Under the pieces are notes generated by a model. It searched no databases and was not told the origin of the DNA. It was given only the letters and a program-made list of their open reading frames with translations. 64,000 nt of DNA from positions 62,001 through 126,000 of the forward strand of contig NZ_QVON01000010.1 in the NCBI RefSeq assembly GCF_003426735.1, read 5' to 3'. Positions 1-64,000 of the stretch are shown piece by piece. The translations under genes and the position numbers were made by a program. The number at the start of each line of letters is the position of its first letter. Position 1 is the stretch's first letter. The stretch is from Arenibacter sp. P308M17 (GTDB lineage: Bacteria; Bacteroidota; Bacteroidia; Flavobacteriales; Flavobacteriaceae).

Positions 1-828
1 AGGGATATTAAATATGCCGTATTGGATGAGGCCGATCAAATGTTGGACATGGGCTTTATCCACGATATTAAAAAGATAATAGCCAAGCTACCGGAAAATA
101 GACAATCCCTTTTCTTTTCCGCTACCATGCCACCGGCAATAGTAGAGCTTTCAAAGAAAATATTGGGAGATTTTGAACGCGTTACCATAAAACCCCAACA
201 GGCCACTGCGGAAAAAGTTGAACAGGGCGTTTATTTTGTTACCAAAAAAAACAAGCCCAACCTCCTTATCCATCTACTGGAAAAGGATCCCAACGATTCC
301 GCCCTTGTTTTTTCACGTACCAAGCACGGTGCCAATAAAATAGTAAAACAACTGGCCAAAGCAGATATTAAGGCCGATGCCATTCACGGCAATAAATCCC
401 AGAATGCCCGCCAAAAAGCTCTCGGCGATTTTAAGGACGGGGAATTAAAGGTCCTTATCGCAACCGACATTGCTGCCAGGGGAATAGATGTTGAGGAACT
501 TTCCTTGGTTATCAATTATGACCTGCCCAACGTTCCTGAAACTTATGTACATCGTATAGGTAGAACAGGCAGGGCAAGTGCAAGTGGGATCGCGCTATCC
601 TTTTGTGATGCTGAGGAGCGACCCTACCTTAAGGATATCCAAAAATTAATAAATCAGCAGGTTCCGGTGATTACAGACCACCCTTATGTGGATGATGGAT
701 CGGAAGAGATACCCTTGGAAGAGAAGAAACATCACAATAACAGGCAAAAACAAAAATCTGGGCACTCCAATCCCAGGGGCGGCAGAACCAACAACCGCAG
801 CAGAAATAATAGATCTAAAAGGGATTAG
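1..828 (+). CDS. DEAD-box RNA helicase, RhlE-like, C-terminal part
   Basis: ATP-dependent RNA helicase of the DEAD-box family. The gene is open to the left edge, so its start and the Q-motif and Walker A region lie outside the window. Visible from the first codon are motif II (VLDEAD at residues 7-12), MLDMGF, motif III (SAT near residue 40), the second RecA domain with ATDIAARGIDV, and motif VI HRIGRTGRA. The C-terminus is a basic Asn/Arg/Lys/Gly tail typical of RhlE-type proteins that bind structured RNA. Likely roles are ribosome assembly or cold-related RNA remodelling. The family is clear; which paralogue it is cannot be said. Confidence 0.93.
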   Translation, partial: RDIKYAVLDEADQMLDMGFIHDIKKIIAKLPENRQSLFFSATMPPAIVELSKKILGDFERVTIKPQQATAEKVEQGVYFVTKKNKPNLLIHLLEKDPNDSALVFSRTKHGANKIVKQLAKADIKADAIHGNKSQNARQKALGDFKDGELKVLIATDIAARGIDVEELSLVINYDLPNVPETYVHRIGRTGRASASGIALSFCDAEERPYLKDIQKLINQQVPVITDHPYVDDGSEEIPLEEKKHHNNRQKQKSGHSNPRGGRTNNRSRNNRSKRD

Positions 829-942
829 TAAGTATTTAAAAATTCAGATATTTATCCTTTAAAAGGAAATATACTTAAAGTGTAAATCACTTCATCAAAT
901 GAAACTTTCATGTGACCATAGAACAACATTAAATTTAAACAG

Positions 943-1785
943 ATGAAAAATATACTTACCACCATTCTAATAGGCTTGGCCCTCTTTGTAAATCCGGACG
1001 CCTCATATACCCAATCTACCAATCTTATCAGTTTTAACATAAGATACGACAATACCTCCGATACGATCAATAATTGGAATAAGCGCAAGGCTTCCTTGGC
1101 TTCGCTAATTCAACACTATGATGCCGATATCATAGGTATTCAGGAAGGCCTCCACCATCAGGTGGATTATTTGAACAAAACCCTCAATGGCTATTCCTAT
1201 GTGGGAGTGGGCCGGGACGATGGACAACAAAAAGGAGAGTACTCCGCCATTTTCTACAACAATGCCAATTTTAAGGTAGTAAAAACGAATACCTTCTGGT
1301 TATCCGAAACCCCGGAAACAGTATCGGTTGGCTGGGATGCCTCTATGGAGAGAATCTGCACCTATGCCCTGTTCGAAAATACGAAGACCAAAAAACAATT
1401 TTGGGTCTTTAACACCCATTTTGATCACAGGGGAATGCAGGCCAGGGTAAATTCTGCCGAACTCATTTATAAAAAAATTAAGGAAATAAACACCACCGAC
1501 CTTCCGGTAATCCTAATGGGCGATTTTAATCTGACCCCTGACACCGCACCTATTCTATATTTAAAAAAGTACTTAACAGACGCCAAGGGAATTTCGAAAA
1601 AAAAGTTCTACGGACCCATAGGTACTTTTAACGGTTTTGAACAGGACAGAATTTTGGAAAATAGGATAGACTATATTTTTGTAAATAAAATAGAGGTTCT
1701 TTCCTATACCCACATTGACGACAGAATGCCCAATAACATGCATATCTCGGACCATTTGCCCGTTCTGATGATGATAAAGGATTAA
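943..1785 (+). CDS. Secreted endonuclease/exonuclease/phosphatase family protein
   Basis: A 280-residue metal-dependent phosphoesterase of the EEP fold (DNase I, sphingomyelinase and inositol phosphatase superfamily). The N-terminus is a hydrophobic signal peptide ending near residue 24, so the enzyme acts outside the cytoplasm. EEP motifs appear in order: IQEG with the metal-binding Glu (about 67), NTHFDHRG (about 157), MGDFNLTPD (about 192), RIDYIF, and the terminal SDHLPV with the catalytic Asp-His pair. It stands alone, with about 115 bp on each side before the helicase and rpiA. The substrate cannot be told; Bacteroidota homologues are annotated only as EEP-family proteins. Confidence 0.88.
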   Translation: MKNILTTILIGLALFVNPDASYTQSTNLISFNIRYDNTSDTINNWNKRKASLASLIQHYDADIIGIQEGLHHQVDYLNKTLNGYSYVGVGRDDGQQKGEYSAIFYNNANFKVVKTNTFWLSETPETVSVGWDASMERICTYALFENTKTKKQFWVFNTHFDHRGMQARVNSAELIYKKIKEINTTDLPVILMGDFNLTPDTAPILYLKKYLTDAKGISKKKFYGPIGTFNGFEQDRILENRIDYIFVNKIEVLSYTHIDDRMPNNMHISDHLPVLMMIKD

Positions 1786-1900
1786 GTTGGGTGAGCGTAT
1801 TTGAGCACTGAACAGCGTATAAAACAAATACGCCTGCCCATTGTAGAAACAAAAATCTGGATGAAGTATTTAAAATTTTCATAGACAATTTATCAAAAAG

Positions 1901-2575
1901 ATGAATCTGGATAAAGAAAAGCAACTTGCTGCCAAAGAGGCCGTAAAATATGTTAAAAGCGGAATGACCGTTGGTTTGGGCACAGGCTCCACGGCAGCCC
2001 ACATGGTGAGGGAATTGGGCCTATTAGTAGAAAATGGATTAAAAATAGTTGGGGTACCTTCCTCCGAAAATACCAATAAATTGACAACGGAATTAGGGAT
2101 ACCCCTTACTACATTGGATAAAACCAATGGCATCGATATCTATATTGATGGTGCCGATGAGTTTGACCCCTATATGCAGCTTATAAAAGGCGGCGGCGGC
2201 GCCCTCTTGAGAGAAAAAATACTTACTTATAATTCAGATCTGGTCATTATCATTGCCGATTCCCAAAAAGAAGTAAAAAGGCTGGGCAATTTTAAACTAC
2301 CCGTGGAAACCATTCCTTTGGCTACCATAAAAATTGCAAATAAGCTCCAAGAAATGGGGCTACTGCCAAAATTAAGGATAAAGGATGGTAAAAATTTTGT
2401 CACCGATGAGGGCAACTATATTTTAGATCTCGACATTAAACATATTTCCAACATCCCCTTACTGGAAAGCAGGCTTAAACAAATTCCGGGTATTGTGGAA
2501 ACAGGGCTATTTTTAGATATGGCAGACATTATAATTATTGGAAAGGACGAGACTACAGTTACTTTAAAAAAATAG
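1901..2575 (+). CDS. rpiA: Ribose-5-phosphate isomerase A
   Basis: Interconverts ribose 5-phosphate and ribulose 5-phosphate in the pentose phosphate pathway. At 224 residues it has the normal family length. Visible signatures are GLGTGSTA near residue 26 (phosphate loop), the DGADEFD motif with catalytic Asp residues near 85, KGGGGALLREK with catalytic Glu and Lys, and the NFKLPVE segment. The ATG start gives a canonical N-terminus (MNLDKEKQLAAKEAVKYV). It appears monocistronic; 230 bp without a convincing gene follow before the next reading frame. Confidence 0.96.
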   Translation: MNLDKEKQLAAKEAVKYVKSGMTVGLGTGSTAAHMVRELGLLVENGLKIVGVPSSENTNKLTTELGIPLTTLDKTNGIDIYIDGADEFDPYMQLIKGGGGALLREKILTYNSDLVIIIADSQKEVKRLGNFKLPVETIPLATIKIANKLQEMGLLPKLRIKDGKNFVTDEGNYILDLDIKHISNIPLLESRLKQIPGIVETGLFLDMADIIIIGKDETTVTLKK

Positions 2576-2805
2576 AAGGACCTGGGCAATAATATAGAAC
2601 CCTATTCCGCACAGGCAGGATCGTATAGTAATGTAAATACCTGAAATATCTTCCGTATTATATGGTATGTAGGTGTAATCCAGTATTATCATTAATAAGA
2701 ACCATAGGTCCCTGACCTGATCGTAAATGGTATTATTCCTGATTGCACAAGGTATCGAATCCAATAATAAACTACCTTTAAGAAAACCGACCAAAATTAA
2801 AATCA

Positions 2806-3987
2806 ATGCCAGCCAAGATCACCCGAATAGAATCTATTGATATATTAAGAGGTTCGGTCATGGTTATCATGGCATTGGACCATGTTAGGGATTATTTTAA
2901 CTACGGCTCTTTTTTTATTGACCCGACCGATCTGGAAACCACTACTCCAATTCTATTTTTTACACGCTTTATAACCCATTATTGTGCCCCAGTATTTGTG
3001 TTTCTTGCCGGGACTTCTGCTTTCCTTTACGGAAGAAACAAAACAAAATCCCAGCTCTCCAAATTTTTGCTTAGCAGAGGGATTTGGTTAATTTTTATGG
3101 AAGTGGTGGTCAACAACCTAATATGGACCTTTGACCTAACCTATAGTTTTCCCATACTGCAAGTTATCTGGGCCATTGGCTTTAGTATGATATGTTTATC
3201 ATTTCTTATTTATTTACCAAAAAAAATAATTCTTGCTATTGGTTCGATTATTATTTTGGGACATAATCTTTTGGATAACATTGTAATGCAGGGGAACAGT
3301 TTCCACTCCATACTTTGGTATCTTTTGCACCAGAGTCAAGCATTGGTAGTAGCACCCGATAAAATGATATTGTTTCATTACCCTGTTATCCCCTGGATAG
3401 GCTTAATGGCACTGGGATATTGTTTGGGACAACTGTACCTACCTGATTTTGATGCAACCCTAAGACGAAAATGGTTATTGGGTATGGGTCTGGGAGCCGT
3501 GGGACTGTTCTTTCTCTTAAGATGGATAAATGTCTACGGGGATTTGGTGCCTTGGATGGTACAGGACACTAAGACCAAAACAATTTTATCCTTTCTAAAT
3601 GTAACCAAGTACCCGCCTTCATTGGTATTCGTCCTTATCACCATAGGCCCGGCCCTCATTTTCCTATTTGCCATTGAAAACGTTAAAAATTCAATTTCCA
3701 ATTTCTTTATGGTTTTTGGCAGGGTTCCCTTCTTCTACTACTTTATCCATGTATTGGTAATCCATGTCGCAGCTATTGCCGGAATTCTAATTTTTGGCGG
3801 CAATTGGAAAGACATGATATTGACCGCCGACATATTTATGAATGAAAAACTGGCTACTTATGGATATGCCCTATGGATCGTTTATTTGGTATGGATAGGA
3901 ATAGTAATTGCCCTGTATCCTTTGTGCAAAAAATATATGATATATAAAGCCAATAATAGGGATAAATGGTGGCTCAGCTATTTATGA
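2806..3987 (+). CDS. DUF1624 / heparan-alpha-glucosaminide acetyltransferase-like membrane protein
   Basis: A 393-residue polytopic membrane protein with about ten hydrophobic segments. The N-terminus ESIDILRGSVMVIMALDHVRDYF matches the start of the DUF1624/YeiB-related acyltransferase group, where the buried His of LDHVRD is characteristic. The family is related to lysosomal heparan-alpha-glucosaminide N-acetyltransferase and is thought to move acyl groups across membranes onto sugars, but the bacterial substrate is generally unknown. It is not closely linked to a glycan gene; the exported oxidoreductase next door is convergent, ending 22 bp away. Confidence 0.85.
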   Translation: MPAKITRIESIDILRGSVMVIMALDHVRDYFNYGSFFIDPTDLETTTPILFFTRFITHYCAPVFVFLAGTSAFLYGRNKTKSQLSKFLLSRGIWLIFMEVVVNNLIWTFDLTYSFPILQVIWAIGFSMICLSFLIYLPKKIILAIGSIIILGHNLLDNIVMQGNSFHSILWYLLHQSQALVVAPDKMILFHYPVIPWIGLMALGYCLGQLYLPDFDATLRRKWLLGMGLGAVGLFFLLRWINVYGDLVPWMVQDTKTKTILSFLNVTKYPPSLVFVLITIGPALIFLFAIENVKNSISNFFMVFGRVPFFYYFIHVLVIHVAAIAGILIFGGNWKDMILTADIFMNEKLATYGYALWIVYLVWIGIVIALYPLCKKYMIYKANNRDKWWLSYL

Positions 3988-4009
3988 ACTTGGCCTAACA
4001 CCAACCCAT

Positions 4010-5329
4010 TTAACCATTTGGCAATTGCCAACCGTTGTGGTAATGGGCATTTATCAAAGCATTTGAAGCCTCATCCGAAAATTTACCGGCAGCATTATCC
4101 CAATAGATTCTGTTGCCCGTTTTAAAGGCTATATTGCCCATATGGCAAACCAAAGCTGCATCATACCCCACTTTTAATGGTGCCTTTAATTTTGAACCAT
4201 CCCTGGATTTAACCGCTTCTATGAAATTCACGGTATGGTTATCCAGTCCGTTACCTTGGTTTTTTTGTAACGGTATACTTTGCATCTTATCCTTTTCGGC
4301 TATAACCTCCCAACCATTCCGATCCAAAACAAGGGTTCCGTTATTACCGATAAACGAAATGCCATGATTACGTCCGTAATTACCATTATCTATGCCGGTA
4401 GCGTGCTCCCATAAAATGGAAAAACCATCATACTCATAAACGGTCTGCAAAGTATCCGGTGTTTCCGATGCGTCATTGGGATAGGCAAACTTACCTCCCA
4501 GGGCCATTACCGATTTTGGAGTGTTGGCCTTCATTCCATATAGCGCATAATCCATTAAGTGCACGCCCCAATCTGTCATTAATCCCCCGGCATAATCCCA
4601 ATACCATCTAAAATTAAAATGAAACCTGTTGGCATTGAACGGTTTTTGGGGAGCGGGACCCAACCACATGCCATAATCCACTCCGGCAGGGGCAGCAGTA
4701 TCGTCCAAAACAGGGATAGACCCCATCCAACCCTGATAGGCCCAGGCTTTCGCCAAGCGGATTTCCCCCAATTTTCCGGAATGGACAAATTCTATAGCAT
4801 CCACAAAATGGGGCTGACTCCTTTGCCACTGCCCTATTTGTACCATACTATTACTTGCCTGAACGGAATTTAGCATAAGGTTGCATTCCTCAATGGAATT
4901 GGCCAAAGGTTTTTCACAATACACATCCTTGCCCGCTTTAACCGCATCGGAAAGTTGCAGACAATGCCAATGATCCGGAGTACCAATAATGACCACATCT
5001 ACATCCCTATCTTCCAATAATTTTCTATAATCCTTGTATAACTTCGGCTTTTTTATTCCTGCCTTTTCCAAATCGGCCGTTCTCTTTTTTAAAACACTAT
5101 CATCCACATCGCACAGGGCCACAATTTGGGTTTCGCTCATTTTAAGCATGGAAGTCAAATCGCTAAAGCCCATACCGTTACAACCTATTAGCCCTATACC
5201 AATTTTATCGTTTGGACTTATATATCCGCGCATAGCGGCCAATAGCTCCATTGGAAATAAAAATGCCGCTCCGGTTCCCATGGCCAACTGGGAACTCTTT
5301 TTTATAAATTTTCTTCTGTTCTGAAACAT
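4010..5329 (-). CDS. Exported Gfo/Idh/MocA family NAD(P)-dependent oxidoreductase
   Basis: A 439-residue sugar or inositol dehydrogenase-type protein. Residues 5-6 are a twin arginine (NRRKFIKKSS) followed by a hydrophobic stretch, so it is probably exported folded by Tat with its cofactor bound. The Rossmann motif GLIGCNGMG is at 46-54 and the family EKP motif is at 139-141. The C-terminal domain carries WGVHLMDYALY, typical of the Bacteroidota exported subgroup that often acts on glycosides. The natural substrate is not visible. A bidirectional hairpin and 174 bp separate it from yajC. Confidence 0.92.
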   Translation of the reverse strand: MFQNRRKFIKKSSQLAMGTGAAFLFPMELLAAMRGYISPNDKIGIGLIGCNGMGFSDLTSMLKMSETQIVALCDVDDSVLKKRTADLEKAGIKKPKLYKDYRKLLEDRDVDVVIIGTPDHWHCLQLSDAVKAGKDVYCEKPLANSIEECNLMLNSVQASNSMVQIGQWQRSQPHFVDAIEFVHSGKLGEIRLAKAWAYQGWMGSIPVLDDTAAPAGVDYGMWLGPAPQKPFNANRFHFNFRWYWDYAGGLMTDWGVHLMDYALYGMKANTPKSVMALGGKFAYPNDASETPDTLQTVYEYDGFSILWEHATGIDNGNYGRNHGISFIGNNGTLVLDRNGWEVIAEKDKMQSIPLQKNQGNGLDNHTVNFIEAVKSRDGSKLKAPLKVGYDAALVCHMGNIAFKTGNRIYWDNAAGKFSDEASNALINAHYHNGWQLPNG

Positions 5330-5452
5330 AGGATTATAGATTAAATAAGTCCTTAATGTACAAAATTATTATAATTAACTCATTTTGACTTTTTCAAATT
5401 GGCTAAAAATAGCTAATTTTCACTTCAATAAAAAAAGTCAAGATAAGTTCAA

Positions 5453-5487
5453 TAAAAAAGCACCAACTTGGGGTTGGTGCTTTTTTA
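5453..5487 (-). terminator. Intrinsic terminator downstream of yajC
   Basis: An 8-bp stem, GCACCAAC paired with GTTGGTGC around a 5-nt loop, flanked by A-runs on one side and T-runs on the other, so it can act in both directions. On the minus strand it lies about 16 bp after the yajC stop and closes the nusB-DUF1573-yajC unit. Confidence 0.85.
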
Positions 5488-5503
5488 TTAGGTCAGGGAA
5501 AAA

Positions 5504-5791
5504 TTATTTTTTTTCAGGTGCATTTACTTTTTTACTCATCTCCATCGATATGGCAGTACGGTCAAACTTTATTTTCCCGGCCATGGTTTCTATCACACAA
5601 GAAAAATCATTATCGTTTAAATCGACTATTTTTCCGTGCATCCCGCTCTTGGTAACCACTTTATCTCCCCTTTTTAATTCTTCGGTAAATTTCTTCTCTT
5701 GTTTTTGACGTTTTCTTTGTGGTGCGATCATAAAAAAATAGACCACTACAAACATTAATATCAGTGGAAGATATGGATATTGTTCTAACAT
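5504..5791 (-). CDS. yajC: Preprotein translocase subunit YajC
   Basis: A small 95-residue accessory subunit of the Sec/SecDF translocase. One membrane helix (about residues 8-24, PLILMFVVVYFFMIAPQ) is followed by the family signature APQRKRQKQEKK and a small beta domain (GDKVVTKSGMHGKIVDL). It lies 12 bp after the DUF1573 gene and is the last gene of the cluster before a terminator. In many flavobacteria a dephospho-CoA kinase gene follows yajC; here it does not. Confidence 0.95.
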   Translation of the reverse strand: MLEQYPYLPLILMFVVVYFFMIAPQRKRQKQEKKFTEELKRGDKVVTKSGMHGKIVDLNDNDFSCVIETMAGKIKFDRTAISMEMSKKVNAPEKK

Positions 5792-5803
5792 AATTTCATG
5801 TAC

Positions 5804-6277
5804 TTATTTTACAGGACCTACGGGGCCCGCTCCTTTTGGTGTTACAAATGCCTTTATTCTAAGTGTTTCGGTTCCTTTACTGGTATTGGCGGTAACAGTT
5901 ATGTTCTTAGTGACCTGATTTTGTCCCGAACCGTTAAATTTTACCAACAGTTCCCCTTTTTCACCAGGTGCTATCGGAGTGTTTTTTGGATATTCCGGGA
6001 TGGTACAACCACAGCTGCTCTTGGCATCGGTAATGATCAATGGGGCATCACCTGTATTGGTAAATGTAAAAATAGTTTCCTGGGGGGTATTTTGATCTAT
6101 CGATCCAAAATCGTGCTCTGTTTTATCGAATTCCATAACGGGAAGACTTTTTGCGGCGGCATCCCTCTCGGCTGCAACTTCTACATTGGAGGCTTCAATT
6201 TTACTGGAGGCCTTTTCCTTACAGGAAGAGAAGGCAAGAACAGCAATGAAGCTTAAGGTCAAAAATACTCTTTTCAT
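5804..6277 (-). CDS. DUF1573 lipoprotein
   Basis: A 157-residue secreted protein with a lipoprotein-type signal (MKRVFLTLSFIAVLAFSSC, lipobox cysteine near residue 19). The body holds the DUF1573 Ig-like beta domain: TEHDFGSIDQNTPQETIFTF, the invariant SSCGCT cysteines, and the VTANTSKGTETLRIKA strand. DUF1573 proteins are abundant in Bacteroidota and their function is unknown. Its place between nusB and yajC is a conserved flavobacterial arrangement. About 128 bp separate it from nusB. Confidence 0.9.
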   Translation of the reverse strand: MKRVFLTLSFIAVLAFSSCKEKASSKIEASNVEVAAERDAAAKSLPVMEFDKTEHDFGSIDQNTPQETIFTFTNTGDAPLIITDAKSSCGCTIPEYPKNTPIAPGEKGELLVKFNGSGQNQVTKNITVTANTSKGTETLRIKAFVTPKGAGPVGPVK

Positions 6278-6405
6278 AGATTTATTATTTTTAATTAAGG
6301 AGTCGGATACAATTCGCCATTTCTCATTTTGGTAGACTCAAAGAATTACTATGGCCCATTGAATCCTATTTAATTATAGTTTGCGTAAAATTAAGGAATA
6401 TTTGT

Positions 6406-7353
6406 TTATAACAAACCCCTACCTACTTTTTTTAGCTTGCCTTCCTCCTTATATTCCCTCACCAGCTTGTCCAATATCCCATTTATAAAGATGCTGCTCT
6501 TGGGGGTGGAGTATTCCTTGGCAATTTCCAAAAACTCGTTTATAGTGACCCTTTCCGGTATGGATGGGAAATTGAGTAGTTCGCAAATGGCCATTTTTAA
6601 GAGGATGGCATCGATATCAGCAATTCGATCCTTATCCCAATTGGGCGTTTTGCCTTCAATTTCCATTTCCAATTTGGAATTGTTCAACAAAGTTTTTGTA
6701 AGAAGTCTATTGGCATATACCATATCGTCATCATCTTTAAAAAGAGGCGGTAAAAAGTAAGATGGGACAGTATTTTCCTTAACTTTTTTAAACTGCTTTA
6801 AAAGAAAGGTATTTACAATGGGTATATCATCTACCCAAGTTAATTTGTCATCCTCAAAATAATCGTAAATCTTTTCGTTGGGCGCAATTATATCCCTGAA
6901 CAAATCGATGACAAGCCTTTTGTCCTCCTCATAGTTGGTCTCGGCATTGGACATATATTTGGCATATATATCGCTTTCCATAACCTCCTTGTAAATTATC
7001 TTGATGTACTCCTCGTTCAAATACCAGTTGTTCAGTTTTCTTTTGGACAATTCATCCTTTAACAACTTGTTTCCGGCAATTTGTTGCAAAAGCTTATTGC
7101 CTAGAAATTTTTCCTTATTGGGATAGGAATCCGTGTTGTTCTTTAGATATTTTTTAGAGGATAGGCTTATCTGATTCTCCGCCCTTTCATGTAACTCAAT
7201 GAAAAGACTCAGCATTAACAGGTAAAGTGTGTACATGTTCTCTATGCTTACTTTTAAAAATTTCTCCTGTTTTTCAAGGGAATCATCCTTCGATTGCGTC
7301 AATGCATAAATACATTGCATAACTTTAACCCTAATGTGCCTTCTTGTAAGCAT
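6406..7353 (-). CDS. nusB: Transcription antitermination factor NusB, long Bacteroidota form
   Basis: NusB with NusE binds boxA RNA and supports processive transcription of rRNA. The C-terminal 120 residues hold the NusB fold (DIDAILLKMAICELLNFPSIPERVTINEFLEIAKEYS, then SSIFINGILDKLV). The whole protein is 315 residues, more than twice E. coli NusB, with an added helical charged N-terminal half beginning MLTRRHIRVKVMQCIYA; this long form is usual in Flavobacteriia. A TATTTTTG box on the minus strand lies about 45 bp upstream. Confidence 0.93.
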   Translation of the reverse strand: MLTRRHIRVKVMQCIYALTQSKDDSLEKQEKFLKVSIENMYTLYLLMLSLFIELHERAENQISLSSKKYLKNNTDSYPNKEKFLGNKLLQQIAGNKLLKDELSKRKLNNWYLNEEYIKIIYKEVMESDIYAKYMSNAETNYEEDKRLVIDLFRDIIAPNEKIYDYFEDDKLTWVDDIPIVNTFLLKQFKKVKENTVPSYFLPPLFKDDDDMVYANRLLTKTLLNNSKLEMEIEGKTPNWDKDRIADIDAILLKMAICELLNFPSIPERVTINEFLEIAKEYSTPKSSIFINGILDKLVREYKEEGKLKKVGRGLL

Positions 7354-7457
7354 TTTTAAAGAACTTTAGTAAAATAAATAAATTCGGGTACAAAAATAGG
7401 ATTATATTTTATAATCCTAACTACCTTAAAGGGTATTATCTTATGTGTTTTATAACA

Positions 7458-7486
7458 TTTGGTTTAGATCCAAAAAACTATCTTTG
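7458..7486 (+). promoter_or_regulatory. Bacteroidota-type promoter for the ABC exporter
   Basis: TTTG at 7458-7461 and TATCTTTG at 7479-7486, 17 bp apart, matching the lineage -33/-7 pattern. Transcription would start near 7491. An upstream in-frame codon at 7443 would therefore lie outside the transcript, so translation should start at the ATG at 7530. Confidence 0.65.
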
Positions 7487-7529
7487 CCAAATTGTAATCC
7501 AAATTCCTGCAATTTCTGTTTCATATCCA

Positions 7530-9284
7530 ATGAAAGAACTTCAACATCTAAATAAATATTTTAGGAAATACCGATTTAAGCTCCTTGTTGGCATATTGAT
7601 TACCATGATAGCCCGTATCTTTCAATTGGTCATGCCTTCTTATGTAAAAAAATCCATTGAAGTGGTTGAAGGCTTTATCGGTAACGATATTCTAAAGGCC
7701 GAAGCTAAAGAAATGCTATTTGAGTATATTTTGATAATAGTTGGAGCAGCACTGTTGTCCGGGTTTTTTACATTTCTGATGAGGCAGACGATTATTAATG
7801 TTTCCCGGTACATTGAGTATGATTTAAAGAATGAGGTATTTGATCATTATCAACTATTGAGCCTTAATTTTTACAAAAAAAATAGGACAGGAGATTTAAT
7901 GAACAGGATAAGCGAAGATGTAAATCAGGTAAGGTTATATGGTGGACCTGCCATTATGTACGGCATTCAAACCCTCACCCTTTTTGTTTGCCTGGTCCCG
8001 TTAATGTTTATAAAAGCCCCTGTCCTGGCACTCTATGCATTATTGCCATTACCTATTCTTTCTGTATTGATCTATCAGATCAGTAAAATAATCCACACCC
8101 GCAGTACCATCGTACAGGAATTTTTGTCCACCCTATCCACCTTTACCCAAGAGTCCTTTTCAGGAATTTCGGTCATAAAGGCATATGCCCTGGAACCCAA
8201 GGTAAATACCGAACTACAAAACCTGGCATTGGAAGGAAAAAATAAAAGTATGGATCTGGCCAAGGTAAATGCCTGGTTCTTCCCACTGATGATCCTATTG
8301 ATCGGAATCAGCAATATTTTCGTCATCTACGTTGGCGGCAAGCAATATATAGATGGGGAAATAGCGTCGATCGGGATTATTGCCGAGTTTATCCTATATG
8401 TAAACATGCTTACCTGGCCGGTAGCCGTTGTAGGTTGGGTTACCTCCATAGTACAGCGGGCGGAGGCCTCCCAAAAGAGGATAAATGAATTTTTAAAGGA
8501 AGAACCCAATATAACAAGTACGATTAAGGATAAAACCCCTATAAATGGAAAAATCGAATTTAGGAATGTAACCTTCACCTACGAGGATACCAACATTACC
8601 GCCCTGAACAAGATATCCTTCACCATAAACAAGGGGGAAACGGTTGCCATATTGGGAAAAACAGGGTCTGGAAAATCGACTATATTGGATCTAATCGCCC
8701 GTCTGTACGATATAGACTCCGGAGAAATTTTGATAGATGATATTCCCATTAAGCAACTAAACCTGCAAAGCCTAAGACAATCCATAGGGGCGGTACCCCA
8801 GGATGCTTTCCTTTTTTCCGATACCATTAAGAACAATATCAAGTTTGGAAAGGAAAACTCAACGGATGAGGAAATTATTGCCGTAGCCAAGAAAGCAGTA
8901 GTGCATGAAAATATTATGGGCTTTAACAAGCAGTATGAGACTATTTTAGGAGAAAGGGGTATCACCCTGAGTGGGGGACAAAAACAACGGGTTTCCATTG
9001 CACGCGCCCTCCTTAAGGACCCTCAGATCTACCTTTTCGACGATTGTCTCTCTGCTGTTGATACCGAAACGGAAGAAGAGATTTTGAACCAACTGAAAAA
9101 AGAATCCAAAAACAAGACTACCCTCATCGTAAGCCACAGGGTTTCATCAGCAAAAAATGCGGACAAAATTTTAGTTTTGGAAGATGGGAAATTAATACAG
9201 CAAGGCACACATGAAGAATTAAATACTGTAACAGGATACTACAAGGAGCTTTATATGAACCAACTTTCTGAGAAAGAAAAATAG
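7530..9284 (+). CDS. ABC exporter, fused membrane and ATPase domains
   Basis: A 585-residue half-transporter of the MDR/lipid exporter type. The first 300 residues form a six-helix type I exporter domain and the rest an ATPase. Walker A (GKTGSGKST) is near residue 376, the Q-loop in AVPQDAFLFSDT, the signature LSGGQKQR near 480, and Walker B at LFDDCLSAVD. The usual catalytic Glu after Walker B is Asp (residue 505), as in one half of several asymmetric heterodimeric exporters, so a partner or slow hydrolysis is possible. No partner gene is adjacent. The start at 7530 (MKELQHLNKYFRKYRF) is chosen over 7443 because the promoter lies between them. Confidence 0.93.
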   Translation: MKELQHLNKYFRKYRFKLLVGILITMIARIFQLVMPSYVKKSIEVVEGFIGNDILKAEAKEMLFEYILIIVGAALLSGFFTFLMRQTIINVSRYIEYDLKNEVFDHYQLLSLNFYKKNRTGDLMNRISEDVNQVRLYGGPAIMYGIQTLTLFVCLVPLMFIKAPVLALYALLPLPILSVLIYQISKIIHTRSTIVQEFLSTLSTFTQESFSGISVIKAYALEPKVNTELQNLALEGKNKSMDLAKVNAWFFPLMILLIGISNIFVIYVGGKQYIDGEIASIGIIAEFILYVNMLTWPVAVVGWVTSIVQRAEASQKRINEFLKEEPNITSTIKDKTPINGKIEFRNVTFTYEDTNITALNKISFTINKGETVAILGKTGSGKSTILDLIARLYDIDSGEILIDDIPIKQLNLQSLRQSIGAVPQDAFLFSDTIKNNIKFGKENSTDEEIIAVAKKAVVHENIMGFNKQYETILGERGITLSGGQKQRVSIARALLKDPQIYLFDDCLSAVDTETEEEILNQLKKESKNKTTLIVSHRVSSAKNADKILVLEDGKLIQQGTHEELNTVTGYYKELYMNQLSEKEK

Positions 9285-9369
9285 AAAAATGTTGTTATAT
9301 TAGGTTTTTTTTTCCACTTTTGACAGATAAATACCATGAAATGAGCCATGACATAAATGTTGATACATT

Positions 9370-9505
9370 CCGATAATTATCGGGACGAAATGTCTAAGGG
9401 CGAAACCGAAGGTTCACGAACTCAGTAATGATAGAAAAGATGTGAGTAATTACACCCGCCTGTCCGCCCGTTCCGGTAAGGACGGGAATGAAGAAGTCGG
9501 GCAGG
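9370..9505. repeat. Extragenic palindromic repeats before the DUF3276 gene
   Basis: Two repeat types seen elsewhere in the window. At 9370-9385 is the palindrome CCGATAATTATCGG, also found in variant form at about 13268, 23225, 36643 and 56500. At 9455-9505 is a GC-rich element (CCCGCCTGTCCGCCCG ... GTCGGGCAGG) whose inverted copy lies at 51911-51960. Between them, AAACCGAAGGTTCACGAA recurs inverted near 56590. Confidence 0.7.
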
Positions 9506-9565
9506 TCTGACCGATAAAAAGCAATAAATATAAACAGATGAAAAATTAACTATACACAAGACGAA

Positions 9566-9937
9566 ATGAGCGATAAAGATTTAATGGACCAAGAAGAAAT
9601 TTATTCAAAAGTTTTAAGAGCAGGAAGAAGAACTTATTTTTTCGATGTTAGAAGCACAAAGGCAGGAGATTATTACCTGACGGTTACCGAAAGCAAGAAG
9701 TTTACCCATGATGATGGTTCCTTTCATTATAAAAAACATAAAATATATTTATACAAAGAAGACTTTACCGCCTTTAAGGAGAATTTGGACGAGATGATGG
9801 ATTATATTATCGATGAAAAAGGTTCAGAAGTTATTTCCGAACGTCACCAAAAAGATTTTAAAAAGGAAGATGCTGAGGAAAATGGATCCATCAGTTCCAC
9901 AGATAGTTTTACAGACCTAAGTTTTGACGATATTTGA
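9566..9937 (+). CDS. PUR-domain DNA/RNA-binding protein (DUF3276)
   Basis: A 123-residue protein of the DUF3276 family, the Bacteroidota PUR-alpha-like single-stranded nucleic acid binders. The PUR-type repeat runs over residues 10-80 (EEIYSKVLRAGRRTYFFDVRS..., then DYYLTVTESKK and HKIYLYKEDFTAF), followed by an acidic tail. Structural work on the Borrelia and Bacteroides relatives shows a Whirly-like fold. It is probably cytoplasmic and binds ssDNA or RNA, but its cellular targets are unknown. A strong terminator follows; the upstream spacer is full of extragenic repeats. Confidence 0.9.
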   Translation: MSDKDLMDQEEIYSKVLRAGRRTYFFDVRSTKAGDYYLTVTESKKFTHDDGSFHYKKHKIYLYKEDFTAFKENLDEMMDYIIDEKGSEVISERHQKDFKKEDAEENGSISSTDSFTDLSFDDI

Positions 9938-9960
9938 TCTTCTTCCCTTCTTAAAAACAC

Positions 9961-9994
9961 AACGGTCCCTTACCATAGGGGCCGTTTTTATTTT
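9961..9994 (+). terminator. Intrinsic terminator after the DUF3276 gene
   Basis: Stem AACGG-TCCCT paired with AGGGG-CCGTT around a 6-nt loop, followed by TTTTATTTT. It lies 23 bp after the stop codon. Confidence 0.85.
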
Positions 9995-10058
9995 ACCCAC
10001 ATTAAACTCTTGGGCGATCGTTCAATAAGGGGTATATGAATTGTTCCATAGGGAGTAA

Positions 10059-10397
10059 TTATGAAATTTTAAGTCCGTTGTCCACTTCGTCTTCAGGGCG
10101 CAACAATATTACATCGGAACCGTCAACAGCTCCTAAAATTAGACATTCGCTCATAAAGTTTGCAATTTGCTTTTTTGGAAAGTTGACCACTGCAATTACC
10201 TGCTTCCCCAAGAGTTCATCTTTGGAATACCTTTGTGTAATTTGGGCCGATGTTTTCCTGACCCCTATCTTCTTTCCAAAATCGACATGTAACTGATAGG
10301 CAGGTTTCCTGGCTTCGGGGAAATCCTTAATTTCAATAATGGTGCCTACCCGCATATCTATTTTGGAAAAATCGGTCCAACTAATATTTTCGTTCAT
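10059..10397 (-). CDS. tRNA-binding domain protein, CsaA-like
   Basis: A 112-residue stand-alone OB-fold tRNA-binding domain, the type found at the C-terminus of bacterial MetRS and in CsaA/YgjH. Signatures are FSKIDMRVGTIIEIKDFPEARKPAYQLHVDFG at residues 9-40, then SAQITQRYSKDELLGKQVIAVVNFPKKQIANFMSECLILGA. CsaA proteins have been proposed as secretion chaperones or tRNA/tRNA-synthetase scaffolds; which applies here is unknown. It is a single gene transcribed away from the thioredoxin-like gene. Confidence 0.92.
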   Translation of the reverse strand: MNENISWTDFSKIDMRVGTIIEIKDFPEARKPAYQLHVDFGKKIGVRKTSAQITQRYSKDELLGKQVIAVVNFPKKQIANFMSECLILGAVDGSDVILLRPEDEVDNGLKIS

Positions 10398-10566
10398 CCA
10401 ACAATTCTATATTTATCAACTATATGGCCTTCTTTAAAATTTCAGGTGCATTAACCTTTTTCAACAATTTTCGTTTTAATGCTACTTAACTAATTCCCGA
10501 TTCGCTTACAAGTATCTACCCTTTCCTATAACTTTGTACAATATTTATTTTTTAAACCTTACAATC

Positions 10567-11124
10567 ATGGCCAATACACCCAGTAACATGCTTCCCTTGC
10601 GAACAATAGCTCCTCCCTTTGAACTGTTGGACACCACTTCGGACCAGCAAAAAAGCTTACAGATCTTAAAAGGGGACAAAGGTACCGTAATAATGTTCAT
10701 TTGCAACCACTGCCCTTTTGTTAGGCATTTGAATGCTGAAATCGTTAAAACTGCAAAGGAATATCAACCTAAAGATATTTCATTTGTAGCCATTTCCAGC
10801 AACGATGTAGAAAACTATCCCCAGGATGCACCGCATTTAATGAAACTGATAAGTAGGGAACAAAAGTATTCCTTTCCTTATCTGTACGATGAAAGCCAAG
10901 AGGTGGCCAAATCATATGATGCTGCCTGTACCCCCGACTTCTACTTATTCGATGCCGATTTAAAGCTGGTATATAGAGGGCAGTTTGACAACTCCCGTCC
11001 AGGAAACGGCATCCCCGTTACCGGGGAAGACCTAAAAACGGCCATGGATGCCCTTCTTTCCGGAAACGGAATAATAGAAATACAAAAACCGAGTATGGGT
11101 TGCAATATTAAGTGGAAAAAATAA
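10567..11124 (+). CDS. Thioredoxin-family protein (AhpC/TSA-like redoxin)
   Basis: A 185-residue thioredoxin-fold protein. It carries a CxxC pair in FICNHCPFVRHLNAEIVK near residue 45 and a conserved Cys in DAACTPDFYLFD, the pattern of cytoplasmic redoxins similar to AhpC/TSA. No signal peptide is seen. The ATG at 10567 (MANTPSNMLPL) is preferred to 10534, which would add 11 hydrophobic residues not seen in the family. The DinB/YfiT-like gene is convergent. The partner substrate is unknown. Confidence 0.87.
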   Translation: MANTPSNMLPLRTIAPPFELLDTTSDQQKSLQILKGDKGTVIMFICNHCPFVRHLNAEIVKTAKEYQPKDISFVAISSNDVENYPQDAPHLMKLISREQKYSFPYLYDESQEVAKSYDAACTPDFYLFDADLKLVYRGQFDNSRPGNGIPVTGEDLKTAMDALLSGNGIIEIQKPSMGCNIKWKK

Positions 11125-11226
11125 TTTATAGAAGCAAAAAATAAATTCAAAAGTCGCTTTGAGTTTGTAGTGTTAACAAGCCCTAAAGGAAACCCATTGC
11201 CCATCCTATAAATCGTTCCTAAACAG

Positions 11227-11778
11227 TTATGGGCAATTCCAACCATTACGGTCCAAAACTCCTTTAATATGGGCCAAATGATGATTGCCGTGCCAAGCGT
11301 ATTTTCCAATATTTTCCATAAGGCTTACCGCTACATCGCCATCGGGATGGATATATACCCTCTCCAAATCTTCCTTGGACAATCCTTTTAAAAGATATAC
11401 CAATTTTGCGTGTAATGCCTTTATGTAGTGTAAGGAAAGGGTTATCGGCGAATTATTGGCATCAAGTAGGTTGCTCCATTCCTTCTCATCATACGCTTTT
11501 ATCATAGGCCTATCCTCTGTCAAAGCCCATTTAAACCTGGTATAACTATGATGGTGGCTATCTGCAATATGATGCACTACCTGCCTAACGGTCCAACCCC
11601 CAGGTCGATAGGGTGTATTTAGCTGTTCGTCGCCCAGATGAACAACCAAGGCCTCCAAACGGGTAGGCAATGCCTCCAATTCGGAAATCCAATCGGACAG
11701 GGTCAGATCACTGACCGTTTTGGTATATACGAAATGGCCAATAGGATATTTTAATTCTTCCAAGGTTCTTTCTTCCAT
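11227..11778 (-). CDS. DinB/YfiT family putative thiol transferase
   Basis: A 183-residue four-helix-bundle metalloprotein of the DinB-like superfamily, closest to YfiT (bacillithiol transferase/metal-dependent hydrolase). The metal ligands are visible as His in VVHHIADSHHHSYTRFKWAL and in AWHGNHHLAHI near the C-terminus. The start at 11778 (MEERTLEELKYPIGHF) is chosen; the longer frame to 11850 adds residues encoded by spacer DNA. In bacillithiol producers such enzymes conjugate the thiol to electrophiles. That role is an inference. Confidence 0.82.
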   Translation of the reverse strand: MEERTLEELKYPIGHFVYTKTVSDLTLSDWISELEALPTRLEALVVHLGDEQLNTPYRPGGWTVRQVVHHIADSHHHSYTRFKWALTEDRPMIKAYDEKEWSNLLDANNSPITLSLHYIKALHAKLVYLLKGLSKEDLERVYIHPDGDVAVSLMENIGKYAWHGNHHLAHIKGVLDRNGWNCP

Positions 11779-12091
11779 TTTATTATATTTTCCCGAGCAT
11801 AAAATTAAAGAAGAATTGGGTAATGGGCAATGTGCAGTCATGAAATTCACATTTTAACTTTAAACTTTGAAACCTTGAACTTTAAAGTTGGAGGATAAGT
11901 TGGCCGTAAGCGATAAGCCCTAAGCAACAGGCATAAGGCAATGAAATCTATTTTTAACTTGAAACTTTAAACCTAATTAAACTTTGAATTTTTGTTAAAT
12001 TTTAATACATTTTTAACCTTTTAAAAAAGTGGGTTCCAATATAATCTACTAATTTTATAGGATAAACATTGTTTAATTTAAACACTCAAAT
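11779..12091. other. AT-rich spacer with degenerate TTGAACTTT-type repeats
   Basis: No gene is seen. From 11851 to 11990 the DNA consists of short degenerate repeats built on ACTTTAAACTTTGAA and TTGAACTTT, similar to repeats at about 30508 and 34960-35010. The last 90 bp hold the presumed peroxiredoxin promoter. Confidence 0.5.
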
Positions 12092-12730
12092 ATGGCAACA
12101 ATACGATTGGGCGACATAGCCCCTGATTTTACAGCAGATAGTTCAATGGGAATGATCAATTTATATGATTATTTAGGTGATGGTTGGGGAATTTTATTTT
12201 CACATCCGGCAGATTTCACCCCGGTTTGTACAACCGAGTTGGGAACTGCTGCAAAATTTAAAGGTGAGTTCGACAAGAGAAACGTAAAAATGCTGGCACT
12301 AAGCGTTGATGGAGTGGCATCCCATGGGGAATGGATCAAAGATATCAACGAGACACAGCATACCACTGTTAATTTTCCCATTATTGCCGACGACGACAAA
12401 AAAGTTTCTACCCTGTACGATATGATACACCCAAATGCGAACGACAGTTTGACCGTGCGATCGGTCTATATCATAGCTCCGGACAAAACGGTAAAACTCA
12501 TAATCACTTATCCTGCATCTACCGGCCGTAATTTTCACGAATTGCTTAGGGTAATAGATTCCTTACAGCTAACCGCTTACCACAAAGTAGCCACGCCCGC
12601 AAACTGGGAAAATGGTGATAGGGTCGTTATTAGTCCGGCCATAAACACTGAGGATGCCAAAAAAATATTCACCAAAGGTGTAGAGGAAATCAAGCCATAT
12701 TTAAGAATGACCCCGCAGCCCAACCTTTAA
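12092..12730 (+). CDS. Peroxiredoxin, Prx6-type
   Basis: A 212-residue thiol peroxidase that reduces hydrogen peroxide and organic peroxides. The peroxidatic Cys lies in SHPADFTPVCTTELG near residue 49. The long C-terminal region (TPANWENGDRVVISPAINTEDA ... YLRMTPQP) marks it as the 1-Cys/Prx6 group rather than short AhpC. No signal peptide, so it is cytoplasmic. A 35-bp inverted repeat (CTTCAAAAA ... TTTTTGAAG, 12783-12817) follows the gene and may end transcription. Confidence 0.94.
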   Translation: MATIRLGDIAPDFTADSSMGMINLYDYLGDGWGILFSHPADFTPVCTTELGTAAKFKGEFDKRNVKMLALSVDGVASHGEWIKDINETQHTTVNFPIIADDDKKVSTLYDMIHPNANDSLTVRSVYIIAPDKTVKLIITYPASTGRNFHELLRVIDSLQLTAYHKVATPANWENGDRVVISPAINTEDAKKIFTKGVEEIKPYLRMTPQPNL

Positions 12731-12991
12731 TTTTTTGTTACAGCCAATTGGCCATTATCGTATTATGACTAAAACAGGGGAACTTCAAAAAAATGCACCC
12801 GCTTGGAGTTTTTGAAGAAAGAAAATGCATAAAAATTTATCCCAAGAGCATTAAGACACAGTATATTAGGCATTAAACTCCTTTTCCAATATTGAACAGA
12901 TATCCCAAAAAAATATAACTATCAAAAAATCATGCAGTTAAATTATAAAGCCTTATCTTGTCGGCTAATTTAATTTTTTTAATTTTTTATA

Positions 12992-13183
12992 ATGAATAAA
13001 GGAACAGTAAAATTCTTCAATGATTCCAAAGGTTTCGGATTTATCACTGAAGATGGCTCAAGCGAAGATCACTTTGTACACATTTCCGGTTTAATCGATG
13101 AGATTCGTGAAGGTGATGTTGTAGAATTTGAATTACAACAAGGTAAAAAAGGATTGAACGCAGTAAATGTAAAAGTGATTTAA
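12992..13183 (+). CDS. Cold-shock protein, CspA family
   Basis: A 63-residue single cold-shock domain that binds single-stranded RNA and DNA. RNP1 (KGFGFI) is at residues 13-18 and RNP2 (DHFVHIS) near 26-32; the acidic loop TEDGSSED lies between. It is preceded by 261 bp without a gene, which could include the long 5' leader common for cold-shock mRNAs, and is followed by a strong terminator, so it is a single-gene transcript. Confidence 0.96.
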   Translation: MNKGTVKFFNDSKGFGFITEDGSSEDHFVHISGLIDEIREGDVVEFELQQGKKGLNAVNVKVI

Positions 13184-13215
13184 TAGTTACGGTACAATTT
13201 TTTTTAGAAGATAGA

Positions 13216-13243
13216 GCCCATCCTAACGGATGGGTTTTTTTAT
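13216..13243 (+). terminator. Intrinsic terminator after the cold-shock gene
   Basis: Perfect 7-bp stem CCCATCC-TAAC-GGATGGG followed by seven T, 33 bp after the cold-shock stop codon. Confidence 0.92.
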
Positions 13244-13678
13244 TGGACTATGGCTGACGAAAATAATCCCGATAGCTATCGGGAGCAATGAACTTGGCAG
13301 GGTTTTTGGAACGGAATGGGATTCCTTGTCAAGGAGTGGATGGTATGTATGCTATAAGCAACACAATGACAAAAATTTGCCTACTGAACTGTTTACTGAA
13401 CGCTGCCCACTGCCTTTTGCCAACTGTGGATACCCAAAGATTACCGGATAAGCATCGGTAGCAATGAAATTAAAGACCTGGCTGGCAAAGAAGGGCTTTA
13501 ACCTTTAACCGGATATTTATAACCTGCCGCCTTATATTTTCAACTACTTCCTTTCAATTTCCATATTATAAGAATTTTCCCTTAAAAAGATAATATTTAT
13601 CTTTTTAACGCAACCTTTCCCTTTTTTTCCATCTTCTATTCAAAACACGGAATATACACCATTATAAACATCTTTAGC
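13244..13678. other. Spacer with extragenic repeats, no ordinary gene
   Basis: Contains CCCGATAGCTATCGGGAGCA at 13268-13287 and a degenerate copy near 13444-13465. A 73-codon frame over 13230-13451 runs through these repeats and the terminator and has no protein-like features, so it is not called. Confidence 0.5.
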
Positions 13679-13765
13679 ATGATTACTTTTTTCACCATAC
13701 TTCTGTCTTTATTGGTAATAAACATTGCCCTTTTAGTGTTAAGTCTAAACAGGACCAAAAGGTAA
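13679..13765 (+). CDS. Tiny hydrophobic membrane peptide (28 aa)
   Basis: Not recognised as a named family. ATG to TAA encodes MITFFTILLSLLVINIALLV followed by LSLNRTKR, a single membrane helix with a positively charged C-terminus. The N-terminus closely resembles the 58-residue product at 29626 (M-V-T-F-F-S-I-L-L-V-L) and shares MIT...ILL.L with the 19-residue frame at 52373, which argues for a real family. A terminator at 13829 follows. It could be a small stress or respiratory-complex peptide or a toxin-like peptide; nothing decides this. Confidence 0.5.
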   Translation: MITFFTILLSLLVINIALLVLSLNRTKR

Positions 13766-13828
13766 AATGCAGTTTTGAATTTACCGTTTCCGGCTTAACT
13801 TTATTATGAGCTCATTTAAACTTATTGT

Positions 13829-13859
13829 AAAAAAGCCCTAAGAAATTAGGGCTTTTTTT
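13829..13859. terminator. Bidirectional intrinsic terminator
   Basis: AAAAAAGCCCTAA-GAAA-TTAGGGCTTTTTTT, a perfect hairpin with A and T runs on the two sides. It ends the PPIase gene on the minus strand and any transcript from the 28-aa frame on the plus strand. Confidence 0.93.
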
Positions 13860-13874
13860 ATGAAAATTGGGGTG

Positions 13875-14807
13875 TTATCCTATCCCCATTAACTCAACGT
13901 CGAATATTAGGGTGGCATTTGGTGGAATAACCCCTCCTGCACCTGCACTTCCATAGGCCAAATTGGAAGGAATTACAAACCTGGCCTTGTCTCCAACCTT
14001 CAATAGCCCTATGCCTTCGTCCCAACCCGGAATTACCTGGCCAACACCCAATTGAAAACTAATTGGTTCCTTCCTTTTATAGGAAGAATCGAAAACCTGA
14101 CCGTTCAATAATGATCCTTCATAATGAACCGATACATTCTTTCCGCTTACAGATTTGGCTCCCTTTCCCTCTTGAACAATTTTATATCTAAGTCCGCTTT
14201 CCGTTTCGTTAAAACCTGCGGCCACCTTATCCAGTTCAGCGGCCATTTTTTTCTTCTCCTCGGCAAGTCTTTTTTCCCTTGACCCCTCAAAAGTCCTAAA
14301 GGCTTCTACTGCATTCCATTTATCGGCTTCCGCACCCACTCTTTCTATAGTTAAACTTTCTATTTTATCGCCCTGTTTAATGGCATCCACAACATCCTGG
14401 CCTTCCACTACGTGTCCAAAAACGGTATGTTTGTTGTCCAGCCAAGGAGTAGCTACATGGGTAATAAAGAATTGGGTTCCGTTTGTTCCAGGGCCTGCAT
14501 TGGCCATTGAAAGCACGCCGGGTGCATCATGGGTGAGATCTGGATGAAATTCATCATCAAATTTATACCCCCCGTCTCCAGTACCGGTTCCCAAGGGACA
14601 GCCGCCTTGAATCATAAAATCAGGAATGACCCTATGGAATTTTAATCCATCGTAATAGGGTTTTCCTTGGGCTTTGATACTATTTTCCAGATTACCTTCC
14701 GCCAAGGCCACAAAGTTGCCCACGGTCCCAGGGGTTTTGTCATGGGTAAGCTTAACCAGTATTTCTCCTTTTGAAGTATTGAATTTTGCGTAAATTCCGT
14801 CTTGCAT
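13875..14807 (-). CDS. Peptidyl-prolyl isomerase, cyclophilin-FKBP fusion
   Basis: A 310-residue protein with two different prolyl isomerase domains. The cyclophilin domain covers about residues 5-160 ([49 protein letters not shown]). A charged linker ([18 protein letters not shown]) leads to an FKBP domain from about 210 ([60 protein letters not shown]). No signal peptide, so it is probably cytoplasmic, unlike the related lipoprotein at 54235. A TACCTTTG promoter box lies about 25 bp upstream. Confidence 0.95.
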
Positions 14808-14960
14808 ATCGCTGTTTTTTAATTAGTCCGCAAAGGTAAGGATAAGTTTTCTGTTTATAAAAGGCCTTGTAGATTGGAAAACATATTCAACCTTTTATTG
14901 GGCACTATTGACAACCAACTTTCTTTCTCCAAGTTTTATTACCGTAGTCGGAGGCCGCAA

Positions 14961-16334
14961 CTATTTAATGCCATATTGGTCAAAGAGGTAGATTAAACTG
15001 GCCATAGAGGCAGCTCCCAGTTCCAATTCGCGTTTGTTTACATGGGTAAAGATATCGTTTGCAGAATGGTGATGGTCAAAATATCTCTGACTATCAGGTC
15101 TTAATCCGGCCAATACAATATTATCATTTTTTAAGGGTCCAATATCCGCTCCGCTCCCACCTTTTACAAACAGATGTACCAAATAGGGTTCAAACAAACG
15201 TTTCCAATCCTCTACTTGTGCAAAATTGGCCTGATTGCAATCAAAAGAAAAACCACGGGGCGTAAACCCCCCTGAATCACTTTCAAGGGCAAAAATATGC
15301 TTTTCATTATTTTTGGAGGCTTGTTCCGCATAAGTGGTTCCTCCGCGAAGTCCGTTTTCCTCATTCATAAAGAGCACTACCCGTATGGTACGTTTAGGGC
15401 TATATCCGGTAGCCTTTAGTAACCTTAGCACCTCCATGCTCTGTACACATCCGGCACCATCATCATGCGACCCATCACCCAAATCCCAAGAATCCAAATG
15501 GCCCCCAACTACCAAAATTTCATTTGGAAAGGTACTTCCCTTTATTTCCCCAATTACATTATAGGAGTCTACATCTGGTAAAATTTTACAATTTTGTCTA
15601 AAGAAAAAATTTATATTCGGATTAAGCTTCAAAGTGGCACTTAACAGTTCGGCACCCTTTGTACTTATGGCCGCAGCCGGAATCCTGCTTTCTATTGGGG
15701 TGTCCCCATAACTCATGGCTCCGGTATGGGGGAAATCGTCCAATCTAAGGTTCAACGATCTAACAATAACCCCTATCGCCCCATATTTTACCGCCTCTGC
15801 CGCACCTGAATACCGTTGGTCCCCACAACCACTATAAGACATAAAGGGGTTAATATTAGTGGGATCCATGGCTTTATTAAAAAATACGATCTTCCCTTGA
15901 ATTTTTTGTTTACCCAACACTTTTAAACCCTCGATCCCCGCTACCTCTACAACCCCGGCCTTTATACCTCCAAAAGGAGTAGCTACAGACCCTCCCAAAG
16001 CACATATGGGAACATTGTTCGTTAACCCGGGATCACTCTCTATATATGCAAATTCCGGTGCGCCCCTTACCCACTTTGGAACTTTGACCGGCTGGAGCCA
16101 AACGCTGTCCAGCCCCATGGAATCCAAAACTTTTTTTGTATAATCTACGGCTTGCTGTGCCTGCAAGGAACCTGAAAGTCTACCTCCGATCTGGTTGGAC
16201 AAATAATTCAGCCAAGCATAGCCACGTCCACTACTAAGGGCGGTATTGTATATTTCATTAATTTGTTTTTGATCATTGTCCTGTGCCTCAATCTTGCTTG
16301 CAATTAATAAAAATATCAACAATAAATACCTCAT
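14961..16334 (-). CDS. Secreted M28-family metallopeptidase
   Basis: A 457-residue secreted aminopeptidase/carboxypeptidase Q-like enzyme. Signal peptide residues 1-17 (MRYLLLIFLLIASKIEA). A PA-type insert precedes the zinc-peptidase domain. Di-zinc ligands are visible: GGHLDSWDLG (His and Asp), HDDGAG (bridging Asp), MNEENGLRGG (catalytic Glu pair), ESDSGG and the C-terminal DHHHSAND His. The start codon overlaps the PPK2 stop by 4 bp (ATGA), so the two are probably co-translated although their functions differ. Confidence 0.93.
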   Translation of the reverse strand: MRYLLLIFLLIASKIEAQDNDQKQINEIYNTALSSGRGYAWLNYLSNQIGGRLSGSLQAQQAVDYTKKVLDSMGLDSVWLQPVKVPKWVRGAPEFAYIESDPGLTNNVPICALGGSVATPFGGIKAGVVEVAGIEGLKVLGKQKIQGKIVFFNKAMDPTNINPFMSYSGCGDQRYSGAAEAVKYGAIGVIVRSLNLRLDDFPHTGAMSYGDTPIESRIPAAAISTKGAELLSATLKLNPNINFFFRQNCKILPDVDSYNVIGEIKGSTFPNEILVVGGHLDSWDLGDGSHDDGAGCVQSMEVLRLLKATGYSPKRTIRVVLFMNEENGLRGGTTYAEQASKNNEKHIFALESDSGGFTPRGFSFDCNQANFAQVEDWKRLFEPYLVHLFVKGGSGADIGPLKNDNIVLAGLRPDSQRYFDHHHSANDIFTHVNKRELELGAASMASLIYLFDQYGIK

Positions 16335-17209
16335 TCGTTTTCCAATTGTTTTTTATATGCTTCTAAATTAGCTTTTATTTTATCATCCAGTTCCGGTTCC
16401 CTGATATCTTTGTATTTTTTTAACTCTTCATTTAAAATACTGGCAACAATTAAGCGGGCAGCCTTTTTATTGTCCGAAGGAATAACATACCATGGGGCAT
16501 GTAATTTTGAGGTTTTGTTAAGTGCATCTTCATAACATTTTTGATACTGGTCCCAAATAAGTCTTTCCTTCAGGTCGCCAGGGGAAAACTTCCAGTTTTT
16601 CTTCTTCAGTTCCAACCTGCGCAATAATCTTTGGCGCTGTTCTTCTTTGGACAAATGCAGAAAAAATTTAAATATGATGGTGCCATTTTCCGCAATATGG
16701 CGTTCAAAATTATTTATTTGTTCAAACCGATTGTCCCAAAAACTTTGATCTATGTCCCCAACACTATGGATTCCGGGAATATGTTCGTTCATGATGTATT
16801 CCGGATGTACCCGGGTCACCAAAACATTCTCATAATGTGTGCGGTTAAAGACCCCGAATTTTCCCTTTGCGGGCAGGGAAATATAATGTCGCCAGATATA
16901 GTCGTGCTTTAACTCCAGTTCCGTTGGCACCTTAAAACTATGGACCACCACCCCTCTGACATTAAAATCTTTAAACACTTCCCGGATCAAGCTATCTTTC
17001 CCAGCGGTATCCATTCCCTGTAAGCATATGAGAACGCTATATTTGGCATGGGCATACATGGTATCCTGAAACTCCCCCAACTCTATCCGAACGCTTTCCA
17101 ATGCCTTTCTTAATTTTTTATCCGAGGACCCCAAATCTTCCCTTGTATTTACAACTGATAAATTAATTTCACTATCAACCCTATAAGTAGCCACTTCAAT
17201 ATTCTTCAT
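16331..17209 (-). CDS. Polyphosphate kinase 2 family protein
   Basis: A 292-residue PPK2-type polyphosphate:nucleotide phosphotransferase, which uses polyphosphate to phosphorylate NDP or NMP. Walker A is LQGMDTAGKDSLIREVF (about 63-79); the Walker B-like segment is GVFNRTHYENVLVTRVHP (about 120-137); the lid region has LSKEEQRQRLLRRL followed by WKFSPGDLKERLIWDQYQKCYEDAL, all typical of single-domain PPK2. It is the first gene of a two-gene unit with the M28 peptidase. Nucleotide preference cannot be told by eye. Confidence 0.92.
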   Translation of the reverse strand: MKNIEVATYRVDSEINLSVVNTREDLGSSDKKLRKALESVRIELGEFQDTMYAHAKYSVLICLQGMDTAGKDSLIREVFKDFNVRGVVVHSFKVPTELELKHDYIWRHYISLPAKGKFGVFNRTHYENVLVTRVHPEYIMNEHIPGIHSVGDIDQSFWDNRFEQINNFERHIAENGTIIFKFFLHLSKEEQRQRLLRRLELKKKNWKFSPGDLKERLIWDQYQKCYEDALNKTSKLHAPWYVIPSDNKKAARLIVASILNEELKKYKDIREPELDDKIKANLEAYKKQLENE

Positions 17210-17593
17210 GATTTAGTTTTGATGCTCCCTTGTTGAGCAATTAAAAACAAAAAATATGTGAAATTTTTCAGATTACCTAAAAGATATGACTATAATCCCC
17301 CAAGTAGTATAGTTTGTCCACTAAGAATGAAACTTTAATATATCCGTAAGTCCATTGACCCCTTATAGGCCAATAAGGAATTTATTAAAACAGACTATCC
17401 CCAAGGTGGGGGCTTATCGATAATTGGCAAGTAAACCCAGTAAAAACCATCCATATATCCATAAAAAGTATTAGTTGGTCTAAAAATTGGTCCAGATCTG
17501 TACTTCATCGAAAAAATTATTGAAAACCTAAGCGGTGAACTTACCTTTACAAGGTTATATTTCCCGGTATAACAACAAACTAAAACCTACTTT
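17210..17593. other. Divergent spacer, no gene seen
   Basis: Lies between ppk2 (minus) and the secreted helical protein (plus), so promoters for both should be here. CTATA...TATAG (about 17290-17313) and CCTTATAGGCCAATAAGG (about 17361) are short inverted repeats. I see no coding frame or recognised RNA. Confidence 0.4.
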
Positions 17594-18283
17594 ATGCGAC
17601 TTTCCGTTATAACCGTCTATTTTGTGGCAGGGTTTGTCCTTACATCTTTTAAGGGTAACCAGGCATGTGAATATGCAGGTTCCAATATTGGTTATATCCA
17701 ATCACAAACTGAAAAGGCATTGGCCACGGAGGACATTAACATGTCCAAATATTTTGCCTACAAAGCATTGAACGCCATAGTAAAATCCAAGTCCCAATTG
17801 GAGGATTGCGGCTGCGAGCATGCCATTGGGCTAATTCACGAAAGTGCCATTAACTTGACCAACGCTACCGGTGCCACCTCAATGCCAAGTGTCAAAATAT
17901 TACTTAAAAAGGCTTTGGATAATACTTTGGGTGGTTTGGAAGCCTTGAACGATCACGACTCCCATAACAGTAGGTACAATAATGATGTTCTGGCCATGAA
18001 TACCAAGACCTCAATGGCCGAAAAGGAATTACACGATCCGCTGGATAAAAACAGCCTTGAAACCAAAGTGGATATAGCTTTGGAAAAGTTCAGGAAATCG
18101 TTGGATAAGGTGGTAGAAACTGTAGACTGCAAGGAGGCTAAGTCATTTACGCAAAACGTGTACCGAAATTGTGAAAAGGAGCTTATGAAACCAGATCTTT
18201 CCGAAGGCAAAAAATATTACAATTTAAAAACTAAGGAAATAGCTGCAAATGCCCTTAAAAAGCTGGGTAATTGTCAGGATTAG
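17594..18283 (+). CDS. Secreted helical protein of unknown function
   Basis: Not recognised. A 229-residue protein with a signal-like N-terminus (MRLSVITVYFVAGFVLTSFKG). The mature part looks mostly helical with about six cysteines (CEY, CGCEH, VDCKEAK, NCEKE, GNCQD), which may pair in the periplasm. The pattern CEYAGSNIGYIQSQTEKALATEDINMSKYFAYKALNA followed by a CGCEHA motif resembles uncharacterised Bacteroidota periplasmic proteins. It stands alone. Confidence 0.7.
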   Translation: MRLSVITVYFVAGFVLTSFKGNQACEYAGSNIGYIQSQTEKALATEDINMSKYFAYKALNAIVKSKSQLEDCGCEHAIGLIHESAINLTNATGATSMPSVKILLKKALDNTLGGLEALNDHDSHNSRYNNDVLAMNTKTSMAEKELHDPLDKNSLETKVDIALEKFRKSLDKVVETVDCKEAKSFTQNVYRNCEKELMKPDLSEGKKYYNLKTKEIAANALKKLGNCQD

Positions 18284-18470
18284 GGTCCTGGGCGCCAGTG
18301 CTACAAAAACCATATTTCAACCGGATATTTTTCATCCCCTTAATTTATAAATATCCTTAGATTTCAAGATAAGCCTTCCCTATTATGGCAAAGGCCAGCT
18401 AATGTGGGTTCGACTTGGAACGAAGTTCAAATAATTGATTATCCATTAAAAAAATTAGAACCCCTCCCAA

Positions 18471-19634
18471 CTATTTACTGGCAAAGGATTTTACATCTTC
18501 CTCGGTCACCTCATTGCCCCCAAGAATAATAAGTCGCTCTACCACATTTCTCAACTCCCTAATATTTCCGGTCCAATCATAACCCTTTAACAAGGTAACG
18601 GCCTTTGCCGAAAATGTTTTGGGCGCAGTTCCCTGTTCGGAAGCTATTTTTTCGGAGAAATGCTTAATGAGCAAAGGAATATCATCCCTTCTATCGTTTA
18701 GTGCAGGGACCTTGATAAGGATTACGGCCAACCTATGGTAAAGATCCTCGCGGAACCTACCGCTTTCTATTTCTTTTTTTAGGTCCTTATTGGTCGCGGC
18801 CACTACCCTGACATCTACTTTGATATCCTTATCCGATCCAACCCGGCTTACCTTGTTCTCCTGAAGAGCCCTTAGCACCTTTGCCTGTGCAGAGAGGCTC
18901 ATATCCCCAATTTCGTCCAGAAATATGGTACCATTATTGGCGGCCTCAAATTTACCGGCCCGGTCCTTTACAGCTGAGGTAAAGGCTCCCTTAACGTGTC
19001 CAAAAAGTTCGCTTTCAATTAGTTCTGAAGGAATTGCAGCACAGTTGACCTCTATCAAAGGATGGGCATTTCGTTCGCTTTTTTCATGGATCCAATGGGC
19101 CACAAGTTCTTTTCCGGTACCATTGGAACCCGTAATAAGGACTCTGGCATCGGTAGGGGCCACTTTCTCAATTATTTCCTTAATTCCGGAAATTTCCTTG
19201 CTATCCCCGATCATTTCATAGTTTTTGCCCACCTTTTTCTTTAGTATCTTATTTTCCAATACCAAATCCTTTCTATCCAAGGCATTGCGTACCGTAGTCA
19301 ATAACCTGTTCAGGTCTGGCGGTTTGGAAATATAATCGAAGGCCCCGAGTCTCATGGTATTCACCGCTGTATCCAGGTCTCCATGGCCGGAAATCATGAT
19401 AAAGGGAATTTCGGGCTTTATTTTCCTTGCAGCCTCCAAAACTTCGACCCCATCCATTTTGGGCATCTTTATATCACAGAGCACAAGGTCAAAATCGTCT
19501 TTTTTTAGTATTTCCATTCCCATCAATCCATCTTCGGCCTCCGCTACCTTATAATTTTCATTTTCTTCCGAAAGGATTTTCACTAAAACCCTTCGAATGG
19601 CCGATTCATCCTCTATAACCAATATTCTAGACAT
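18471..19634 (-). CDS. Sigma-54-type response regulator without DNA-binding domain
   Basis: A 387-residue NtrC-like protein. The receiver domain has phospho-acceptor D54 in LVLCDIKMPKMDG and conserved K103; the AAA+ domain has Walker A GSNGTGKE at 169-176 and Walker B GTIFLDEI at 235-242. The sigma-54 contact loop is GAFTSA (216-221) rather than the usual GAFTGA, and the protein stops at VKSFASK, directly after the AAA+ lid, so no Fis-type helix-turn-helix remains. It may activate sigma-54 from solution or depend on a partner. The next gene downstream in genome order is the DUF6268 gene; no histidine kinase is nearby. Confidence 0.93.
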   Translation of the reverse strand: MSRILVIEDESAIRRVLVKILSEENENYKVAEAEDGLMGMEILKKDDFDLVLCDIKMPKMDGVEVLEAARKIKPEIPFIMISGHGDLDTAVNTMRLGAFDYISKPPDLNRLLTTVRNALDRKDLVLENKILKKKVGKNYEMIGDSKEISGIKEIIEKVAPTDARVLITGSNGTGKELVAHWIHEKSERNAHPLIEVNCAAIPSELIESELFGHVKGAFTSAVKDRAGKFEAANNGTIFLDEIGDMSLSAQAKVLRALQENKVSRVGSDKDIKVDVRVVAATNKDLKKEIESGRFREDLYHRLAVILIKVPALNDRRDDIPLLIKHFSEKIASEQGTAPKTFSAKAVTLLKGYDWTGNIRELRNVVERLIILGGNEVTEEDVKSFASK

Positions 19635-19645
19635 AATTAAGTATA

Positions 19646-20530
19646 TTAAATTCCAATTCTAAAACCCGTTCTAAAATAAAAACTAGGTTCATCGTTCAAT
19701 GTAAATATATCTTCCCGTTCCTTATTTCTCAACACTCCGGCCTGAAAAAGTGTATGGCCCGCATAACCGTAAAAGAATATATTTTTTGCAACCGCATACT
19801 GATATCCCAAAGTAAATAGCGCTACTGAAGTGGAAATGGAGGAGGCAACACCCGAATCCGAGCTAATCACCGAATTCTGGAGATTAACGTAATATCCATC
19901 CAATATAAACTCCGTTTGCAGCATATGTTTATCGTTAAAAAAATATTTCATACCACTTTTGGGAGCACCCACTACATAGGCCCAATTGGGATGGAACCTC
20001 TTTTCAAAATAGACCAAGGGCAAGGGGACCCTAATGGCCACGGTTGAGTTGTAGGCTATTCCCAAGACCAATCGAGTTGGTTTCTCAATTTTTGGTCTAT
20101 CCCTTAAAGCTCCAATGGTCATATTCACGGAAACATCCCCTTTACCAATATCATTGGTCAAAGTAGAGGACAACCGAGGGGTTACCACCCCAACAAAGCG
20201 CCAGTCCTCATTGTACTGCAATATATAGGCCATATTTAAATCGGCCACATGGAAAGTTTCTGTGATTATATCGTCATAAGGGGTCCTACGGTTTAGATCG
20301 TAAGCAATGCGATTGTATTCGCCCCCTACAATAATATTATCGTCCTTCCCCACTTTAATTGGCATGTTGGCCACCAATTTAATTCTGGATAATTTTGCTT
20401 CGGCCGTATTTCGTGGCATTAGCATATACTCCAACCTAAAAATATCCGGTGTTTGGGCCAGACAGAAATTGAAGGTTAAAAAAAATCCCAAAACTATTTT
20501 CCATGCCTTTGTTCTAATTCCCATTTCCAA
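19646..20530 (-). CDS. DUF6268 outer-membrane beta-barrel protein
   Basis: A 294-residue protein with a signal peptide (about residues 8-25, ending FNFCLAQ) and alternating aromatic/polar beta-strands, ending in FYFRTGFRIGI, a typical outer-membrane C-terminus. The sequence LEYMLMPRNTAEAKLSRIKLVANMPIKV fits the DUF6268 family of Bacteroidota. Function unknown. Its start overlaps the end of the truncated MscS frame by 17 bp, so the two are probably co-transcribed. An alternative ATG lies two codons downstream. Confidence 0.78.
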   Translation of the reverse strand: MEMGIRTKAWKIVLGFFLTFNFCLAQTPDIFRLEYMLMPRNTAEAKLSRIKLVANMPIKVGKDDNIIVGGEYNRIAYDLNRRTPYDDIITETFHVADLNMAYILQYNEDWRFVGVVTPRLSSTLTNDIGKGDVSVNMTIGALRDRPKIEKPTRLVLGIAYNSTVAIRVPLPLVYFEKRFHPNWAYVVGAPKSGMKYFFNDKHMLQTEFILDGYYVNLQNSVISSDSGVASSISTSVALFTLGYQYAVAKNIFFYGYAGHTLFQAGVLRNKEREDIFTLNDEPSFYFRTGFRIGI

Positions 20531-20870
20531 AATCCTTTTTTTCTATCTGCATTGTTTGAATTGGACGGGATTGAAATACATGGACATCCCTTTGAGGAAA
20601 TGGAATACTTATATTGTGTTCCCTAAATTTTGCTTCCATTACATACCGCATAGCACTTTTTATTTTTGGATCCCCATAACTGTCATTGATAAAAAAATTG
20701 ACGGAAAACAATAGGGCCGAATCCCCAAAATCTTCAAAAAGCACAAATGGCTTTGGGTTTTTCATGACCCCAATCTGTTCCTTAGCGATATTTTCCACCT
20801 TATCACCAGACCAAATTTTATGGCCGAGAAATTCCCCTAAGGCTTTAAAAACATTCCCAATTTCTTCCAT
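20514..20870 (-). pseudogene. MscS mechanosensitive channel remnant with internal deletion
   Basis: A 118-residue frame. Its C-terminal 80 residues are the cytoplasmic MscS C-terminal domain (NPKPFVLFEDFGDSALLFSV, then AKFREHNISIPFPQRDVHV). The first 26 residues (MEEIGNVFKALGEFLGHKIW...) resemble the short N-terminal helix that begins flavobacterial MscS proteins. The membrane helices, pore helix and beta domain, normally about 150 residues, are absent, so no channel can form. The frame is open, which suggests an in-frame internal deletion rather than a frameshift. It starts one base after the stop of the ABC permease gene. Confidence 0.75.
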
Positions 20871-20871
20871 A

Positions 20872-22209
20872 TTAATATTTAAGCCATTTAAATAGATCCC
20901 TGTAGGAAGGTTTTTTTCCGTACATCAATATACCTACCCTGTATATTTTGGCCGCCAACCAAACAATCCCGACAAAAGTGACCATTAAAAGAAGAATTGA
21001 AACTACAATCTCCCAAATTGGCACCCCTCCTTCTCCAATGCCCCCTGGTAGGCGCATCAGCATTACAATAGGGGATGTTAAGGGGAATAATGAGAATCCT
21101 ACGGCAATTGGGCCATGAGGGTTATTAAAGACAGAAAAGAAACCTACATAAATGGCCAACATTAAAGGTAATATAATAGGAAATATAAACTGTTGCGTAT
21201 CTGTCTCGTTGTCCACCGCAGCCCCTATTGCTGCATATATTGAGCTATATATTAGGTAGCCCAAAACAAAATAGACCATAAAAAAACAAACAAGCATTAC
21301 CCAAGGAATCTTAAAAAGTTCGTTCGCATATAATTGCATGGCAGAATCGGAGGCTGCCACATAGGCGGCCCCCCCTATCATGCCAGGTGCATTACTTGCC
21401 CCGGTATTAAGGGAGGCAGGATCAATATCGAAGACCAGAATCAACACCCCGACCATTAATAGAACCGAAATGATCCAGATGGCGAACTGGGTAACTCCTG
21501 CCAAGGAAGTCCCAATAATTTTCCCCAGCATTAGCTGAAAAGGTTTCACTGAAGAAATAATTACTTCAATTATCCTGGTCGTTTTTTCCTCTATCACACT
21601 GCGCATAACGAATCCTCCATAAATAATGATGAACATCATAATCAGGTATCCGAAAGCTCCTCCTATAAACGCCTTAATTTCGGTTATTCCCTTCAGGTTC
21701 TGTTCGCCGCTAAAGCTAGCGGTCTTAATTTCATAATCATTGTCCACACTCTCAAAATCGGATACCGACACCCCCAATTCCTGTAATCGCTGCATTCGTA
21801 ATCTGTCCTTGAACACATTTCCCAAATTATCCAGTATAAAAGAGCCGGGAGCTTCCTTACTGTAAAAGAAAGACCTGCTTGCCACTTGTTCCAGGTCCTG
21901 TTCATTGGGGATGTAAAGCAGGCCATAAAATCCCATTTTTTGAATGGAGTCCTTCGCTGCCTCCAAGCCAATATCCTTAAGCTTTACAAAAGACGTGTTC
22001 TCGGTTCCCTGAAAATCCGTAGAAAAATAATGGCTTTCATTTAATACTCCTATAGTCCTTATTTCGTTGTCATTGATCTTGGTAAGGTAAACAACAAGAA
22101 CCAGCATTCCTACCATTAGGATAGGACTCAGGAAGGTCATGACCACAAATGACTTATTTCGAACTTTTGCTAAATATTCACGTTTTATGATGAGCGATAA
22201 CTTCCCCAT
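20872..22209 (-). CDS. ABC-2 type permease, NatB-like
   Basis: A 445-residue membrane subunit. One N-terminal helix (FVVMTFLSPILMVGMLVLVVYL, about 22-43) is followed by a large extracytoplasmic loop and then five or six helices from about 180, with the family segment EEKTTRIIEVIISSVKPFQLMLGKIIG. This is the layout of the NatB/DUF3526-like ABC-2 permeases. Six base pairs separate it from its ATPase gene (22215-23138). NatAB in Bacillus exports sodium; the substrate here is unknown. Confidence 0.9.
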   Translation of the reverse strand: MGKLSLIIKREYLAKVRNKSFVVMTFLSPILMVGMLVLVVYLTKINDNEIRTIGVLNESHYFSTDFQGTENTSFVKLKDIGLEAAKDSIQKMGFYGLLYIPNEQDLEQVASRSFFYSKEAPGSFILDNLGNVFKDRLRMQRLQELGVSVSDFESVDNDYEIKTASFSGEQNLKGITEIKAFIGGAFGYLIMMFIIIYGGFVMRSVIEEKTTRIIEVIISSVKPFQLMLGKIIGTSLAGVTQFAIWIISVLLMVGVLILVFDIDPASLNTGASNAPGMIGGAAYVAASDSAMQLYANELFKIPWVMLVCFFMVYFVLGYLIYSSIYAAIGAAVDNETDTQQFIFPIILPLMLAIYVGFFSVFNNPHGPIAVGFSLFPLTSPIVMLMRLPGGIGEGGVPIWEIVVSILLLMVTFVGIVWLAAKIYRVGILMYGKKPSYRDLFKWLKY

Positions 22210-22214
22210 AAATA

Positions 22215-23138
22215 TTATTTGGATTGAACGGTTCTAATAAATATGTCGTTGGCCGAAGGAATGGTCTCCATGAAATTGTTGACATTGGCCTTTCCCGATA
22301 AATGGGACAGAAAGGGGCCGGTATCCTCAGAGGGCAATTGCACTGTAAAATTTAGTTGTAATCCATTATCAACATATTCCGAGGATAGAATCTCAAATTT
22401 ATCCTTTAGATCCTCCAAGAGTCCGTTGGCGCTTTGCACACCAAGCCCTACCTTATAGATATTATTTTTATAGGCTTTTTTAATATCGCTAAGCTTGCCA
22501 TCCAATATTTTCTGGGACTTGTGAACCAAGGCAATATATTCGCATAGTTCCTCTACGGATTCCATGCGGTGCGTTGAGAAAATTATGGTGGTGCCCTTAT
22601 CCCTTAATTGAATGATCTCATCTTTAATAAGGTTGGCATTTATGGGGTCAAAACCGCTAAAGGGCTCATCAAAGATCAAGAGCTTTGGTTCGTGCAGAAC
22701 AGTAACAATAAACTGGATCTTTTGGGCCATGCCCTTGGAGAGTTCCTGTATTTTCTTGTCCCACCAATCCCCGATCTCCAATCTATCGAACCAATATTTT
22801 AACCTGTTTTTGGCATCGTATTTGGACAGTCCTTTTAACTGGGCCAGATATAGGGCCTGCTCCCCGACCTTCATGCTTTTATATAGTCCCCTTTCCTCGG
22901 GCAAATACCCTATCATAGAAATATGTTGGGCCTGCAACGGTTTACCATCAAAGAAAATTGTCCCTTGATCCGGATAGATTATTTGATTAATTATCCGAAT
23001 CAATGTGGTTTTCCCAGCTCCGTTGGGTCCCAGCAGGCCGTAGATACTATTTTTGGGAATTTCCAATGAAACTTTGTTGAGGGCAATATGGCTCCCAAAC
23101 TGCTTGGAAACCTCATTAGCGACCAATATATTATTCAT
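22215..23138 (-). CDS. ABC transporter ATPase, NatA-like
   Basis: A 307-residue ATPase subunit. Walker A GPNGAGKTT is at about 38-46, the Q-loop region GYLPEERGLYKSM near 84, the signature LSKGMAQKIQ (variant of LSGGQ) near 139, and Walker B LLIFDEPFSGFDP near 158. The C-terminal extension is the DUF4162 type common in NatA proteins. It pairs with the permease immediately downstream. A TATCTTTG promoter box is 14 bp upstream. Confidence 0.93.
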   Translation of the reverse strand: MNNILVANEVSKQFGSHIALNKVSLEIPKNSIYGLLGPNGAGKTTLIRIINQIIYPDQGTIFFDGKPLQAQHISMIGYLPEERGLYKSMKVGEQALYLAQLKGLSKYDAKNRLKYWFDRLEIGDWWDKKIQELSKGMAQKIQFIVTVLHEPKLLIFDEPFSGFDPINANLIKDEIIQLRDKGTTIIFSTHRMESVEELCEYIALVHKSQKILDGKLSDIKKAYKNNIYKVGLGVQSANGLLEDLKDKFEILSSEYVDNGLQLNFTVQLPSEDTGPFLSHLSGKANVNNFMETIPSANDIFIRTVQSK

Positions 23139-23152
23139 GCATGCAATTTCCC

Positions 23153-23160
23153 CAAAGATA
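23153..23160 (-). promoter_or_regulatory. -7 box for the NatAB-like operon
   Basis: TATCTTTG read on the minus strand, 14 bp before the ATG of the ATPase gene. The leader would be about ten nucleotides or less. Confidence 0.55.
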
Positions 23161-23333
23161 TATAATTGCCCATTAAGAGATAGGCCGGAAAATTATAAAT
23201 TATACTTTTTCATATAATTTGCTTTCGATAATTATCGAAGGCATGGTCCAATATAAAATTCCGAAAATAGTTATTGCCATAAAAAAGTAACAATAACACC
23301 TAGTGCATACCATAAGCTCTACTTTTCCTTGTG

Positions 23334-23588
23334 CTTCTTTAGAGCTTGGGAAACCATTTCACAAAATGGAAAGATCCCGCCAAGGGACGGGATTATTTCA
23401 ACCAACTATCTTTAATGCACTCCTTTGGAACTTTTAAAGAAAGGGTTTCAGAAGCAATACCTTTCATTGAACTTCCTTAAAGCTTGGCAAGCCATTTCAC
23501 AATATGGAGAGATCCCGTCAAGGGGCGGGATTATTTCAACCAGGTATCTTTAATGCGCTCCCCAGGAGCTTTTAAAGAAAGGGTTTCA
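23334..23588 (+). repeat. Tandem 117-bp repeat, candidate structured RNA
   Basis: Two copies, 23334-23450 and 23472-23588, align over 117 bp without a gap; I count about 15 differences. Each contains CCATTT-CACA-AWATGG, ATCCCG-N8-CGGGAT and CTTTTAAAG. A closing stem pairs GAAACC with GGTTTC in copy 1; in copy 2 AAGCC pairs with GGTTT through a G-U wobble, allowed only in plus-strand RNA. Copy 2 also forms GCTCC-CCA-GGAGC. No coding frame spans either copy. It lies downstream of dnaJ, in convergent orientation. Confidence 0.6.
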
Positions 23589-23623
23589 ATAACAAAACCC
23601 ACCCCCGACGAATCGAGGATGGG
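23586..23623 (-). terminator. dnaJ terminator
   Basis: Imperfect hairpin with CCCA/TGGG at its base and a 4-nt loop (23598-23623), followed on the minus strand by TTTTGTTATT. It is about 90 bp after the dnaJ stop codon. Confidence 0.6.
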
Positions 23624-23714
23624 AAAAAAATTGCTATGAAAAAGAAAAATAATATTGGTTTCCCAACATTATATCCCAAATATACGTTTTTTATTTAAAA
23701 CGTTAAACTCCCTT

Positions 23715-24836
23715 TTAGGAGAACATATCCTTGACTTTTTCAAAGAAAGACTTATCCGATTTCTCAGGTCTAGGCTCAAAATTTTCGTTGTTCTGCATAC
23801 GTTCAAAAAAATCCTTTTGCTCCTTATTCAATTCTTTGGGCGTCCATACATTAACGTGCACCAATAGATCCCCACTGCCATATCCGTTAAGACTCGTAAT
23901 GCCTTTACCCCTTAATCTTAGTATCTTACCGGACTGTATCCCAGCTTCCAATTTGATCCTTACCTTGCCCCCTACGGCATCGATCTCTTTTGAGGTACCT
24001 AAAACTGCTTCAGAAATACTGATATAAAGGTCATAATGAAGATTATCCCCTTCCCGCTTCAGGGTGTCGTGTTCTTCTGTCTCTATTGCCACCAGTAAAT
24101 CTCCGGGAACCCCATTTCCTGGAGCATCGTTTCCTTTGTTGGGCACTTTTAACTGCATCCCATCCTCTACCCCGGCAGGAATATTTATACTAACGGTCTC
24201 CTCCGAAACCTTGAGTCCATTGGCATCGGCATCACCCGGCTTTTTATCTATAATTTGCCCACTACCCCCACAGGCACTGCAGGTGGCTGCGGTCTGCATT
24301 CTACCAAGAATGGTATTGGTTATTTTGGTTACCTGTCCACGGCCCCCACAGGTTCCGCATGTTTGGTAGGTGACCCCTTCTGCCTGAACTTTCCTCCTTA
24401 CTTTTATTTTCTTTTCTACCCCGTTGGCTATTTCCTCCAAGGTCAACTTGACCCTGATTCTTAAATTGCTTCCCTTAACGCGTCGCTGTCCGCCACCGCC
24501 TCCAAATCCAGAGAAGCCACTAAAGCTCCCGCCTCCAAAGGCACCACCGAAAATATCACCGAACTGACTAAATATATCATCCATATTCATGCCACCTCCG
24601 CCAAATCCGCCGCCCTCAAAGGCAGCATGGCCGTATTGGTCATAACGGGACTTCTTATTGGGGTCGCTCAATACTTCATAAGCCTCGGCCGCCTTTTTAA
24701 ACATTTCCTCGGCCTTGGCATCCCCTGGGTTTTTGTCAGGATGGTATTCGATCGCCTTCTTGCGATAAGCCTTTTTTACTTCCGCCGCAGTAGCATTTTT
24801 ACCAATGCCCAAGATATCATAATAATCCTCCTTCAT
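23715..24836 (-). CDS. dnaJ: Chaperone protein DnaJ
   Basis: A 373-residue DnaK co-chaperone. The J domain has HPD in YHPDKNPGD (about residue 33), followed by a Gly/Phe-rich linker (GGGFGGGGMNMDDIF...) and the substrate-binding beta domains. The zinc region keeps only two CxxCxGxG motifs (CGTCGGRG and CSACGGSG) of the four in E. coli DnaJ, so one of the two zinc sites is missing; this reduced form is also seen in other Flavobacteriia. It follows grpE by 9 bp in the same operon. Confidence 0.96.
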   Translation of the reverse strand: MKEDYYDILGIGKNATAAEVKKAYRKKAIEYHPDKNPGDAKAEEMFKKAAEAYEVLSDPNKKSRYDQYGHAAFEGGGFGGGGMNMDDIFSQFGDIFGGAFGGGSFSGFSGFGGGGGQRRVKGSNLRIRVKLTLEEIANGVEKKIKVRRKVQAEGVTYQTCGTCGGRGQVTKITNTILGRMQTAATCSACGGSGQIIDKKPGDADANGLKVSEETVSINIPAGVEDGMQLKVPNKGNDAPGNGVPGDLLVAIETEEHDTLKREGDNLHYDLYISISEAVLGTSKEIDAVGGKVRIKLEAGIQSGKILRLRGKGITSLNGYGSGDLLVHVNVWTPKELNKEQKDFFERMQNNENFEPRPEKSDKSFFEKVKDMFS

Positions 24837-24845
24837 ATCAAATTT

Positions 24846-25424
24846 TTAATTTCCAACAACCACTTTTGGGTGGCGAATAATTTTGTCGCCCAATTTAAAA
24901 CCCTTTTCGACCACATCCACTATTTTGCCCTTCAACTTCTTGCTCGGTGCCGGGATTTGCGTAATGGCATCATGAATTTCCGCATCAAAGGCATCCCCTT
25001 GTTTAACTTCAACTTCTAGAAGCCCCTTGTTTTTTAAGGTTTCCTTAAACTTATTGCTTATTAATTCCACCCCCTTGAACAATTCCTGATCCTCGGCCTT
25101 GGAGATTTCCTTCAATGCCCTATCAAAATCATCTATCACCGGCAACAATGACACAATTACTTCTTGGCCCGCCGTTTTAAACAAATCCATTCTCTCCTTG
25201 GAAGTACGTCTTTTATAATTCTCGAATTCTGCAAAAAGACGTAAAAATTTATCCTTTTCCTTAGCAAGGTCTTCCTTCAATTGTTCTTCAGGACTAAGTT
25301 CTTCACTTTTTTCAAGGTCCACTCCTTTTTCATTATCCACACTATCGGTAGATGTGCCCTCCTGTTCCTCTATATTGTTCAGAACATCATCTTCCATCTT
25401 TTCTGTGTTATTTTCGTTGCTCAT
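24846..25424 (-). CDS. grpE: Nucleotide exchange factor GrpE
   Basis: A 192-residue DnaK nucleotide exchange factor. An acidic disordered N-terminus (EKMEDDVLNNIEEQEGTSTDS...) leads to the long dimerisation helix (EEQLKEDLAKEKDKFLRLFAEFENYKRRTSKE) and a C-terminal beta-wing ending GFKLGDKIIRHPKVVVGN, the diagnostic family end. It is the first gene of the grpE-dnaJ operon. Confidence 0.96.
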   Translation of the reverse strand: MSNENNTEKMEDDVLNNIEEQEGTSTDSVDNEKGVDLEKSEELSPEEQLKEDLAKEKDKFLRLFAEFENYKRRTSKERMDLFKTAGQEVIVSLLPVIDDFDRALKEISKAEDQELFKGVELISNKFKETLKNKGLLEVEVKQGDAFDAEIHDAITQIPAPSKKLKGKIVDVVEKGFKLGDKIIRHPKVVVGN

Positions 25425-25510
25425 TTAGATTGCATTTATATACTTCCGATTTCAAATGGCAAAAGTACTGCCAATTCTTTAAAAATGTCATAATGTCATT
25501 AAACTTTATA

Positions 25511-25558
25511 AAAAGAAGCCGTCCCAACACGAATTGAAACGGCTTCTTTTATGTTTTT
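25511..25558 (-). terminator. Bidirectional terminator between the epimerase gene and grpE
   Basis: A 12-bp stem AAAAGAAGCCGT / ACGGCTTCTTTT around a 16-nt loop, with further T-runs. It lies about 118 bp after the epimerase stop codon and upstream of grpE, insulating the two transcripts. Confidence 0.8.
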
Positions 25559-25667
25559 TTTCGGACAGCTATCTAAGAATGTTCCTTAAATACCCAATTC
25601 CCGGATAGGATACAATACTGATCGGGGCGCATTCCATACACCCAATAAAATATTATGGTCCTTAGCG

Positions 25668-26624
25668 CTAAGAAATAAACTCATTCCTGTAAAGCGTCTC
25701 CATAGCCGACCGGTCCCCTTTGTCCAAATAAATATTTTCCAATGCCCTGCAGATATTGGGATATATAAAATCAAACCCGGAATCTTCAATTTTTTTACTA
25801 CTAACACGCTGGCTGGAAAATAACAAATAGGACATTTCGCCCAAAACCAAACGCATCACTGATCTTGGAATATTGGGCAAAAACAAAGGTCTGTCCAAAA
25901 CTCTTGCAATTTCTTTGGTAAGCTTCAAATTGGTCACAGGATTAGGGGCTACCGCATTAAAGACTCCCGTTAGATCCTTTGAAATCACGTGTAAAAATAA
26001 TCGGCCCAGATCCCGCAGATGAATCCAGGATTGCCATTGGTTGCCGCACCCCATGACGGCCCCCAAATAATACTTTACGGGTTTGGCCATTTCGGGTAAT
26101 GCCCCTCCTTTATCGGACATTACCAACCCTATCCTTATCTTGGCAATTTTAATATTCAATTTTTCAAAGACATCCACTTCCTTCTCCCAAATAGATACCA
26201 CCCTCCCTAAAAAGCTATCATCTACTTCCCCTACATCTTCCCCGTAATATTTGGAAAGGGAATTGGGGTAAATCCCAATGGCCGAAGCGGACACTATTGT
26301 TTTAATATGATGTTCTTTGGGAATAGCTTCCGATAAAGTTCGGAGGGCTTTCACCCTACTCTCAAGAATCTTTTTCTTATTGTTTCGTGTCCATCTCCTG
26401 GAAATAGAGGCACCTGCAAGATTGATTATTACAGTTGCCCCATTGAAGCAAGCCTTATCTATTTCATTCTTTTCCGGATTCCAGTAAAAGCCATTAAAAT
26501 CCCTTTGGGATACAATTTTATTCTTATTGGTGGTCAAGTAATTTATCGAAATATTGTTATGCTTGCACAATTCCACAATTTCACTCCCCACCAAACCTGT
26601 TGCACCTGTTATCAAAACCTTCAT
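25668..26624 (-). CDS. TIGR01777 family NAD-dependent epimerase/dehydratase
   Basis: A 318-residue extended short-chain dehydrogenase-like protein (YfcH/SulA-homologue group). The N-terminus MKVLITGATGLVGSEIVELC is the GxxGxxG nucleotide fold. SASAIGIYPNS holds the family Ser with a displaced Tyr, and WQSWIHLRDLGRLFLHVISKDLTGVFNAVAPNPVTN is the conserved C-terminal half with DUF1731. The substrate is unknown for the family. It appears to be a single gene. Confidence 0.9.
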   Translation of the reverse strand: MKVLITGATGLVGSEIVELCKHNNISINYLTTNKNKIVSQRDFNGFYWNPEKNEIDKACFNGATVIINLAGASISRRWTRNNKKKILESRVKALRTLSEAIPKEHHIKTIVSASAIGIYPNSLSKYYGEDVGEVDDSFLGRVVSIWEKEVDVFEKLNIKIAKIRIGLVMSDKGGALPEMAKPVKYYLGAVMGCGNQWQSWIHLRDLGRLFLHVISKDLTGVFNAVAPNPVTNLKLTKEIARVLDRPLFLPNIPRSVMRLVLGEMSYLLFSSQRVSSKKIEDSGFDFIYPNICRALENIYLDKGDRSAMETLYRNEFIS

Positions 26625-26751
26625 ACCCTATCTTTCTATCAACTTTGATATAAATATACCGATTTTTAAAATTGAAGTAGCTGAATTTAGTTTAGGTTTA
26701 ACAGTCCTAACCTTCTGAATGTTAAGTAATCTATAATAACCGCTAAATAAT

Positions 26752-27417
26752 CTAGGAAACCTTTAAGCCTCGCAGCATTTCTCTCTTTCCTGGAGGCCCT
26801 GGCAGTCTTTCCACCACAAATCCCACGGCCTGCATAGCTCTCCGCACACTTCCTTTTGCCGAATAGGTGACCAACACCCCATTTTCTTTCATGGAAGCGA
26901 ACATTATGGCAAAAATTTCCTCGGTCCAGAGTTCTGGTTGCACCCTGGCCCCAAAGGCGTCAAAATAAATAAGATCGAACAGATCGATATCTGAAATTTC
27001 CCTAAAATCGATCTGTTGCTTTAGCAGTGAAAAATTGGCCGATATTGGATGCGATTGCCCCCAGGAAGTTTGGTGCATATGCCAGAAATACGGTTCCGAT
27101 CCCTCCGCATCCAAGGCAGACCTATAATCCAATTGCTCCAGTTCCTCCAGGGCAACTGGAAAGGCTTCAACGCCTTTATAAGTTATATCCAAGCCTCGCT
27201 TTCCTGATTCCAATAAAGTTATGAGTGCGTTCAAACCTGTTCCAAAGCCTATTTCCAATACGGATAATTGTCTGTTTTGGAACAAGGACAAACCGTTCCT
27301 TATAAAAACATGATAGGCTTCCTGTACTGCCCCGTGAACAGAATGGTACTGTTCGTTCCAATCTTCGATCTGAATGGTTTTGGAACCGTCTGCCGTCGTT
27401 ATGATCTTCCTTTTCAA
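26752..27417 (-). CDS. mnmD: tRNA wobble-uridine methyltransferase MnmD
   Basis: A 221-residue SAM-dependent methyltransferase equivalent to the N-terminal half of E. coli MnmC. It converts the 5-aminomethyl group of tRNA U34 to methylaminomethyl. Signatures: DWNEQYHSVHGAVQEAYHVFI (substrate region), VLEIGFGTGLNALIT (SAM motif I, about 51), LIYFDAFGARVQPELWTEEIF, and GVLVTYSAKGSVRRAMQAVGFVVERLPGPPGKREML. The oxidase half of MnmC is absent, as in other Bacteroidota. It is divergent from ilvE. Confidence 0.92.
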   Translation of the reverse strand: MKRKIITTADGSKTIQIEDWNEQYHSVHGAVQEAYHVFIRNGLSLFQNRQLSVLEIGFGTGLNALITLLESGKRGLDITYKGVEAFPVALEELEQLDYRSALDAEGSEPYFWHMHQTSWGQSHPISANFSLLKQQIDFREISDIDLFDLIYFDAFGARVQPELWTEEIFAIMFASMKENGVLVTYSAKGSVRRAMQAVGFVVERLPGPPGKREMLRGLKVS

Positions 27418-27727
27418 ATTTTTTGTTTATAATTGCTTCATCCCCACCAAAGGTATCACTTTTCCCCTGGGCACATAGTTTCGGAACCTTCAATCCGGTG
27501 TCCAAAGATTCAAAACTTTCCATAGCTTCGGATTCCATGAAAGGTTTCCTTAGATCAATTTTGTGGCATAGAAGTAGAAAACACCATAAATATCACGATT
27601 TAAATGTTAAAACACTTTATTGTAATCAGAATTCATATCACTTCACAGAACAGGGTAATTTTAGACAAAAAAAAAGAAGTACAACTAATGATATTTGCTT
27701 AATTTTATTGCTTTAAATTAAAACTTT
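27418..27727. other. Divergent mnmD-ilvE spacer
   Basis: About 310 bp hold the promoters of mnmD and ilvE. Short frames on both strands overlap the mnmD start and have no recognisable features. I see no T-box and no clear leader peptide before ilvE. Confidence 0.4.
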
Positions 27728-28801
27728 ATGCAAACTGTTTCAAATTCAATAATAGTAGAGAAAGTCAAAACCTCGAAAATTGATAAGGTAGATTTTAATA
27801 ATTTATCGTTTGGAAAATATTTTACGGATCATATGATGGTCTGTGATTATAAAAATGGCGCTTGGGAAGTACCAAAAGTAGTTCCCTATCAACCGATTAC
27901 CTTGGACCCATCCGCTAAAATTTTTCACTACGGACAATCCGTTTTTGAAGGAATGAAGGCCTATAAGGACAAGGATCAAAATGTGTGGCTCTTTCGTCCT
28001 TTGGAAAACCAAAAACGGATCAACATCTCGTCCAAAAGATTGGCTATGCCCGAATTTCCCGAAGAATACTTTATGGACGGCTTGGAGGCACTTTTGAAAT
28101 TGGACCATAAATGGATTCCTACTGCCGAAGGAAGCTCCCTTTATATTAGGCCCTTTATATTTGCATCCGGGTGCGGATTCCATGCTTCCCCGTCCGAGGA
28201 ATACAAATTTATTATTGCCTGTTCCCCATCGGCCTCCTATTTTGCTGGGAAGGTAAAAGTTTTGATAGAAGAGAAATATTCGCGATCCGCCAACGGTGGC
28301 GTAGGTTTTGCCAAGGCGGGCGGTAATTACGCCGGACAATTTTACCCTACTCAACTGGCGGTTGAAAAAGGTTACAATCAAGTAATCTGGACAGATGACA
28401 ACCAGCATGAATATATAGAAGAGGCCGGGGCCATGAACATATTTGTCAGGATAAACGACACATTGATTACCAGTCCTACCAGTGATAGAATATTGGACGG
28501 TATCACGAGAAAGAGCATTATAGACATTGCAAAAGACGAAAATATAGTAATGGAAGTCAGAAAAATTACAGTAAAGGAAGTGGTCGAAGCCTCAAAAAAT
28601 GGTAGTCTCAAGGAAATGTTCGGAGCGGGTACCGCCGCAGTGATTTCGCCGATTGCCACTTTTGGTTACCAAGGAAAGGACTATGACCTACCGGAAATAA
28701 AAGATGGTTACGCCTCTATCTTAAAGAAGCGCATTACAGATATACAATACAACAAGGCCAAGGATAAATTTGGCTGGAGACATAAGGTAGACATTCAATA
28801 A
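27728..28801 (+). CDS. ilvE: Branched-chain amino acid aminotransferase
   Basis: A 357-residue PLP class IV aminotransferase that transfers amino groups between glutamate and Leu, Ile or Val keto acids. Landmarks are IFHYGQSVFEGMKAYK (about 65-80), LYIRPFIFASG, the PLP-Lys region GYNQVIWTDDNQHEYIEEAGAMNIF with the catalytic cofactor contacts, DGITRKSIIDIAKD, and the C-terminal EMFGAGTAAVISPI phosphate-binding turn. The family length is normal. A strong terminator follows. Confidence 0.95.
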   Translation: MQTVSNSIIVEKVKTSKIDKVDFNNLSFGKYFTDHMMVCDYKNGAWEVPKVVPYQPITLDPSAKIFHYGQSVFEGMKAYKDKDQNVWLFRPLENQKRINISSKRLAMPEFPEEYFMDGLEALLKLDHKWIPTAEGSSLYIRPFIFASGCGFHASPSEEYKFIIACSPSASYFAGKVKVLIEEKYSRSANGGVGFAKAGGNYAGQFYPTQLAVEKGYNQVIWTDDNQHEYIEEAGAMNIFVRINDTLITSPTSDRILDGITRKSIIDIAKDENIVMEVRKITVKEVVEASKNGSLKEMFGAGTAAVISPIATFGYQGKDYDLPEIKDGYASILKKRITDIQYNKAKDKFGWRHKVDIQ

Positions 28802-28817
28802 AAACTTTTTGTTTTAT

Positions 28818-28857
28818 TAAAAAATCCCCTCTTCTGCAAGCAATGAGGGGATTTTTA
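28818..28857. terminator. Bidirectional terminator, ilvE / pyrophosphohydrolase
   Basis: AAAAATCCCCTC paired with GAGGGGATTTTT around a 13-nt loop, with A and T tracts on the two sides. It ends ilvE (plus) and the convergent pyrophosphohydrolase gene (minus). Confidence 0.9.
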
Positions 28858-28889
28858 GTTCCTAACCAAGGGTTTCCCATAACACCTTC

Positions 28890-29279
28890 CTATCTTTTAT
28901 TAAGGATATCCACAATATTGGGCTTAAAATAATTGGGCCCCTTGAGCACTTTTCCATCATTCCTATAAATTGGCTTACCATCCTCCCCCAATTTGCTCAT
29001 ATTACTTCGCTGAATTTCCTCAAATACTTCCTCTATTTTATACTGCATGCCATGCTCCAATATGGTACCGCACAATATATACAGCATATCGCCAAGTGCA
29101 TCCGCCACCTCTACCAAATCATTATTGTTGGCGGCCTCCAGATATTCCCTATTCTCTTCATCCATCAAATTAAAGCGAAGTAAATTCTTGGCTTCGCCCA
29201 AATTGGCCTTGATTTCTTTGGAAACGCCCAAACCAAAAGATTTATGGAACAATTCTACTGCCTTGAGTTTACTTTTCAT
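28890..29279 (-). CDS. MazG/PRA-PH-like nucleotide pyrophosphohydrolase
   Basis: A 129-residue all-alpha NTP pyrophosphohydrolase. The MazG/HisE-like metal site is visible as RFNLMDEENREYLEAA (ExxE) and VEVADALGDMLYILCG (ExxD). The C-terminal PIYRNDGKVLKGPNYFKPNI is typical of the small group annotated as phosphoribosyl-ATP pyrophosphohydrolase-like. It is not linked to his genes, so a house-cleaning or signalling role is more likely than histidine synthesis. Confidence 0.87.
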   Translation of the reverse strand: MKSKLKAVELFHKSFGLGVSKEIKANLGEAKNLLRFNLMDEENREYLEAANNNDLVEVADALGDMLYILCGTILEHGMQYKIEEVFEEIQRSNMSKLGEDGKPIYRNDGKVLKGPNYFKPNIVDILNKR

Positions 29280-29320
29280 AATTGGAATTATTTAAGTTAG
29301 ATTTGCGTAAAAATATAAAT

Positions 29321-29509
29321 ATGTTCAGTAAGGGACAATTAATTTTTGCCGGGCTCTTTTTCGCTACATTTGTAGTAATTACTATATTTTCCTATCGAAA
29401 AGACAAAAAAACTCATAAAAAAAACTATAAAGGCGTTAAATGGGTAGGAGTTTTCTTCATAATTTTTATAATAATCCTGTTTCTAATTAAGTTTTCCCTT
29501 AAAAATTAA
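29321..29509 (+). CDS. Small two-helix membrane protein
   Basis: A 62-residue protein (MFSKGQLIFAGLFFATF...) with two membrane helices around a charged hairpin loop (YRKDKKTHKKNYKGVKW). I recall similar small proteins in other Flavobacteriaceae, but no function is known to me. The ATG at 29321 is preferred to 29282, because a TAGATTTG box at 29298-29305 would place the transcript start after the longer start. Confidence 0.68.
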   Translation: MFSKGQLIFAGLFFATFVVITIFSYRKDKKTHKKNYKGVKWVGVFFIIFIIILFLIKFSLKN

Positions 29510-29625
29510 CAATATTTTTCCTTAAGCCGTAAAAAGTAACGCTCCGTGCAATATTCCTATTTATTACAAGGTATAATATACTAAAAGACGTAATTTTGCG
29601 TTCAATAACTAAATAATTTAGTTGT

Positions 29626-29802
29626 ATGGTAACTTTTTTCAGTATTTTACTAGTTCTTATTGGAATAAACGCATTGCTTTTTTTAGTCAGTTTTAACAGT
29701 AGTCCCAAAAAGAAAGAAAAGTCCGCTAAAAATATTTCAGAATCTACCACAGTAATCTTCCCCCTAGATTTAATCAACTCGAAATATAAAAAGGCAGTTT
29801 AA
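29626..29802 (+). CDS. Small hydrophobic membrane protein (58 aa), paralogue of the 13679 peptide
   Basis: ATG to TAA encodes MVTFFSILLVLIGINALLFL and a charged tail (SPKKKEKSAKNISESTT, then VIFPLDLINSKYKKAV). The first 20 residues match the 28-residue frame at 13679 in the pattern M-x-T-F-F-x-I-L-L-x-L-x-x-I-N. TAATTTTG at 29591-29598 can serve as a -7 box with a leader of roughly 20 nt. It is not a family I can name. It lies between another small membrane gene and crcB. Confidence 0.6.
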   Translation: MVTFFSILLVLIGINALLFLVSFNSSPKKKEKSAKNISESTTVIFPLDLINSKYKKAV

Positions 29803-29938
29803 TCCTTGTCCAAAAAGAAATAGATGCATTTTTTGTCCACATACCATTTTACGGTAGTATAACGCTGTACATATTATTAAGACCCTTATATATGATAAGT
29901 TTTATTTACCTTGAACCGGGAATAAAATTATAAATGTA

Positions 29939-30307
29939 ATGAAACAATTTCTACTTGTCTTTCTGGGAGGTGGCCTGGGCAGTGGCTTACGGTTTTTAAT
30001 AGGCAAAGTATTCAACAACACTTTTCAGAATTTTTTTCTCGGCACTTTTATAGTGAACATCTTAGGTTGTCTTCTAATTGGATTTATCCTTGGACTTACG
30101 CTTAAAAACAATTTGCTAACGGCCAATCATACATTACTTTTAACCACAGGCTTCTGCGGTGGCTTCACTACTTTTTCAACTTTTGCACTAGAGCAACACT
30201 CCTTTTTAAGATCCGGGGATTTTATTAACCTCGCGGCCTATACCCTTTCCAGTATTATACTCGGAATCCTTGCCGTAGCTATCGGATTTTGGTTTTCTAA
30301 ATTATAA
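29939..30307 (+). CDS. crcB: Fluoride channel CrcB/Fluc
   Basis: A 122-residue four-helix protein that exports fluoride as an antiparallel dimer. Signatures: GGGLGSGLRFLIGK (about 10-23), GTFIVNILGCLLIGFI, and TTGFCGGFTTFSTFALE with the conserved Phe and Thr track residues. The 136 bp upstream do not show a recognisable fluoride riboswitch. It is followed by a 700-bp region of repeats and the glnB control region. Confidence 0.93.
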   Translation: MKQFLLVFLGGGLGSGLRFLIGKVFNNTFQNFFLGTFIVNILGCLLIGFILGLTLKNNLLTANHTLLLTTGFCGGFTTFSTFALEQHSFLRSGDFINLAAYTLSSIILGILAVAIGFWFSKL

Positions 30308-30892
30308 CGGATCAGGAACAATTGTTGTGTTTATGCAAAGATTGTGATCGGTCTATAAAGGAAGAATGCTACATTTTTCAATCCCTTCCGTATTCTCCTC
30401 CTTTGGTCGGAGAATCCACCTTCCCTTGACCAAGGGAAGGAGCTTTTACTTATCGTATTACGTGATGGCCCGGACATTGGATGCTGGATACCGGACCGGA
30501 CCGGCCTTGAACTTTGAAGTAAAAATGCCGTCCAGTTTCTAGATTCTACATTGTTTCATTATAACATTGAATCATTGGTATATTTTCAAATTGACCCATT
30601 TTCATATCGTCAAATCGTCAGATCATCCCATTGCCAAATCGGTACATTGGACAATTGGTATATTGTTACATTAAATCATTGCTACATTGAACGCACGTAC
30701 CATCTTCATTATAACCCCCTTCAAATTATTCCAACCCATATATTGCCATTTCTATTTATTATGGTGGAATTGGCCATTTTTCTGCATTATCAATAGTAAA
30801 ACACTTAAAAAGGCGCGTTTTTTTCAGCTTTTGGCTCAACCAAGTGTTAAAAGTTTTAACAAATAAACATATTATTCATTTTGAATAACAAT
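30308..30892. other. Repeat-rich spacer between crcB and the glnB control region
   Basis: No gene. An inverted pair GGTCGGAGAAT/TCCCTTGACCAAGGGA region occurs near 30405-30440, then a TTGAACTTTGAA motif near 30508 and the 8-bp array listed separately. An 81-codon frame over the array has no coding character. Confidence 0.45.
30550..30693 (+). repeat. Array of 18 degenerate 8-bp units
   Basis: The sequence divides into 18 consecutive octamers with no insertion or deletion. All begin AT; position 3 is T in 14 units and C in 4; position 4 is mostly G. Examples in order: ATTGTTTC, ATTATAAC, ATTGAATC, ATTGGTAT ... ATTGCTAC, ATTGAACG. Positions 5, 6 and 8 vary freely. The consensus is ATTGNNAN. 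The period of 8 is not a multiple of 3, so codon use does not explain it. Confidence 0.8.
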
Positions 30893-30966
30893 ACCCCTAA
30901 AATAGATGGGTCATTTTTATATAAAATGTAATTATGACATATATACCCCTAAAAAAATAGGGGGGT
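30893..30966 (+). promoter_or_regulatory. Paired operator sites upstream of glnB-amtB
   Basis: Strong site at 30945-30963: ACCCCTA-AAAAAA-TAGGGG, an inverted repeat. Weaker site at 30893-30911: ACCCCTA-N7-TGGGT. Their starts are 52 bp apart, five turns of B-DNA. The 19-bp strong core is identical to the one before glutamine synthetase II at 49480. The strong site begins 36 bp before the -7 box, a position expected for an activator that touches RNA polymerase. Confidence 0.75.
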
Positions 30967-30980
30967 ATTAATTTAATATA

Positions 30981-30988
30981 TATTTTTG
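30981..30988 (+). promoter_or_regulatory. -7 box of the glnB-amtB promoter
   Basis: TATTTTTG, matching TAnnTTTG, 22 bp before the glnB ATG. No good -33 TTTG is seen, which fits a promoter that needs an activator. Confidence 0.65.
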
Positions 30989-31010
30989 TTTCATAAATAA
31001 TAAATCAATT

Positions 31011-31349
31011 ATGAAAAAAATCGAGGCAATTATTAGAAAGTCAAAATTTGATGACGTAAAAAAAGCGTTGCATCAAATTGAAGTAAACTTTTTTAGTTAC
31101 TGGGACGTAACGGGGGTCGGAAATGAAAAAGAAGGCCATGTCTATAGGGGCATTTCCTATAGTACATCCGACATTCAACGCAGGTATCTTTCCATTGTAG
31201 TTTCGGATGAGTTCTTGGAACGAACCGTTAACACAATTCTGGAAACCGCATACTCCGGTAATGTAGGTGATGGCAAAATTTTCGTTTCAGACATTTTGGA
31301 AGCATATCGCATCAGAACAAAGGAAAGCGGAAAAGCAGGAATCAACTAA
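31011..31349 (+). CDS. glnB: PII nitrogen regulatory protein
   Basis: A 112-residue PII signal protein that senses ATP/ADP and 2-oxoglutarate and binds AmtB when nitrogen is sufficient. Start MKKIEAIIRKSKFDDVKKAL, T-loop region TGVGNEKEGHVYRG with the usual Tyr, B-loop SGNVGDGKIFV and the C-terminal EAYRIRTKESG are visible. It lies 31 bp before amtB, the classic glnK-amtB pair, so a GlnK-like role in gating the transporter is expected. The promoter has paired palindromes shared with the glutamine synthetase II gene. Confidence 0.95.
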   Translation: MKKIEAIIRKSKFDDVKKALHQIEVNFFSYWDVTGVGNEKEGHVYRGISYSTSDIQRRYLSIVVSDEFLERTVNTILETAYSGNVGDGKIFVSDILEAYRIRTKESGKAGIN

Positions 31350-31380
31350 AAAAATTAATAACCAACAAACAAACAACAAC

Positions 31381-32631
31381 ATGGACGTAGGATTATTTAC
31401 AGCAAATAACGTTTGGATGATGATATGTACGGCTCTCGTATTCTTCATGCATTTAGGATTTTCACTTTTAGAAATCGGACTTACCAGACAAAAAAACACG
31501 ATCAATATTTTATTCAAGAACGTATTTATTATATGTATCGGACTCCTCATATATTATGTAGGAGGCTTTAACCTTATGTACCCAGGGGATTTCAACGGGT
31601 ATCTTGGTTTTGCAGGATTCGGAATTGAAGCTCCGATACTACCGGATGGCAGCTTGGACCTAAGCTACAATGAGGGATACACCTATTGGACGGATTTTCT
31701 GTTTCAAGGCATGTTTGCAGCAACAGCGGCAACCATAGTTTCCGGAGCAGTAGCAGAACGTATTAAACTAGGTGGATTTATGATATTTACCATAATCTAT
31801 GTGGGATTGGTTTATCCTATAGTAGGGTCTTGGCAATGGGGCGGTGGATTCCTATCTTCACTTGGCGGTGAAGAAGGTGGTTTCCATGATTTTGCAGGTT
31901 CTACCCTGGTGCATTCCGTAGGGGGATGGGCAGCCTTGATCGCAATCTTTATATTAGGACCAAGAATTGGCAAATTTGACGAAGACGGAAAGCCAAACGC
32001 CATTCCCGGACATAACATTCCATTGGCAGCCGCAGGGGTTCTTATTCTTTGGTTGGGATGGTTTGGATTTAACGGGGGATCCGTACTATCGGCAGATCCG
32101 GCAGGTACTTCCATAGTATTGGTTACTACATGCCTGGCAGCAGCTGCAGGTGGTATGGGAGCCTTTATTTTCTCTACAATACTTTACAAAAACTATGACC
32201 TTACCATGATGCTGAACGGTATCTTAGGTGGTCTTGTCGGAATTACGGCAGGAGCGGATTTAATGTCGCCCTTTGAATCTATTATCATTGGGCTCTTGGC
32301 CGGGGTTATTATTGTCCTTGGCGTTGCGCTGGTAGACAAATTAAAACTGGATGATCCCGTGGGAGCAGTTGCAGTGCATCTTATTTGTGGTATCTGGGGT
32401 ACCTTGGCAGTAGGTATATTCGGAGTTAAAGCGGGAGTGACACAGTTTTTATATCAATTAACAGGGGTTGCTGCCACCGGGGTATTCTGCGCCCTAACAG
32501 CATTCATTATTCTATCCGTGATCAAGAAAACTTCCGGAATACGAGTTTCCAAGGAAGAAGAGTTGGAAGGTTTGGACTTACATGAGCACGGAATGGATGC
32601 TTATGCCGACTTCAGGTTGAACCAACACTAA
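31381..32631 (+). CDS. amtB: Ammonium transporter AmtB
   Basis: A 416-residue Amt/Mep/Rh channel with eleven membrane helices. The two pore histidines are in HDFAGSTLVHSVGGW (about 175-180) and VGAVAVHLICGIWG (about 330-335). The family segments NTINILFKN and WLGWFGFNGGS are present. The start at 31381 (MDVGLFTANNVWMM) is chosen; a longer frame overlaps glnB. The cytoplasmic C-terminus (SKEEELEGLDLHEHGMDAY) is the conserved PII-responsive tail. A strong terminator ends the unit. Confidence 0.96.
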   Translation: MDVGLFTANNVWMMICTALVFFMHLGFSLLEIGLTRQKNTINILFKNVFIICIGLLIYYVGGFNLMYPGDFNGYLGFAGFGIEAPILPDGSLDLSYNEGYTYWTDFLFQGMFAATAATIVSGAVAERIKLGGFMIFTIIYVGLVYPIVGSWQWGGGFLSSLGGEEGGFHDFAGSTLVHSVGGWAALIAIFILGPRIGKFDEDGKPNAIPGHNIPLAAAGVLILWLGWFGFNGGSVLSADPAGTSIVLVTTCLAAAAGGMGAFIFSTILYKNYDLTMMLNGILGGLVGITAGADLMSPFESIIIGLLAGVIIVLGVALVDKLKLDDPVGAVAVHLICGIWGTLAVGIFGVKAGVTQFLYQLTGVAATGVFCALTAFIILSVIKKTSGIRVSKEEELEGLDLHEHGMDAYADFRLNQH

Positions 32632-32646
32632 TAATAAATTCATAAG

Positions 32647-32690
32647 AAAACGGAGCGTTTTGCAGAACGCTCCGTTTATAACCCTTTTTC
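32647..32690 (+). terminator. amtB terminator
   Basis: A 12-13 bp stem AAACGGAGCGTT / AACGCTCCGTTT with a short loop, 16 bp after the amtB stop codon. The downstream barrel gene therefore depends on read-through or on its own promoter. Confidence 0.85.
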
Positions 32691-32747
32691 AATACAACAA
32701 CTCAATAATTAGATAACATCCTTACTAAGGACATAAACAATTGAATT

Positions 32748-33815
32748 ATGAAAACGATTATTTATACAAAATACGTAAAAAATTTACTATTATTTGCATG
32801 CGCCCTTGCCTCAATGGCAACTTTCGGCCAAGAAGACGAGGAAGAAGCCAAAAAATTTAGTCTCAGCGGAAGTGTGGATGCTTACTACAGGACCAACTTT
32901 AATGGTGATAACGGTTTTGACGACACCTCTGGGCTACCCAATGCAGCACCTGGCTCTTCATTTGCCAATTTACCAGGTTTTGCTTTAGGTATGGCCAATG
33001 TGATAGCCGCTTACGATGGGGAAGATGTTGGATTTGTAGCCGATCTTGTTTTTGGCCCTAGGGGAACGGATGCTATTTTTGCCTCCCCCCTATATTCCGC
33101 TACCGGAAATATTGTAAACCAATTATACGTATATTGGAATGTAAGCGAATCCGTTAAATTAACATTTGGTAACTTTAATACCTTTTTAGGTTACGAAGTA
33201 ATATCCCCTGTTGCAAATTTTAACTACAGTACATCCTATCTGTTTTCCTATGGCCCTTTCTCCCATACCGGTTTAAGAGCAGACTTTGCCCTGTCCGATG
33301 ACTTTAGCTTAATGTTGGCCGTCATGAACCCAACAGATCAAACGGAATTGAATCCTACCGATAAATACGCTTTCGGGGCCCAATTGGGATATAGTGGTCA
33401 GTTCCTAAATTTCCTAGCGGATGACGGAGCGTTTGAAATTGACTTTACAGGTGGTTTTGATTTGTCCGACGAGTTCTTCTTGGGAATCAACGCAGCCCTT
33501 TACGATAATGACGATATTGGTTTTGCCGGGGTAGCACTATATCCGCAATACGCCACTTCCGAAAACTTCACCTTGGGATTAAGAGGTGAATATTTTACAG
33601 AAACAGGAGACTATGGTGCTATAGGAACGGGAGTTGAGGATTCCAGTGTTTTTGCCGTAACCCTTACAGGTAGTGCTACTATAGGCAACTTAATGATCAA
33701 GCCAGAACTGCGCTTGGATAGTGCATCGGATGATTCCTTTAATTTTCTGGACAAGGATTTAGCCGCACAAAAGAGTTTATCCTCATTTGTACTAGCGGCC
33801 GTGTATTCTTTCTAA
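32748..33815 (+). CDS. Putative outer-membrane porin next to amtB
   Basis: A 355-residue beta-barrel protein. A signal peptide (about 1-27, ending MATFGQ) precedes an acidic stretch and SLSGSVDAYYRTNF, the usual start of the Bacteroidota outer-membrane beta-barrel family, and the chain ends in VLAAVYSF with a terminal Phe. A related porin gene often sits beside amtB or glutamate synthase genes in Bacteroidota, so a role in passage of ammonium or amino acids is plausible but unproven. No GGGG palindrome precedes it. Confidence 0.85.
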   Translation: MKTIIYTKYVKNLLLFACALASMATFGQEDEEEAKKFSLSGSVDAYYRTNFNGDNGFDDTSGLPNAAPGSSFANLPGFALGMANVIAAYDGEDVGFVADLVFGPRGTDAIFASPLYSATGNIVNQLYVYWNVSESVKLTFGNFNTFLGYEVISPVANFNYSTSYLFSYGPFSHTGLRADFALSDDFSLMLAVMNPTDQTELNPTDKYAFGAQLGYSGQFLNFLADDGAFEIDFTGGFDLSDEFFLGINAALYDNDDIGFAGVALYPQYATSENFTLGLRGEYFTETGDYGAIGTGVEDSSVFAVTLTGSATIGNLMIKPELRLDSASDDSFNFLDKDLAAQKSLSSFVLAAVYSF

Positions 33816-33836
33816 AAAATTGAGTTTATTATTTAT

Positions 33837-33867
33837 AGCCCCGCTCCAAGCGGGGCTTCTTTATTTT
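33837..33867 (+). terminator. Terminator after the porin gene
   Basis: Perfect 9-bp stem AGCCCCGCT-CCA-AGCGGGGCT followed by TCTTTATTTTT, 22 bp after the stop codon. Confidence 0.92.
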
Positions 33868-33870
33868 TAC

Positions 33871-34003
33871 TCGATAATCGAGATTTAAACCTGCCTGCCG
33901 CAGGAAGGTGTTCCAAAGCTTGCCTGCCCGTTTCCGTTAAGGCGGGCATCGAAATCAAACTTGAATTTCCTTTCAATGCCTCCTGGGCTTGCCCCGGGGT
34001 AGT
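33871..34003. repeat. GC-rich extragenic repeats
   Basis: CTCGATAATCGAG palindrome, then CTGCCTGCCGCAGG and TGCCTGCCCG...GGCGGGCA, followed by TGCCTCCTGGGCTTGCCCCG, whose inverted relative is at about 58588-58605. These are members of the REP-like families scattered through the window. Confidence 0.6.
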
Positions 34004-34645
34004 TTACTCCTTCTTAAACGCCTTCACCCCTGCCATAATGGGAATATCCAGCCTATTCTGCTGGGGTACCAACGGACACGAATATTTTGGATTATATGCA
34101 CAATAGGGATTATAGGCCTTGTTAAAATCCAAAAGAATCGTATTGCCTTTGGGAATGGTCAAATCCAAATATCTTCCCCCGCCATATGTCTCCTCCCCAT
34201 TAGTTAGATCGGCAAAAGGCAAAAACAAGTATTCCCTGTATTTTTCCTGATGCATCAATTCCTGATTTTGATAAACCTCCAATTTATGGGACCGGCCTTT
34301 TAGATGGAAGGTTATTACCCCAAAAACGACCTCCTCCGTTTCCCGTTCCGTAGTGGTAGGCATCATAAAAGGCAAGGCCTCCGGTGTTCTGGTAAACTTT
34401 GCAACAATCCTATATGTGGTATCGGGTTCAAAAAAATCCAAAGTGGTAAAATCCTTTCTATACCTATCCGCCAAGGGCGAGGTTTCGGGATCCTTGAATT
34501 CCTCATTCATCTTTTTCTGAAATTGTACGATACCCTCTATGGCGCCGGACTCCGGTTCCACTAGATTACTTTGCTCTTGATCGTGGTATTTTTTTTCCTT
34601 ACAGCCCAATGAAAATAACAATATGACCAATAACAACTGCTTCAT
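34004..34645 (-). CDS. DUF1684 lipoprotein
   Basis: A 213-residue lipoprotein (MKQLLLVILLFSLGCKEKK, lipobox Cys15). DUF1684 features are SPLADRYRKDFTTLDFFEPDTTYRIVAKF, the EEVVFGVITFHLKGRSHKLEVYQ strand pair, and the C-terminal LPFADLTNGEETYGGGRYLDL ... FNKAYNPYCAYNPKYSCPLVPQQNRLDIPI. Its function is unknown; the AYNPYCAYNPKYSCPLVP motif is the family hallmark. The start at 34645 is chosen because it begins the lipoprotein signal. Confidence 0.92.
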   Translation of the reverse strand: MKQLLLVILLFSLGCKEKKYHDQEQSNLVEPESGAIEGIVQFQKKMNEEFKDPETSPLADRYRKDFTTLDFFEPDTTYRIVAKFTRTPEALPFMMPTTTERETEEVVFGVITFHLKGRSHKLEVYQNQELMHQEKYREYLFLPFADLTNGEETYGGGRYLDLTIPKGNTILLDFNKAYNPYCAYNPKYSCPLVPQQNRLDIPIMAGVKAFKKE

Positions 34646-35077
34646 TTTCTTTCTTTTGCCGTAAAAATACAATATCCCTCTTATTGAATAAAAAAAATGA
34701 CGACCAATCCCACCCAAGTCCGGTGTGCATAAAGGCTTAGTGTTGCTTAGTAGACATTAAATGCTAGATGTTAGATGCTAGAAACTAGAAAAACAAACCT
34801 TGAACTTTGAGTCCACTCCGATTTCGACTCCGCTCAATCTCCATCAATACACACCCCTAACCCCTCTCAAGAGGGGAATTTTTCAAACATTGAAGCTTAT
34901 ATTAATGTACCAATGTACTAATTTGTTAATTTATCAATATATAGAGGATCGCTTTGAATCTTGAACTTTGTAAATCCGGACAAAGTCAAACTTTGAACAT
35001 TGAACTTTTTTCCTGCCTACTGCTACTGCCAACTGTAAACTGTTACTACCTGCTCCATTTAACCATATACATTCAAC
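34646..35077. repeat. Spacer of short phased repeats
   Basis: No gene. Contains four 7-bp units (ATGCTAG, ATGTTAG, ATGCTAG, AAACTAG; 34761-34788), a GAGGGG hairpin (CCCCTCTCAAGAGGGG, 34861-34876), five 8-bp units (AATGTACC, AATGTACT, AATTTGTT, AATTTATC, AATATATA; 34904-34943), and TTGAACTTTG-type repeats. The 8-bp units read on the other strand resemble GGTACATT of the 30550 array. Confidence 0.6.
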
Positions 35078-36490
35078 TTATTCTTCAATGGTCTCATAAC
35101 GGGCGTCCTTTAAGTATTTGGCCACAATCTCATTGAACTCGGGGGTTATACGCAGCAAAGCCGTATTTTCCAAACGGTACAGTTCGGCTTTGTCCATATA
35201 TCCTTTCTTTAATAATTCCTCCAAATAAAATAGGGAAGTGCCATAATCCCCCATCTCTGCACTATTCGATATTATTTTAAGATAATAGCTATGGTCCATT
35301 GGATCTGTTATTGTCTTCATCATCCACAGAAGGCTTAAAGCTTCTTGGTCTACCGGGGTTCCTGAATTTACTATATCTATATTATCCTCGATCAATGCAT
35401 TAACATAACCCAAAAGGCGTTTCCCCATTTCCCTTTCCGCCTCTATTTTGCTGCTATCATACTTCTTTAACTCCCCCATTTGGTATATCCACCAACCCAA
35501 ATTATTATAATTATAAGTAGCCAGATCCTCTTCCAAATAATACACATAATCCTCCTTGATAAAGGACTCCTTCAAAAAGGAGTTGTTCTCATTACGTACC
35601 CTAGTTTTAAAAAGCTTATTTTTATTAAGATCACGCTTTATTTTCTTAAGGGAATCAATATCTTTCAGGACCCTATATACGGAGATGACCTCATCCAATA
35701 AATTATCGGCCTGAATTAATCTATTGGAGCCGATCAAAAGATTAATTTCCTCCAAATTTTGTGCATAAGTATCATTAACATAGCCTTCATCTTTCTCCGA
35801 TAAACCTTTGCCAATGGCCGATAAGGTGAAGATTTCCATGGCCTTTCCGAGGTATTGGTTATTGGGCCACACATGGCCCCCGTTAAAAACCAGTAACTGA
35901 TTGGGAAATTTTAAGCGTCCCATGAGCGACTTCCCTGCCAACATTTCCGGATAGGCATAATCTTCCTTTCCTACGATTCCTATAAAATGAAATAAATTCT
36001 TGGTATCCAATATTTCCATATTGGGATATACGGCACCACAGGAAATTACCCCAGCTATCCCCTTAACAAATATGGGAAGTACAGAGGCAAATCTGGCACC
36101 GCTATCAAATCCGGCACTATAGATCCTATTCTTTTGTACGGGCAATAGGCCAATAATATTATTGAACATCCTTCCGGTTATCAGAATATTCTGGGAAGTA
36201 CTCAGGGAGTCGTTTACATTGTTCGATGCCGCCAATATATATCCCTGCTTTTCCGCCGCCCCGGTAAACATACGTATTGCCTGCTTCCCCTTTCCTTCCA
36301 TATCAAAAACAAAAAGTATGGGCCAATTCCTATCCATTTCAAAGCTGGTGGGAATATACAGCGAATAGCTCTCCGGTATGGAATCCTTTATGGCAATGGA
36401 ATCTATTACGACGCCTTTTTTCAAAGTCATCTGCTGTGAATTGCACAATAAACCGGCACCAAGAAACAGAAATAGTATAATTTTTTTCAT
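35078..36490 (-). CDS. Secreted alpha/beta-hydrolase-like protein with helical C-terminus
   Basis: A 470-residue protein. Signal peptide about 1-18 (MKKIILFLFLGAGLLCNSQ). The first half is an alpha/beta-hydrolase fold (ESYSLYIPTSFEMDRNWPILFVFD, nucleophile-elbow region YSAGFDSGARFA, and NGGHVWPN with the possible catalytic His). The elbow reads G-F-D-S-G instead of GxSxG, so Asp occupies the usual Ser position. The second half is helical, TPR-like, ending with short repeat-like segments (SLFYLEELLKKGYMDKAEL). Catalytic activity is uncertain. Confidence 0.78.
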   Translation of the reverse strand: MKKIILFLFLGAGLLCNSQQMTLKKGVVIDSIAIKDSIPESYSLYIPTSFEMDRNWPILFVFDMEGKGKQAIRMFTGAAEKQGYILAASNNVNDSLSTSQNILITGRMFNNIIGLLPVQKNRIYSAGFDSGARFASVLPIFVKGIAGVISCGAVYPNMEILDTKNLFHFIGIVGKEDYAYPEMLAGKSLMGRLKFPNQLLVFNGGHVWPNNQYLGKAMEIFTLSAIGKGLSEKDEGYVNDTYAQNLEEINLLIGSNRLIQADNLLDEVISVYRVLKDIDSLKKIKRDLNKNKLFKTRVRNENNSFLKESFIKEDYVYYLEEDLATYNYNNLGWWIYQMGELKKYDSSKIEAEREMGKRLLGYVNALIEDNIDIVNSGTPVDQEALSLLWMMKTITDPMDHSYYLKIISNSAEMGDYGTSLFYLEELLKKGYMDKAELYRLENTALLRITPEFNEIVAKYLKDARYETIEE

Positions 36491-36906
36491 CTATTTAAAA
36501 AATTTATTCGATCAAAAAACAGGGGCATAAAAATTTTCTACATAAATCAACCCTCGCTCTCCCGGCTGCCATCAATTTTTTTAACGATTAACGGTCAGGT
36601 TCGCTTTAAACTGCCGGCAGGCAGGGAATTTATTTATTTTGTGCCGATAACTATCGGGAGGTATGCAAAAAAAATAATTTTGTTTATACCCGTTTCATAG
36701 AATTCTTGTCATCAAATATCTAGCCAAAATAAAATAGCAACCCAGACACTCCGAAACATCCTAGTCAAAGCTAAGGATTGTCATAGTACAAATTACTGTC
36801 AGCTCTTTTTAACTTGGCGTTACAACAAAGTAAAGTAAATAATTAAAATATAACCCCAAAGCCGCCAACCACTTTTAATTTCAACCATCCCCTTTAACCA
36901 CCATTA
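36491..36906. other. Spacer with extragenic repeats
   Basis: No gene. CTGCCGGCAGGCAGG at about 36611-36625 and GCCGATAACTATCGGGAG at about 36643-36660 are copies of the window's two commonest extragenic repeats. The remaining 240 bp before the Lrp gene end show nothing I can name. Confidence 0.5.
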
Positions 36907-37359
36907 TTACACCTCTCTTTTTTTAATGGGCGCATTAGACACTACATCGGACAGAATAATATGGGTCCGCGTCTCCCCATATTGTATAAGCTTGTCTATA
37001 AATTTTTCCAAATGAAATTGATCCTTTAATACCACTAACATGATAATATTTTCATTGCCCGTAATCCGATAACAATTAACAACTTCTTCATAGGTATTTA
37101 CAATTTCCAAAAAAGGCCGTAACTTCCCCATAAAAGCCCTCAGCGTAATAATAGCTTTTAGTTGATAGCCGGTATGTGAATGGGACACCACTGCTTTGTA
37201 ACCTGAAATAATCCCAGTATCTTCCATTTTCTTTACCCTTTCCGCAACCGCAGGGGGCGTTAGGCCCACTTTCCGGCCTATATTGGCAAAAGATTCCCTG
37301 GCATTTTCCTGAAGTAATTTTAAAATCTTCCAATTAAGGACATCTATCTTTGTATTCAA
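36907..37359 (-). CDS. Lrp/AsnC family transcriptional regulator
   Basis: A 150-residue regulator. The N-terminal winged helix (DVLNWKILKLLQENARESFANIGRKVGLTPPAVAERVKKMEDTGIISGYKAVV) is followed by the RAM ligand-binding domain (ITLRAFMGKLRPFLEIVNTYEEVVNCYRITGNENIIMLVVLKD). The ligand is probably an amino acid. It is divergent from the 130-residue gene at 37477 across 117 AT-rich bp, so that gene is a natural candidate target. Confidence 0.94.
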   Translation of the reverse strand: MNTKIDVLNWKILKLLQENARESFANIGRKVGLTPPAVAERVKKMEDTGIISGYKAVVSHSHTGYQLKAIITLRAFMGKLRPFLEIVNTYEEVVNCYRITGNENIIMLVVLKDQFHLEKFIDKLIQYGETRTHIILSDVVSNAPIKKREV

Positions 37360-37476
37360 AATAAAATGAATTAAAAATATTAATATTCAATAGCTAAAAT
37401 ACAATTTTACTTTGTTATATAAACTTAACTTTGCTAATTTCAACGTAATTTTATATATCAGAATTTTTCAATAAAA

Positions 37477-37869
37477 ATGCCTTACAAAAACTTAAGTACG
37501 ATTCCCATTTACAGGAAATCCTTGGATCTTTTACGGATGAGCAGGGAAATAGCCTCGTACCTATCCTACAACAAGGATTTGCTTAAGTTGTACCAATCCA
37601 ATAGCCATAGGGATATCATGGTAGATTCCCTTTTGACCGATTCCATTTTAATACCGCAGCAAATTGAAGTGGCCGAGCGCGCCGATTGCTATGCTGCCCG
37701 AATGCGAAGTGCTTCCTTTATCAATGTTATCATAAGAAATATAAATTCCTATTGTACCGGTCTGGAAAAGGACGGGGTCAAGGAAAAGGAATACTTAAAT
37801 CTTCTAAGGAGCGAAATTAAAAGTTTCAGAAGATTGTATAAAGTATGGAGACGATCCATCAGAAGCTAA
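37477..37869 (+). CDS. Hypothetical helical-bundle protein divergent from Lrp
   Basis: Not firmly recognised. A 130-residue basic, all-helical protein (IPIYRKSLDLLRMSREIASYL ... LRSEIKSFRRLYKVWRRSIRS) without a signal peptide. The pattern of a charged helix, a central loop and a C-terminal RRLYKVWRRS helix resembles the four-helix-bundle family first known from 23S rRNA intervening-sequence proteins, but the match is weak. Its control region is shared with the Lrp-family gene. Confidence 0.7.
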   Translation: MPYKNLSTIPIYRKSLDLLRMSREIASYLSYNKDLLKLYQSNSHRDIMVDSLLTDSILIPQQIEVAERADCYAARMRSASFINVIIRNINSYCTGLEKDGVKEKEYLNLLRSEIKSFRRLYKVWRRSIRS

Positions 37870-38197
37870 GTGTTCCTATTTTTATGTATCCCATTTTACT
37901 TCACACACCTTTTAACACCCACTAGCCCGATAGATCTTTTTCAATATCTTCATGCCTGTTTTGGGCCAAGGCAATAACTCGCGCTATGGTAATCACCTTC
38001 AACCCTCTAAGTGAATATTGGAGAAATGGGATTGGTGGGTCACTCACCTTTTATAGATAAAAAAAGGACCATTATCGGGACACGATTTAATAAAAATGTA
38101 AAAATTACATCAATATTGTTGTAATTATATAAAAATACCCTACAACCGGAGTACTTCCTACCTAAAATCCTAATTTTGCCCCCTAAACCATTGCACT
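37870..38197. other. Spacer before purU with a perfect 15-bp palindrome
   Basis: ATGTAA-AAA-TTACAT at 38096-38110, with a related half, TTGTAATTATA, about 20 bp on. TAATTTTG at 38171-38178 is a good -7 box for purU. The first 200 bp show nothing I can name. The palindrome may be an operator for purU; it is 61 bp upstream of the -7 box. Confidence 0.5.
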
Positions 38198-39049
38198 TTG
38201 AAGACAACTATCCTCATTAATTGCCCCGACCAATCCGGAATTATAAGTTCGGTAACCGGATTTATACATAGAAAAGGGGGCAATATTATTTATATTGACC
38301 AGCACGTAGATAAGGAAGCAGGGGTGTTTTTTATGAGACTGGAAAGCGATTTTGAAAAGAACATTCCGGTCATCAAAAATTTGAAGCAAGAATTTGAAAA
38401 GGAACTGGCCCTGCCCCACCAAATGGAGTGGAGTTTGTATTTGGGATCCGTACAACCCAAAATGGCACTTTTTGTTTCCAAATACAATCATTGCCTATAC
38501 GATTTGTTAAGCAGGTACAATTCGGGCGAACTGGAGGTTGAAATACCATTCATCCTCAGCAACCACAGTGATTTGGAGTATGTGGCCAAACAATTTGATA
38601 TTCCTTTTTTTCATGTGCCGGTAACAAATGGCACAAAAAGTGAAGCCGAAAATCGCCAGTTGGCACTTTTAAAAGAATATCAAATAGATTTTATAGTACT
38701 GGCAAGATATATGCAAATTGTAAGCAGTAAGGTGATCGACAATTACCCCAATAAGATCATTAACATTCACCATTCCTTTCTACCTGCCTTTGCCGGTGCA
38801 AAACCATACCATGCCGCCTTTGAGAGGGGGGTTAAAATTATAGGTGCCACCAGCCATTACGTTACCGAGGAACTGGATGCCGGCCCCATTATAGAGCAGG
38901 ATGTTACCACTGTAACCCATGCGCACAGCATCAAGGACTTTATAACCAAGGGACGGGATTTGGAAAAAATTGTACTCTCCAGAGCCGTAAAGCTGCACAT
39001 TAGAAGAAAAACAATGGTATACAATAATAAGACCGTAATTTTCTCATAA
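38198..39049 (+). CDS. purU: Formyltetrahydrofolate deformylase
   Basis: A 283-residue enzyme that hydrolyses 10-formyl-THF to formate and THF, balancing one-carbon units and supplying formate for PurT. An ACT domain comes first (TTILINCPDQSGIISSVTGFIHRKGGNIIYIDQHVD), then the formyltransferase fold with IINIHHSFLPAFAGAKPYHAAFERGVKIIGATSHYV and DAGPIIEQDV, holding the catalytic His and Asp. The start codon is TTG at 38198; no in-frame ATG lies upstream and this start gives the usual N-terminus. Confidence 0.95.
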   Translation: MKTTILINCPDQSGIISSVTGFIHRKGGNIIYIDQHVDKEAGVFFMRLESDFEKNIPVIKNLKQEFEKELALPHQMEWSLYLGSVQPKMALFVSKYNHCLYDLLSRYNSGELEVEIPFILSNHSDLEYVAKQFDIPFFHVPVTNGTKSEAENRQLALLKEYQIDFIVLARYMQIVSSKVIDNYPNKIINIHHSFLPAFAGAKPYHAAFERGVKIIGATSHYVTEELDAGPIIEQDVTTVTHAHSIKDFITKGRDLEKIVLSRAVKLHIRRKTMVYNNKTVIFS

Positions 39050-39105
39050 TTATATGTACTAAATCCCAATAGCATAAGTTATAGATATAACCCTAAAATA
39101 TTACA

Positions 39106-39807
39106 ATGAAAAAAATCTTTTTAGCCATCATCCTGTTTCAATGTATTGGGTGTTCGGAATTACAACAAGTGGTAAATCAATTGCCCCAAGGAGGTACCCT
39201 TGGCAACGCCGAAATTGCAAACGGATTAAAGGAGGCCTTAAATATGGGTATCGACAAACAAGTAGGCAAACTTACCCAAACGGATGGTTTTTATAGAAAT
39301 GAGCTGGTTAAAATTATGCTCCCGGAGGAGTTGCAGAAAGTAGACAAGACCCTAAGGGATATTGGACTTTCCAGTCTGGCAGATGAAGGCCTAAAAATTC
39401 TTAACAGGGCCGCAGAGGATGCGGTCGGCGAAGCCACGCCCATATTTGTCAATGCCGTTAAGGGGATGAGCTTTAACGACGCCAAAAGTATTCTTTTGGG
39501 ATCGGACAACGCTGCAACCATATACCTTACCAACACTACGCAGACCGAACTCTACAATAAGTTTAACCCTGTAATTAAAAATTCTTTTGAAAAAGTGGGG
39601 GCCGACAAGATCTGGAACAATCTTATTACCAGATACAACAACATTCCCCTTACGAACAATGTAAATCCGGACCTCACGGATTATGTTACACAAGAGGCTT
39701 TAAATGGGGTATTTACTATGATTGCCATTGAGGAAAAGGAAATAAGGAACAAGGTTTCTTCCAGAACCACCGAAGTATTGAAAAAAGTTTTTGCCCTACA
39801 GGATTAA
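39106..39807 (+). CDS. DUF4197 lipoprotein
   Basis: A 233-residue lipoprotein (MKKIFLAIILFQCIGCSELQQ, lipobox Cys16). The DUF4197 domain covers most of the chain: EIANGLKEALNMGIDKQVGKLTQTDGFYRNELVKIMLPEEL, AAEDAVGEATPIFVNAVKGMSFNDAKSILLG, and TDYVTQEALNGVFTMIAIEEKEIRN. The family is widespread in Proteobacteria and Bacteroidota without known function. It starts 56 bp after purU and may be co-transcribed with it. Confidence 0.92.
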   Translation: MKKIFLAIILFQCIGCSELQQVVNQLPQGGTLGNAEIANGLKEALNMGIDKQVGKLTQTDGFYRNELVKIMLPEELQKVDKTLRDIGLSSLADEGLKILNRAAEDAVGEATPIFVNAVKGMSFNDAKSILLGSDNAATIYLTNTTQTELYNKFNPVIKNSFEKVGADKIWNNLITRYNNIPLTNNVNPDLTDYVTQEALNGVFTMIAIEEKEIRNKVSSRTTEVLKKVFALQD

Positions 39808-39941
39808 ATGGGAACAATTAATGGATAGTTTACACAATAAACCCAATTAATTAGCGTTACATATTAACAAGGACGTCTTACAATCCTTTGTTTTCCTAAA
39901 ATAGCGATACAGTTGTACGCCGTATAAAAAAGTTGAGTTAG

Positions 39942-39990
39942 TATTTTTGAGTTAGTTAGTTTAAAACCGGTGGGAGCACCGGTTTTTTTT
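39942..39990 (+). ncRNA. Candidate minimal RNA: promoter box directly before a terminator
   Basis: TATTTTTG at 39942-39949 is followed 14 bp later by a perfect hairpin AAAACCGGT...ACCGGTTTTTTTT (39963-39990). A transcript from this box would be roughly 35-40 nt, mostly terminator. The alternative is that the hairpin ends purU-DUF4197 transcription 155 bp after the stop. No -33 element is evident. The 305-bp spacer holds no gene. Confidence 0.3.
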
Positions 39991-40112
39991 ATCTGCGCCC
40001 CAGAAAAGCCTACATGGATGGGGTCATGACTAATTGTGAACCCGGCTAACATCCGGTCTAAGCATGAATGTGGAATCCAGTTGCAGTCTTTGGCCTTGGA
40101 AAAACCTTCCGA

Positions 40113-40892
40113 TTATTTTACCAAAAGATATTTTATGACGGTATCGTTAAAGAACCTAGGCTGTTCTACATTTACCACATGCCCACAGTTCTTCACCACA
40201 ACCAGCTCGGCACTTTTATGAGCCAAAACCATTTGCTTGATAGTGGGCAAAAATAAATAATCTTCCGCCCCCATCACATAGAGTGTAGGAATTTTGATAT
40301 CTACCGTTCTAAAAAAGTGAAGCAATGGGTTAATCTCCGATGTTAATTTAAACCATCTAATGAACTCCTTTTGACACAATTTTTTTGCCTCTCGAACAAA
40401 GAGTAACCGCGATTCCTTATGGTTCTTATTGGGCATAATTACAAAGGCAAAAAACTTGTACAGCCATAAATAAGGGACAACGGATTTTAGAACAACACCA
40501 AGCCTCATCAATATTTGTGACCTTAAATTCAATTTCATAATGGCCCCTCCCATAATCATACTTTCTACCCTATGGGGATGCTTCTCCGCCAAATTTCGAA
40601 TTAAAATGGTACCTAAGGAAATTCCAATAAAATGGGATTTTTCTATCTTCTCAAAATTGATCACCTCCAATATATCCCCGGTTATATTGTCAAAAGTATA
40701 CTTTTCCTTAAAGGCATCATTCAGATATACCTTAGAGTTCCCATGTCCCCTTAGATCCAACAAAAGTACATTAAAATGCTTTTTAAATTCCCTAAGTTGC
40801 TTGTACCAAATAGTGGAGCTACCTCCCGCACCATGTACAAAAGTCACCCATTGGGTAGAGGTATTATGCCTATGTATATTATAACTGATCAA
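40113..40892 (-). CDS. Alpha/beta hydrolase
   Basis: A 259-residue cytoplasmic alpha/beta-hydrolase. The oxyanion region is FVHGAGGSSTIWYKQL, then LLLDLRGHGNSK, the nucleophile elbow GISLGT (Ser near 92), GAEDYLFLPTIKQM with the acid residue, and NCGHVVNVEQPRFF with the catalytic His. The start is TTG (40890-40892); similar proteins begin with the same YNIHRHNT... segment, so this unusual start is credible. Substrate unknown. Confidence 0.9.
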   Translation of the reverse strand: MISYNIHRHNTSTQWVTFVHGAGGSSTIWYKQLREFKKHFNVLLLDLRGHGNSKVYLNDAFKEKYTFDNITGDILEVINFEKIEKSHFIGISLGTILIRNLAEKHPHRVESMIMGGAIMKLNLRSQILMRLGVVLKSVVPYLWLYKFFAFVIMPNKNHKESRLLFVREAKKLCQKEFIRWFKLTSEINPLLHFFRTVDIKIPTLYVMGAEDYLFLPTIKQMVLAHKSAELVVVKNCGHVVNVEQPRFFNDTVIKYLLVK

Positions 40893-41078
40893 GATTCAAT
40901 TTTTATAAATGTAGTGTTAAAACCAATACACTCTATTGGGGAACAAATAAATCAAAATATAACACTAACATGCCCTCAAGGCTAAAAATAGACAAATTAC
41001 CTGATTATTGGATGACTGCACTTTTGGATAGCTCTCCCAAACCTCCGCTTTCAATTATATTTGTAAGAAAAAAATTAT

Positions 41079-41276
41079 ATGGAAAATCAATATTGTAAAG
41101 TTGGTGCGATATCCTCCATAACCAAAGGATCCAAAGAATTACGCTATTTGGAATACCAATACCAAAATTTCATGGACAAAGCCATCAGCAAAAAATATTC
41201 CGATTCTAAACTTGCCGAATTCTTTGAATTGAAAGCCATCAGAATCCAAAAAATCATCCAGACCTTGACCCATTAA
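41079..41276 (+). CDS. Lacal_2735 family small protein
   Basis: A 65-residue cytoplasmic protein of the flavobacterial Lacal_2735 family, function unknown. It is helical and basic (SITKGSKELRYLEYQYQNFMDKAISKKYSDSKLAEFFELKAIRIQKIIQTLTH). TATATTTG at 41056-41063 is a possible -7 box. It ends 5 bp from the convergent pyrF stop. Confidence 0.82.
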   Translation: MENQYCKVGAISSITKGSKELRYLEYQYQNFMDKAISKKYSDSKLAEFFELKAIRIQKIIQTLTH

Positions 41277-41281
41277 GGCGT

Positions 41282-42100
41282 TCATAGTTTTTTAAGTTCC
41301 AAGCTCATTTCCCGTTGCAGTTCCTTTGCCTTTTCCACAGAAACTTGAGCAAAATTTTCTTGGTCCGAGGCATATATAATTCCCCGGGAAGAGTTTACCA
41401 AGAGACCTACATTTTTGGTCATTCCATATTGGCACACTTCCTTTAAGCTGCCACCTTGCGCCCCTACCCCTGGTACAAGAAGAAAACTATGTGGAACAAT
41501 ATTTCGTATTTCCCTCAAAAAAATCGCCTTGGTCGCACCCACAACGTACATCAGGTTTTCCGAATTTTGGTAGGTTTTTGAAACCTCCAGCACCTGCTTG
41601 TACAGCTCCTTTCCGTCTACCATTTTTGTCTGAAAATCGAACGCCCCCATATTGGAAGTTAGTGCCAATAATATGGTATGCCTATCCTTAAAGGCCAAAA
41701 ATGGTTCCACGGAATCCCGTCCCATATAGGGGGCTACGGTAACCGAATCGAATCCCAAATCCTCAAAAAAGGCTGTGGCATAACGGGAAGAAGTATTACC
41801 AATATCTCCACGTTTGGCATCTGCGATGGTAAATAATTCCGGATAATTGATATTCAGGTAATTTATGGTCTTTTCCAAAGCCTGCCATCCCTTTATTCCA
41901 TAGGCCTCATAAAATGCAGTGTTGGGCTTATAGGCCACACATAAATGGTGTGTAGCGTCGATTATGGCTTTGTTAAATGCAAAAATAGGATCATCCTCCC
42001 GCAAGAGGTGTTTGGGAATTTTGTCCAAGTCCGTATCCAACCCTATACAAAGAAAGGATTCCTTTTTTCGGATCTGTCCTACTAAAAAATCAGTGGTCAT
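41282..42100 (-). CDS. pyrF: Orotidine 5'-phosphate decarboxylase
   Basis: A 272-residue enzyme for the last step of UMP synthesis. It is the type 2 (long) bacterial form: [14 protein letters not shown] (about 16-29), [12 protein letters not shown], and the catalytic [15 protein letters not shown] (Lys and Asp, near 90), then [14 protein letters not shown] and [11 protein letters not shown] (phosphate site). It lies 5 bp after prfA in one operon, a conserved Bacteroidota pair. Confidence 0.95.
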
Positions 42101-42105
42101 GAAAA

Positions 42106-43182
42106 TTAAAATATCTCAGAGGCTTCCTTTAATTTCTCCGTATTGTCCACCAAACTTAATTCGTCTATAATACGCTGAATATCGCCGTTAATAATGTTCT
42201 GTAAGTCGTAAAGCGTTAATCCGATCCTATGGTCCGTTACCCTGCCCTGAGGATAATTATAAGTTCTAATTTTAGCCGAACGATCCCCGCTGCTAACCTG
42301 TGAATTTCTCTTGGCGGCATCCTCTTCCTGTTTTTTGGCCAATTCCATATCATACAAACGGGAGCGTAACACCCTAAATGCCTTTTCCTTATTTTTATGC
42401 TGCGATTTCTGATCTTGGCACTGTGCCACCAAACCAGTAGGAAGGTGGGTTAGACGCACAGCAGAATAGGTGGTATTCACAGATTGCCCACCTGGTCCGG
42501 AGGAACAGAAAAAATCTATCCGTACCTCCTTGGGGTCTATCTGAACATCAAAATCCTCGGCCTCGGGAAGTACCATTACCGTAGCGGCACTGGTATGTAC
42601 CCTGCCCTGGGTTTCGGTCTGTGGAACGCGTTGTACCCGGTGTACCCCTGCTTCAAATTTAAGGGTACCGTACACATCCTCGCCGGTAACTTCGAACTGT
42701 ATCTCCTTATACCCGCCACTAGTACCTTCGCTAAGATCGATTACATTCGTTTTCCATCCTTTGGATTCACAATATTTGGTGTACATTCTGAAAAGATCGC
42801 CCGCAAAAATACTGGCTTCATCCCCTCCGGTACCTGCCCTTACCTCCACCACTACATTTTTGGAATCTTCCGGATCCTTAGGAATCAGCATAAATTTAAT
42901 CTCCTCTTCTAATTTGGGCAATTTTTCCTTGGCTTCCTCCAATTGCATTTTGGCCATATCCACCATTTCGGGATCGCTGCCATCGGACAGAATCTCCTCT
43001 GCCTCGGATATGTTATTGGTATATTCCAAATATAGATCCCTCTTGTCCACAAGTTTTTTTAAGTCCTTATATTCTTTGTTCAGCGCCACATAACGCTTCT
43101 GGTCCGCAATAATTCCAGGCTGGATTATCAGGTCCGAAACCTCATCAAAACGTTGCTTTACTATGTTTAATTTATCTATCAT
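42106..43182 (-). CDS. prfA: Peptide chain release factor 1
   Basis: A 358-residue release factor recognising UAA and UAG. The N-terminal helical domain is followed by [27 protein letters not shown], then [29 protein letters not shown] and the peptidyl-hydrolysis motif [10 protein letters not shown] (about 230). The normal length and the absence of a frameshift distinguish it from RF2. It is first in an operon with pyrF. Confidence 0.95.
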
Positions 43183-43249
43183 ATACTATCTACACTTGGA
43201 CTGCGAATTTACGATAATTTTGTACATTTAAGCATATCCCGTTCAATAG

Positions 43250-43573
43250 ATGAATTCTATTTTCAATTTTAGAAACTATCAATTAATTTTCCTCTTTGCC
43301 AGGCCTTATCTTTGGATATCCTTTATAATTACGGTTTTTATGTTATTTACCGGGGGTATTGTTTTTAAGATATCCAATTTAAATGCCATGATCCTAAGTT
43401 CCAAGATATTGTTTTATCTAGGGATCTTTTTGTCTTATTTTGATATTGCCCTACGAATGCGCTTGACGTTTTATCACAATTTTGGTATGTCCAAAACAGT
43501 ACTTATCCTAATTTCATTTCTATTGGACATCTTCATAACCCTATTATTCATTAACATCTTCCGTTTATTTTGA
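43250..43573 (+). CDS. Small three-helix membrane protein coupled to an ABC ATPase
   Basis: Not recognised. A 107-residue hydrophobic protein with about three membrane helices (YLWISFIITVFMLFTGGIVF, ILSSKILFYLGIFLSYFDIAL, VLILISFLLDIFITLLFINIF). Its TGA stop overlaps the TTG start of the ATPase gene (TTGA), so the two proteins are made together. TAATTTTG at 43215-43222 with TTGG near 43196 is a good promoter. It is far shorter than a normal ABC permease. Confidence 0.75.
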   Translation: MNSIFNFRNYQLIFLFARPYLWISFIITVFMLFTGGIVFKISNLNAMILSSKILFYLGIFLSYFDIALRMRLTFYHNFGMSKTVLILISFLLDIFITLLFINIFRLF

Positions 43574-44217
43574 CCTTGGAAATAGATAGCGTTGAACTGG
43601 AATATAACGGTAAAAAGATCCTGTACGGAATTTACATTAAATTGGAACGTGGTAAAATTACGGGAATCCTTGGAAGGAACGGTAGTGGAAAAACCTCCGT
43701 GTTGAGAATTTTATTTGGGGACCTACAACCAAAATACAAGAACATCCGCTGCAATGGAAAACACCTTCCAGGACCATTATACACTACAGGAAAAATAGGT
43801 TACTTGCCGCAATACCCCCTTGTGCCCAAGGAGTTGAGCATGAAGCGCACCTTTGGTCTTTTCAATGTTCCATGGGGACAATTTATTAACATTTTCGAAA
43901 ATTTTCAAGAATACGGCGAGACTAGGGTAAAAGATTTGTCCAGCGGGGAAATTAGGGTTATGGAAACATACTTAGTACTCATGTCCAACAAGGAAATTAT
44001 ACTTCTGGACGAACCTTTTTCTTTTATAGCACCCATATATATCGAGAAATTCAAGGTCCTTATCCAACAAGTCAAGAAAAAGAGTATTATAGTCCTTACG
44101 GATCATTTTTACAATGATATCCTGGCGATCAGCGATACGGTCTATCTTTTAAAAAATGGATGTTCCAAAAAAATAGGGGACATGAAAGAACTTAAGGGTC
44201 TGGGATATATTAATTAG
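43570..44217 (+). CDS. ABC-type ATPase paired with a small membrane protein
   Basis: A 215-residue stand-alone ATPase. Walker A GRNGSGKTS is near residue 36, the Q-loop in GYLPQYPLVPKELSM, a degenerate signature LSSGEIRVMET near 119, Walker B IILLDEPFSF near 138 with the catalytic Glu, and the H-loop His in VLTDHFYND. It starts with TTG inside the stop codon of the upstream membrane gene and converges on apbE 3 bp away. It may form a small exporter or a membrane-associated regulator; the substrate is unknown. Confidence 0.88.
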   Translation: MTLEIDSVELEYNGKKILYGIYIKLERGKITGILGRNGSGKTSVLRILFGDLQPKYKNIRCNGKHLPGPLYTTGKIGYLPQYPLVPKELSMKRTFGLFNVPWGQFINIFENFQEYGETRVKDLSSGEIRVMETYLVLMSNKEIILLDEPFSFIAPIYIEKFKVLIQQVKKKSIIVLTDHFYNDILAISDTVYLLKNGCSKKIGDMKELKGLGYIN

Positions 44218-44220
44218 GAC

Positions 44221-45207
44221 TCAATTCATTAAGACACCACTACTTTTGTGCATTATATTATTATCGTCCACAATAATGGCCTCTGTTCCCTTCAATTGAT
44301 TGATCAGCGCCATACCCGAATCCACTCCAAGTACAAAAATAGCGGTAGCCAGAGCATCCGACAATTCAGCGGTCTTTGAAAAGACCGAGACACTATTAAT
44401 GCCGGAAATGGGTTTTCCCGTTCTGGGATCCAGAATGTGCGAATATTTCCTTCCATCAAAAGTGATATATTTATCATAGCTCTCAGAAGTAGCTACAGAA
44501 GATTCCAGAACTGGCAGCCACGAAAATATTTTGTCCTTGCTCAGTGGATTTGCAATTCCTATCAACCACTTTTCCCCTGTAGCCTTTGTACCCCAGGTAG
44601 TTAGGTCACCGGAAGCATTGATGACCCCGGCGCGAACCTGTTTCTCCACTAACAACTCTTTGGCCATATCGGCAGCGTAGCCTTTAGCTATCCCCCCTAG
44701 ACCTATCTTCATCCCTTTCAATTGTAGGAAGACCGTTCTATCTTCCTCATTCATAATAATTTTTCTATACCCTACCTTGCTTACGGACTGTATTATATCG
44801 TCCTTGGTAGGTCTGAACTTCATGGAACCATCAAACTTCCAGATCTCTTCCAAGCCCGCAAATGTAATATCGAATGCCCCATTGGTTATTTCAGAAATCT
44901 GATTCGCCCTTTCAATTAGCTTAAATAGTTCCACACTTACCTTCACCGGTTTTATCCCGGCATTTTTATTGATCTCCGAGGTTTCCGATTCCTCGTCCCA
45001 GGAAGATACCAGTTTTTCTATCCTTTTAATTTCAGAAACTGCCTCTTCAATATTTATATAGCCTATTTCTTCATTATCGGCCACTACGGTAATATCAAAT
45101 TTACCGCCCATTAAGTTTACGGATCGATGTACGGTAACATACTTGGGTTGTTGCGAATGGCCCATAATTACCGAACAAAATATTAAAAAGGAAAATAATG
45201 CCCTCAC
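44221..45207 (-). CDS. apbE: FAD:protein FMN transferase ApbE
   Basis: A 328-residue exported flavin transferase that attaches FMN to Ser/Thr of periplasmic or membrane electron-transfer proteins such as NqrB, NqrC or RnfG. Signal peptide 1-19 (MRALFSFLIFCSVIMGHSQ). Family motifs are VSSWDEESETSEINKNAG, AFDITFAGLEEIWKF, the flavin-binding GLGGIAKGYAADMA, NASGDLTTWG, and YSHILDPRTGKPI. The start is GTG, overlapping the TGA of a 75-codon frame (GTGA). No flavoprotein target is encoded nearby. Confidence 0.93.
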   Translation of the reverse strand: MRALFSFLIFCSVIMGHSQQPKYVTVHRSVNLMGGKFDITVVADNEEIGYINIEEAVSEIKRIEKLVSSWDEESETSEINKNAGIKPVKVSVELFKLIERANQISEITNGAFDITFAGLEEIWKFDGSMKFRPTKDDIIQSVSKVGYRKIIMNEEDRTVFLQLKGMKIGLGGIAKGYAADMAKELLVEKQVRAGVINASGDLTTWGTKATGEKWLIGIANPLSKDKIFSWLPVLESSVATSESYDKYITFDGRKYSHILDPRTGKPISGINSVSVFSKTAELSDALATAIFVLGVDSGMALINQLKGTEAIIVDDNNIMHKSSGVLMN

Positions 45208-45431
45208 CCTTGAAGAATATTAAACATGGAACCTTTCCGTGTATTGCCCGGGGTAAGTGTATTGCCTTTACAGATCGCGGATCCGCTCCCTGAAGACCAA
45301 AGCCCATAAACCATTGCCTTATTACTTAGGTCGGGGAATGTAAATGACTTCGCAATACGAAAATAAGACATAGGAAAGGACCCATATACACAAAATAAGA
45401 GTCCGAAGAATGATATTAAGGAAAATCCCAT
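45204..45431 (-). CDS. Possible small exported protein between Rieske and ApbE genes
   Basis: A 75-residue frame (MGFSLISFFGLLFCVYGSFP, then MSYFRIAKSFTFPDLSNKAMVYGLW). The N-terminus looks like a signal peptide or membrane helix. Its stop overlaps the GTG start of apbE and it begins 35 bp after the Rieske gene, which favours a real, translationally coupled gene. I do not recognise the sequence. It may instead be a chance frame in the apbE leader. Confidence 0.45.
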   Translation of the reverse strand: MGFSLISFFGLLFCVYGSFPMSYFRIAKSFTFPDLSNKAMVYGLWSSGSGSAICKGNTLTPGNTRKGSMFNILQG

Positions 45432-45466
45432 GTAGGTCTGTAGGTTAAAATTTGGATTTGATCGGA

Positions 45467-45907
45467 TTATTCAAAAACGCGAAGAATCTGCCCTTCCAAC
45501 TCCGTTTTAAATATTTTAAGGGGTTTGGCCGGACTGCTATCTATCTGATTTAAAGGTGAGCCGTCAAGATCAAACCGGGATCCATGCACATCGCAATGAA
45601 AAATACCTCCATTATTGGTCGTAAAACGAACTTGATCATATGATTCATGGCTACAGACCTGACTGGCCGCTACAAAGTTACCATTCAAATCCTTGACCAC
45701 CACGACCAAGTTTTTTAATATAAAACTTCCATTGTCCGCCAACTTGGATCCCTCGGAGGAATTCAAATCAATAGTGAAATCTACACCTTCCGGGATTTCA
45801 ACAATATCGCCATTGTCATTATCTTTGGAACAACCGTGTAAGCAGGGAAAAGCAAGGGCAAATGCCGCTCCGGTACCTAAGGTCCTTAAGAATTGCTTTC
45901 TTTCCAT
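45467..45907 (-). CDS. Rieske 2Fe-2S protein, secreted
   Basis: A 146-residue electron-transfer protein. The N-terminus (MERKQFLRTLGTGAAFALAFPCLHGC) resembles a Tat or lipoprotein-type signal. The cluster ligands are Cys-x-His in VCSHESYD and Cys-x2-His in FHCDVHGSRFD, with DLDGSPL typical of arsenite-oxidase/plastocyanin-type Rieske folds. With ApbE three genes later it suggests a periplasmic redox module. It lies 49 bp after purM. Confidence 0.92.
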   Translation of the reverse strand: MERKQFLRTLGTGAAFALAFPCLHGCSKDNDNGDIVEIPEGVDFTIDLNSSEGSKLADNGSFILKNLVVVVKDLNGNFVAASQVCSHESYDQVRFTTNNGGIFHCDVHGSRFDLDGSPLNQIDSSPAKPLKIFKTELEGQILRVFE

Positions 45908-45956
45908 AACGTAATTTCTTTATAAAATAACGTCGGAAAAAGTGTATTCGTATGCC

Positions 45957-47135
45957 TTAATACTCAAAGGTGCCATACTCACTTTTAATTGTGAGTTTTT
46001 TAACAGAATTCCCTTCCACCCTGCCCACAATCTGGGCCAAGACCCCATAACTTTCCGATATACCGATAAGATCTTCGGCAATTGAGGGATTTACATACAA
46101 TTCCAACCTATGTCCACAATTAAAAACTTGGTACATCTCCTTCCAGTCGGTCCCCGATTGTTCCTGTATTAATTGGAACAAAGGAGGAACGGGAAACAGG
46201 TTATCCTTTACAATATGAAGGTTATCAACAAAATGAAGAATTTTGGTCTGCGCGCCTCCGCTACAATGCACCATTCCATGAATATCGTTCGCCCTATATT
46301 TACTGAGAATTTTTTTTACAATTGGTGCATAGGTTCGGGTTGGGGACAACACCAATTTCCCTGCATCCACGGGAGTATTGGGGACCTCATCGGTCAACCT
46401 AACATTTCCGGAATACACCAAATCTTCCGGCACTGCCACATCATAGCTTTCCGGGTATTTTTCCGCCAAGTATTTGGCAAAAACATCATGCCTTGCAGAG
46501 GTAAGCCCATTACTCCCCATACCACCATTGTACTCCTTTTCATAGCTGGCCTGTCCTGAGGAAGATAGACCCACAATAACATCGCCCGCCTTAATGTTGG
46601 CATTATTGATGACCTCACTCCTTTTCAACCTTGCCGTTACTGTGGAATCTACGATAATGGTACGCACCAAATCCCCTACATCTGCCGTTTCCCCTCCTGT
46701 AGATCTTATCGTAATCCCATGCTTTTCCAAGTCCTCTATCAACTCTTCCGTTCCATTGATTATGGCAGATATGACCTCTCCGGGAATTAAGTTTTTGTTT
46801 CTCCCAATGGTTGAGGACAACATAATATTATCCGTCGCCCCAACACAAATAAGATCATCGAGATTCATGATCAGGGCATCTTGCGCTATTCCTTTCCATA
46901 CGGAAATGTCTCCTGTCTCTTTCCAATACATATAGGCCAAGGAGGATTTGGTACCTGCACCATCGGCATGCATCACTAAACAATACTCCCTATCATTCGT
47001 GAGGTAATCGGGCACAATTTTACAGAAAGCTTGGGGAAAGAGACCTTTATCAATATTTTTTATGGCATTGTGGACATCCTCCTTGGAAGCGGAAACCCCT
47101 CTTTGATCGTATCTTTTGCTAGTTGATGAGCTCAT
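45957..47135 (-). CDS. purM: AIR synthase (phosphoribosylformylglycinamidine cyclo-ligase)
   Basis: A 392-residue enzyme that closes the imidazole ring in purine synthesis using ATP. It is the longer Bacteroidota form: YDQRGVSASKEDVHNAIKN, VMHADGAGTKSSLAYMYWKETGD, GATDNIMLSSTIGRN, STGGETADVGD, and VHCSGGAQTKILHF are visible. A TATTTTTG box on the minus strand lies about 20 bp upstream, and a terminator separates it from the glutamine synthetase III gene. Confidence 0.94.
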   Translation of the reverse strand: MSSSTSKRYDQRGVSASKEDVHNAIKNIDKGLFPQAFCKIVPDYLTNDREYCLVMHADGAGTKSSLAYMYWKETGDISVWKGIAQDALIMNLDDLICVGATDNIMLSSTIGRNKNLIPGEVISAIINGTEELIEDLEKHGITIRSTGGETADVGDLVRTIIVDSTVTARLKRSEVINNANIKAGDVIVGLSSSGQASYEKEYNGGMGSNGLTSARHDVFAKYLAEKYPESYDVAVPEDLVYSGNVRLTDEVPNTPVDAGKLVLSPTRTYAPIVKKILSKYRANDIHGMVHCSGGAQTKILHFVDNLHIVKDNLFPVPPLFQLIQEQSGTDWKEMYQVFNCGHRLELYVNPSIAEDLIGISESYGVLAQIVGRVEGNSVKKLTIKSEYGTFEY

Positions 47136-47171
47136 GAATAAATGTTTGCGACAAAAATAGGGGAATCCATA

Positions 47172-47199
47172 AAAAAAAGCCCACTAATTGCGGGCTTTT
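47172..47199 (-). terminator. Terminator of the glutamine synthetase III gene
   Basis: AAAAGCCC paired with GGGCTTTT around a 9-nt loop, with eight T on the minus strand, 26 bp after the stop codon. Confidence 0.88.
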
Positions 47200-47224
47200 A
47201 ATTCAATATTTATAAAGGTCCAGA

Positions 47225-49411
47225 TTATTTAATGAACAATAGTTCCCGATATTTGGTCAATGGCCAAAATTCATCACCAACCAGTTGTTCCAGTTTATCA
47301 CAATGGTAACGAATCTCGTCAAAATACGGCCTTACATTATCGCAATAGGCAAAAGCTTTTTTATTTATATCGGACATATTGTTGGCCTTCTTTCTCTCAT
47401 CTACCATGGCATCGGTCTTGATCTTAATAGCACGGATATGCTCGGAAATCCGCTCGACAATATCCAACTGACTTTCCGACATTTTCTTGTGGGCGGCACC
47501 GTAAATTTCCTTTAGGCCTACCACATTTTTTATCAATTTATTCTGATACTCCACTGCGGCAGGGATGATATAGCCATAAGCCAGCTCATTAAATACCCTG
47601 CCTTCAATCTGAATATGAAGAATGTACTCCTCCAACTCTACCTCCTGCCGAACCCTCACCTCAATTTCGCTCATAACGTTCATGGACTTGAACAGTGCCA
47701 AACTTTCTTTGGAGGTCAGTACTTGCAATGCCTGTGGGGTATTCTTATTATTGCTCAAGCCTCTGGATTTGGCCTCATTCTCCCATGCCTCGCTGTAGCC
47801 ATCCCCCTCGAACCTAATTCTTTTGGAGGTCTTGATATATTCCCTTAGGACATTAAAAATAGCCTCATCCTTTTTAAGCCCTTTCTTATCCACCAATTGA
47901 TCTACCTCTTTTTTGAACGCCATAAGCTGCTTGGCCACAATGGTGTTCAGTACCGTCATTGGTTTAGCGCAATTGGACTTGGAACCAACGCCGCGCATTT
48001 CAAACTTATTGCCTGTAAAGGCAAAGGGTGAAGTACGGTTACGATCGGTATTGTCCAGAAGGATTTCCGGAATTTTACCTACCACGTTCAATTTTAATTC
48101 CGTCTTTTCCTCGGGCGATAATTTCCCTTTGGTAACCCCTTCCAACTCATTTAAGACCTCGTTCAACTGTTCGCCAATAAAAATGGAGAGGATAGCCGGA
48201 GGTGCCTCATTGGCCCCCAACCTATGGTCGTTGCTTGCCGAAGCTATGGAAGAACGCAATAATTCCTCATAATTGTCCACCGCTTTAATCGTATTCACGA
48301 AAAAAGTCAAGAACTGGAGGTTTTTCATGGGGGTAGACCCTGGACTAAGCAAATTGACCCCGGTATCGGTAGATAAGGACCAATTATTGTGCTTTCCGGA
48401 CCCGTTTATATCCTTAAAGGGCTTTTCATGAAACAACACTTTAAAGAAATGCCTATCCGCAATCTTTTCCATGACATCCATTAACAATAGATTGTGGTCT
48501 ACGGCCAGATTGGTCTCTTCAAAGATGGGGGCCAACTCAAATTGATTGGGAGCTACTTCGTTATGTCTGGTTTTTACAGGTATCCCCAATTTGGTACATT
48601 CCTTCTCCAAATCTTTCATGAAATTCAATACGCGGTTTGGAATGACACCAAAATAATGGTCGTCCAATTGCTGCCCCTTTGCAGCGGATTGGCCAATTAG
48701 GGTACGGCCGGCCAAACTTATATCCGGTCTGGAAAAGGCCAAGGATTTGTCTATCAAAAAATATTCCTGCTCCCACCCCAAGGTGGCATAGACCTTGGAC
48801 ACATTTTTATCAAAGAATTTGGCTACCGCTGTCGCCGCCTCATCCATGGCGTTCAAGGCCCTTAAAAGCGGGGCCTTATTATCTAGGGCCTCCCCTGTAT
48901 AGGCCACAAAAACAGTGGGTATACAAAGGGTAGTTCCGTATAAAAATGCCGGTGAGGTAGGGTCCCATGCCGTATAGCCCCGGGCTTCAAAAGTATTACG
49001 GATGCCCCCATTTGGAAAACTGGAAGCATCGGATTCCTGCTGTACCAACTGGCCCCCGCCGAACTTTTCCATAACCCTTCCTTCAGGCGAAAAATCGAAA
49101 AAAGCATCGTGTTTCTCCGCTGTGGTTCCCGTAAGCGGTTGAAACCAATGCGTGTAATGGGTAGCCCCCATGGATATTGCCCAGGTCTTCATCCCTTCTG
49201 CTACCTGATCGGCAACTTTTCGGTCTATTTTAACCCCGGATACCACGGCTGCCTTTACCCTGTCATAGGCATCCTTGGTCAAATACTGTAACATACGTTC
49301 CTCATTGAACACATTTACCCCAAAGTATTCCGAACGTCTGCCGGTTTCCTCTACATTCATAACAGGCCTGGAATGACTGCTTGCTATAGCCTTAAATCTT
49401 TGATTTGACAT
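47225..49411 (-). CDS. Glutamine synthetase type III
   Basis: A 728-residue GSIII (GlnN type) that makes glutamine from glutamate, ammonium and ATP as a double-ring dodecamer. Family features are YFGVNVFNEERMLQYL at the start, GATHYTHWFQPLTGTTAEKHDAF, TLGWEQEYFLID (metal site Glu), TRHNEVAPNQFELAPIFEETNLAVDHN, HNNWSLSTDTG and DRNRTSPFAFTGNKFEMR. The start at 49411 (MSNQRFKA) is preferred to 49438. It is divergent from the type II gene; the shared spacer holds palindromes. No sign of truncation. Confidence 0.95.
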   Translation of the reverse strand: MSNQRFKAIASSHSRPVMNVEETGRRSEYFGVNVFNEERMLQYLTKDAYDRVKAAVVSGVKIDRKVADQVAEGMKTWAISMGATHYTHWFQPLTGTTAEKHDAFFDFSPEGRVMEKFGGGQLVQQESDASSFPNGGIRNTFEARGYTAWDPTSPAFLYGTTLCIPTVFVAYTGEALDNKAPLLRALNAMDEAATAVAKFFDKNVSKVYATLGWEQEYFLIDKSLAFSRPDISLAGRTLIGQSAAKGQQLDDHYFGVIPNRVLNFMKDLEKECTKLGIPVKTRHNEVAPNQFELAPIFEETNLAVDHNLLLMDVMEKIADRHFFKVLFHEKPFKDINGSGKHNNWSLSTDTGVNLLSPGSTPMKNLQFLTFFVNTIKAVDNYEELLRSSIASASNDHRLGANEAPPAILSIFIGEQLNEVLNELEGVTKGKLSPEEKTELKLNVVGKIPEILLDNTDRNRTSPFAFTGNKFEMRGVGSKSNCAKPMTVLNTIVAKQLMAFKKEVDQLVDKKGLKKDEAIFNVLREYIKTSKRIRFEGDGYSEAWENEAKSRGLSNNKNTPQALQVLTSKESLALFKSMNVMSEIEVRVRQEVELEEYILHIQIEGRVFNELAYGYIIPAAVEYQNKLIKNVVGLKEIYGAAHKKMSESQLDIVERISEHIRAIKIKTDAMVDERKKANNMSDINKKAFAYCDNVRPYFDEIRYHCDKLEQLVGDEFWPLTKYRELLFIK

Positions 49412-49426
49412 AAATTCATTTTTTAA

Positions 49427-49434
49427 CAAAAATA
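49427..49434 (-). promoter_or_regulatory. -7 box of the glutamine synthetase III gene
   Basis: TATTTTTG on the minus strand, 15 bp before the chosen ATG. The strong palindrome begins 65 bp upstream of this box, not in the same phase as at glnB or the type II gene. Confidence 0.55.
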
Positions 49435-49479
49435 GCAATTCATAAAAATAATCCGCACAAAATACATATTTAATAATTT

Positions 49480-49551
49480 ACCCCTAAAAAAATAGGGGTC
49501 TCAAAAAAAATTTAATCATTATTATCATTTAACCCACTAAAAAATGGCATA
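49480..49551 (+). promoter_or_regulatory. Paired operator sites between glutamine synthetases III and II
   Basis: Strong site at 49480-49499: ACCCCTA-AAAAAA-TAGGGGT, a perfect 7-bp inverted repeat around six A. Degenerate site starting near 49532: ACCCACTAAAAAATGG. Starts are about 52 bp apart. The degenerate site starts 35 bp before the type II -7 box. The strong core matches 30945-30963 over 19 bp. Confidence 0.75.
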
Positions 49552-49566
49552 TATGGTGGAAATTAT

Positions 49567-49574
49567 TATTTTTG
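49567..49574 (+). promoter_or_regulatory. -7 box of the glutamine synthetase II gene
   Basis: TATTTTTG, 34 bp before the ATG at 49609. No clear -33 TTTG is present, as at glnB. Confidence 0.6.
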
Positions 49575-49608
49575 TCTGCGTTAATAATAAAAATCAACAA
49601 TACATATT

Positions 49609-50622
49609 ATGAGCAAGTCTAAATTAGAATACATTTGGTTGGATGGGTATGAGCCCACTCAAAACATGAGGAGCAAAACAAAGGTCGAGGACAATTTCAG
49701 CGGTAAACTGGAAGATTGCCCAATCTGGTCTTTTGACGGCAGTTCAACCCGCCAAGCTGAAGGAGGATCTTCGGATTGCGTACTTAAACCTGTGGCGATT
49801 TATCCGGATCCACATCGTGTTAATGGCTATTTGGTAATGACCGAGGTGATGAATCCTGATGGTACCCCCCACGTATCCAATGGTAGGGCTACTATTGAAG
49901 ATGAGGATAATGATTTCTGGTTTGGATTTGAGCAAGAATATTTTATAATGGACACCAAAACAGAACTTCCTTTAGGATTTCCTAGGGGTGGATATCCCAA
50001 ACCTCAGGGGATGTACTACTGTTCCGTTGGAGGTCTAAATACCCACGGCCGTGATTTGGTCGAGGAACATGCCGATGCCTGTATAGCAGCAGGGCTGAAC
50101 TTTGAAGGAATTAACCAGGAAGTTGCCTGTGGACAATGGGAATTCCAGTTATTTGCCAAAGGTGCAAAAAAAGCAGGTGATGAAATTTGGGTAGCAAGAT
50201 ATCTTTTGGATAGATTGACCGAAAAACATGGTTATTATATTGAATACCACCCTAAACCACTTGGTGATACTGATTGGAACGGTTCCGGTATGCACGCCAA
50301 CTTCTCCAATTCTACCTTGAGAACTTGTGGCTCCAGGGAAGTTTATGAAAAAATATGCGAGGCCTTCCGTCCCGTTGTAAAAGAACACATAGCCGTTTAT
50401 GGCGAGTTTAACGAACAACGACTTACAGGTAAACACGAAACAGCCTCCATCAATGACTTTAGCTATGGAATTTCCGATAGGGGTGCCTCTATTAGAATAC
50501 CGATCATTACAGTACAAAAAGGCTGGAAAGGTTGGTTGGAAGATAGAAGACCGGCTTCCAATGGAGATCCATACAAAATTGCAGGAAGAATAGTCAAAAC
50601 GGTGAAGTCCGTTAAAATATAA
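49609..50622 (+). CDS. Glutamine synthetase type II
   Basis: A 337-residue eukaryote-like GSII. Motifs are LEYIWLDGYEPTQNMRSKTK (beta-grasp), CPIWSFDGSSTRQAEGGSSD, FWFGFEQEYFIMD (metal Glu), GGLNTHGRDLVEEHADACIAAGL, WEFQLF, YHPKPLGDTDWNGSGMHANFSNSTLR and the C-terminal GISDRGASIRIP. It assimilates ammonium delivered by AmtB and shares an operator with glnB-amtB. Two unrelated GS types side by side suggests use at different nitrogen levels. Confidence 0.96.
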   Translation: MSKSKLEYIWLDGYEPTQNMRSKTKVEDNFSGKLEDCPIWSFDGSSTRQAEGGSSDCVLKPVAIYPDPHRVNGYLVMTEVMNPDGTPHVSNGRATIEDEDNDFWFGFEQEYFIMDTKTELPLGFPRGGYPKPQGMYYCSVGGLNTHGRDLVEEHADACIAAGLNFEGINQEVACGQWEFQLFAKGAKKAGDEIWVARYLLDRLTEKHGYYIEYHPKPLGDTDWNGSGMHANFSNSTLRTCGSREVYEKICEAFRPVVKEHIAVYGEFNEQRLTGKHETASINDFSYGISDRGASIRIPIITVQKGWKGWLEDRRPASNGDPYKIAGRIVKTVKSVKI

Positions 50623-50655
50623 AGAGTAAAAAAATAATTGTTGATTATTTTTACC

Positions 50656-50691
50656 GACCGTTCCTTTTGAGAAAGAGGGGCGGTTTTTTTT
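50656..50691 (+). terminator. Terminator of the glutamine synthetase II gene
   Basis: Imperfect hairpin ACCG-TTCCTTT / AAAGAGG-GGCGGT followed by eight T, about 35 bp after the stop codon. Confidence 0.75.
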
Positions 50692-50785
50692 GCACTTTAT
50701 TTTATGATAGTGGCCTTGTTGCTATCTAGCACGAGCGCGACACTCTCGCTAGTAAAACTTACATTTTCCAATGTAATTCGCTCTC

Positions 50786-51724
50786 CTATGTTATAGTGAA
50801 ATATACAAATAGAGCGTACACCACCAAAAGAATTACTCCCTCCCTCCATCCCAGCTTGAGCATCTTGGGCAAGAACACTAAGGGAAGGATTAAAAAGGAT
50901 GTGCCCAACATCCAAAAAATATCGTTGGTCAACAAACCTTGATCCAACACTTTAATAGGGGTAATCAATGATGTTATGCCCAAAACAGCCAACAGGTTAA
51001 AAATATTGGACCCGATTAAGTTTCCCAAAGATATTGCCTTTTCCTTCTTGAGCACCGCAATTACGGAGGCAGCCAATTCCGGAATACTAGTCCCGACAGA
51101 TACTACGGTAACCGCAATTATCCGCTCACTAACCCCATAAAAAGTAGCTAGCCCAATGGCCCCCTTGATCAACATTTCAGAACCTCCCCATAGGGCAAGT
51201 CCACCAATACCTAAAAAAAGCACTGTTTTATATAACGGCAGCGGCACATCATCCTCGGGAAATTCATCTACAACCGCAGTTTTCTGAAAGCGCAAGAGAT
51301 AAATCAGGAAAATAAAAAGCACAACCAACATGACCAGACCCTCATACCTTTGTAATTGTCCATCAAAATAAATAAAACCGAAAAACAAGAGGGATGCCAG
51401 CATCATTACAGGCCAATCCGTAGTGTAAAAACTATTTTTAACTTCAATACTGCCGAGGATAATGGTTATTGCCAGTACCAAACCTAGGTTGGCAATATTG
51501 GAGCCCACCACATTTCCCAGCGCCAAATCCGGAAAGCCCTCCAAAGCGGCATTTACACTAACTATTAGCTCTGGGGCAGAAGTAGCAAAGGAAACCACCG
51601 TCATACCTATGACTATCTTCGGTATATTGAGCTTTAGCGATAGGGCAACCGCCGCTTTTAGAAGCCAATTTCCTCCTGCAATCAACAATACCAATCCCAA
51701 AACAATAAAAAGTATATCGAACAT
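50786..51724 (-). CDS. CaCA-family sodium/calcium exchanger, YrbG-like
   Basis: A 312-residue membrane antiporter with ten helices. The two inverted alpha repeats are visible: SAPELIVSVNAALEGFPDLALGNVVGSNIANLGL (about 45-80) and TSIPELAASVIAVLKKEKAISLGNLIGSNIFNL (about 200-235), each with the ion-binding Glu and Asn. A cytoplasmic loop with EFPEDDVPLP lies between. The start at 51724 (MFDILFIVLGLVLL) is preferred to 51742. Whether it carries Ca2+, Na+ or another cation is unknown. Confidence 0.92.
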   Translation of the reverse strand: MFDILFIVLGLVLLIAGGNWLLKAAVALSLKLNIPKIVIGMTVVSFATSAPELIVSVNAALEGFPDLALGNVVGSNIANLGLVLAITIILGSIEVKNSFYTTDWPVMMLASLLFFGFIYFDGQLQRYEGLVMLVVLFIFLIYLLRFQKTAVVDEFPEDDVPLPLYKTVLFLGIGGLALWGGSEMLIKGAIGLATFYGVSERIIAVTVVSVGTSIPELAASVIAVLKKEKAISLGNLIGSNIFNLLAVLGITSLITPIKVLDQGLLTNDIFWMLGTSFLILPLVFLPKMLKLGWREGVILLVVYALFVYFTIT

Positions 51725-51798
51725 GAAAAAGTTTTCCGGCAAATATAACCAAGAATCCGACTTTTACCTTCAACCCCTCCCTTGAGGAAATCTTCTAA

Positions 51799-52019
51799 GT
51801 ACATGACAAAAACCGTCTTCACAAGGTTTCGCGGAAAATCCGTTTTACCACAAACCCTAAAGCCGGCCTGTACGGTAGGCAGGGGAGCCTAATTTTCTTT
51901 GATTTCTCCCCTGCCCGACTACTTCGTTCCCTTCAGTACCGGAACGGGCGGCCAGGCGGGCTTTAGGGTCAGGGTCAAAAATTAAGGAAAATCTTGCGAA
52001 ATAGAATTTTGTCATCTAC
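51799..52019 (+). mobile_element. MITE-like element, copy A
   Basis: About 221 bp bounded by GTACATGACAAAA and TTTTGTCATCTAC, inverted ends matching as GTAnATGACAAAA. Internal blocks GGGGAGCCTAATTTTCTTTG and GGTCAAAAATTAAGGAAAAT recur inverted in copy C, and AATCTTGCG...GAATTTT also in copy B. It has no coding capacity. A GC-rich 50-bp repeat is nested in it. Confidence 0.7.
51911..51960. repeat. GC-rich repeat nested inside MITE-like copy A
   Basis: CTGCCCGACTACTTCG ... GGCCAGGCGGG lies between TTCTCCC and TAGGGTC. Copy C reads TTCTCCCTCTAGGGTC at this point with no insert. The inverted relative at 9455-9505 matches over nearly its whole length. Confidence 0.65.
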
Positions 52020-52663
52020 AATAGGAAAACTTTGAAAATTTAATAAAAGCCTTCTTAAGTTTACTTCGATCAGAATAAAAACAACAAAAAAGGCCTCTTT
52101 AACTATCACCCCCCCCTTGCAAACCGAAAAACAATTATAAATACGCATTATTTTATTACATATTAACAGGCTTAATCCCTTTTGCTATTTCATAATTAAA
52201 CACTATACAAGAGATAGTTGACAAAATTATAATATAATCCATTATTTTCATTATAAAATTGTATTTAATTGTATCGATTCCATCGGTAGGTTTTGGTTAT
52301 CTGCCCAGGTATTGCATATCTTAACTGGATAATCGAGTATTACACTATTCATCAATCATTAAAAACGCTATTATGATTACACTGACAAAAATTTTATTGT
52401 TCCTTATAATTTCAATATTTTTCAAGAAATAAACCAAGATTATTTCGGCCTATTTATAAAAGTAACGCCACCCAGGCCAAATCGGGGGCGTTATCAACTC
52501 TTGGAAAAACTTGCTTAAATGGGTTAAATTATTCCTGTAGCTGGCGGTGTTTTTCCTTTTACCAAAAGCATCCCTTTCGAGTATTGAAGGTTCCCCTATA
52601 CCCAGTATTAAAAATAGATTCCTGGAACAATGCCATATATTATTAAATTGTATCTTTGCGCCC
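52020..52663. other. Spacer between MITE-like copy A and nrnA
   Basis: Apart from a 19-codon hydrophobic frame at 52373, no gene is seen. It holds an 8-base C run near 52109-52116 and long AT-rich stretches. A 95-codon frame on the minus strand overlaps the nrnA start and is not protein-like. Confidence 0.45.
52373..52432 (+). CDS. Possible 19-residue hydrophobic peptide
   Basis: ATG to TAA encodes MITLTKILLFLIISIFFKK, one hydrophobic helix ending in two lysines. It shares MIT...ILL.L with the 28-residue frame at 13679. There is no clear ribosome-binding site. It may be chance in AT-rich DNA; the resemblance is the only reason to list it. Confidence 0.25.
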   Translation: MITLTKILLFLIISIFFKK

Positions 52664-53680
52664 ATGAATTTAGAGATTGCAAAAGCTATTGCGGGGATAC
52701 TGGAGAAACCCCAGAAAATTGTAATTATCCCGCACAAAAATCCGGACGGGGATGCTATTGGTTCTACTTTGGGGCTTTGGCACTACCTAAAGGGCAAAGG
52801 TCAAGATGCTACCATCATTGTTCCCAATGATTTTCCCAAATTCTTAAAATGGATGCCGGGACAGGAACAAATAGTCAACTTTGAAAGAGACTCCCCAACC
52901 GCCACTTCCCTCATTAAAAATGCCACAGTAATATTCACTTTAGATTTTAATCATTTGGGAAGAATTGGGCAATTACAATCTTTATTGGAAGGTACATCGG
53001 CCACATTTGTAATGATAGATCATCATCAGGAACCGGATAGTTATGCCAAAATTATGTATTCGGATGTTAGCATGAGTTCCACATGTGAAATGGTTTTCAA
53101 TGTAATTGAAGGTCTAAACGATGTTGAGAGCATAACCCCAGATCTTGCCATTTCATTGTATACCGGTATCATGACGGATACAGGGTCCTTTAAATACTCT
53201 TCCACCACCGGCCGGACACATATGGTCGTTGCCAAATTAATAGAACAAGGTGCCAAAAATACGGAAGCGCACAACAAGGTATACGACACCAACACCCCAA
53301 GTAGATTGCATCTTTTAGGTTGTGCCTTAAAGAACATGGTCATCCTGGAGGAGTTCAATACGGCATTTATCACCTTATCCCAGGAAGAACTGGATAGCTA
53401 CGATTACAAAAAGGGGGATACCGAAGGGTTTGTTAATTATGGCCTAACCTTGGAAGGAATTGTTTTTGCCGTTATTTTTATTGAAAATCGGGAGGAAGGA
53501 ATCATCAAAATCTCTTTTAGATCGGAAGGTAATTTCTCTGTAAATGAATTTGCTAGGGCCCATTTCAACGGAGGCGGACACACCAATGCCGCGGGGGGAA
53601 GAAGCGATGTTTCCATGATAGAAACAATAAGCCAATTTAAGTCCCTCCTACCCCAATATAAAAATGACCTAAACGCATGA
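52664..53680 (+). CDS. Bifunctional oligoribonuclease / pAp phosphatase, NrnA-like
   Basis: A 338-residue DHH/DHHA1 phosphoesterase that degrades nano-RNA or 3'-phosphoadenosine 5'-phosphate. DHH motifs: PHKNPDGDAIGST (about 23-35), LDFNHLGRIG, MIDHHQEPD, TGIMTDTGSFKYSSTT; the DHHA1 end has FNGGGHTNAAGG. The ATG at 52664 follows a TATCTTTG box by 5 nt, so the mRNA is probably leaderless; the longer frame from 52547 would start before the promoter. It overlaps gldI by 4 bp. Confidence 0.92.
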   Translation: MNLEIAKAIAGILEKPQKIVIIPHKNPDGDAIGSTLGLWHYLKGKGQDATIIVPNDFPKFLKWMPGQEQIVNFERDSPTATSLIKNATVIFTLDFNHLGRIGQLQSLLEGTSATFVMIDHHQEPDSYAKIMYSDVSMSSTCEMVFNVIEGLNDVESITPDLAISLYTGIMTDTGSFKYSSTTGRTHMVVAKLIEQGAKNTEAHNKVYDTNTPSRLHLLGCALKNMVILEEFNTAFITLSQEELDSYDYKKGDTEGFVNYGLTLEGIVFAVIFIENREEGIIKISFRSEGNFSVNEFARAHFNGGGHTNAAGGRSDVSMIETISQFKSLLPQYKNDLNA

Positions 53681-54222
53681 AACACCTAATTTATTTTTTG
53701 CTTATTATCGCCTTAACCAACTGTAAGGGGCCGGAACCGCGTAGGCCGGTCAAAGTTAAAACGGGGAGTATTTTACAAAAATCGGTGGAACGCAATAAAG
53801 ACCTATTGGCAAAGGAAGAAAAACAGATAATGGAAATTATTAAGGGCGACTCCCTGAACAGCTATTTCTCCAGTGGCAACGGTTCCTGGTATCATTACAT
53901 CCACAAGAACGACCAGACGGATTACCGCCCAAAAACGGATGACCTGGTTACGCTACAATATAACGTTATAACCTTCAACAATGACACCATATACTCCAAA
54001 GAGAATATCGGGACCATAACCTATAAGGTAGATAAGCAAGATCTTTTTCCCGGCCTGAGAAATAGTATAAAACTTTTAAAGGAAAAGGAAAGTGCCACCT
54101 TCCTATTTCCATCCTCCCTTTCCTACGGATATCACGGGGACAAAAATAAAATTGGGGTAAACGTCCCCATTAAATCCACCATTACCATTTTAAATATAGA
54201 CAAACAAGAAGACAACAATTAA
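53677..54222 (+). CDS. gldI: Gliding-motility lipoprotein GldI (FKBP-type isomerase)
   Basis: A 181-residue outer-face lipoprotein (MKHLIYFLLIIALTNCKG, lipobox Cys16). The FKBP domain covers about 75-175: DLVTLQYNVITFNNDTIYSKE, DLFPGLRNSIKLLKEKESATFLFPSSLSYGYHGDKNKIGVNVPIKSTITILNI. GldI is one of the Gld proteins needed for gliding in Flavobacterium johnsoniae, probably folding other Gld/Spr proteins. The nrnA-gldI-PPIase order is conserved in flavobacteria. It suggests, but does not prove, that the organism glides. Confidence 0.92.
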   Translation: MKHLIYFLLIIALTNCKGPEPRRPVKVKTGSILQKSVERNKDLLAKEEKQIMEIIKGDSLNSYFSSGNGSWYHYIHKNDQTDYRPKTDDLVTLQYNVITFNNDTIYSKENIGTITYKVDKQDLFPGLRNSIKLLKEKESATFLFPSSLSYGYHGDKNKIGVNVPIKSTITILNIDKQEDNN

Positions 54223-54234
54223 AAATCAACTACA

Positions 54235-55341
54235 ATGAAGAAAATTTATTTATTATTGGCAATCGCATCCATTGCGTTTTCAAGCTGCAAGTCTGGCAAG
54301 CATGCCGATTTGGGAGATGGCATTTTTGCTGATATTACCACCACCAAAGGTGAAATCCTCCTAAAATTGGAGTACCGAAAGACCCCTTTGACGGTTGCCA
54401 ATTTTATATCCCTTGCCGAAGGAAGCAATCCTTTTGTTACCGACAGTCTGAAGGGCAAAAAATATTATAATGGCATCATCTTTCACAGAATTATAAAGGA
54501 CTTTATGATCCAAGGAGGGGATCCTACCGGAACGGGCATGGGAAATCCCGGATACAAATTTAAGGATGAATTTAACGACTCCCTAACGCACCATAAGGCC
54601 GGCATCCTGTCCATGGCCAACTCCGGACCTACCACCAACGGAAGTCAGTTTTTTATTACCCATAAGGAAACTCCTTTTTTAAACGGCAGGCACACTGTTT
54701 TTGGGGAAGTTGTTGAAGGAATGGATGTTGTGGATTCCATTGCCAATGTAAAAACTGGGGAAGGCGACAGACCGGTGACGGACGTGGTAATGAACACCGT
54801 TGAAATTATTAGGAACGGCAAGGAGGCCAAAAAATTTGATGCCGTAAAAGTAATGAGCGATTACTTTGCCGAGGAAGAGGAAAAAATCAAGGCGATGGAG
54901 AAAATGAAAACTGATTTCGTTGCCCAAATCGCCTCGGAGGAAGCTACGGCAAAAGAGCTGCCGTCAGGGCTTAAAATACTTACCCTGACAGAGGGGGATG
55001 GTGAAAAACCCAAAGTGGGACAAAAGGTAAAGGTGCTATATGCCGGATATTTAGCCGACGGATCGCTTTTTGACAGTAATTACGAGGAGATCGCCAAAAA
55101 ATATGGCGTTTATCAGGAGGCCAGAAAACAAGGTGGCGGTTACGAAGCCATTCCAATGGATTACAGCCCGGAAGCTAGGATAATTCCAGGCTTTAAGGAA
55201 GGTCTTATGGAAATGAAGGTCGGGGACAAGGTCCGCTTATTTATACCCTCCCATTTAGGTTATGGTGAAGCTGGTTACGGTCCTATTCCTCCAGATGCCA
55301 AATTAGTTTTTGATCTGGAAATTACGGAAATAGCCCAATAG
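54235..55341 (+). CDS. Periplasmic cyclophilin-FKBP fusion lipoprotein
   Basis: A 368-residue lipoprotein (MKKIYLLLAIASIAFSSCKSG, lipobox Cys18). Cyclophilin domain about 25-195 (FHRIIKDFMIQGGDPTGTGMGNPGYKF, MANSGPTTNGSQFFITHKETPFLNGRHTVFGEV) and FKBP domain from about 255 (GQKVKVLYAGYLADGSLFDSN, RIIPGFKEGLMEMKVGDKVRLFIPSHLGYGEAGYGPIPPDAKLVFDLEI). It lies 12 bp after gldI and has the same architecture as the protein at 13875, which lacks a signal. Confidence 0.95.
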   Translation: MKKIYLLLAIASIAFSSCKSGKHADLGDGIFADITTTKGEILLKLEYRKTPLTVANFISLAEGSNPFVTDSLKGKKYYNGIIFHRIIKDFMIQGGDPTGTGMGNPGYKFKDEFNDSLTHHKAGILSMANSGPTTNGSQFFITHKETPFLNGRHTVFGEVVEGMDVVDSIANVKTGEGDRPVTDVVMNTVEIIRNGKEAKKFDAVKVMSDYFAEEEEKIKAMEKMKTDFVAQIASEEATAKELPSGLKILTLTEGDGEKPKVGQKVKVLYAGYLADGSLFDSNYEEIAKKYGVYQEARKQGGGYEAIPMDYSPEARIIPGFKEGLMEMKVGDKVRLFIPSHLGYGEAGYGPIPPDAKLVFDLEITEIAQ

Positions 55342-55359
55342 TTATATTTTAATAAACAA

Positions 55360-55406
55360 AAAAACCTTGTTTGCATCCAAAATGGGAACGAACAAGGTTT
55401 TTTTTA
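55360..55406 (+). terminator. Terminator of the nrnA-gldI-PPIase operon
   Basis: AAAACCTTGTT paired with AACAAGGTTTT around an 18-nt loop, followed by a T-run, 20 bp after the stop codon. Confidence 0.82.
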
Positions 55407-55412
55407 ATTTTA

Positions 55413-55610
55413 GTACATCAAAATCTCTCTTTAAAGGTTTCTCTGAAAATCGGCTTTGCCTCACCCGGAACTGCTGAAAAGCAGTCCCGACCCTGCCTAC
55501 CGGCAAAGGCAGGCTCTCCCAAGGAGACGTAAACCCGTCCGTACCGTATCTGACGGATCGGAGAATCTTTAGATTAAAAAAATCTTGCGTAATTGAATTT
55601 TATCATGCTC
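55413..55610 (+). mobile_element. MITE-like element, copy B (divergent)
   Basis: About 198 bp from GTACATCAAAATC to GAATTTTATCATGCTC. It shares the ends, the CTGAAAATCGGCTTTGCC segment corresponding to GGAAAATCCGTTTTACC of copy A, and AATCTTGCGTAATTGAATTT near the right end. The middle is different, with GC-rich hairpins (GACTGCTTTTCAGCAGT-type and CCTGCCTACCGG...GGCAGG). Non-coding. Confidence 0.55.
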
Positions 55611-55702
55611 TATGCTAACTTGTTTATACCTGAAAGTTGGTAATCAAAAAACAATGGGCAAGAAAAATTTGCCCAGCATACCAAATACGGAGGAAAAATG
55701 TA

Positions 55703-56161
55703 TTACCAATTAGAGGATTTAAGTTTTAAAGTAGCTTTTAAAATATCTTTCTGGGAAATTTGTCCGACCAACTTTCCGTTTTCCACTATTGGAAAACGTC
55801 TGCGCCTTTCGTTCAAAAACTTATTGGCCGCATCAAAAATATTCATATTGCCATCAATCGTTTCCACATTTTTTACCATGTGTCCCTCCACGGTTAAATT
55901 GGAGCTTGGAAGATTGTGGTACCTGTTTTCGCTTATGTGCTTAATACAGTCCCCTTCAGAAATAATCCCGATCAATTCATTCCTATCGTTTACCACCGGA
56001 CCCCCGGAAATTTTGTACTTCAAGAGGGCCACGATCACTTCTTCAACAGATTGTTCCGGTCTAAAAGTTATCAGTTTTCTGGTCATATAATCACTGACCC
56101 TGAGTGGTGCCTCTTCACTGGGTTGTTGAATTCTTGGGCCCTGAAAACTTTTGATACCCAT
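55703..56161 (-). CDS. CBS-domain protein
   Basis: A 152-residue protein made of two CBS motifs (about 22-80: RVSDYMTRKLITFRPEQSVEEVIVALLKYKISGGPVVNDRNELIGIISEGDCI; about 92-150: VEGHMVKNVETIDGNMNIFDAANKFLNERRRRFPIVENGKLVGQISQKDILKA). Such pairs bind adenosine nucleotides and regulate partners or sense energy. It has no catalytic domain and stands alone, bracketed by inverted copies B and C of the MITE-like element. Confidence 0.93.
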   Translation of the reverse strand: MGIKSFQGPRIQQPSEEAPLRVSDYMTRKLITFRPEQSVEEVIVALLKYKISGGPVVNDRNELIGIISEGDCIKHISENRYHNLPSSNLTVEGHMVKNVETIDGNMNIFDAANKFLNERRRRFPIVENGKLVGQISQKDILKATLKLKSSNW

Positions 56162-56859
56162 ATCAAATTACTTTAGACTCTTTTTAAATATAAAAAAATT
56201 TTTGAAGTTAACCTAGAAAAAAAGCGCTACACTATTACACCCACATTATTTCTCCTTCACTATATTAAAGTGAGTTCGGTTTATACTTAATTGTTAATGT
56301 GTTATTTATGATAATTTTGTCCGGTCGAGCGCAGTCGAGACCTTAATTTATGATATAACTGTCAAAAAAAACCTCTCGACTCCGCCCGCCTGAACGGCAC
56401 GGGCAGGCCACCATTGGCAACTTTACTGAGAATCTCAATATCAATGATATGAACGGGGCAACGGTAGTCACTTCGACAGAGTCCCTTTTCGGGACTCCAG
56501 ATAATTATCGGGAGAGAAGTCACAAATACTGGCCGGGAGCTAGATGTGCGATTTAGCTCATGCTATATTATTTTAGGGGTATTCGTGAACCTTCGGTTTA
56601 GCTTCGCTGAACCTTCGGTTTCTCATATGCATTCGAAATGACTACCTTGAAATCTTCAATTTATAACAGAAACCTATAAATATCTCTCTCTACCTATATC
56701 ATATTTAATATGTAACCCAAAATCAACTTTTTGAAATAATGTCATTTTATCCGCTTGAAAAATGAAATTTCTTGGGTCTCGAGGGAGACAGTAGCATTTT
56801 TTTAAATATACGAAATCAATGTCTTGCAAATGCTTTTATATCAAACTCACGTTATATTA
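56162..56859. repeat. Long spacer with extragenic repeats
   Basis: No gene. GTCGAGCGCAGTCGAGA and its partner CTCTCGACTCCGCCCGCC (about 56325-56395), CCTGAACGGCACGGGCAGG, CCAGATAATTATCGGGAG (about 56498-56515), and GAACCTTCGGTTTAGCTTCG with a second GAACCTTCGGTTT (about 56588-56625) are copies or relatives of repeats elsewhere in the window. The final 200 bp show nothing further. Confidence 0.55.
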
Positions 56860-57022
56860 GTAAATGACAAAATTCAATTCCGTAAGATTTTCCTTAATTT
56901 TTGACCCCGACCCTAGAGGGAGAAATCAAAGAAAATCAGGCTCCCCTTAGTCCAGATAGTTTCTGGGAGCGAGTAAAACTGATTTTCCGAATAAACTTGT
57001 TACGACGATTTTTGTCATGTAC
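56860..57022 (-). mobile_element. MITE-like element, copy C
   Basis: About 163 bp, inverted relative to copy A. Read on the minus strand it runs GTACATGACAAAAATCGTCG ... GGGGAGCCTGATTTTCTTTG ... GGTCAAAAATTAAGGAAAAT ... GAATTTTGTCATTTAC. It lacks the GC-rich insert of copy A. Non-coding. Confidence 0.7.
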
Positions 57023-57101
57023 TAGGCTTAACTGTATAAAACCGCAATAAATATCCAATCATCCTAAATCTTATTCCGAACCCAAATAGGCCATGACAAA
57101 T

Positions 57102-58562
57102 CTACTTTTTGGGAATTGCCTTAAGTATTTCCAAAATGAACTTCCAAAATTTTTGTAATGACGATATGCTGGCCCGTTCATCGGGGGAATGGGCACCCTT
57201 TATAGTGGGCCCAAAACTTATCATATCTACCCCAGGATAATTCTTTCCCAAAATTCCACATTCCAAACCGGCGTGACAGGCAACTACTCTTGGCTGTTCA
57301 TTAAAAAGTGCTATATATTTGATGCGTAACAATTCCAAGATGGCCGAATCGGGATTGGGGTTCCAACCGGGATAATCCCCGCTTAAAATCACTTCATAGC
57401 CCGACTTTTCGAAATTATCCTTCAATTCCTTGGCCAGCTCCATTTTCCCTTCCTCTAAGGACGATCTGGTTAAACACGCAATGTTTATCTGTCCATTGCC
57501 CACCTCCACCCTGGCCATATTATTGGATGTCTCTACCAAGTCCTTCATAGTGGCACTCATATTATAGACACCGTTATGGGCGTTCTTAACGGCATCCGTA
57601 AAAGCCAGCTGATCATGGGTATCCATTACCATTTTTGGAAGATGGGCAGCTTCGCAAACCATCTGTAGGTTAGGTTCGGTAGCTAGAAACTCCTTCTTCA
57701 ATGAATGGGTCCAATCCTTGAACAATCCGTCCCATTTATCCGAGTCGGATGCTTTTATTGCTACCCAGGCGGTACTTTCCCTTGGAATTGCATTTCGCAA
57801 TCCACCACCATCAATTTGCACAATCCTTAAACCGAGTTGTTCTTGCCCCAGTATCAACAAAGTATTCATAATCTTATTGGCATTACCCAATCCTTTATGG
57901 ATATCCATTCCACTATGACCTCCCAAGAGTCCTTTTACCCCAATTTTGTAAGCTACAAAGCCTTCCCTTAAGGGGACCTCTCTATACATACCTTTAGCAG
58001 TAACATCTATACCTCCCGCACAGCCTATATCAATTTCATCGTCTTCCTCGGTATCCAGATTCAGCAAAATATCACCCTTCAACATTCCCCCCTGTAATCC
58101 CTTGGCCCCGGTCATTCCCGTTTCTTCATCAATGGTGAACAGTGCTTCCAAAGGTGGGTGGGAAATATTCCTGCTCTCCAACAGTGCCATAATGGTGGCT
58201 ACCCCCAGACCGTTATCGGCCCCCAAGGTGGTACCTTTGGCCCTCACCCAATCCCCATCAATGTACATCTCTATGCCTTGGGTATTAAAATCGAAATCGG
58301 TATCCGCATTTTTTTGGTGTACCATATCCAAATGTGACTGTAAAATTACGGTCTTCCTATCTTCCATCCCAACTGATGCCGGCTTCCTAATGATTACATT
58401 TCCTACGGCATTCTTCGTGGTCTCAAGACCAAGGGACTTTCCAAAATCCAACATAAATGCAATTACCCGTTCCTCGTGTTTGGAGGGTCTTGGGACGGCA
58501 TTCAGATCCGCAAATTTGTTCCAAACATTTTTAGGCTCCAAAACTCTTATTTCATTGTTCAT
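57102..58562 (-). CDS. pepD: Aminoacyl-histidine dipeptidase PepD (M20C)
   Basis: A 486-residue cytoplasmic zinc dipeptidase that cleaves Xaa-His and other dipeptides. M20 features are ILQSHLDMVHQKN (His metal ligand, about 80), GTTLGADNGLGVATIMALLE (bridging Asp, about 117), FTIDEETGMTGAKGLQ (catalytic Glu), LNLDTEEDDEIDIGCAGG, the lid with GVKGLLGGHSGMDIHKGLGNANK, and CHAGLECGILGKNYPGVDMISFGPTIKGAHSPDER. No signal peptide. It appears to be a single gene. Confidence 0.95.
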   Translation of the reverse strand: MNNEIRVLEPKNVWNKFADLNAVPRPSKHEERVIAFMLDFGKSLGLETTKNAVGNVIIRKPASVGMEDRKTVILQSHLDMVHQKNADTDFDFNTQGIEMYIDGDWVRAKGTTLGADNGLGVATIMALLESRNISHPPLEALFTIDEETGMTGAKGLQGGMLKGDILLNLDTEEDDEIDIGCAGGIDVTAKGMYREVPLREGFVAYKIGVKGLLGGHSGMDIHKGLGNANKIMNTLLILGQEQLGLRIVQIDGGGLRNAIPRESTAWVAIKASDSDKWDGLFKDWTHSLKKEFLATEPNLQMVCEAAHLPKMVMDTHDQLAFTDAVKNAHNGVYNMSATMKDLVETSNNMARVEVGNGQINIACLTRSSLEEGKMELAKELKDNFEKSGYEVILSGDYPGWNPNPDSAILELLRIKYIALFNEQPRVVACHAGLECGILGKNYPGVDMISFGPTIKGAHSPDERASISSLQKFWKFILEILKAIPKK

Positions 58563-58587
58563 ATTTATTAATTGTTAAGAGAACAAC

Positions 58588-58690
58588 CTCGGGGCAAGCC
58601 CACGAGGCATCAGGCTAAAACCTGAAAAACATTTCGACGCCCGCCTGAACGGGCAGGCCTGTCCGAACGGCACGGGCGGGCAAGCGTCGG
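58588..58690. repeat. Nested GC-rich hairpin repeats before the DUF3810 gene
   Basis: CCTCGGGGCAAGCCCACGAGG (palindromic) is followed by nested pairs: CGACGC ... GCGTCG enclosing CCCGCCTGAACGGGCAGG and CCTGTCCGAACGGCACGGGCGGG. Relatives occur at 33890-34000, 51911, 56380 and 9455. Confidence 0.65.
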
Positions 58691-58770
58691 ACCATTTTAA
58701 ATCTCACTTAGTGAGTCAAAAATACAGATAGAAAAACAACCATGCTAGATTATTGGCTATTTTTGGCCTG

Positions 58771-59838
58771 ATGAAAACTAAAATCAAAAATCTTACCGCC
58801 CTCCTATTGCTTCCACAAATATTCTTGATAAAATGGCTAGGGCAATATCCCGAATTTATAGAAACCTATTACAGCAAAGGGATATATCCCTATATATCCG
58901 GATTTTGGCGCATCATATTGGGGTGGATCCCTTTTTCCGTAGGCGATATCTTGTACGCGCTTTTGGTTATCATGGGAATCAGATATATTATTATGAACAG
59001 AATGTCCATTAAATACAATATCCTTGGGTTTCTAAGGGACATCACCATGATATTGTCCGTAGCCTATTTTACATTTCACCTTCTATGGGGTTTAAACTAT
59101 TACAGGCAGCCCCTTTCAAAAACCTTGGGTCTAGGAGAAAAACACAGTCAGCAGGACCTAATAAAATTTGTGGACCGATTGGTGATCAAAACCAATGAAA
59201 TCCAATTTAGGATAACTTCGGATACCAGTAAAATGGTTAAAGTACCTTACAGCAAAAAGGAAATAATGGCCCGTACCTTGGAAGGTTACCAATCCCTAAA
59301 TAATAAAATCCCTATTTTCACCTACCTCCACCCCAGTTTAAAAAAATCCATTTTCAGTGTCCCTTTGAGCTATATGGGCTATGGCGGTTATTTAAACCCT
59401 TTTACCAATGAGGCGCAGGCCAACAGTGCCTTGCCTAGTTTTAGGTTTCCGGTCATATGTGGCCATGAGATAGGGCATCAATTGGGGTTTTCCGCAGAAA
59501 ATGAAACCAATTTTATTGGTTATTTGGCCACCGTTAGCAATGAGGATATCTATTTTAAATATTCGGCATATGCCTATGCCCTAAGCTATTGCCTAAATGA
59601 ACTGGCGGGTCGGGACCAAGGGGAATTTAACCGCCAATACAACAATCTAAATCCCGGTGTTAAAAAGAATTATAAAGAAGTAGCAAAATTCTGGGAGGCC
59701 CATTCCAATCCAATGGAGCCTGTTTTCAAATCCATATTCAGTACCTTTCTAAAGGCCAACAACCAAAAGGACGGAATAAAAAGCTACAATGCCGTGGTTA
59801 CCCTTTTGATCAATTATTATCAGCAAAATCCCTTATAA
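58771..59838 (+). CDS. DUF3810 membrane zinc-protease-like protein
   Basis: A 355-residue protein with three or four N-terminal membrane helices and a large domain holding GHEIGHQLGFSAENETNFIGYLA, an HExxH motif with a downstream Glu (ENETNF) as third ligand, the layout of gluzincin proteases. The family, DUF3810, is common in Bacteroidota and Firmicutes and unstudied. The ATG at 58771 lies 5 nt after TATTTTTG (58758-58765), so the mRNA is probably leaderless; the TTG at 58753 would lie before the promoter. Confidence 0.88.
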   Translation: MKTKIKNLTALLLLPQIFLIKWLGQYPEFIETYYSKGIYPYISGFWRIILGWIPFSVGDILYALLVIMGIRYIIMNRMSIKYNILGFLRDITMILSVAYFTFHLLWGLNYYRQPLSKTLGLGEKHSQQDLIKFVDRLVIKTNEIQFRITSDTSKMVKVPYSKKEIMARTLEGYQSLNNKIPIFTYLHPSLKKSIFSVPLSYMGYGGYLNPFTNEAQANSALPSFRFPVICGHEIGHQLGFSAENETNFIGYLATVSNEDIYFKYSAYAYALSYCLNELAGRDQGEFNRQYNNLNPGVKKNYKEVAKFWEAHSNPMEPVFKSIFSTFLKANNQKDGIKSYNAVVTLLINYYQQNPL

Positions 59839-60046
59839 CAGAAAAATAGTACATAAAAGCCGTGTTAAATTGAAAAAACATTAATTAGCTATATTCATTA
59901 AATTAATGAACAAAATACGATAAGCAAAAACTAAACTCAAAAAGGAACATCAAAGACTAATACTACTGATATTTTGAACCAGTATTTTCGAGGATCATAA
60001 ACAAGAGGATCGTAAACAATAAGTGCATTTTTAGTAAGACCCTATT

Positions 60047-60844
60047 TTATTCTTGCGCCTTTCCCTCTACAAATACCCCATTTTCAGGCTTCGCAAAGAA
60101 ACTTCTTGGTTTGCCCTGCCCACTAAACGCTATTCCTTCAAATAGCACCGGTATTTTGGGCGCTTTGATGGTCCGCCCTTCGGAATTGTACCAAGTCAAT
60201 GTTTTGGGAACCATGAGGCCCGCTACGCTCGTCCAATCATGATACCCTATCCAATTTACACTGTTGGAACGTTCCCCGCTACCATAACTTACGGTATATC
60301 CAAGCCAAGCCATTTTATGGGTCTTGGGGTGGTAATGTAGGAAGTACTGATCTTTATAGGAGGTACCGATTCCCGATTTGAAACGTACGGCAATACCCGG
60401 ATATTGGACACCTGCATATACCAGATCTTCAGTTTCCCCATAAACAATGCCCTTATCCCCTAACACAAAAGGCATATTGAAAAAATAGGATTTAAGATTG
60501 TGATAGAATACTGGATCACCTTTAAATGTATCTTCATCATCGAGCAACCATACTCTATCCCCATCAAACCCTAGGGAATAAGCTGGTCCGTCTATCCGGT
60601 CCATTCTAGTTTGAAGATCAATGGTATGCAGCTCCTCCCCCTGCCTAAAGACCAAAGTCCTCTGTTTTTTCCATTTCGCCAGGCCGCCATGGGCCTAAAA
60701 AACCTTTAATAATGGTTCCGGATACCGTGCAGGGAGAAGCTTGTCTTCCAATATTGGTTTGGCCGCTTCCACTTCCCTGGTCTTGTTATCCATCATACAA
60801 GATAGCATACTGGCTAAAAACAAGGCCATAAGTACATATTTCAT
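60047..60844 (-). pseudogene. DUF6503 lipoprotein gene with one in-frame TAG
   Basis: The ATG at 60844 begins a lipoprotein (MKYVLMALFLASMLSCMMDN) of the DUF6503 family. After YPEPLLKVF a TAG stop (60695-60697) interrupts, and the same frame continues AHGGLAKWKKQRTLVFRQGEEL ... to 60047 with all family features (SLGFDGDRVWLLDDED, FFNMPFVLGDKGIVYGE, HPKTHKMAWLGYTVSYG, LMVPKTLTWYNSEG). There is no frameshift: removal of one codon change would restore about 265 residues. The cause may be mutation, sequencing error or read-through. The function of DUF6503 is unknown. Confidence 0.85.
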
Positions 60845-60917
60845 TTTATTTAATTTAGTTGCCCCCCTTAGTCGCAAAATCAAAACTAAGTTAACATAAT
60901 ACATTATTTTTGTACCA

Positions 60918-61727
60918 ATGAGCAATATAAAGGAGATCAGCAGTATTCACAACCCCTTGGTAAGGAGTGCAATAGCATTAAAGGAAAAATCCCGTGAACG
61001 AAAAAAAAACGGGCTTTTTATTATTGAAGGTTTAAAGGAGTTGCAGCTGGCCATTAAAGGACAATATACCCTAAAGACCTTTCTTTTCTATCCGGAACTC
61101 ATTTCCGGCAATGCTGTTATGGAGCTTGTTGATGGTATTTTCCCTGCCCCCGAAATAATTTCCATATCCAAGGATATTTTTCAAAAATTAGCACATAGGG
61201 ATACTACAGAAGGAGTATTGGGCATAGCCGTGGCCCGGGAGCATTCCCTGGAATCCTTAATATTTAAAAACGACAGCCCACTTATTTTGGTGGCGGAGGC
61301 TCCGGAAAAACCGGGCAATATTGGTGCCCTTCTTCGTACCGCAGATGCTGCCGGACTGGATGCCGTAATTATTGCCAATCCAAAAAGCGACCTGTACAAC
61401 CCGAATATAATTCGTTCAAGTGTTGGCTGTATATTCACCACCCATATCGCAATGGGATCCACACCAGAAATTATCCAGTTTTTAACGAGTCGCCAAATCG
61501 CCATCAATTGTGCGGCATTAAGTGCCTCCAAGCCATATACGGAGGTAGATTTTACCAAAGGAACGGCAATTGTGGTAGGAACGGAAGCCACTGGCCTATC
61601 TGAACAATGGCTTAATAAGGCCGCTCAAAATATTATTATACCCATGCATGGGGAAATAGACTCCATGAACGTCTCCGTATCAGCTGCAATACTTATCTTT
61701 GAGGCGAGGAGACAACGGGGATCCTGA
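60918..61727 (+). CDS. TrmH/SpoU-family RNA methyltransferase
   Basis: A 269-residue SPOUT-fold 2'-O-methyltransferase. N-terminal substrate domain (SIHNPLVRSAIALKEKSRERKKNGLFIIEGLKEL) is followed by the knot domain: PLILVAEAPEKPGNIGALLRTADAAGLDAVIIANPKSDLYNPNIIRSSVG (motif I), AIVVGTEATGLSEQW (motif II), and IIIPMHGEIDSMNVSVSAAILIFEARRQR (motif III). Probable targets are 23S rRNA or tRNA. The ATG lies 5 nt after TATTTTTG, suggesting a leaderless mRNA. Confidence 0.93.
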   Translation: MSNIKEISSIHNPLVRSAIALKEKSRERKKNGLFIIEGLKELQLAIKGQYTLKTFLFYPELISGNAVMELVDGIFPAPEIISISKDIFQKLAHRDTTEGVLGIAVAREHSLESLIFKNDSPLILVAEAPEKPGNIGALLRTADAAGLDAVIIANPKSDLYNPNIIRSSVGCIFTTHIAMGSTPEIIQFLTSRQIAINCAALSASKPYTEVDFTKGTAIVVGTEATGLSEQWLNKAAQNIIIPMHGEIDSMNVSVSAAILIFEARRQRGS

Positions 61728-61791
61728 CAAAGGATCGTTATCCTCTAATCTACAACATAATTAATATTTAAATCCTTTAGTCTTTTTATAA

Positions 61792-63024
61792 ATGAACAGT
61801 AACGTCCTATTTTACATCATAATGTCCATTTTATTGATTCAATTTATAATTGAAGCCGTGCTGGAACATTTAAATGCCCAACGCTATACCGATGCTGTTC
61901 CCAGTGAGCTAAGCGACGTTTTCGACATGGAGGAATACCAAAAATCCCAAGAGTATAAAAAGACCAACTATCGTTTTGGCATGCTAAGCGCAGTCTTTTC
62001 CCTTTGTCTCACCTTGATGTTTCTGATTTTTGGGGGATTTGATTGGATAGACACCATTGCCAGGGGCTTCAGCGACAACCCTATTGTGATAGCCCTTATT
62101 TTTTTCGGGATTATCATGATCGGCAACGATATTGTTACCACTCCTTTTTCCTATTACCACACCTTTGTTATAGAGGAAAAATTCGGATTTAACAAGAGTA
62201 CCCGAAAGTTATTTTGGGCAGATAAAATTAAAGGTTGGGTAATGATGATAATTCTTGGTGGCGGAATATTGGCATTGATAATCTGGTTTTTTCAATGGGC
62301 GGGCACCCACTTTTGGATTTATGCCTGGGCCCTCGTCGCCGTTTTCACGTTATTTATGAACCTATTTTACAGTAAGCTGATCGTCCCGCTTTTTAACAAA
62401 CAGACCCCCTTGGAGGAAGGCAGTTTAAAAAGTAAAATAGAGGCCTATGCCAAAAAGGTGGGGTTCGAATTAAAAAATATATTTGTAATAGACGGATCTA
62501 AACGATCTACCAAGGCCAATGCCTATTTTTCCGGATTTGGCAAAGAAAAGAGAATTACACTGTACGATACCCTGATCAATGATCTGGACGAAGACGAAAT
62601 TGTGGCGGTTCTTGCCCATGAAGTGGGACATTACAAAAGAAAGCACATCATCTTCAATTTATCGGCCTCCATTTTGTTAACGGGCTTTACCCTGTTTATC
62701 CTATCTATTTTTATAAATAATCCGCAGGTATCTTTGGCTATTGGTGTTTCACAGCCTAGTTTTCATGCAGCACTTATCGGTTTTGGAATATTATACAGCC
62801 CTATATCGGAAATTACGGGATTGGTCATGAACGCCATGTCCAGAAAATTTGAATTTCAGGCAGATGATTTTGCCAAAAAAACCTTTGCCCCCAAACCCCT
62901 TATAACCTCCTTGAAAAAGTTATCCAAAAATAGCCTAAGCAATCTCACTCCCCATCCTGCTTATGTTTTTATGCATTATTCGCACCCGACCCTAATATCC
63001 AGGATCCAAAATTTAAAGGCATAA
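61792..63024 (+). CDS. M48-family membrane zinc protease (Ste24-like)
   Basis: A 410-residue membrane protease resembling CAAX prenyl protease 1. Seven or so helices; the N-terminal CAAX-associated region includes FIIEAVLEHLNAQRYTDAVPSELSDVFDMEEYQKSQEYKKTNYRF. The zinc site is AVLAHEVGHYKRKHI (HExxH, about 281) with a downstream Glu in MSRKFEFQADDFAKK. SKRSTKANAYFSGFGKEKRITLYDTLI is the conserved pre-catalytic segment. Bacteria lack prenylated CAAX proteins, so it probably acts in membrane protein quality control. Confidence 0.94.
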   Translation: MNSNVLFYIIMSILLIQFIIEAVLEHLNAQRYTDAVPSELSDVFDMEEYQKSQEYKKTNYRFGMLSAVFSLCLTLMFLIFGGFDWIDTIARGFSDNPIVIALIFFGIIMIGNDIVTTPFSYYHTFVIEEKFGFNKSTRKLFWADKIKGWVMMIILGGGILALIIWFFQWAGTHFWIYAWALVAVFTLFMNLFYSKLIVPLFNKQTPLEEGSLKSKIEAYAKKVGFELKNIFVIDGSKRSTKANAYFSGFGKEKRITLYDTLINDLDEDEIVAVLAHEVGHYKRKHIIFNLSASILLTGFTLFILSIFINNPQVSLAIGVSQPSFHAALIGFGILYSPISEITGLVMNAMSRKFEFQADDFAKKTFAPKPLITSLKKLSKNSLSNLTPHPAYVFMHYSHPTLISRIQNLKA

Positions 63025-63270
63025 TTTTTGTTGTCTACAATCATAGTTTATGCTATTTTTAATATGAACTCATTTAAACCTTTTGGACTGAGGTGAACCC
63101 GCCTGATCCGGTCCGGGCTGGAATTAGATATTTTTTGCCCAATTGAAGATTTTTTTGAGTTGCATAGCATCGCTACGGAAGGAAAACCTGCCTGCCGGAA
63201 GGAAGGAAAAGGAAAAAATGGGTAAAAGGATGATTTTTTAACCAATTGAGAAAGTTTAAAGGAGTTCTAT
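63025..63270. other. Spacer with repeats before the RelA/SpoT gene
   Basis: No gene. CCCGCCTGATCCGGTCCGGG and CCTGCCTGCCGGAAGG are REP-like. A block from about 63120 to 63180 (TTTTTTGAGTTGCATAGCAT and flanks) looks like a dispersed flavobacterial repeat, but no second copy is in this window. Confidence 0.4.
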
Positions 63271-64000
63271 ATGATGACCGAAGCTGCCATTGAGAAAGAG
63301 AACAAGGAAATAGCGAAGCAATATAAGGAACTGCTCCGCATAAGCTATCAAAATCTTACCGATGAGGACAAGAAGTTGATACGCTCTGCCTTTGATATTG
63401 CCGTTGATGCCCACAAAAACCAAAGAAGAAAATCGGGAGAGGCCTACATTTTCCACCCTATAGCGGTAGCCAAAATTGTGGCTTCAGAAATGGGTTTGGA
63501 TGCCGTTTCCATAGCCTCCGCCCTACTCCATGATGTAGTTGAGGACACCGAATATACCCTAGCGGACATAGAACGTTTGTTCGGGGAGACCGTTGCAAGG
63601 ATCGTAGACGGACTCACTAAAATTGCCCACCTGAAAAAGGATATGAACATATCCCAACAGGCCGAAAATTTTAGAAAAATGCTGCTTACCCTAAATGACG
63701 ATGTACGGGTAATCATTATAAAAATTGCGGACAGATATCACAATATGCTCACTATGGACTCCATGCCAGAGCATAAGCAAGTGAAGATAGCCTCCGAAAC
63801 CTTGTACATTTACGCACCATTAGCACATAGAATAGGGCTCTACAATATAAAAACTGAACTGGAAGACCTTAGCCTGAAATATACGGAACAAGATGTATAC
63901 GAAGATATATTGGGCAAAATTGAAGAGTCTAAGGAAGAACAGCAGGCATATATCGATGCTTTTTCCAGCATGATCAGCAACTCCCTGGATAAAGAAAGTC
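63271..64000 (+). CDS. RelA/SpoT bifunctional (p)ppGpp synthetase/hydrolase, 5' part
   Basis: The first 243 codons of a (p)ppGpp enzyme running off the window. The HD hydrolase domain is complete: RRKSGEAYIFHPIAVAKI, LLHDVVEDTEYTLADIE (HD plus ED), GLTKI, and DDVRVIIIKIADRYHNMLTM, followed by HRIGLYNIKTELEDLSLKYTE; the synthetase domain would follow beyond 64000. Intact hydrolase residues suggest SpoT/Rel rather than a hydrolase-dead RelA. An unusual classical Shine-Dalgarno (AAAGGAG, 63258-63264) lies 6 nt before the ATG at 63271; a second ATG follows directly. Confidence 0.93.
   Translation, partial: MMTEAAIEKENKEIAKQYKELLRISYQNLTDEDKKLIRSAFDIAVDAHKNQRRKSGEAYIFHPIAVAKIVASEMGLDAVSIASALLHDVVEDTEYTLADIERLFGETVARIVDGLTKIAHLKKDMNISQQAENFRKMLLTLNDDVRVIIIKIADRYHNMLTMDSMPEHKQVKIASETLYIYAPLAHRIGLYNIKTELEDLSLKYTEQDVYEDILGKIEESKEEQQAYIDAFSSMISNSLDKES

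Follow-up and report, generated by a model that had tools for sequence, protein, structure and literature searches.

A conserved pair of palindromic sites as the putative operator of nitrogen-assimilation genes in Flavobacteriaceae and related Bacteroidota

The palindrome ACCCCTA-N6-TAGGGGT was found twice in the analysed window, a 64,000-bp stretch of the genome of Arenibacter sp. P308M17: before glnB-amtB and between the divergent GSIII and GSII glutamine synthetase genes, each copy with a partner 52 bp away. In all likelihood these palindromes form the operator pair of a nitrogen-assimilation regulon, in which an activator would cover the -33 region and a second dimer would bind five helical turns upstream. 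As judged from genome sequences, the pair is common to most sampled genera of the family, to other families of the order and to scattered other Bacteroidota, which suggests that many flavobacteria control nitrogen assimilation through one common system.

In nitrogen-poor seas, flavobacteria play a major part in breaking down algal polymers, yet to our knowledge a general regulator of ammonium assimilation has not been described for Bacteroidota. No such regulator appeared in the titles and abstracts among the matches listed for open-access literature. A defined 20-bp operator pair at known genes could serve as bait for the regulator and predicts a regulon in many genera, making nitrogen sensing in Bacteroidota directly testable.

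Operator sites and promoter boxes in the window

The same 19 bp, ACCCCTAAAAAAATAGGGG, occur at 30945-30963 in the glnB-amtB promoter and at 49480-49498 in the glutamine synthetase spacer, and the weaker partners, ACCCCTAAAATAGATGGGTC and ACCCACTAAAAAATGGCATA, start 52 bp from the respective strong sites (Table 1). The original prediction had described this identity and the partner sites correctly to the base, and its distances of 36 and 35 bp from the starts of the proximal sites to the TATTTTTG boxes were confirmed. It linked the spacer at 49480 to GSII and overlooked the GSIII gene on the opposite strand, to which the spacer also belongs; GSIII was divergent from GSII in all 29 GSII loci examined. 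The boxes agree with TAnnTTTG, which mapping in F. psychrophilum gave as the -7 consensus of sigma-A (PMC9723704). The -33 element is absent at both the glnB and GSII promoters.

Table 1. Genes, operator sites and promoter boxes at the two loci (window coordinates)
Feature	Position	Strand	Evidence
Distal weaker operator site, glnB-amtB, ACCCCTAAAATAGATGGGTC, 52 bp upstream of proximal site	30893..30912	+	Sequence reading
Proximal strong operator site, glnB-amtB, ACCCCTAAAAAAATAGGGGG	30945..30964	+	Sequence reading, profile match
-7 box of glnB promoter, TATTTTTG, 36 bp past proximal site start	30981..30988	+	TAnnTTTG consensus
glnB, PII protein	31011..31349	+	PF00543, E 4.3e-22
amtB, ammonium transporter	31381..32631	+	PF00909, E 9.6e-118
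Outer-membrane porin (BBP2, OmpL-like), downstream of amtB	32748..33815	+	PF07642, E 3.9e-65
GSIII, type III glutamine synthetase, divergent from GSII	47225..49411	-	PF12437, PF18318, PF00120
Candidate -7 box of GSIII, TATTTTTG, offset 65	49428..49435	-	Putative use
Strong operator site, ACCCCTAAAAAAATAGGGGT, distal for GSII, nearer one for GSIII	49480..49499	+	Sequence reading
Weak operator site, proximal for GSII, ACCCACTAAAAAATGGCATA	49532..49551	+	Sequence reading
-7 box of GSII promoter, TATTTTTG, 35 bp past proximal site start	49567..49574	+	Sequence reading
GSII, GlnII-type glutamine synthetase	49609..50622	+	NF041605, PF00120, PF03951

The half-site is ACCCCT, and conservation is strongest about 5.5-7.5 bp from the dyad. 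A profile trained on GSII and glnB promoters only (R1) matched the glnB promoter at G000:C2:92891-92983 (window 30891-30983) with an E value of 4.5e-11, this promoter being part of the training set, and profile matches covered the strong site of the spacer on both strands (E 1.1e-6 and 1.3e-6). In relatives, the downstream half of GSII promoters is usually weak as well. The offsets of the candidate GSIII box vary among relatives; at the GSII/GSIII loci no common GSIII -7 box 35 bp from the shared distal site was found on the minus strand, where TAnnTTTG offsets were scattered. Among the encoded proteins, AmtB exceeded the cut-off of TIGR00836, while its top-scoring model, TIGR03644 (marine subtype), stayed under its own cut-off; GSII matched NF041605 with E 1.7e-112, under the curated cut-off.

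Loose matching to single sites did not single out these loci. With up to three mismatches the window held 4 matches against 2.72 expected, and with up to two mismatches the whole 5.04-Mb genome held 30 places against 37 for the reversed control; loose single-site matching thus gives no enrichment in this genome. With at most one mismatch only three places remained, two of them the glnB-amtB and spacer sites. This counts in favour of the sites, but it is above all their conservation in relatives that marks them as exceptional.

Conservation of the pair and genes preceded by it

Relatives were sampled as one genome per genus, giving 30 GSII and 30 glnB loci, and a pair score of 18 was taken as the threshold. 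It was reached at 27/30 GSII and 25/30 glnB loci compared with 1/355 control upstream regions, leaving three GSII and five glnB loci below it; shuffled GSII and glnB sequences reached it in 2/600 and 1/600 cases, respectively. Conservation of a spacing of about 52 bp at orthologous promoters, which the original prediction called for, was thus borne out, the spacing being 52-53 bp. When spacings of 20-120 bp were searched freely, the 50-55 bp range carried a weight of 28.2/30 for GSII and 24.0/30 for glnB (uniform expectation 1.8). Centre spacing averaged 52.14 bp at GSII (sd 1.14, n=29) and 52.92 bp at glnB (sd 0.88, n=25); six loci (L021, L054, L060, L063, L068 and L070) were excluded from these means and from the profile alignment but counted in the totals of 30. 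The distance from the proximal dyad to the -7 box was nearly fixed at 25.2 and 25.7 bp in aligned GSII and glnB promoters. An exchange of places between strong and weak sites, also described in the original prediction, was present in the window (strong site proximal at glnB, distal at GSII) but was not conserved as a general rule: the distal site was the stronger in 25/29 GSII pairs, while glnB pairs comprised 13 distal-stronger, 10 proximal-stronger and 2 tied cases.

Across 120 genomes, the pattern with no more than one mismatch occurred at 78 forward places versus 16 for the reversed control. Clustering of hits at nitrogen genes, gltB included, was found as anticipated, at 21 of 29 newly fetched pattern loci and at 10 of the 12 profile loci that the order-level search gave outside the family. 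Profile R1 gave a best E value of 1e-4 or lower in 85/120 genomes, the other 35 having no match at that level. All of its top 30 loci lay at nitrogen genes, 17 being training promoters and 13 not, and so did 26 of the 28 loci of the order-level search (L244-L271), one of them a training promoter. Loci chosen by hand away from GSII and glnB gave 16/20. Pattern and profile loci together indicate an operator common to several nitrogen uptake and assimilation genes, further targets in relatives being gltB with a porin-Amt operon, a second Amt, alanine dehydrogenase and urea uptake.

The Arenibacter gltB gene itself, detected by a profile match on contig C5 (E 2.2e-4), has a weaker pair with a score of 18 at 50-55 bp and 20 at 56 bp, and 0/500 shuffles were as good. 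The closest TAnnTTTG box is about 170 bp or more downstream of its sites, and the fixed geometry therefore fails there; gltB is probably a target of the regulon. Upstream of the alanine dehydrogenase gene (ald) of this genome no good site was found (best 8/14).

In 32 genomes without GSII, the region before GSIII (the type III synthetase gene) scored at least 18 in 19 cases and less in 13, one of the latter being the complete genome G023. Named GSIII loci, 77 in all, were divided by hand into 43 "Flavobacteriales-like" and 34 others, and 17 of the 43 were below 18; the 43 comprised all usable loci from L382 to L419, some of them titled Saprospiraceae, Bacteroidota or Bacteroidia, together with L423, L425, L426, L442 and L457. 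L420, L444 and L458 were dropped because their upstream DNA was too short. At L209 and L216, GSIII pairs passing the threshold are doubtful, the partner lying at or past the box.

Proposed action of the operator pair and comparison with known systems

Each palindrome would be occupied by a dimeric DNA-binding protein. The proximal dimer, centred about 25.5 bp before the initial T of the TAnnTTTG box, would thereby cover the place of the missing -33 element, and the distal dimer would sit five helical turns (about 52.5 bp) further upstream on the same side of the helix. Most probably the protein activates a sigma-A promoter under nitrogen shortage, a role that we infer from site position: the proximal dimer would stand in for the -33 contact, while the distal dimer, aided by the A-tract between the sites, would hold the C-terminal domain of the RNA polymerase alpha subunit. 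Predicted targets are GSIII, GSII, glnB-amtB with the porin and probably gltB, to which relatives would add the second Amt, alanine dehydrogenase and urea uptake.

Binding of a repressor instead of an activator is unlikely. Repression is compatible with the position of the sites taken alone, since a protein bound over the -33 region might keep polymerase out, and a repression loop might form between two distant sites. However, in the aligned GSII and glnB promoters the proximal site stops before the -7 box, and the nearly fixed distance to that box is what contact with polymerase would be expected to produce. Moreover, in the absence of a -33 element the bare promoter should be weak, which argues against a repressor. 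It is barely credible that the palindromes merely represent hairpins, terminators or a repeat element of no regulatory role. As inverted repeats they are perfect or nearly so, and their loop is A/T-rich, but they lie upstream of the -7 box at one gene class in many genera, and the fixed spacing of the pairs contradicts this reading.

The arrangement resembles that of E. coli CRP class III promoters, whose tandem sites lie at about -41.5 and -93.5. Both have palindromes in pairs with a spacing of about 52 bp, in which the proximal member takes over the -35 contact and the distal member is in phase; centre spacings of 52.1 and 52.9 bp and a dyad 25.2-25.7 bp before the -7 box were found here. 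The proximal dyad is, however, nearer to the -7/-10 box than in class III promoters, by about 3-4 bp, and the sequence differs: the half-site is ACCCCT and not TGTGA, the Crp half-site consensus, or a known variant of it.

Similar sets of targets are known from other nitrogen regulators. The cyanobacterial activator NtcA serves amt, glnB, glnA and nitrogen-source uptake from a GTA-N8-TAC site, usually single; its targets and the location of its site near -41.5 instead of a -35 element are shared with the operator described here, which unlike it is a paired ACCCCTA-N6-TAGGGGT. GlnR and TnrA of Bacillus act at amtB-glnK, glnA, gltAB and ure through the site TGTNAN7TNACA; the kinds of targets and the palindrome with an A/T-rich centre are alike, whereas the site sequence is different and the small MerR-type protein considered below scores far under the TnrA cut-off. 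In the proteobacterial NtrC/sigma-54 system two activator dimers operate at glnA and glnK-amtB, as they presumably do here, but the present promoters carry TAnnTTTG, the sigma-A box, and its distance from the sites is nearly constant. The sigma-54 promoters of F. psychrophilum belong to chaperone, envelope and gliding genes (PMC9723704). The predicted Crp-like (BT4338) regulon of Bacteroides likewise is a Bacteroidota palindromic motif obtained by comparative genomics, but its motif, wwwTATGTTnTAnAACATAwww, is another one and is located at sugar genes, and the main text of that paper does not contain the word "nitrogen" (PMC3878776). We only tentatively propose that the operator belongs to a general nitrogen-control system of Bacteroidota, with a regulator family new to nitrogen acting as paired dimers five turns apart and probably with feedback through PII or glutamine synthetase.

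Candidate regulators and an associated porin

It is quite possible, if short of probable, that the regulator is a Crp/Fnr protein, a BlaI-type (Penicillinase_R) regulator encoded near GSIII in some genera, or a member of another HTH family. The spacing and placement of the pair, which we take to be those of CRP class III promoters, favour Crp/Fnr, and the Arenibacter genome contains six HTH_Crp_2 matches, five of them over the cut-off; in our judgement, however, its Crp-family proteins resemble oxygen or two-component regulators. A BlaI-type gene lies within a few kilobases of GSIII in 5/80 named loci (cluster 7) and also, with a BlaR1-type gene alongside, in L174 and L381, but it is missing from most GSIII neighbourhoods seen. 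No open frame in the 80 GSIII loci matched a few Crp, AsnC and MerR references. Inspection of 20 loci of 7-16 kb by eye revealed lone response-regulator or XRE-like genes, none recurrent except the BlaI-type gene of L381.

A 109-aa MerR-type protein, whose gene is flanked by lemA and a gene for an M23 peptidase, could be the regulator and a functional counterpart of Bacillus GlnR/TnrA. We consider this rather unlikely; for a general regulator of the kind proposed above it is the leading compatible candidate. A MerR_1 match in a frame of about 109-157 aa was present in 24/24 motif-bearing genomes, including the small G043, G052, G099 and G129 (the protein sequence was read in 18 of the 24), and in 43/46 genomes tested within the order. 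It was absent from the three f16 genomes of 0.3-0.6 Mb; one f16 genome without it, G157, nevertheless gave a weak profile match (E 4.3e-4). A small MerR protein without an effector domain, together with an A/T-rich site centre and contacts 6-8 bp from the dyad, is presumably reminiscent of GlnR/TnrA. On the other hand, this protein, one of three MerR_1 proteins of the genome, reaches 20 bits against the NCBIfam TnrA model, for which the cut-off is 140. Since it is equally present in the motif-poor G004, G020, G023, G064, G065 and G067, presence or absence does not discriminate. "Motif-poor" denotes genomes with no profile match or a best E value of about 0.008 or more, an assignment made by profile with few promoters read; G065 and G067 are 87-88% complete. 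Autoregulation of the gene was rejected, as its own promoter contained no good site in 30 loci (best 7-9/14), and we know of no nitrogen role for the neighbouring M23 peptidase and LemA.

A LuxR/NarL-type (GerE) protein is very unlikely. The 20-bp layout ACC...TA-N6-TA...GGT is, in our view, a lux box match, and TACCCCT would fit the NarL heptamer TACYYMT. Nevertheless, GerE was not matched in G129 and G251, matched once under the cut-off in G052, and in G099 was barely over it (25.5 vs 23.5 bits, in a 947-aa frame), although G052, G099 and G129 bear the pair with profile E values of 1.8e-11, 7.0e-8 and 7.0e-6; G251 was counted as motif-bearing by profile score, although scanning it for sites gave no good palindrome. 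These four genomes are 90-96% complete (90-95% for G052, G099 and G129), so loss of a GerE gene from the assembly is possible but unlikely in all of them, and the family fails by presence and absence.

We regard as highly improbable a regulator of the Lrp/AsnC family, represented by AsnC-A (window 36907-37359) and by AsnC-B, which adjoins the alanine dehydrogenase gene (G000:C20:362912). An A/T-rich palindrome centre would presumably suit this family. AsnC-A is syntenic with GSIII across much of the Flavobacteriaceae, and AsnC-B, with 82-92% identity in 12/16 fetched loci, is often found beside ald, whose promoter often bears the pair. However, close orthologs of AsnC-A were lacking in G003, G014, G025, G043, G052, G082, G085, G098, G109, G113 and G119, which have profile matches from 2e-6 down to 1e-14. 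For AsnC-B, a close ortholog was missing from G113 and any relative at E 1e-5 from the pair-bearing G129, G152 and G178, while the motif-poor G004, G020, G064, G065 and G067 kept it. Both proteins were rejected by presence and absence: the pair occurs in genomes without one or the other, which contradicts this reading. A third AsnC paralogue occurs in many of these genomes, with none in G129, G152 and G178 at E 1e-5.

The porin gene downstream of amtB presumably belongs to the same operon. Among relatives, the site pair precedes porin genes in L160, L161, L169, L173 and L178, with Amt or glnB next in 4/5, and the porin beside amt or glnB is predicted to be a nitrogen-scavenging outer-membrane channel.

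Conservation of the operator pair at glnB and GSII promoters

The palindrome ACCCCTA-N6-TAGGGGT had been predicted to occur in identical 19-bp form at 30945–30963, upstream of the genes for the PII protein (glnB) and ammonium transporter (amtB), and at 49480–49498, upstream of the type II glutamine synthetase (GSII) gene. Re-reading of the sequence bore out these coordinates, as well as the weaker partners at 30893 (glnB) and 49532 (GSII), both 52 bp from the strong site, and the TATTTTTG boxes starting 36 bp (glnB) and 35 bp (GSII) past the start of the proximal site. The spacer holding the 49480 site separates divergent genes for GSII and another type, GSIII, and the GSIII side was absent from the original prediction. 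The strong site in it is distal relative to GSII and the nearer one relative to GSIII. Matches to a loose single-site pattern were no commoner than chance in the own genome, which taken alone does not prove much about the operator. The sequence AGCCCTAAGAAATTAGGGCT at 13834–13853 of the window follows closely on the stop codon that ends the minus-strand frame 13875–14807 and looks more like a terminator than an operator.

Coordinates of genes and additional sites in the Arenibacter genome
Feature	Location	Strand	Remark
GSIII	window 47225–49411	minus	divergent from GSII
GSII	window 49609–50622	plus	divergent from GSIII
BBP2 outer-membrane porin	window 32748–33815		follows amtB
AsnC-type regulator	window 36907–37359		adjoins purU-like gene
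gltB upstream sites	locus L133, 1534 and 1588–1590 (G000:C5:13363–13504)		third C-tract at 1640

Conservation was analyzed in 120 genomes of the family, each from a different genus. At E 0.001, 113 of these genomes had a match to GSII, which in about 40 of them was only the distant GSIII, and 84 had one to glnB; the 30 best-scoring loci of each were fetched. Pairs were scored against the window's own consensus (14 per palindrome, 28 per pair) at a spacing of 50–55 bp with a threshold of 18. This score was reached by 27 of 30 GSII and 25 of 30 glnB upstream regions, by 1 of 355 control regions in front of other genes, and by 2/600 and 1/600 shuffled copies, respectively. With the spacing left free between 20 and 120 bp, the best pair still fell at 50–55 bp with a weight of 28.2/30 (GSII) and 24.0/30 (glnB), where a flat distribution expects 1.8. 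The mean centre-to-centre spacing was 52.14 bp for GSII and 52.92 bp for glnB, and the proximal centre was 25.2 and 25.7 bp upstream of the box's first T. The palindrome is complete at the distal site, and at the proximal site of GSII its downstream half is weak. GSIII and GSII were divergent in all 29 loci examined. In one genome with two GSII copies (G009), one lies directly behind amtB without its own site pair (L021), and the other (C21) is preceded by a near-perfect site at a distance of 105 bp.

Target genes in the family and beyond

When no more than one mismatch was allowed, the single-site pattern was found at 78 places (61 genomes) in the 120 genomes versus 16 for the reversed control; 29 further loci were fetched, of which 21 were upstream of nitrogen genes. 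A profile of 102 positions, built from 54 GSII and glnB promoters, matched 117 of the same 120 genomes at E 0.05 and 85 at E 1e-4. Its 30 best loci were all at nitrogen genes; 17 were training promoters and 13 were not, nine of the latter being porin genes divergent from gltB. Among the loci picked away from GSII and glnB, 16/20 belonged to independent target classes, namely gltB divergent from a porin-Amt(-glnB) operon, alanine dehydrogenase (ald), a second Amt, and GSIII alone. In an order-level search, 63 of 158 genomes matched at E 0.001; 26 of the 28 newly fetched loci were at GSIII, GSII, glnB, Amt, gltB, ald, or urtA next to urease, including 10 of 12 outside the family at nitrogen genes of those kinds. 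One site pair (L245, G236) lies between the urea transporter gene urtA and divergent urease genes, and from this locus the predicted regulon would extend to urea use. In family f2, two profile matches precede a Gcw_chp family protein gene (L250/L362 in G136, L265/L363 in G120), which is possibly a further target. We file the operator pair as that of a predicted nitrogen-assimilation regulon, a known kind of system; the layout of its two sites is unusually strict.

Besides glnB-amtB and GSIII-GSII, the own genome had a third profile match (E 2.2e-4), upstream of gltB. Two to three C-tract palindromes are located here 50–56 bp apart, with a pair score of 18 at 50–55 bp and 20 at 56 bp, reached by 0/500 shuffles. 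The geometry differs because about 170 bp separate the sites from the nearest TAnnTTTG box downstream, TATTTTTG, and judging by sequence the arrangement is a version of the pair that is weaker and placed differently. No good site was found upstream of the own ald (best 8/14). The BBP2 porin near amtB is a candidate nitrogen-scavenging porin; in five loci of relatives (L160, L161, L169, L173, L178) the site pair precedes a porin gene that diverges from gltB and in most cases has Amt or glnB after it.

Of the 32 GSIII-only genomes, 19 had a pair score of at least 18 at GSIII in 215-bp windows, the partner site being doubtful in L209 and L216. By eye, a further conserved element around ATTNATAACTTAACATTAAAAA is present between both sites upstream of GSIII in seven GSII-less genomes (L186, L192, L193, L195, L200, L203, L206). 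Enough upstream DNA was available for 77 named GSIII loci, and the threshold was reached in 26 of the 43 Flavobacteriales-like loci versus 7 of the 34 others; the pair is therefore common across the order and of patchy occurrence outside it. The passing others include Hymenobacter (L438, L443), Rufibacter (L446), and two Bacteroidales assemblies (L450, L452). The pair score did not exceed 15 in eight loci (L430, L432, L433, L434, L441, L445, L454, L460) that are placed, by title or general taxonomy, in Chitinophagales or Sphingobacteriales. The closest named GSIII relatives among the matches listed, Cellulophaga and Euzebyella, were 79%–80% identical, and very near records are possibly missing; the source would accordingly most likely be a marine member of Flavobacteriaceae.

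Promoter layout and candidate regulators

The TAnnTTTG -7 box is the sigma-A box of flavobacteria, as described in PMC9723704. If the box spans about -12 to -5, the proximal dyad would be near -38 and the distal near -90. The proximal dimer would then stand in for the -33 contact, and a second dimer would bind in phase with it, five turns further upstream, a layout similar to that of CRP class III promoters. In 19 of 25 glnB and 15 of 29 GSII promoters the two sites flank an AAAAAT tract, usually with an offset of 36–38 and 24–27 bp, respectively, which could serve the alpha C-terminal domain. The natural reading is predicted activation when nitrogen is short. Among the full-text literature matches listed, none concerned a nitrogen operator or regulator of Bacteroidota by title or abstract; the Crp-like motif of Bacteroides (PMC3878776) differs from this operator and is located at sugar genes.

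Four candidate regulator proteins or families were compared by presence and absence, and Crp/Fnr proteins were considered within the own genome. GerE proteins are unlikely candidates, with none in G129 and weak or marginal ones in G052 and G099. Pair-bearing G113, G129, G152, and G178 lack the AsnC protein encoded beside ald, which is kept in motif-poor genomes (no profile match, or best E about 0.008 or more). At least 11 genomes whose profile matches reach about 2e-6 or better lack the window's AsnC protein; in much of the family its gene and GSIII share one stretch, at a distance of some tens of kb. A 109-aa MerR-type protein was found in 24/24 motif-bearing genomes tested and likewise in motif-poor ones. 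This protein is strongly conserved across the order; its gene, flanked by an M23 peptidase gene and lemA (L361), has no operator site of its own. Five of 80 named loci (L390, L391, L397, L404, L457) have a BlaI-type (Penicillinase_R) regulator gene in the vicinity of GSIII, as do L174 and L381, where a BlaR1-type M56 peptidase gene accompanies it.
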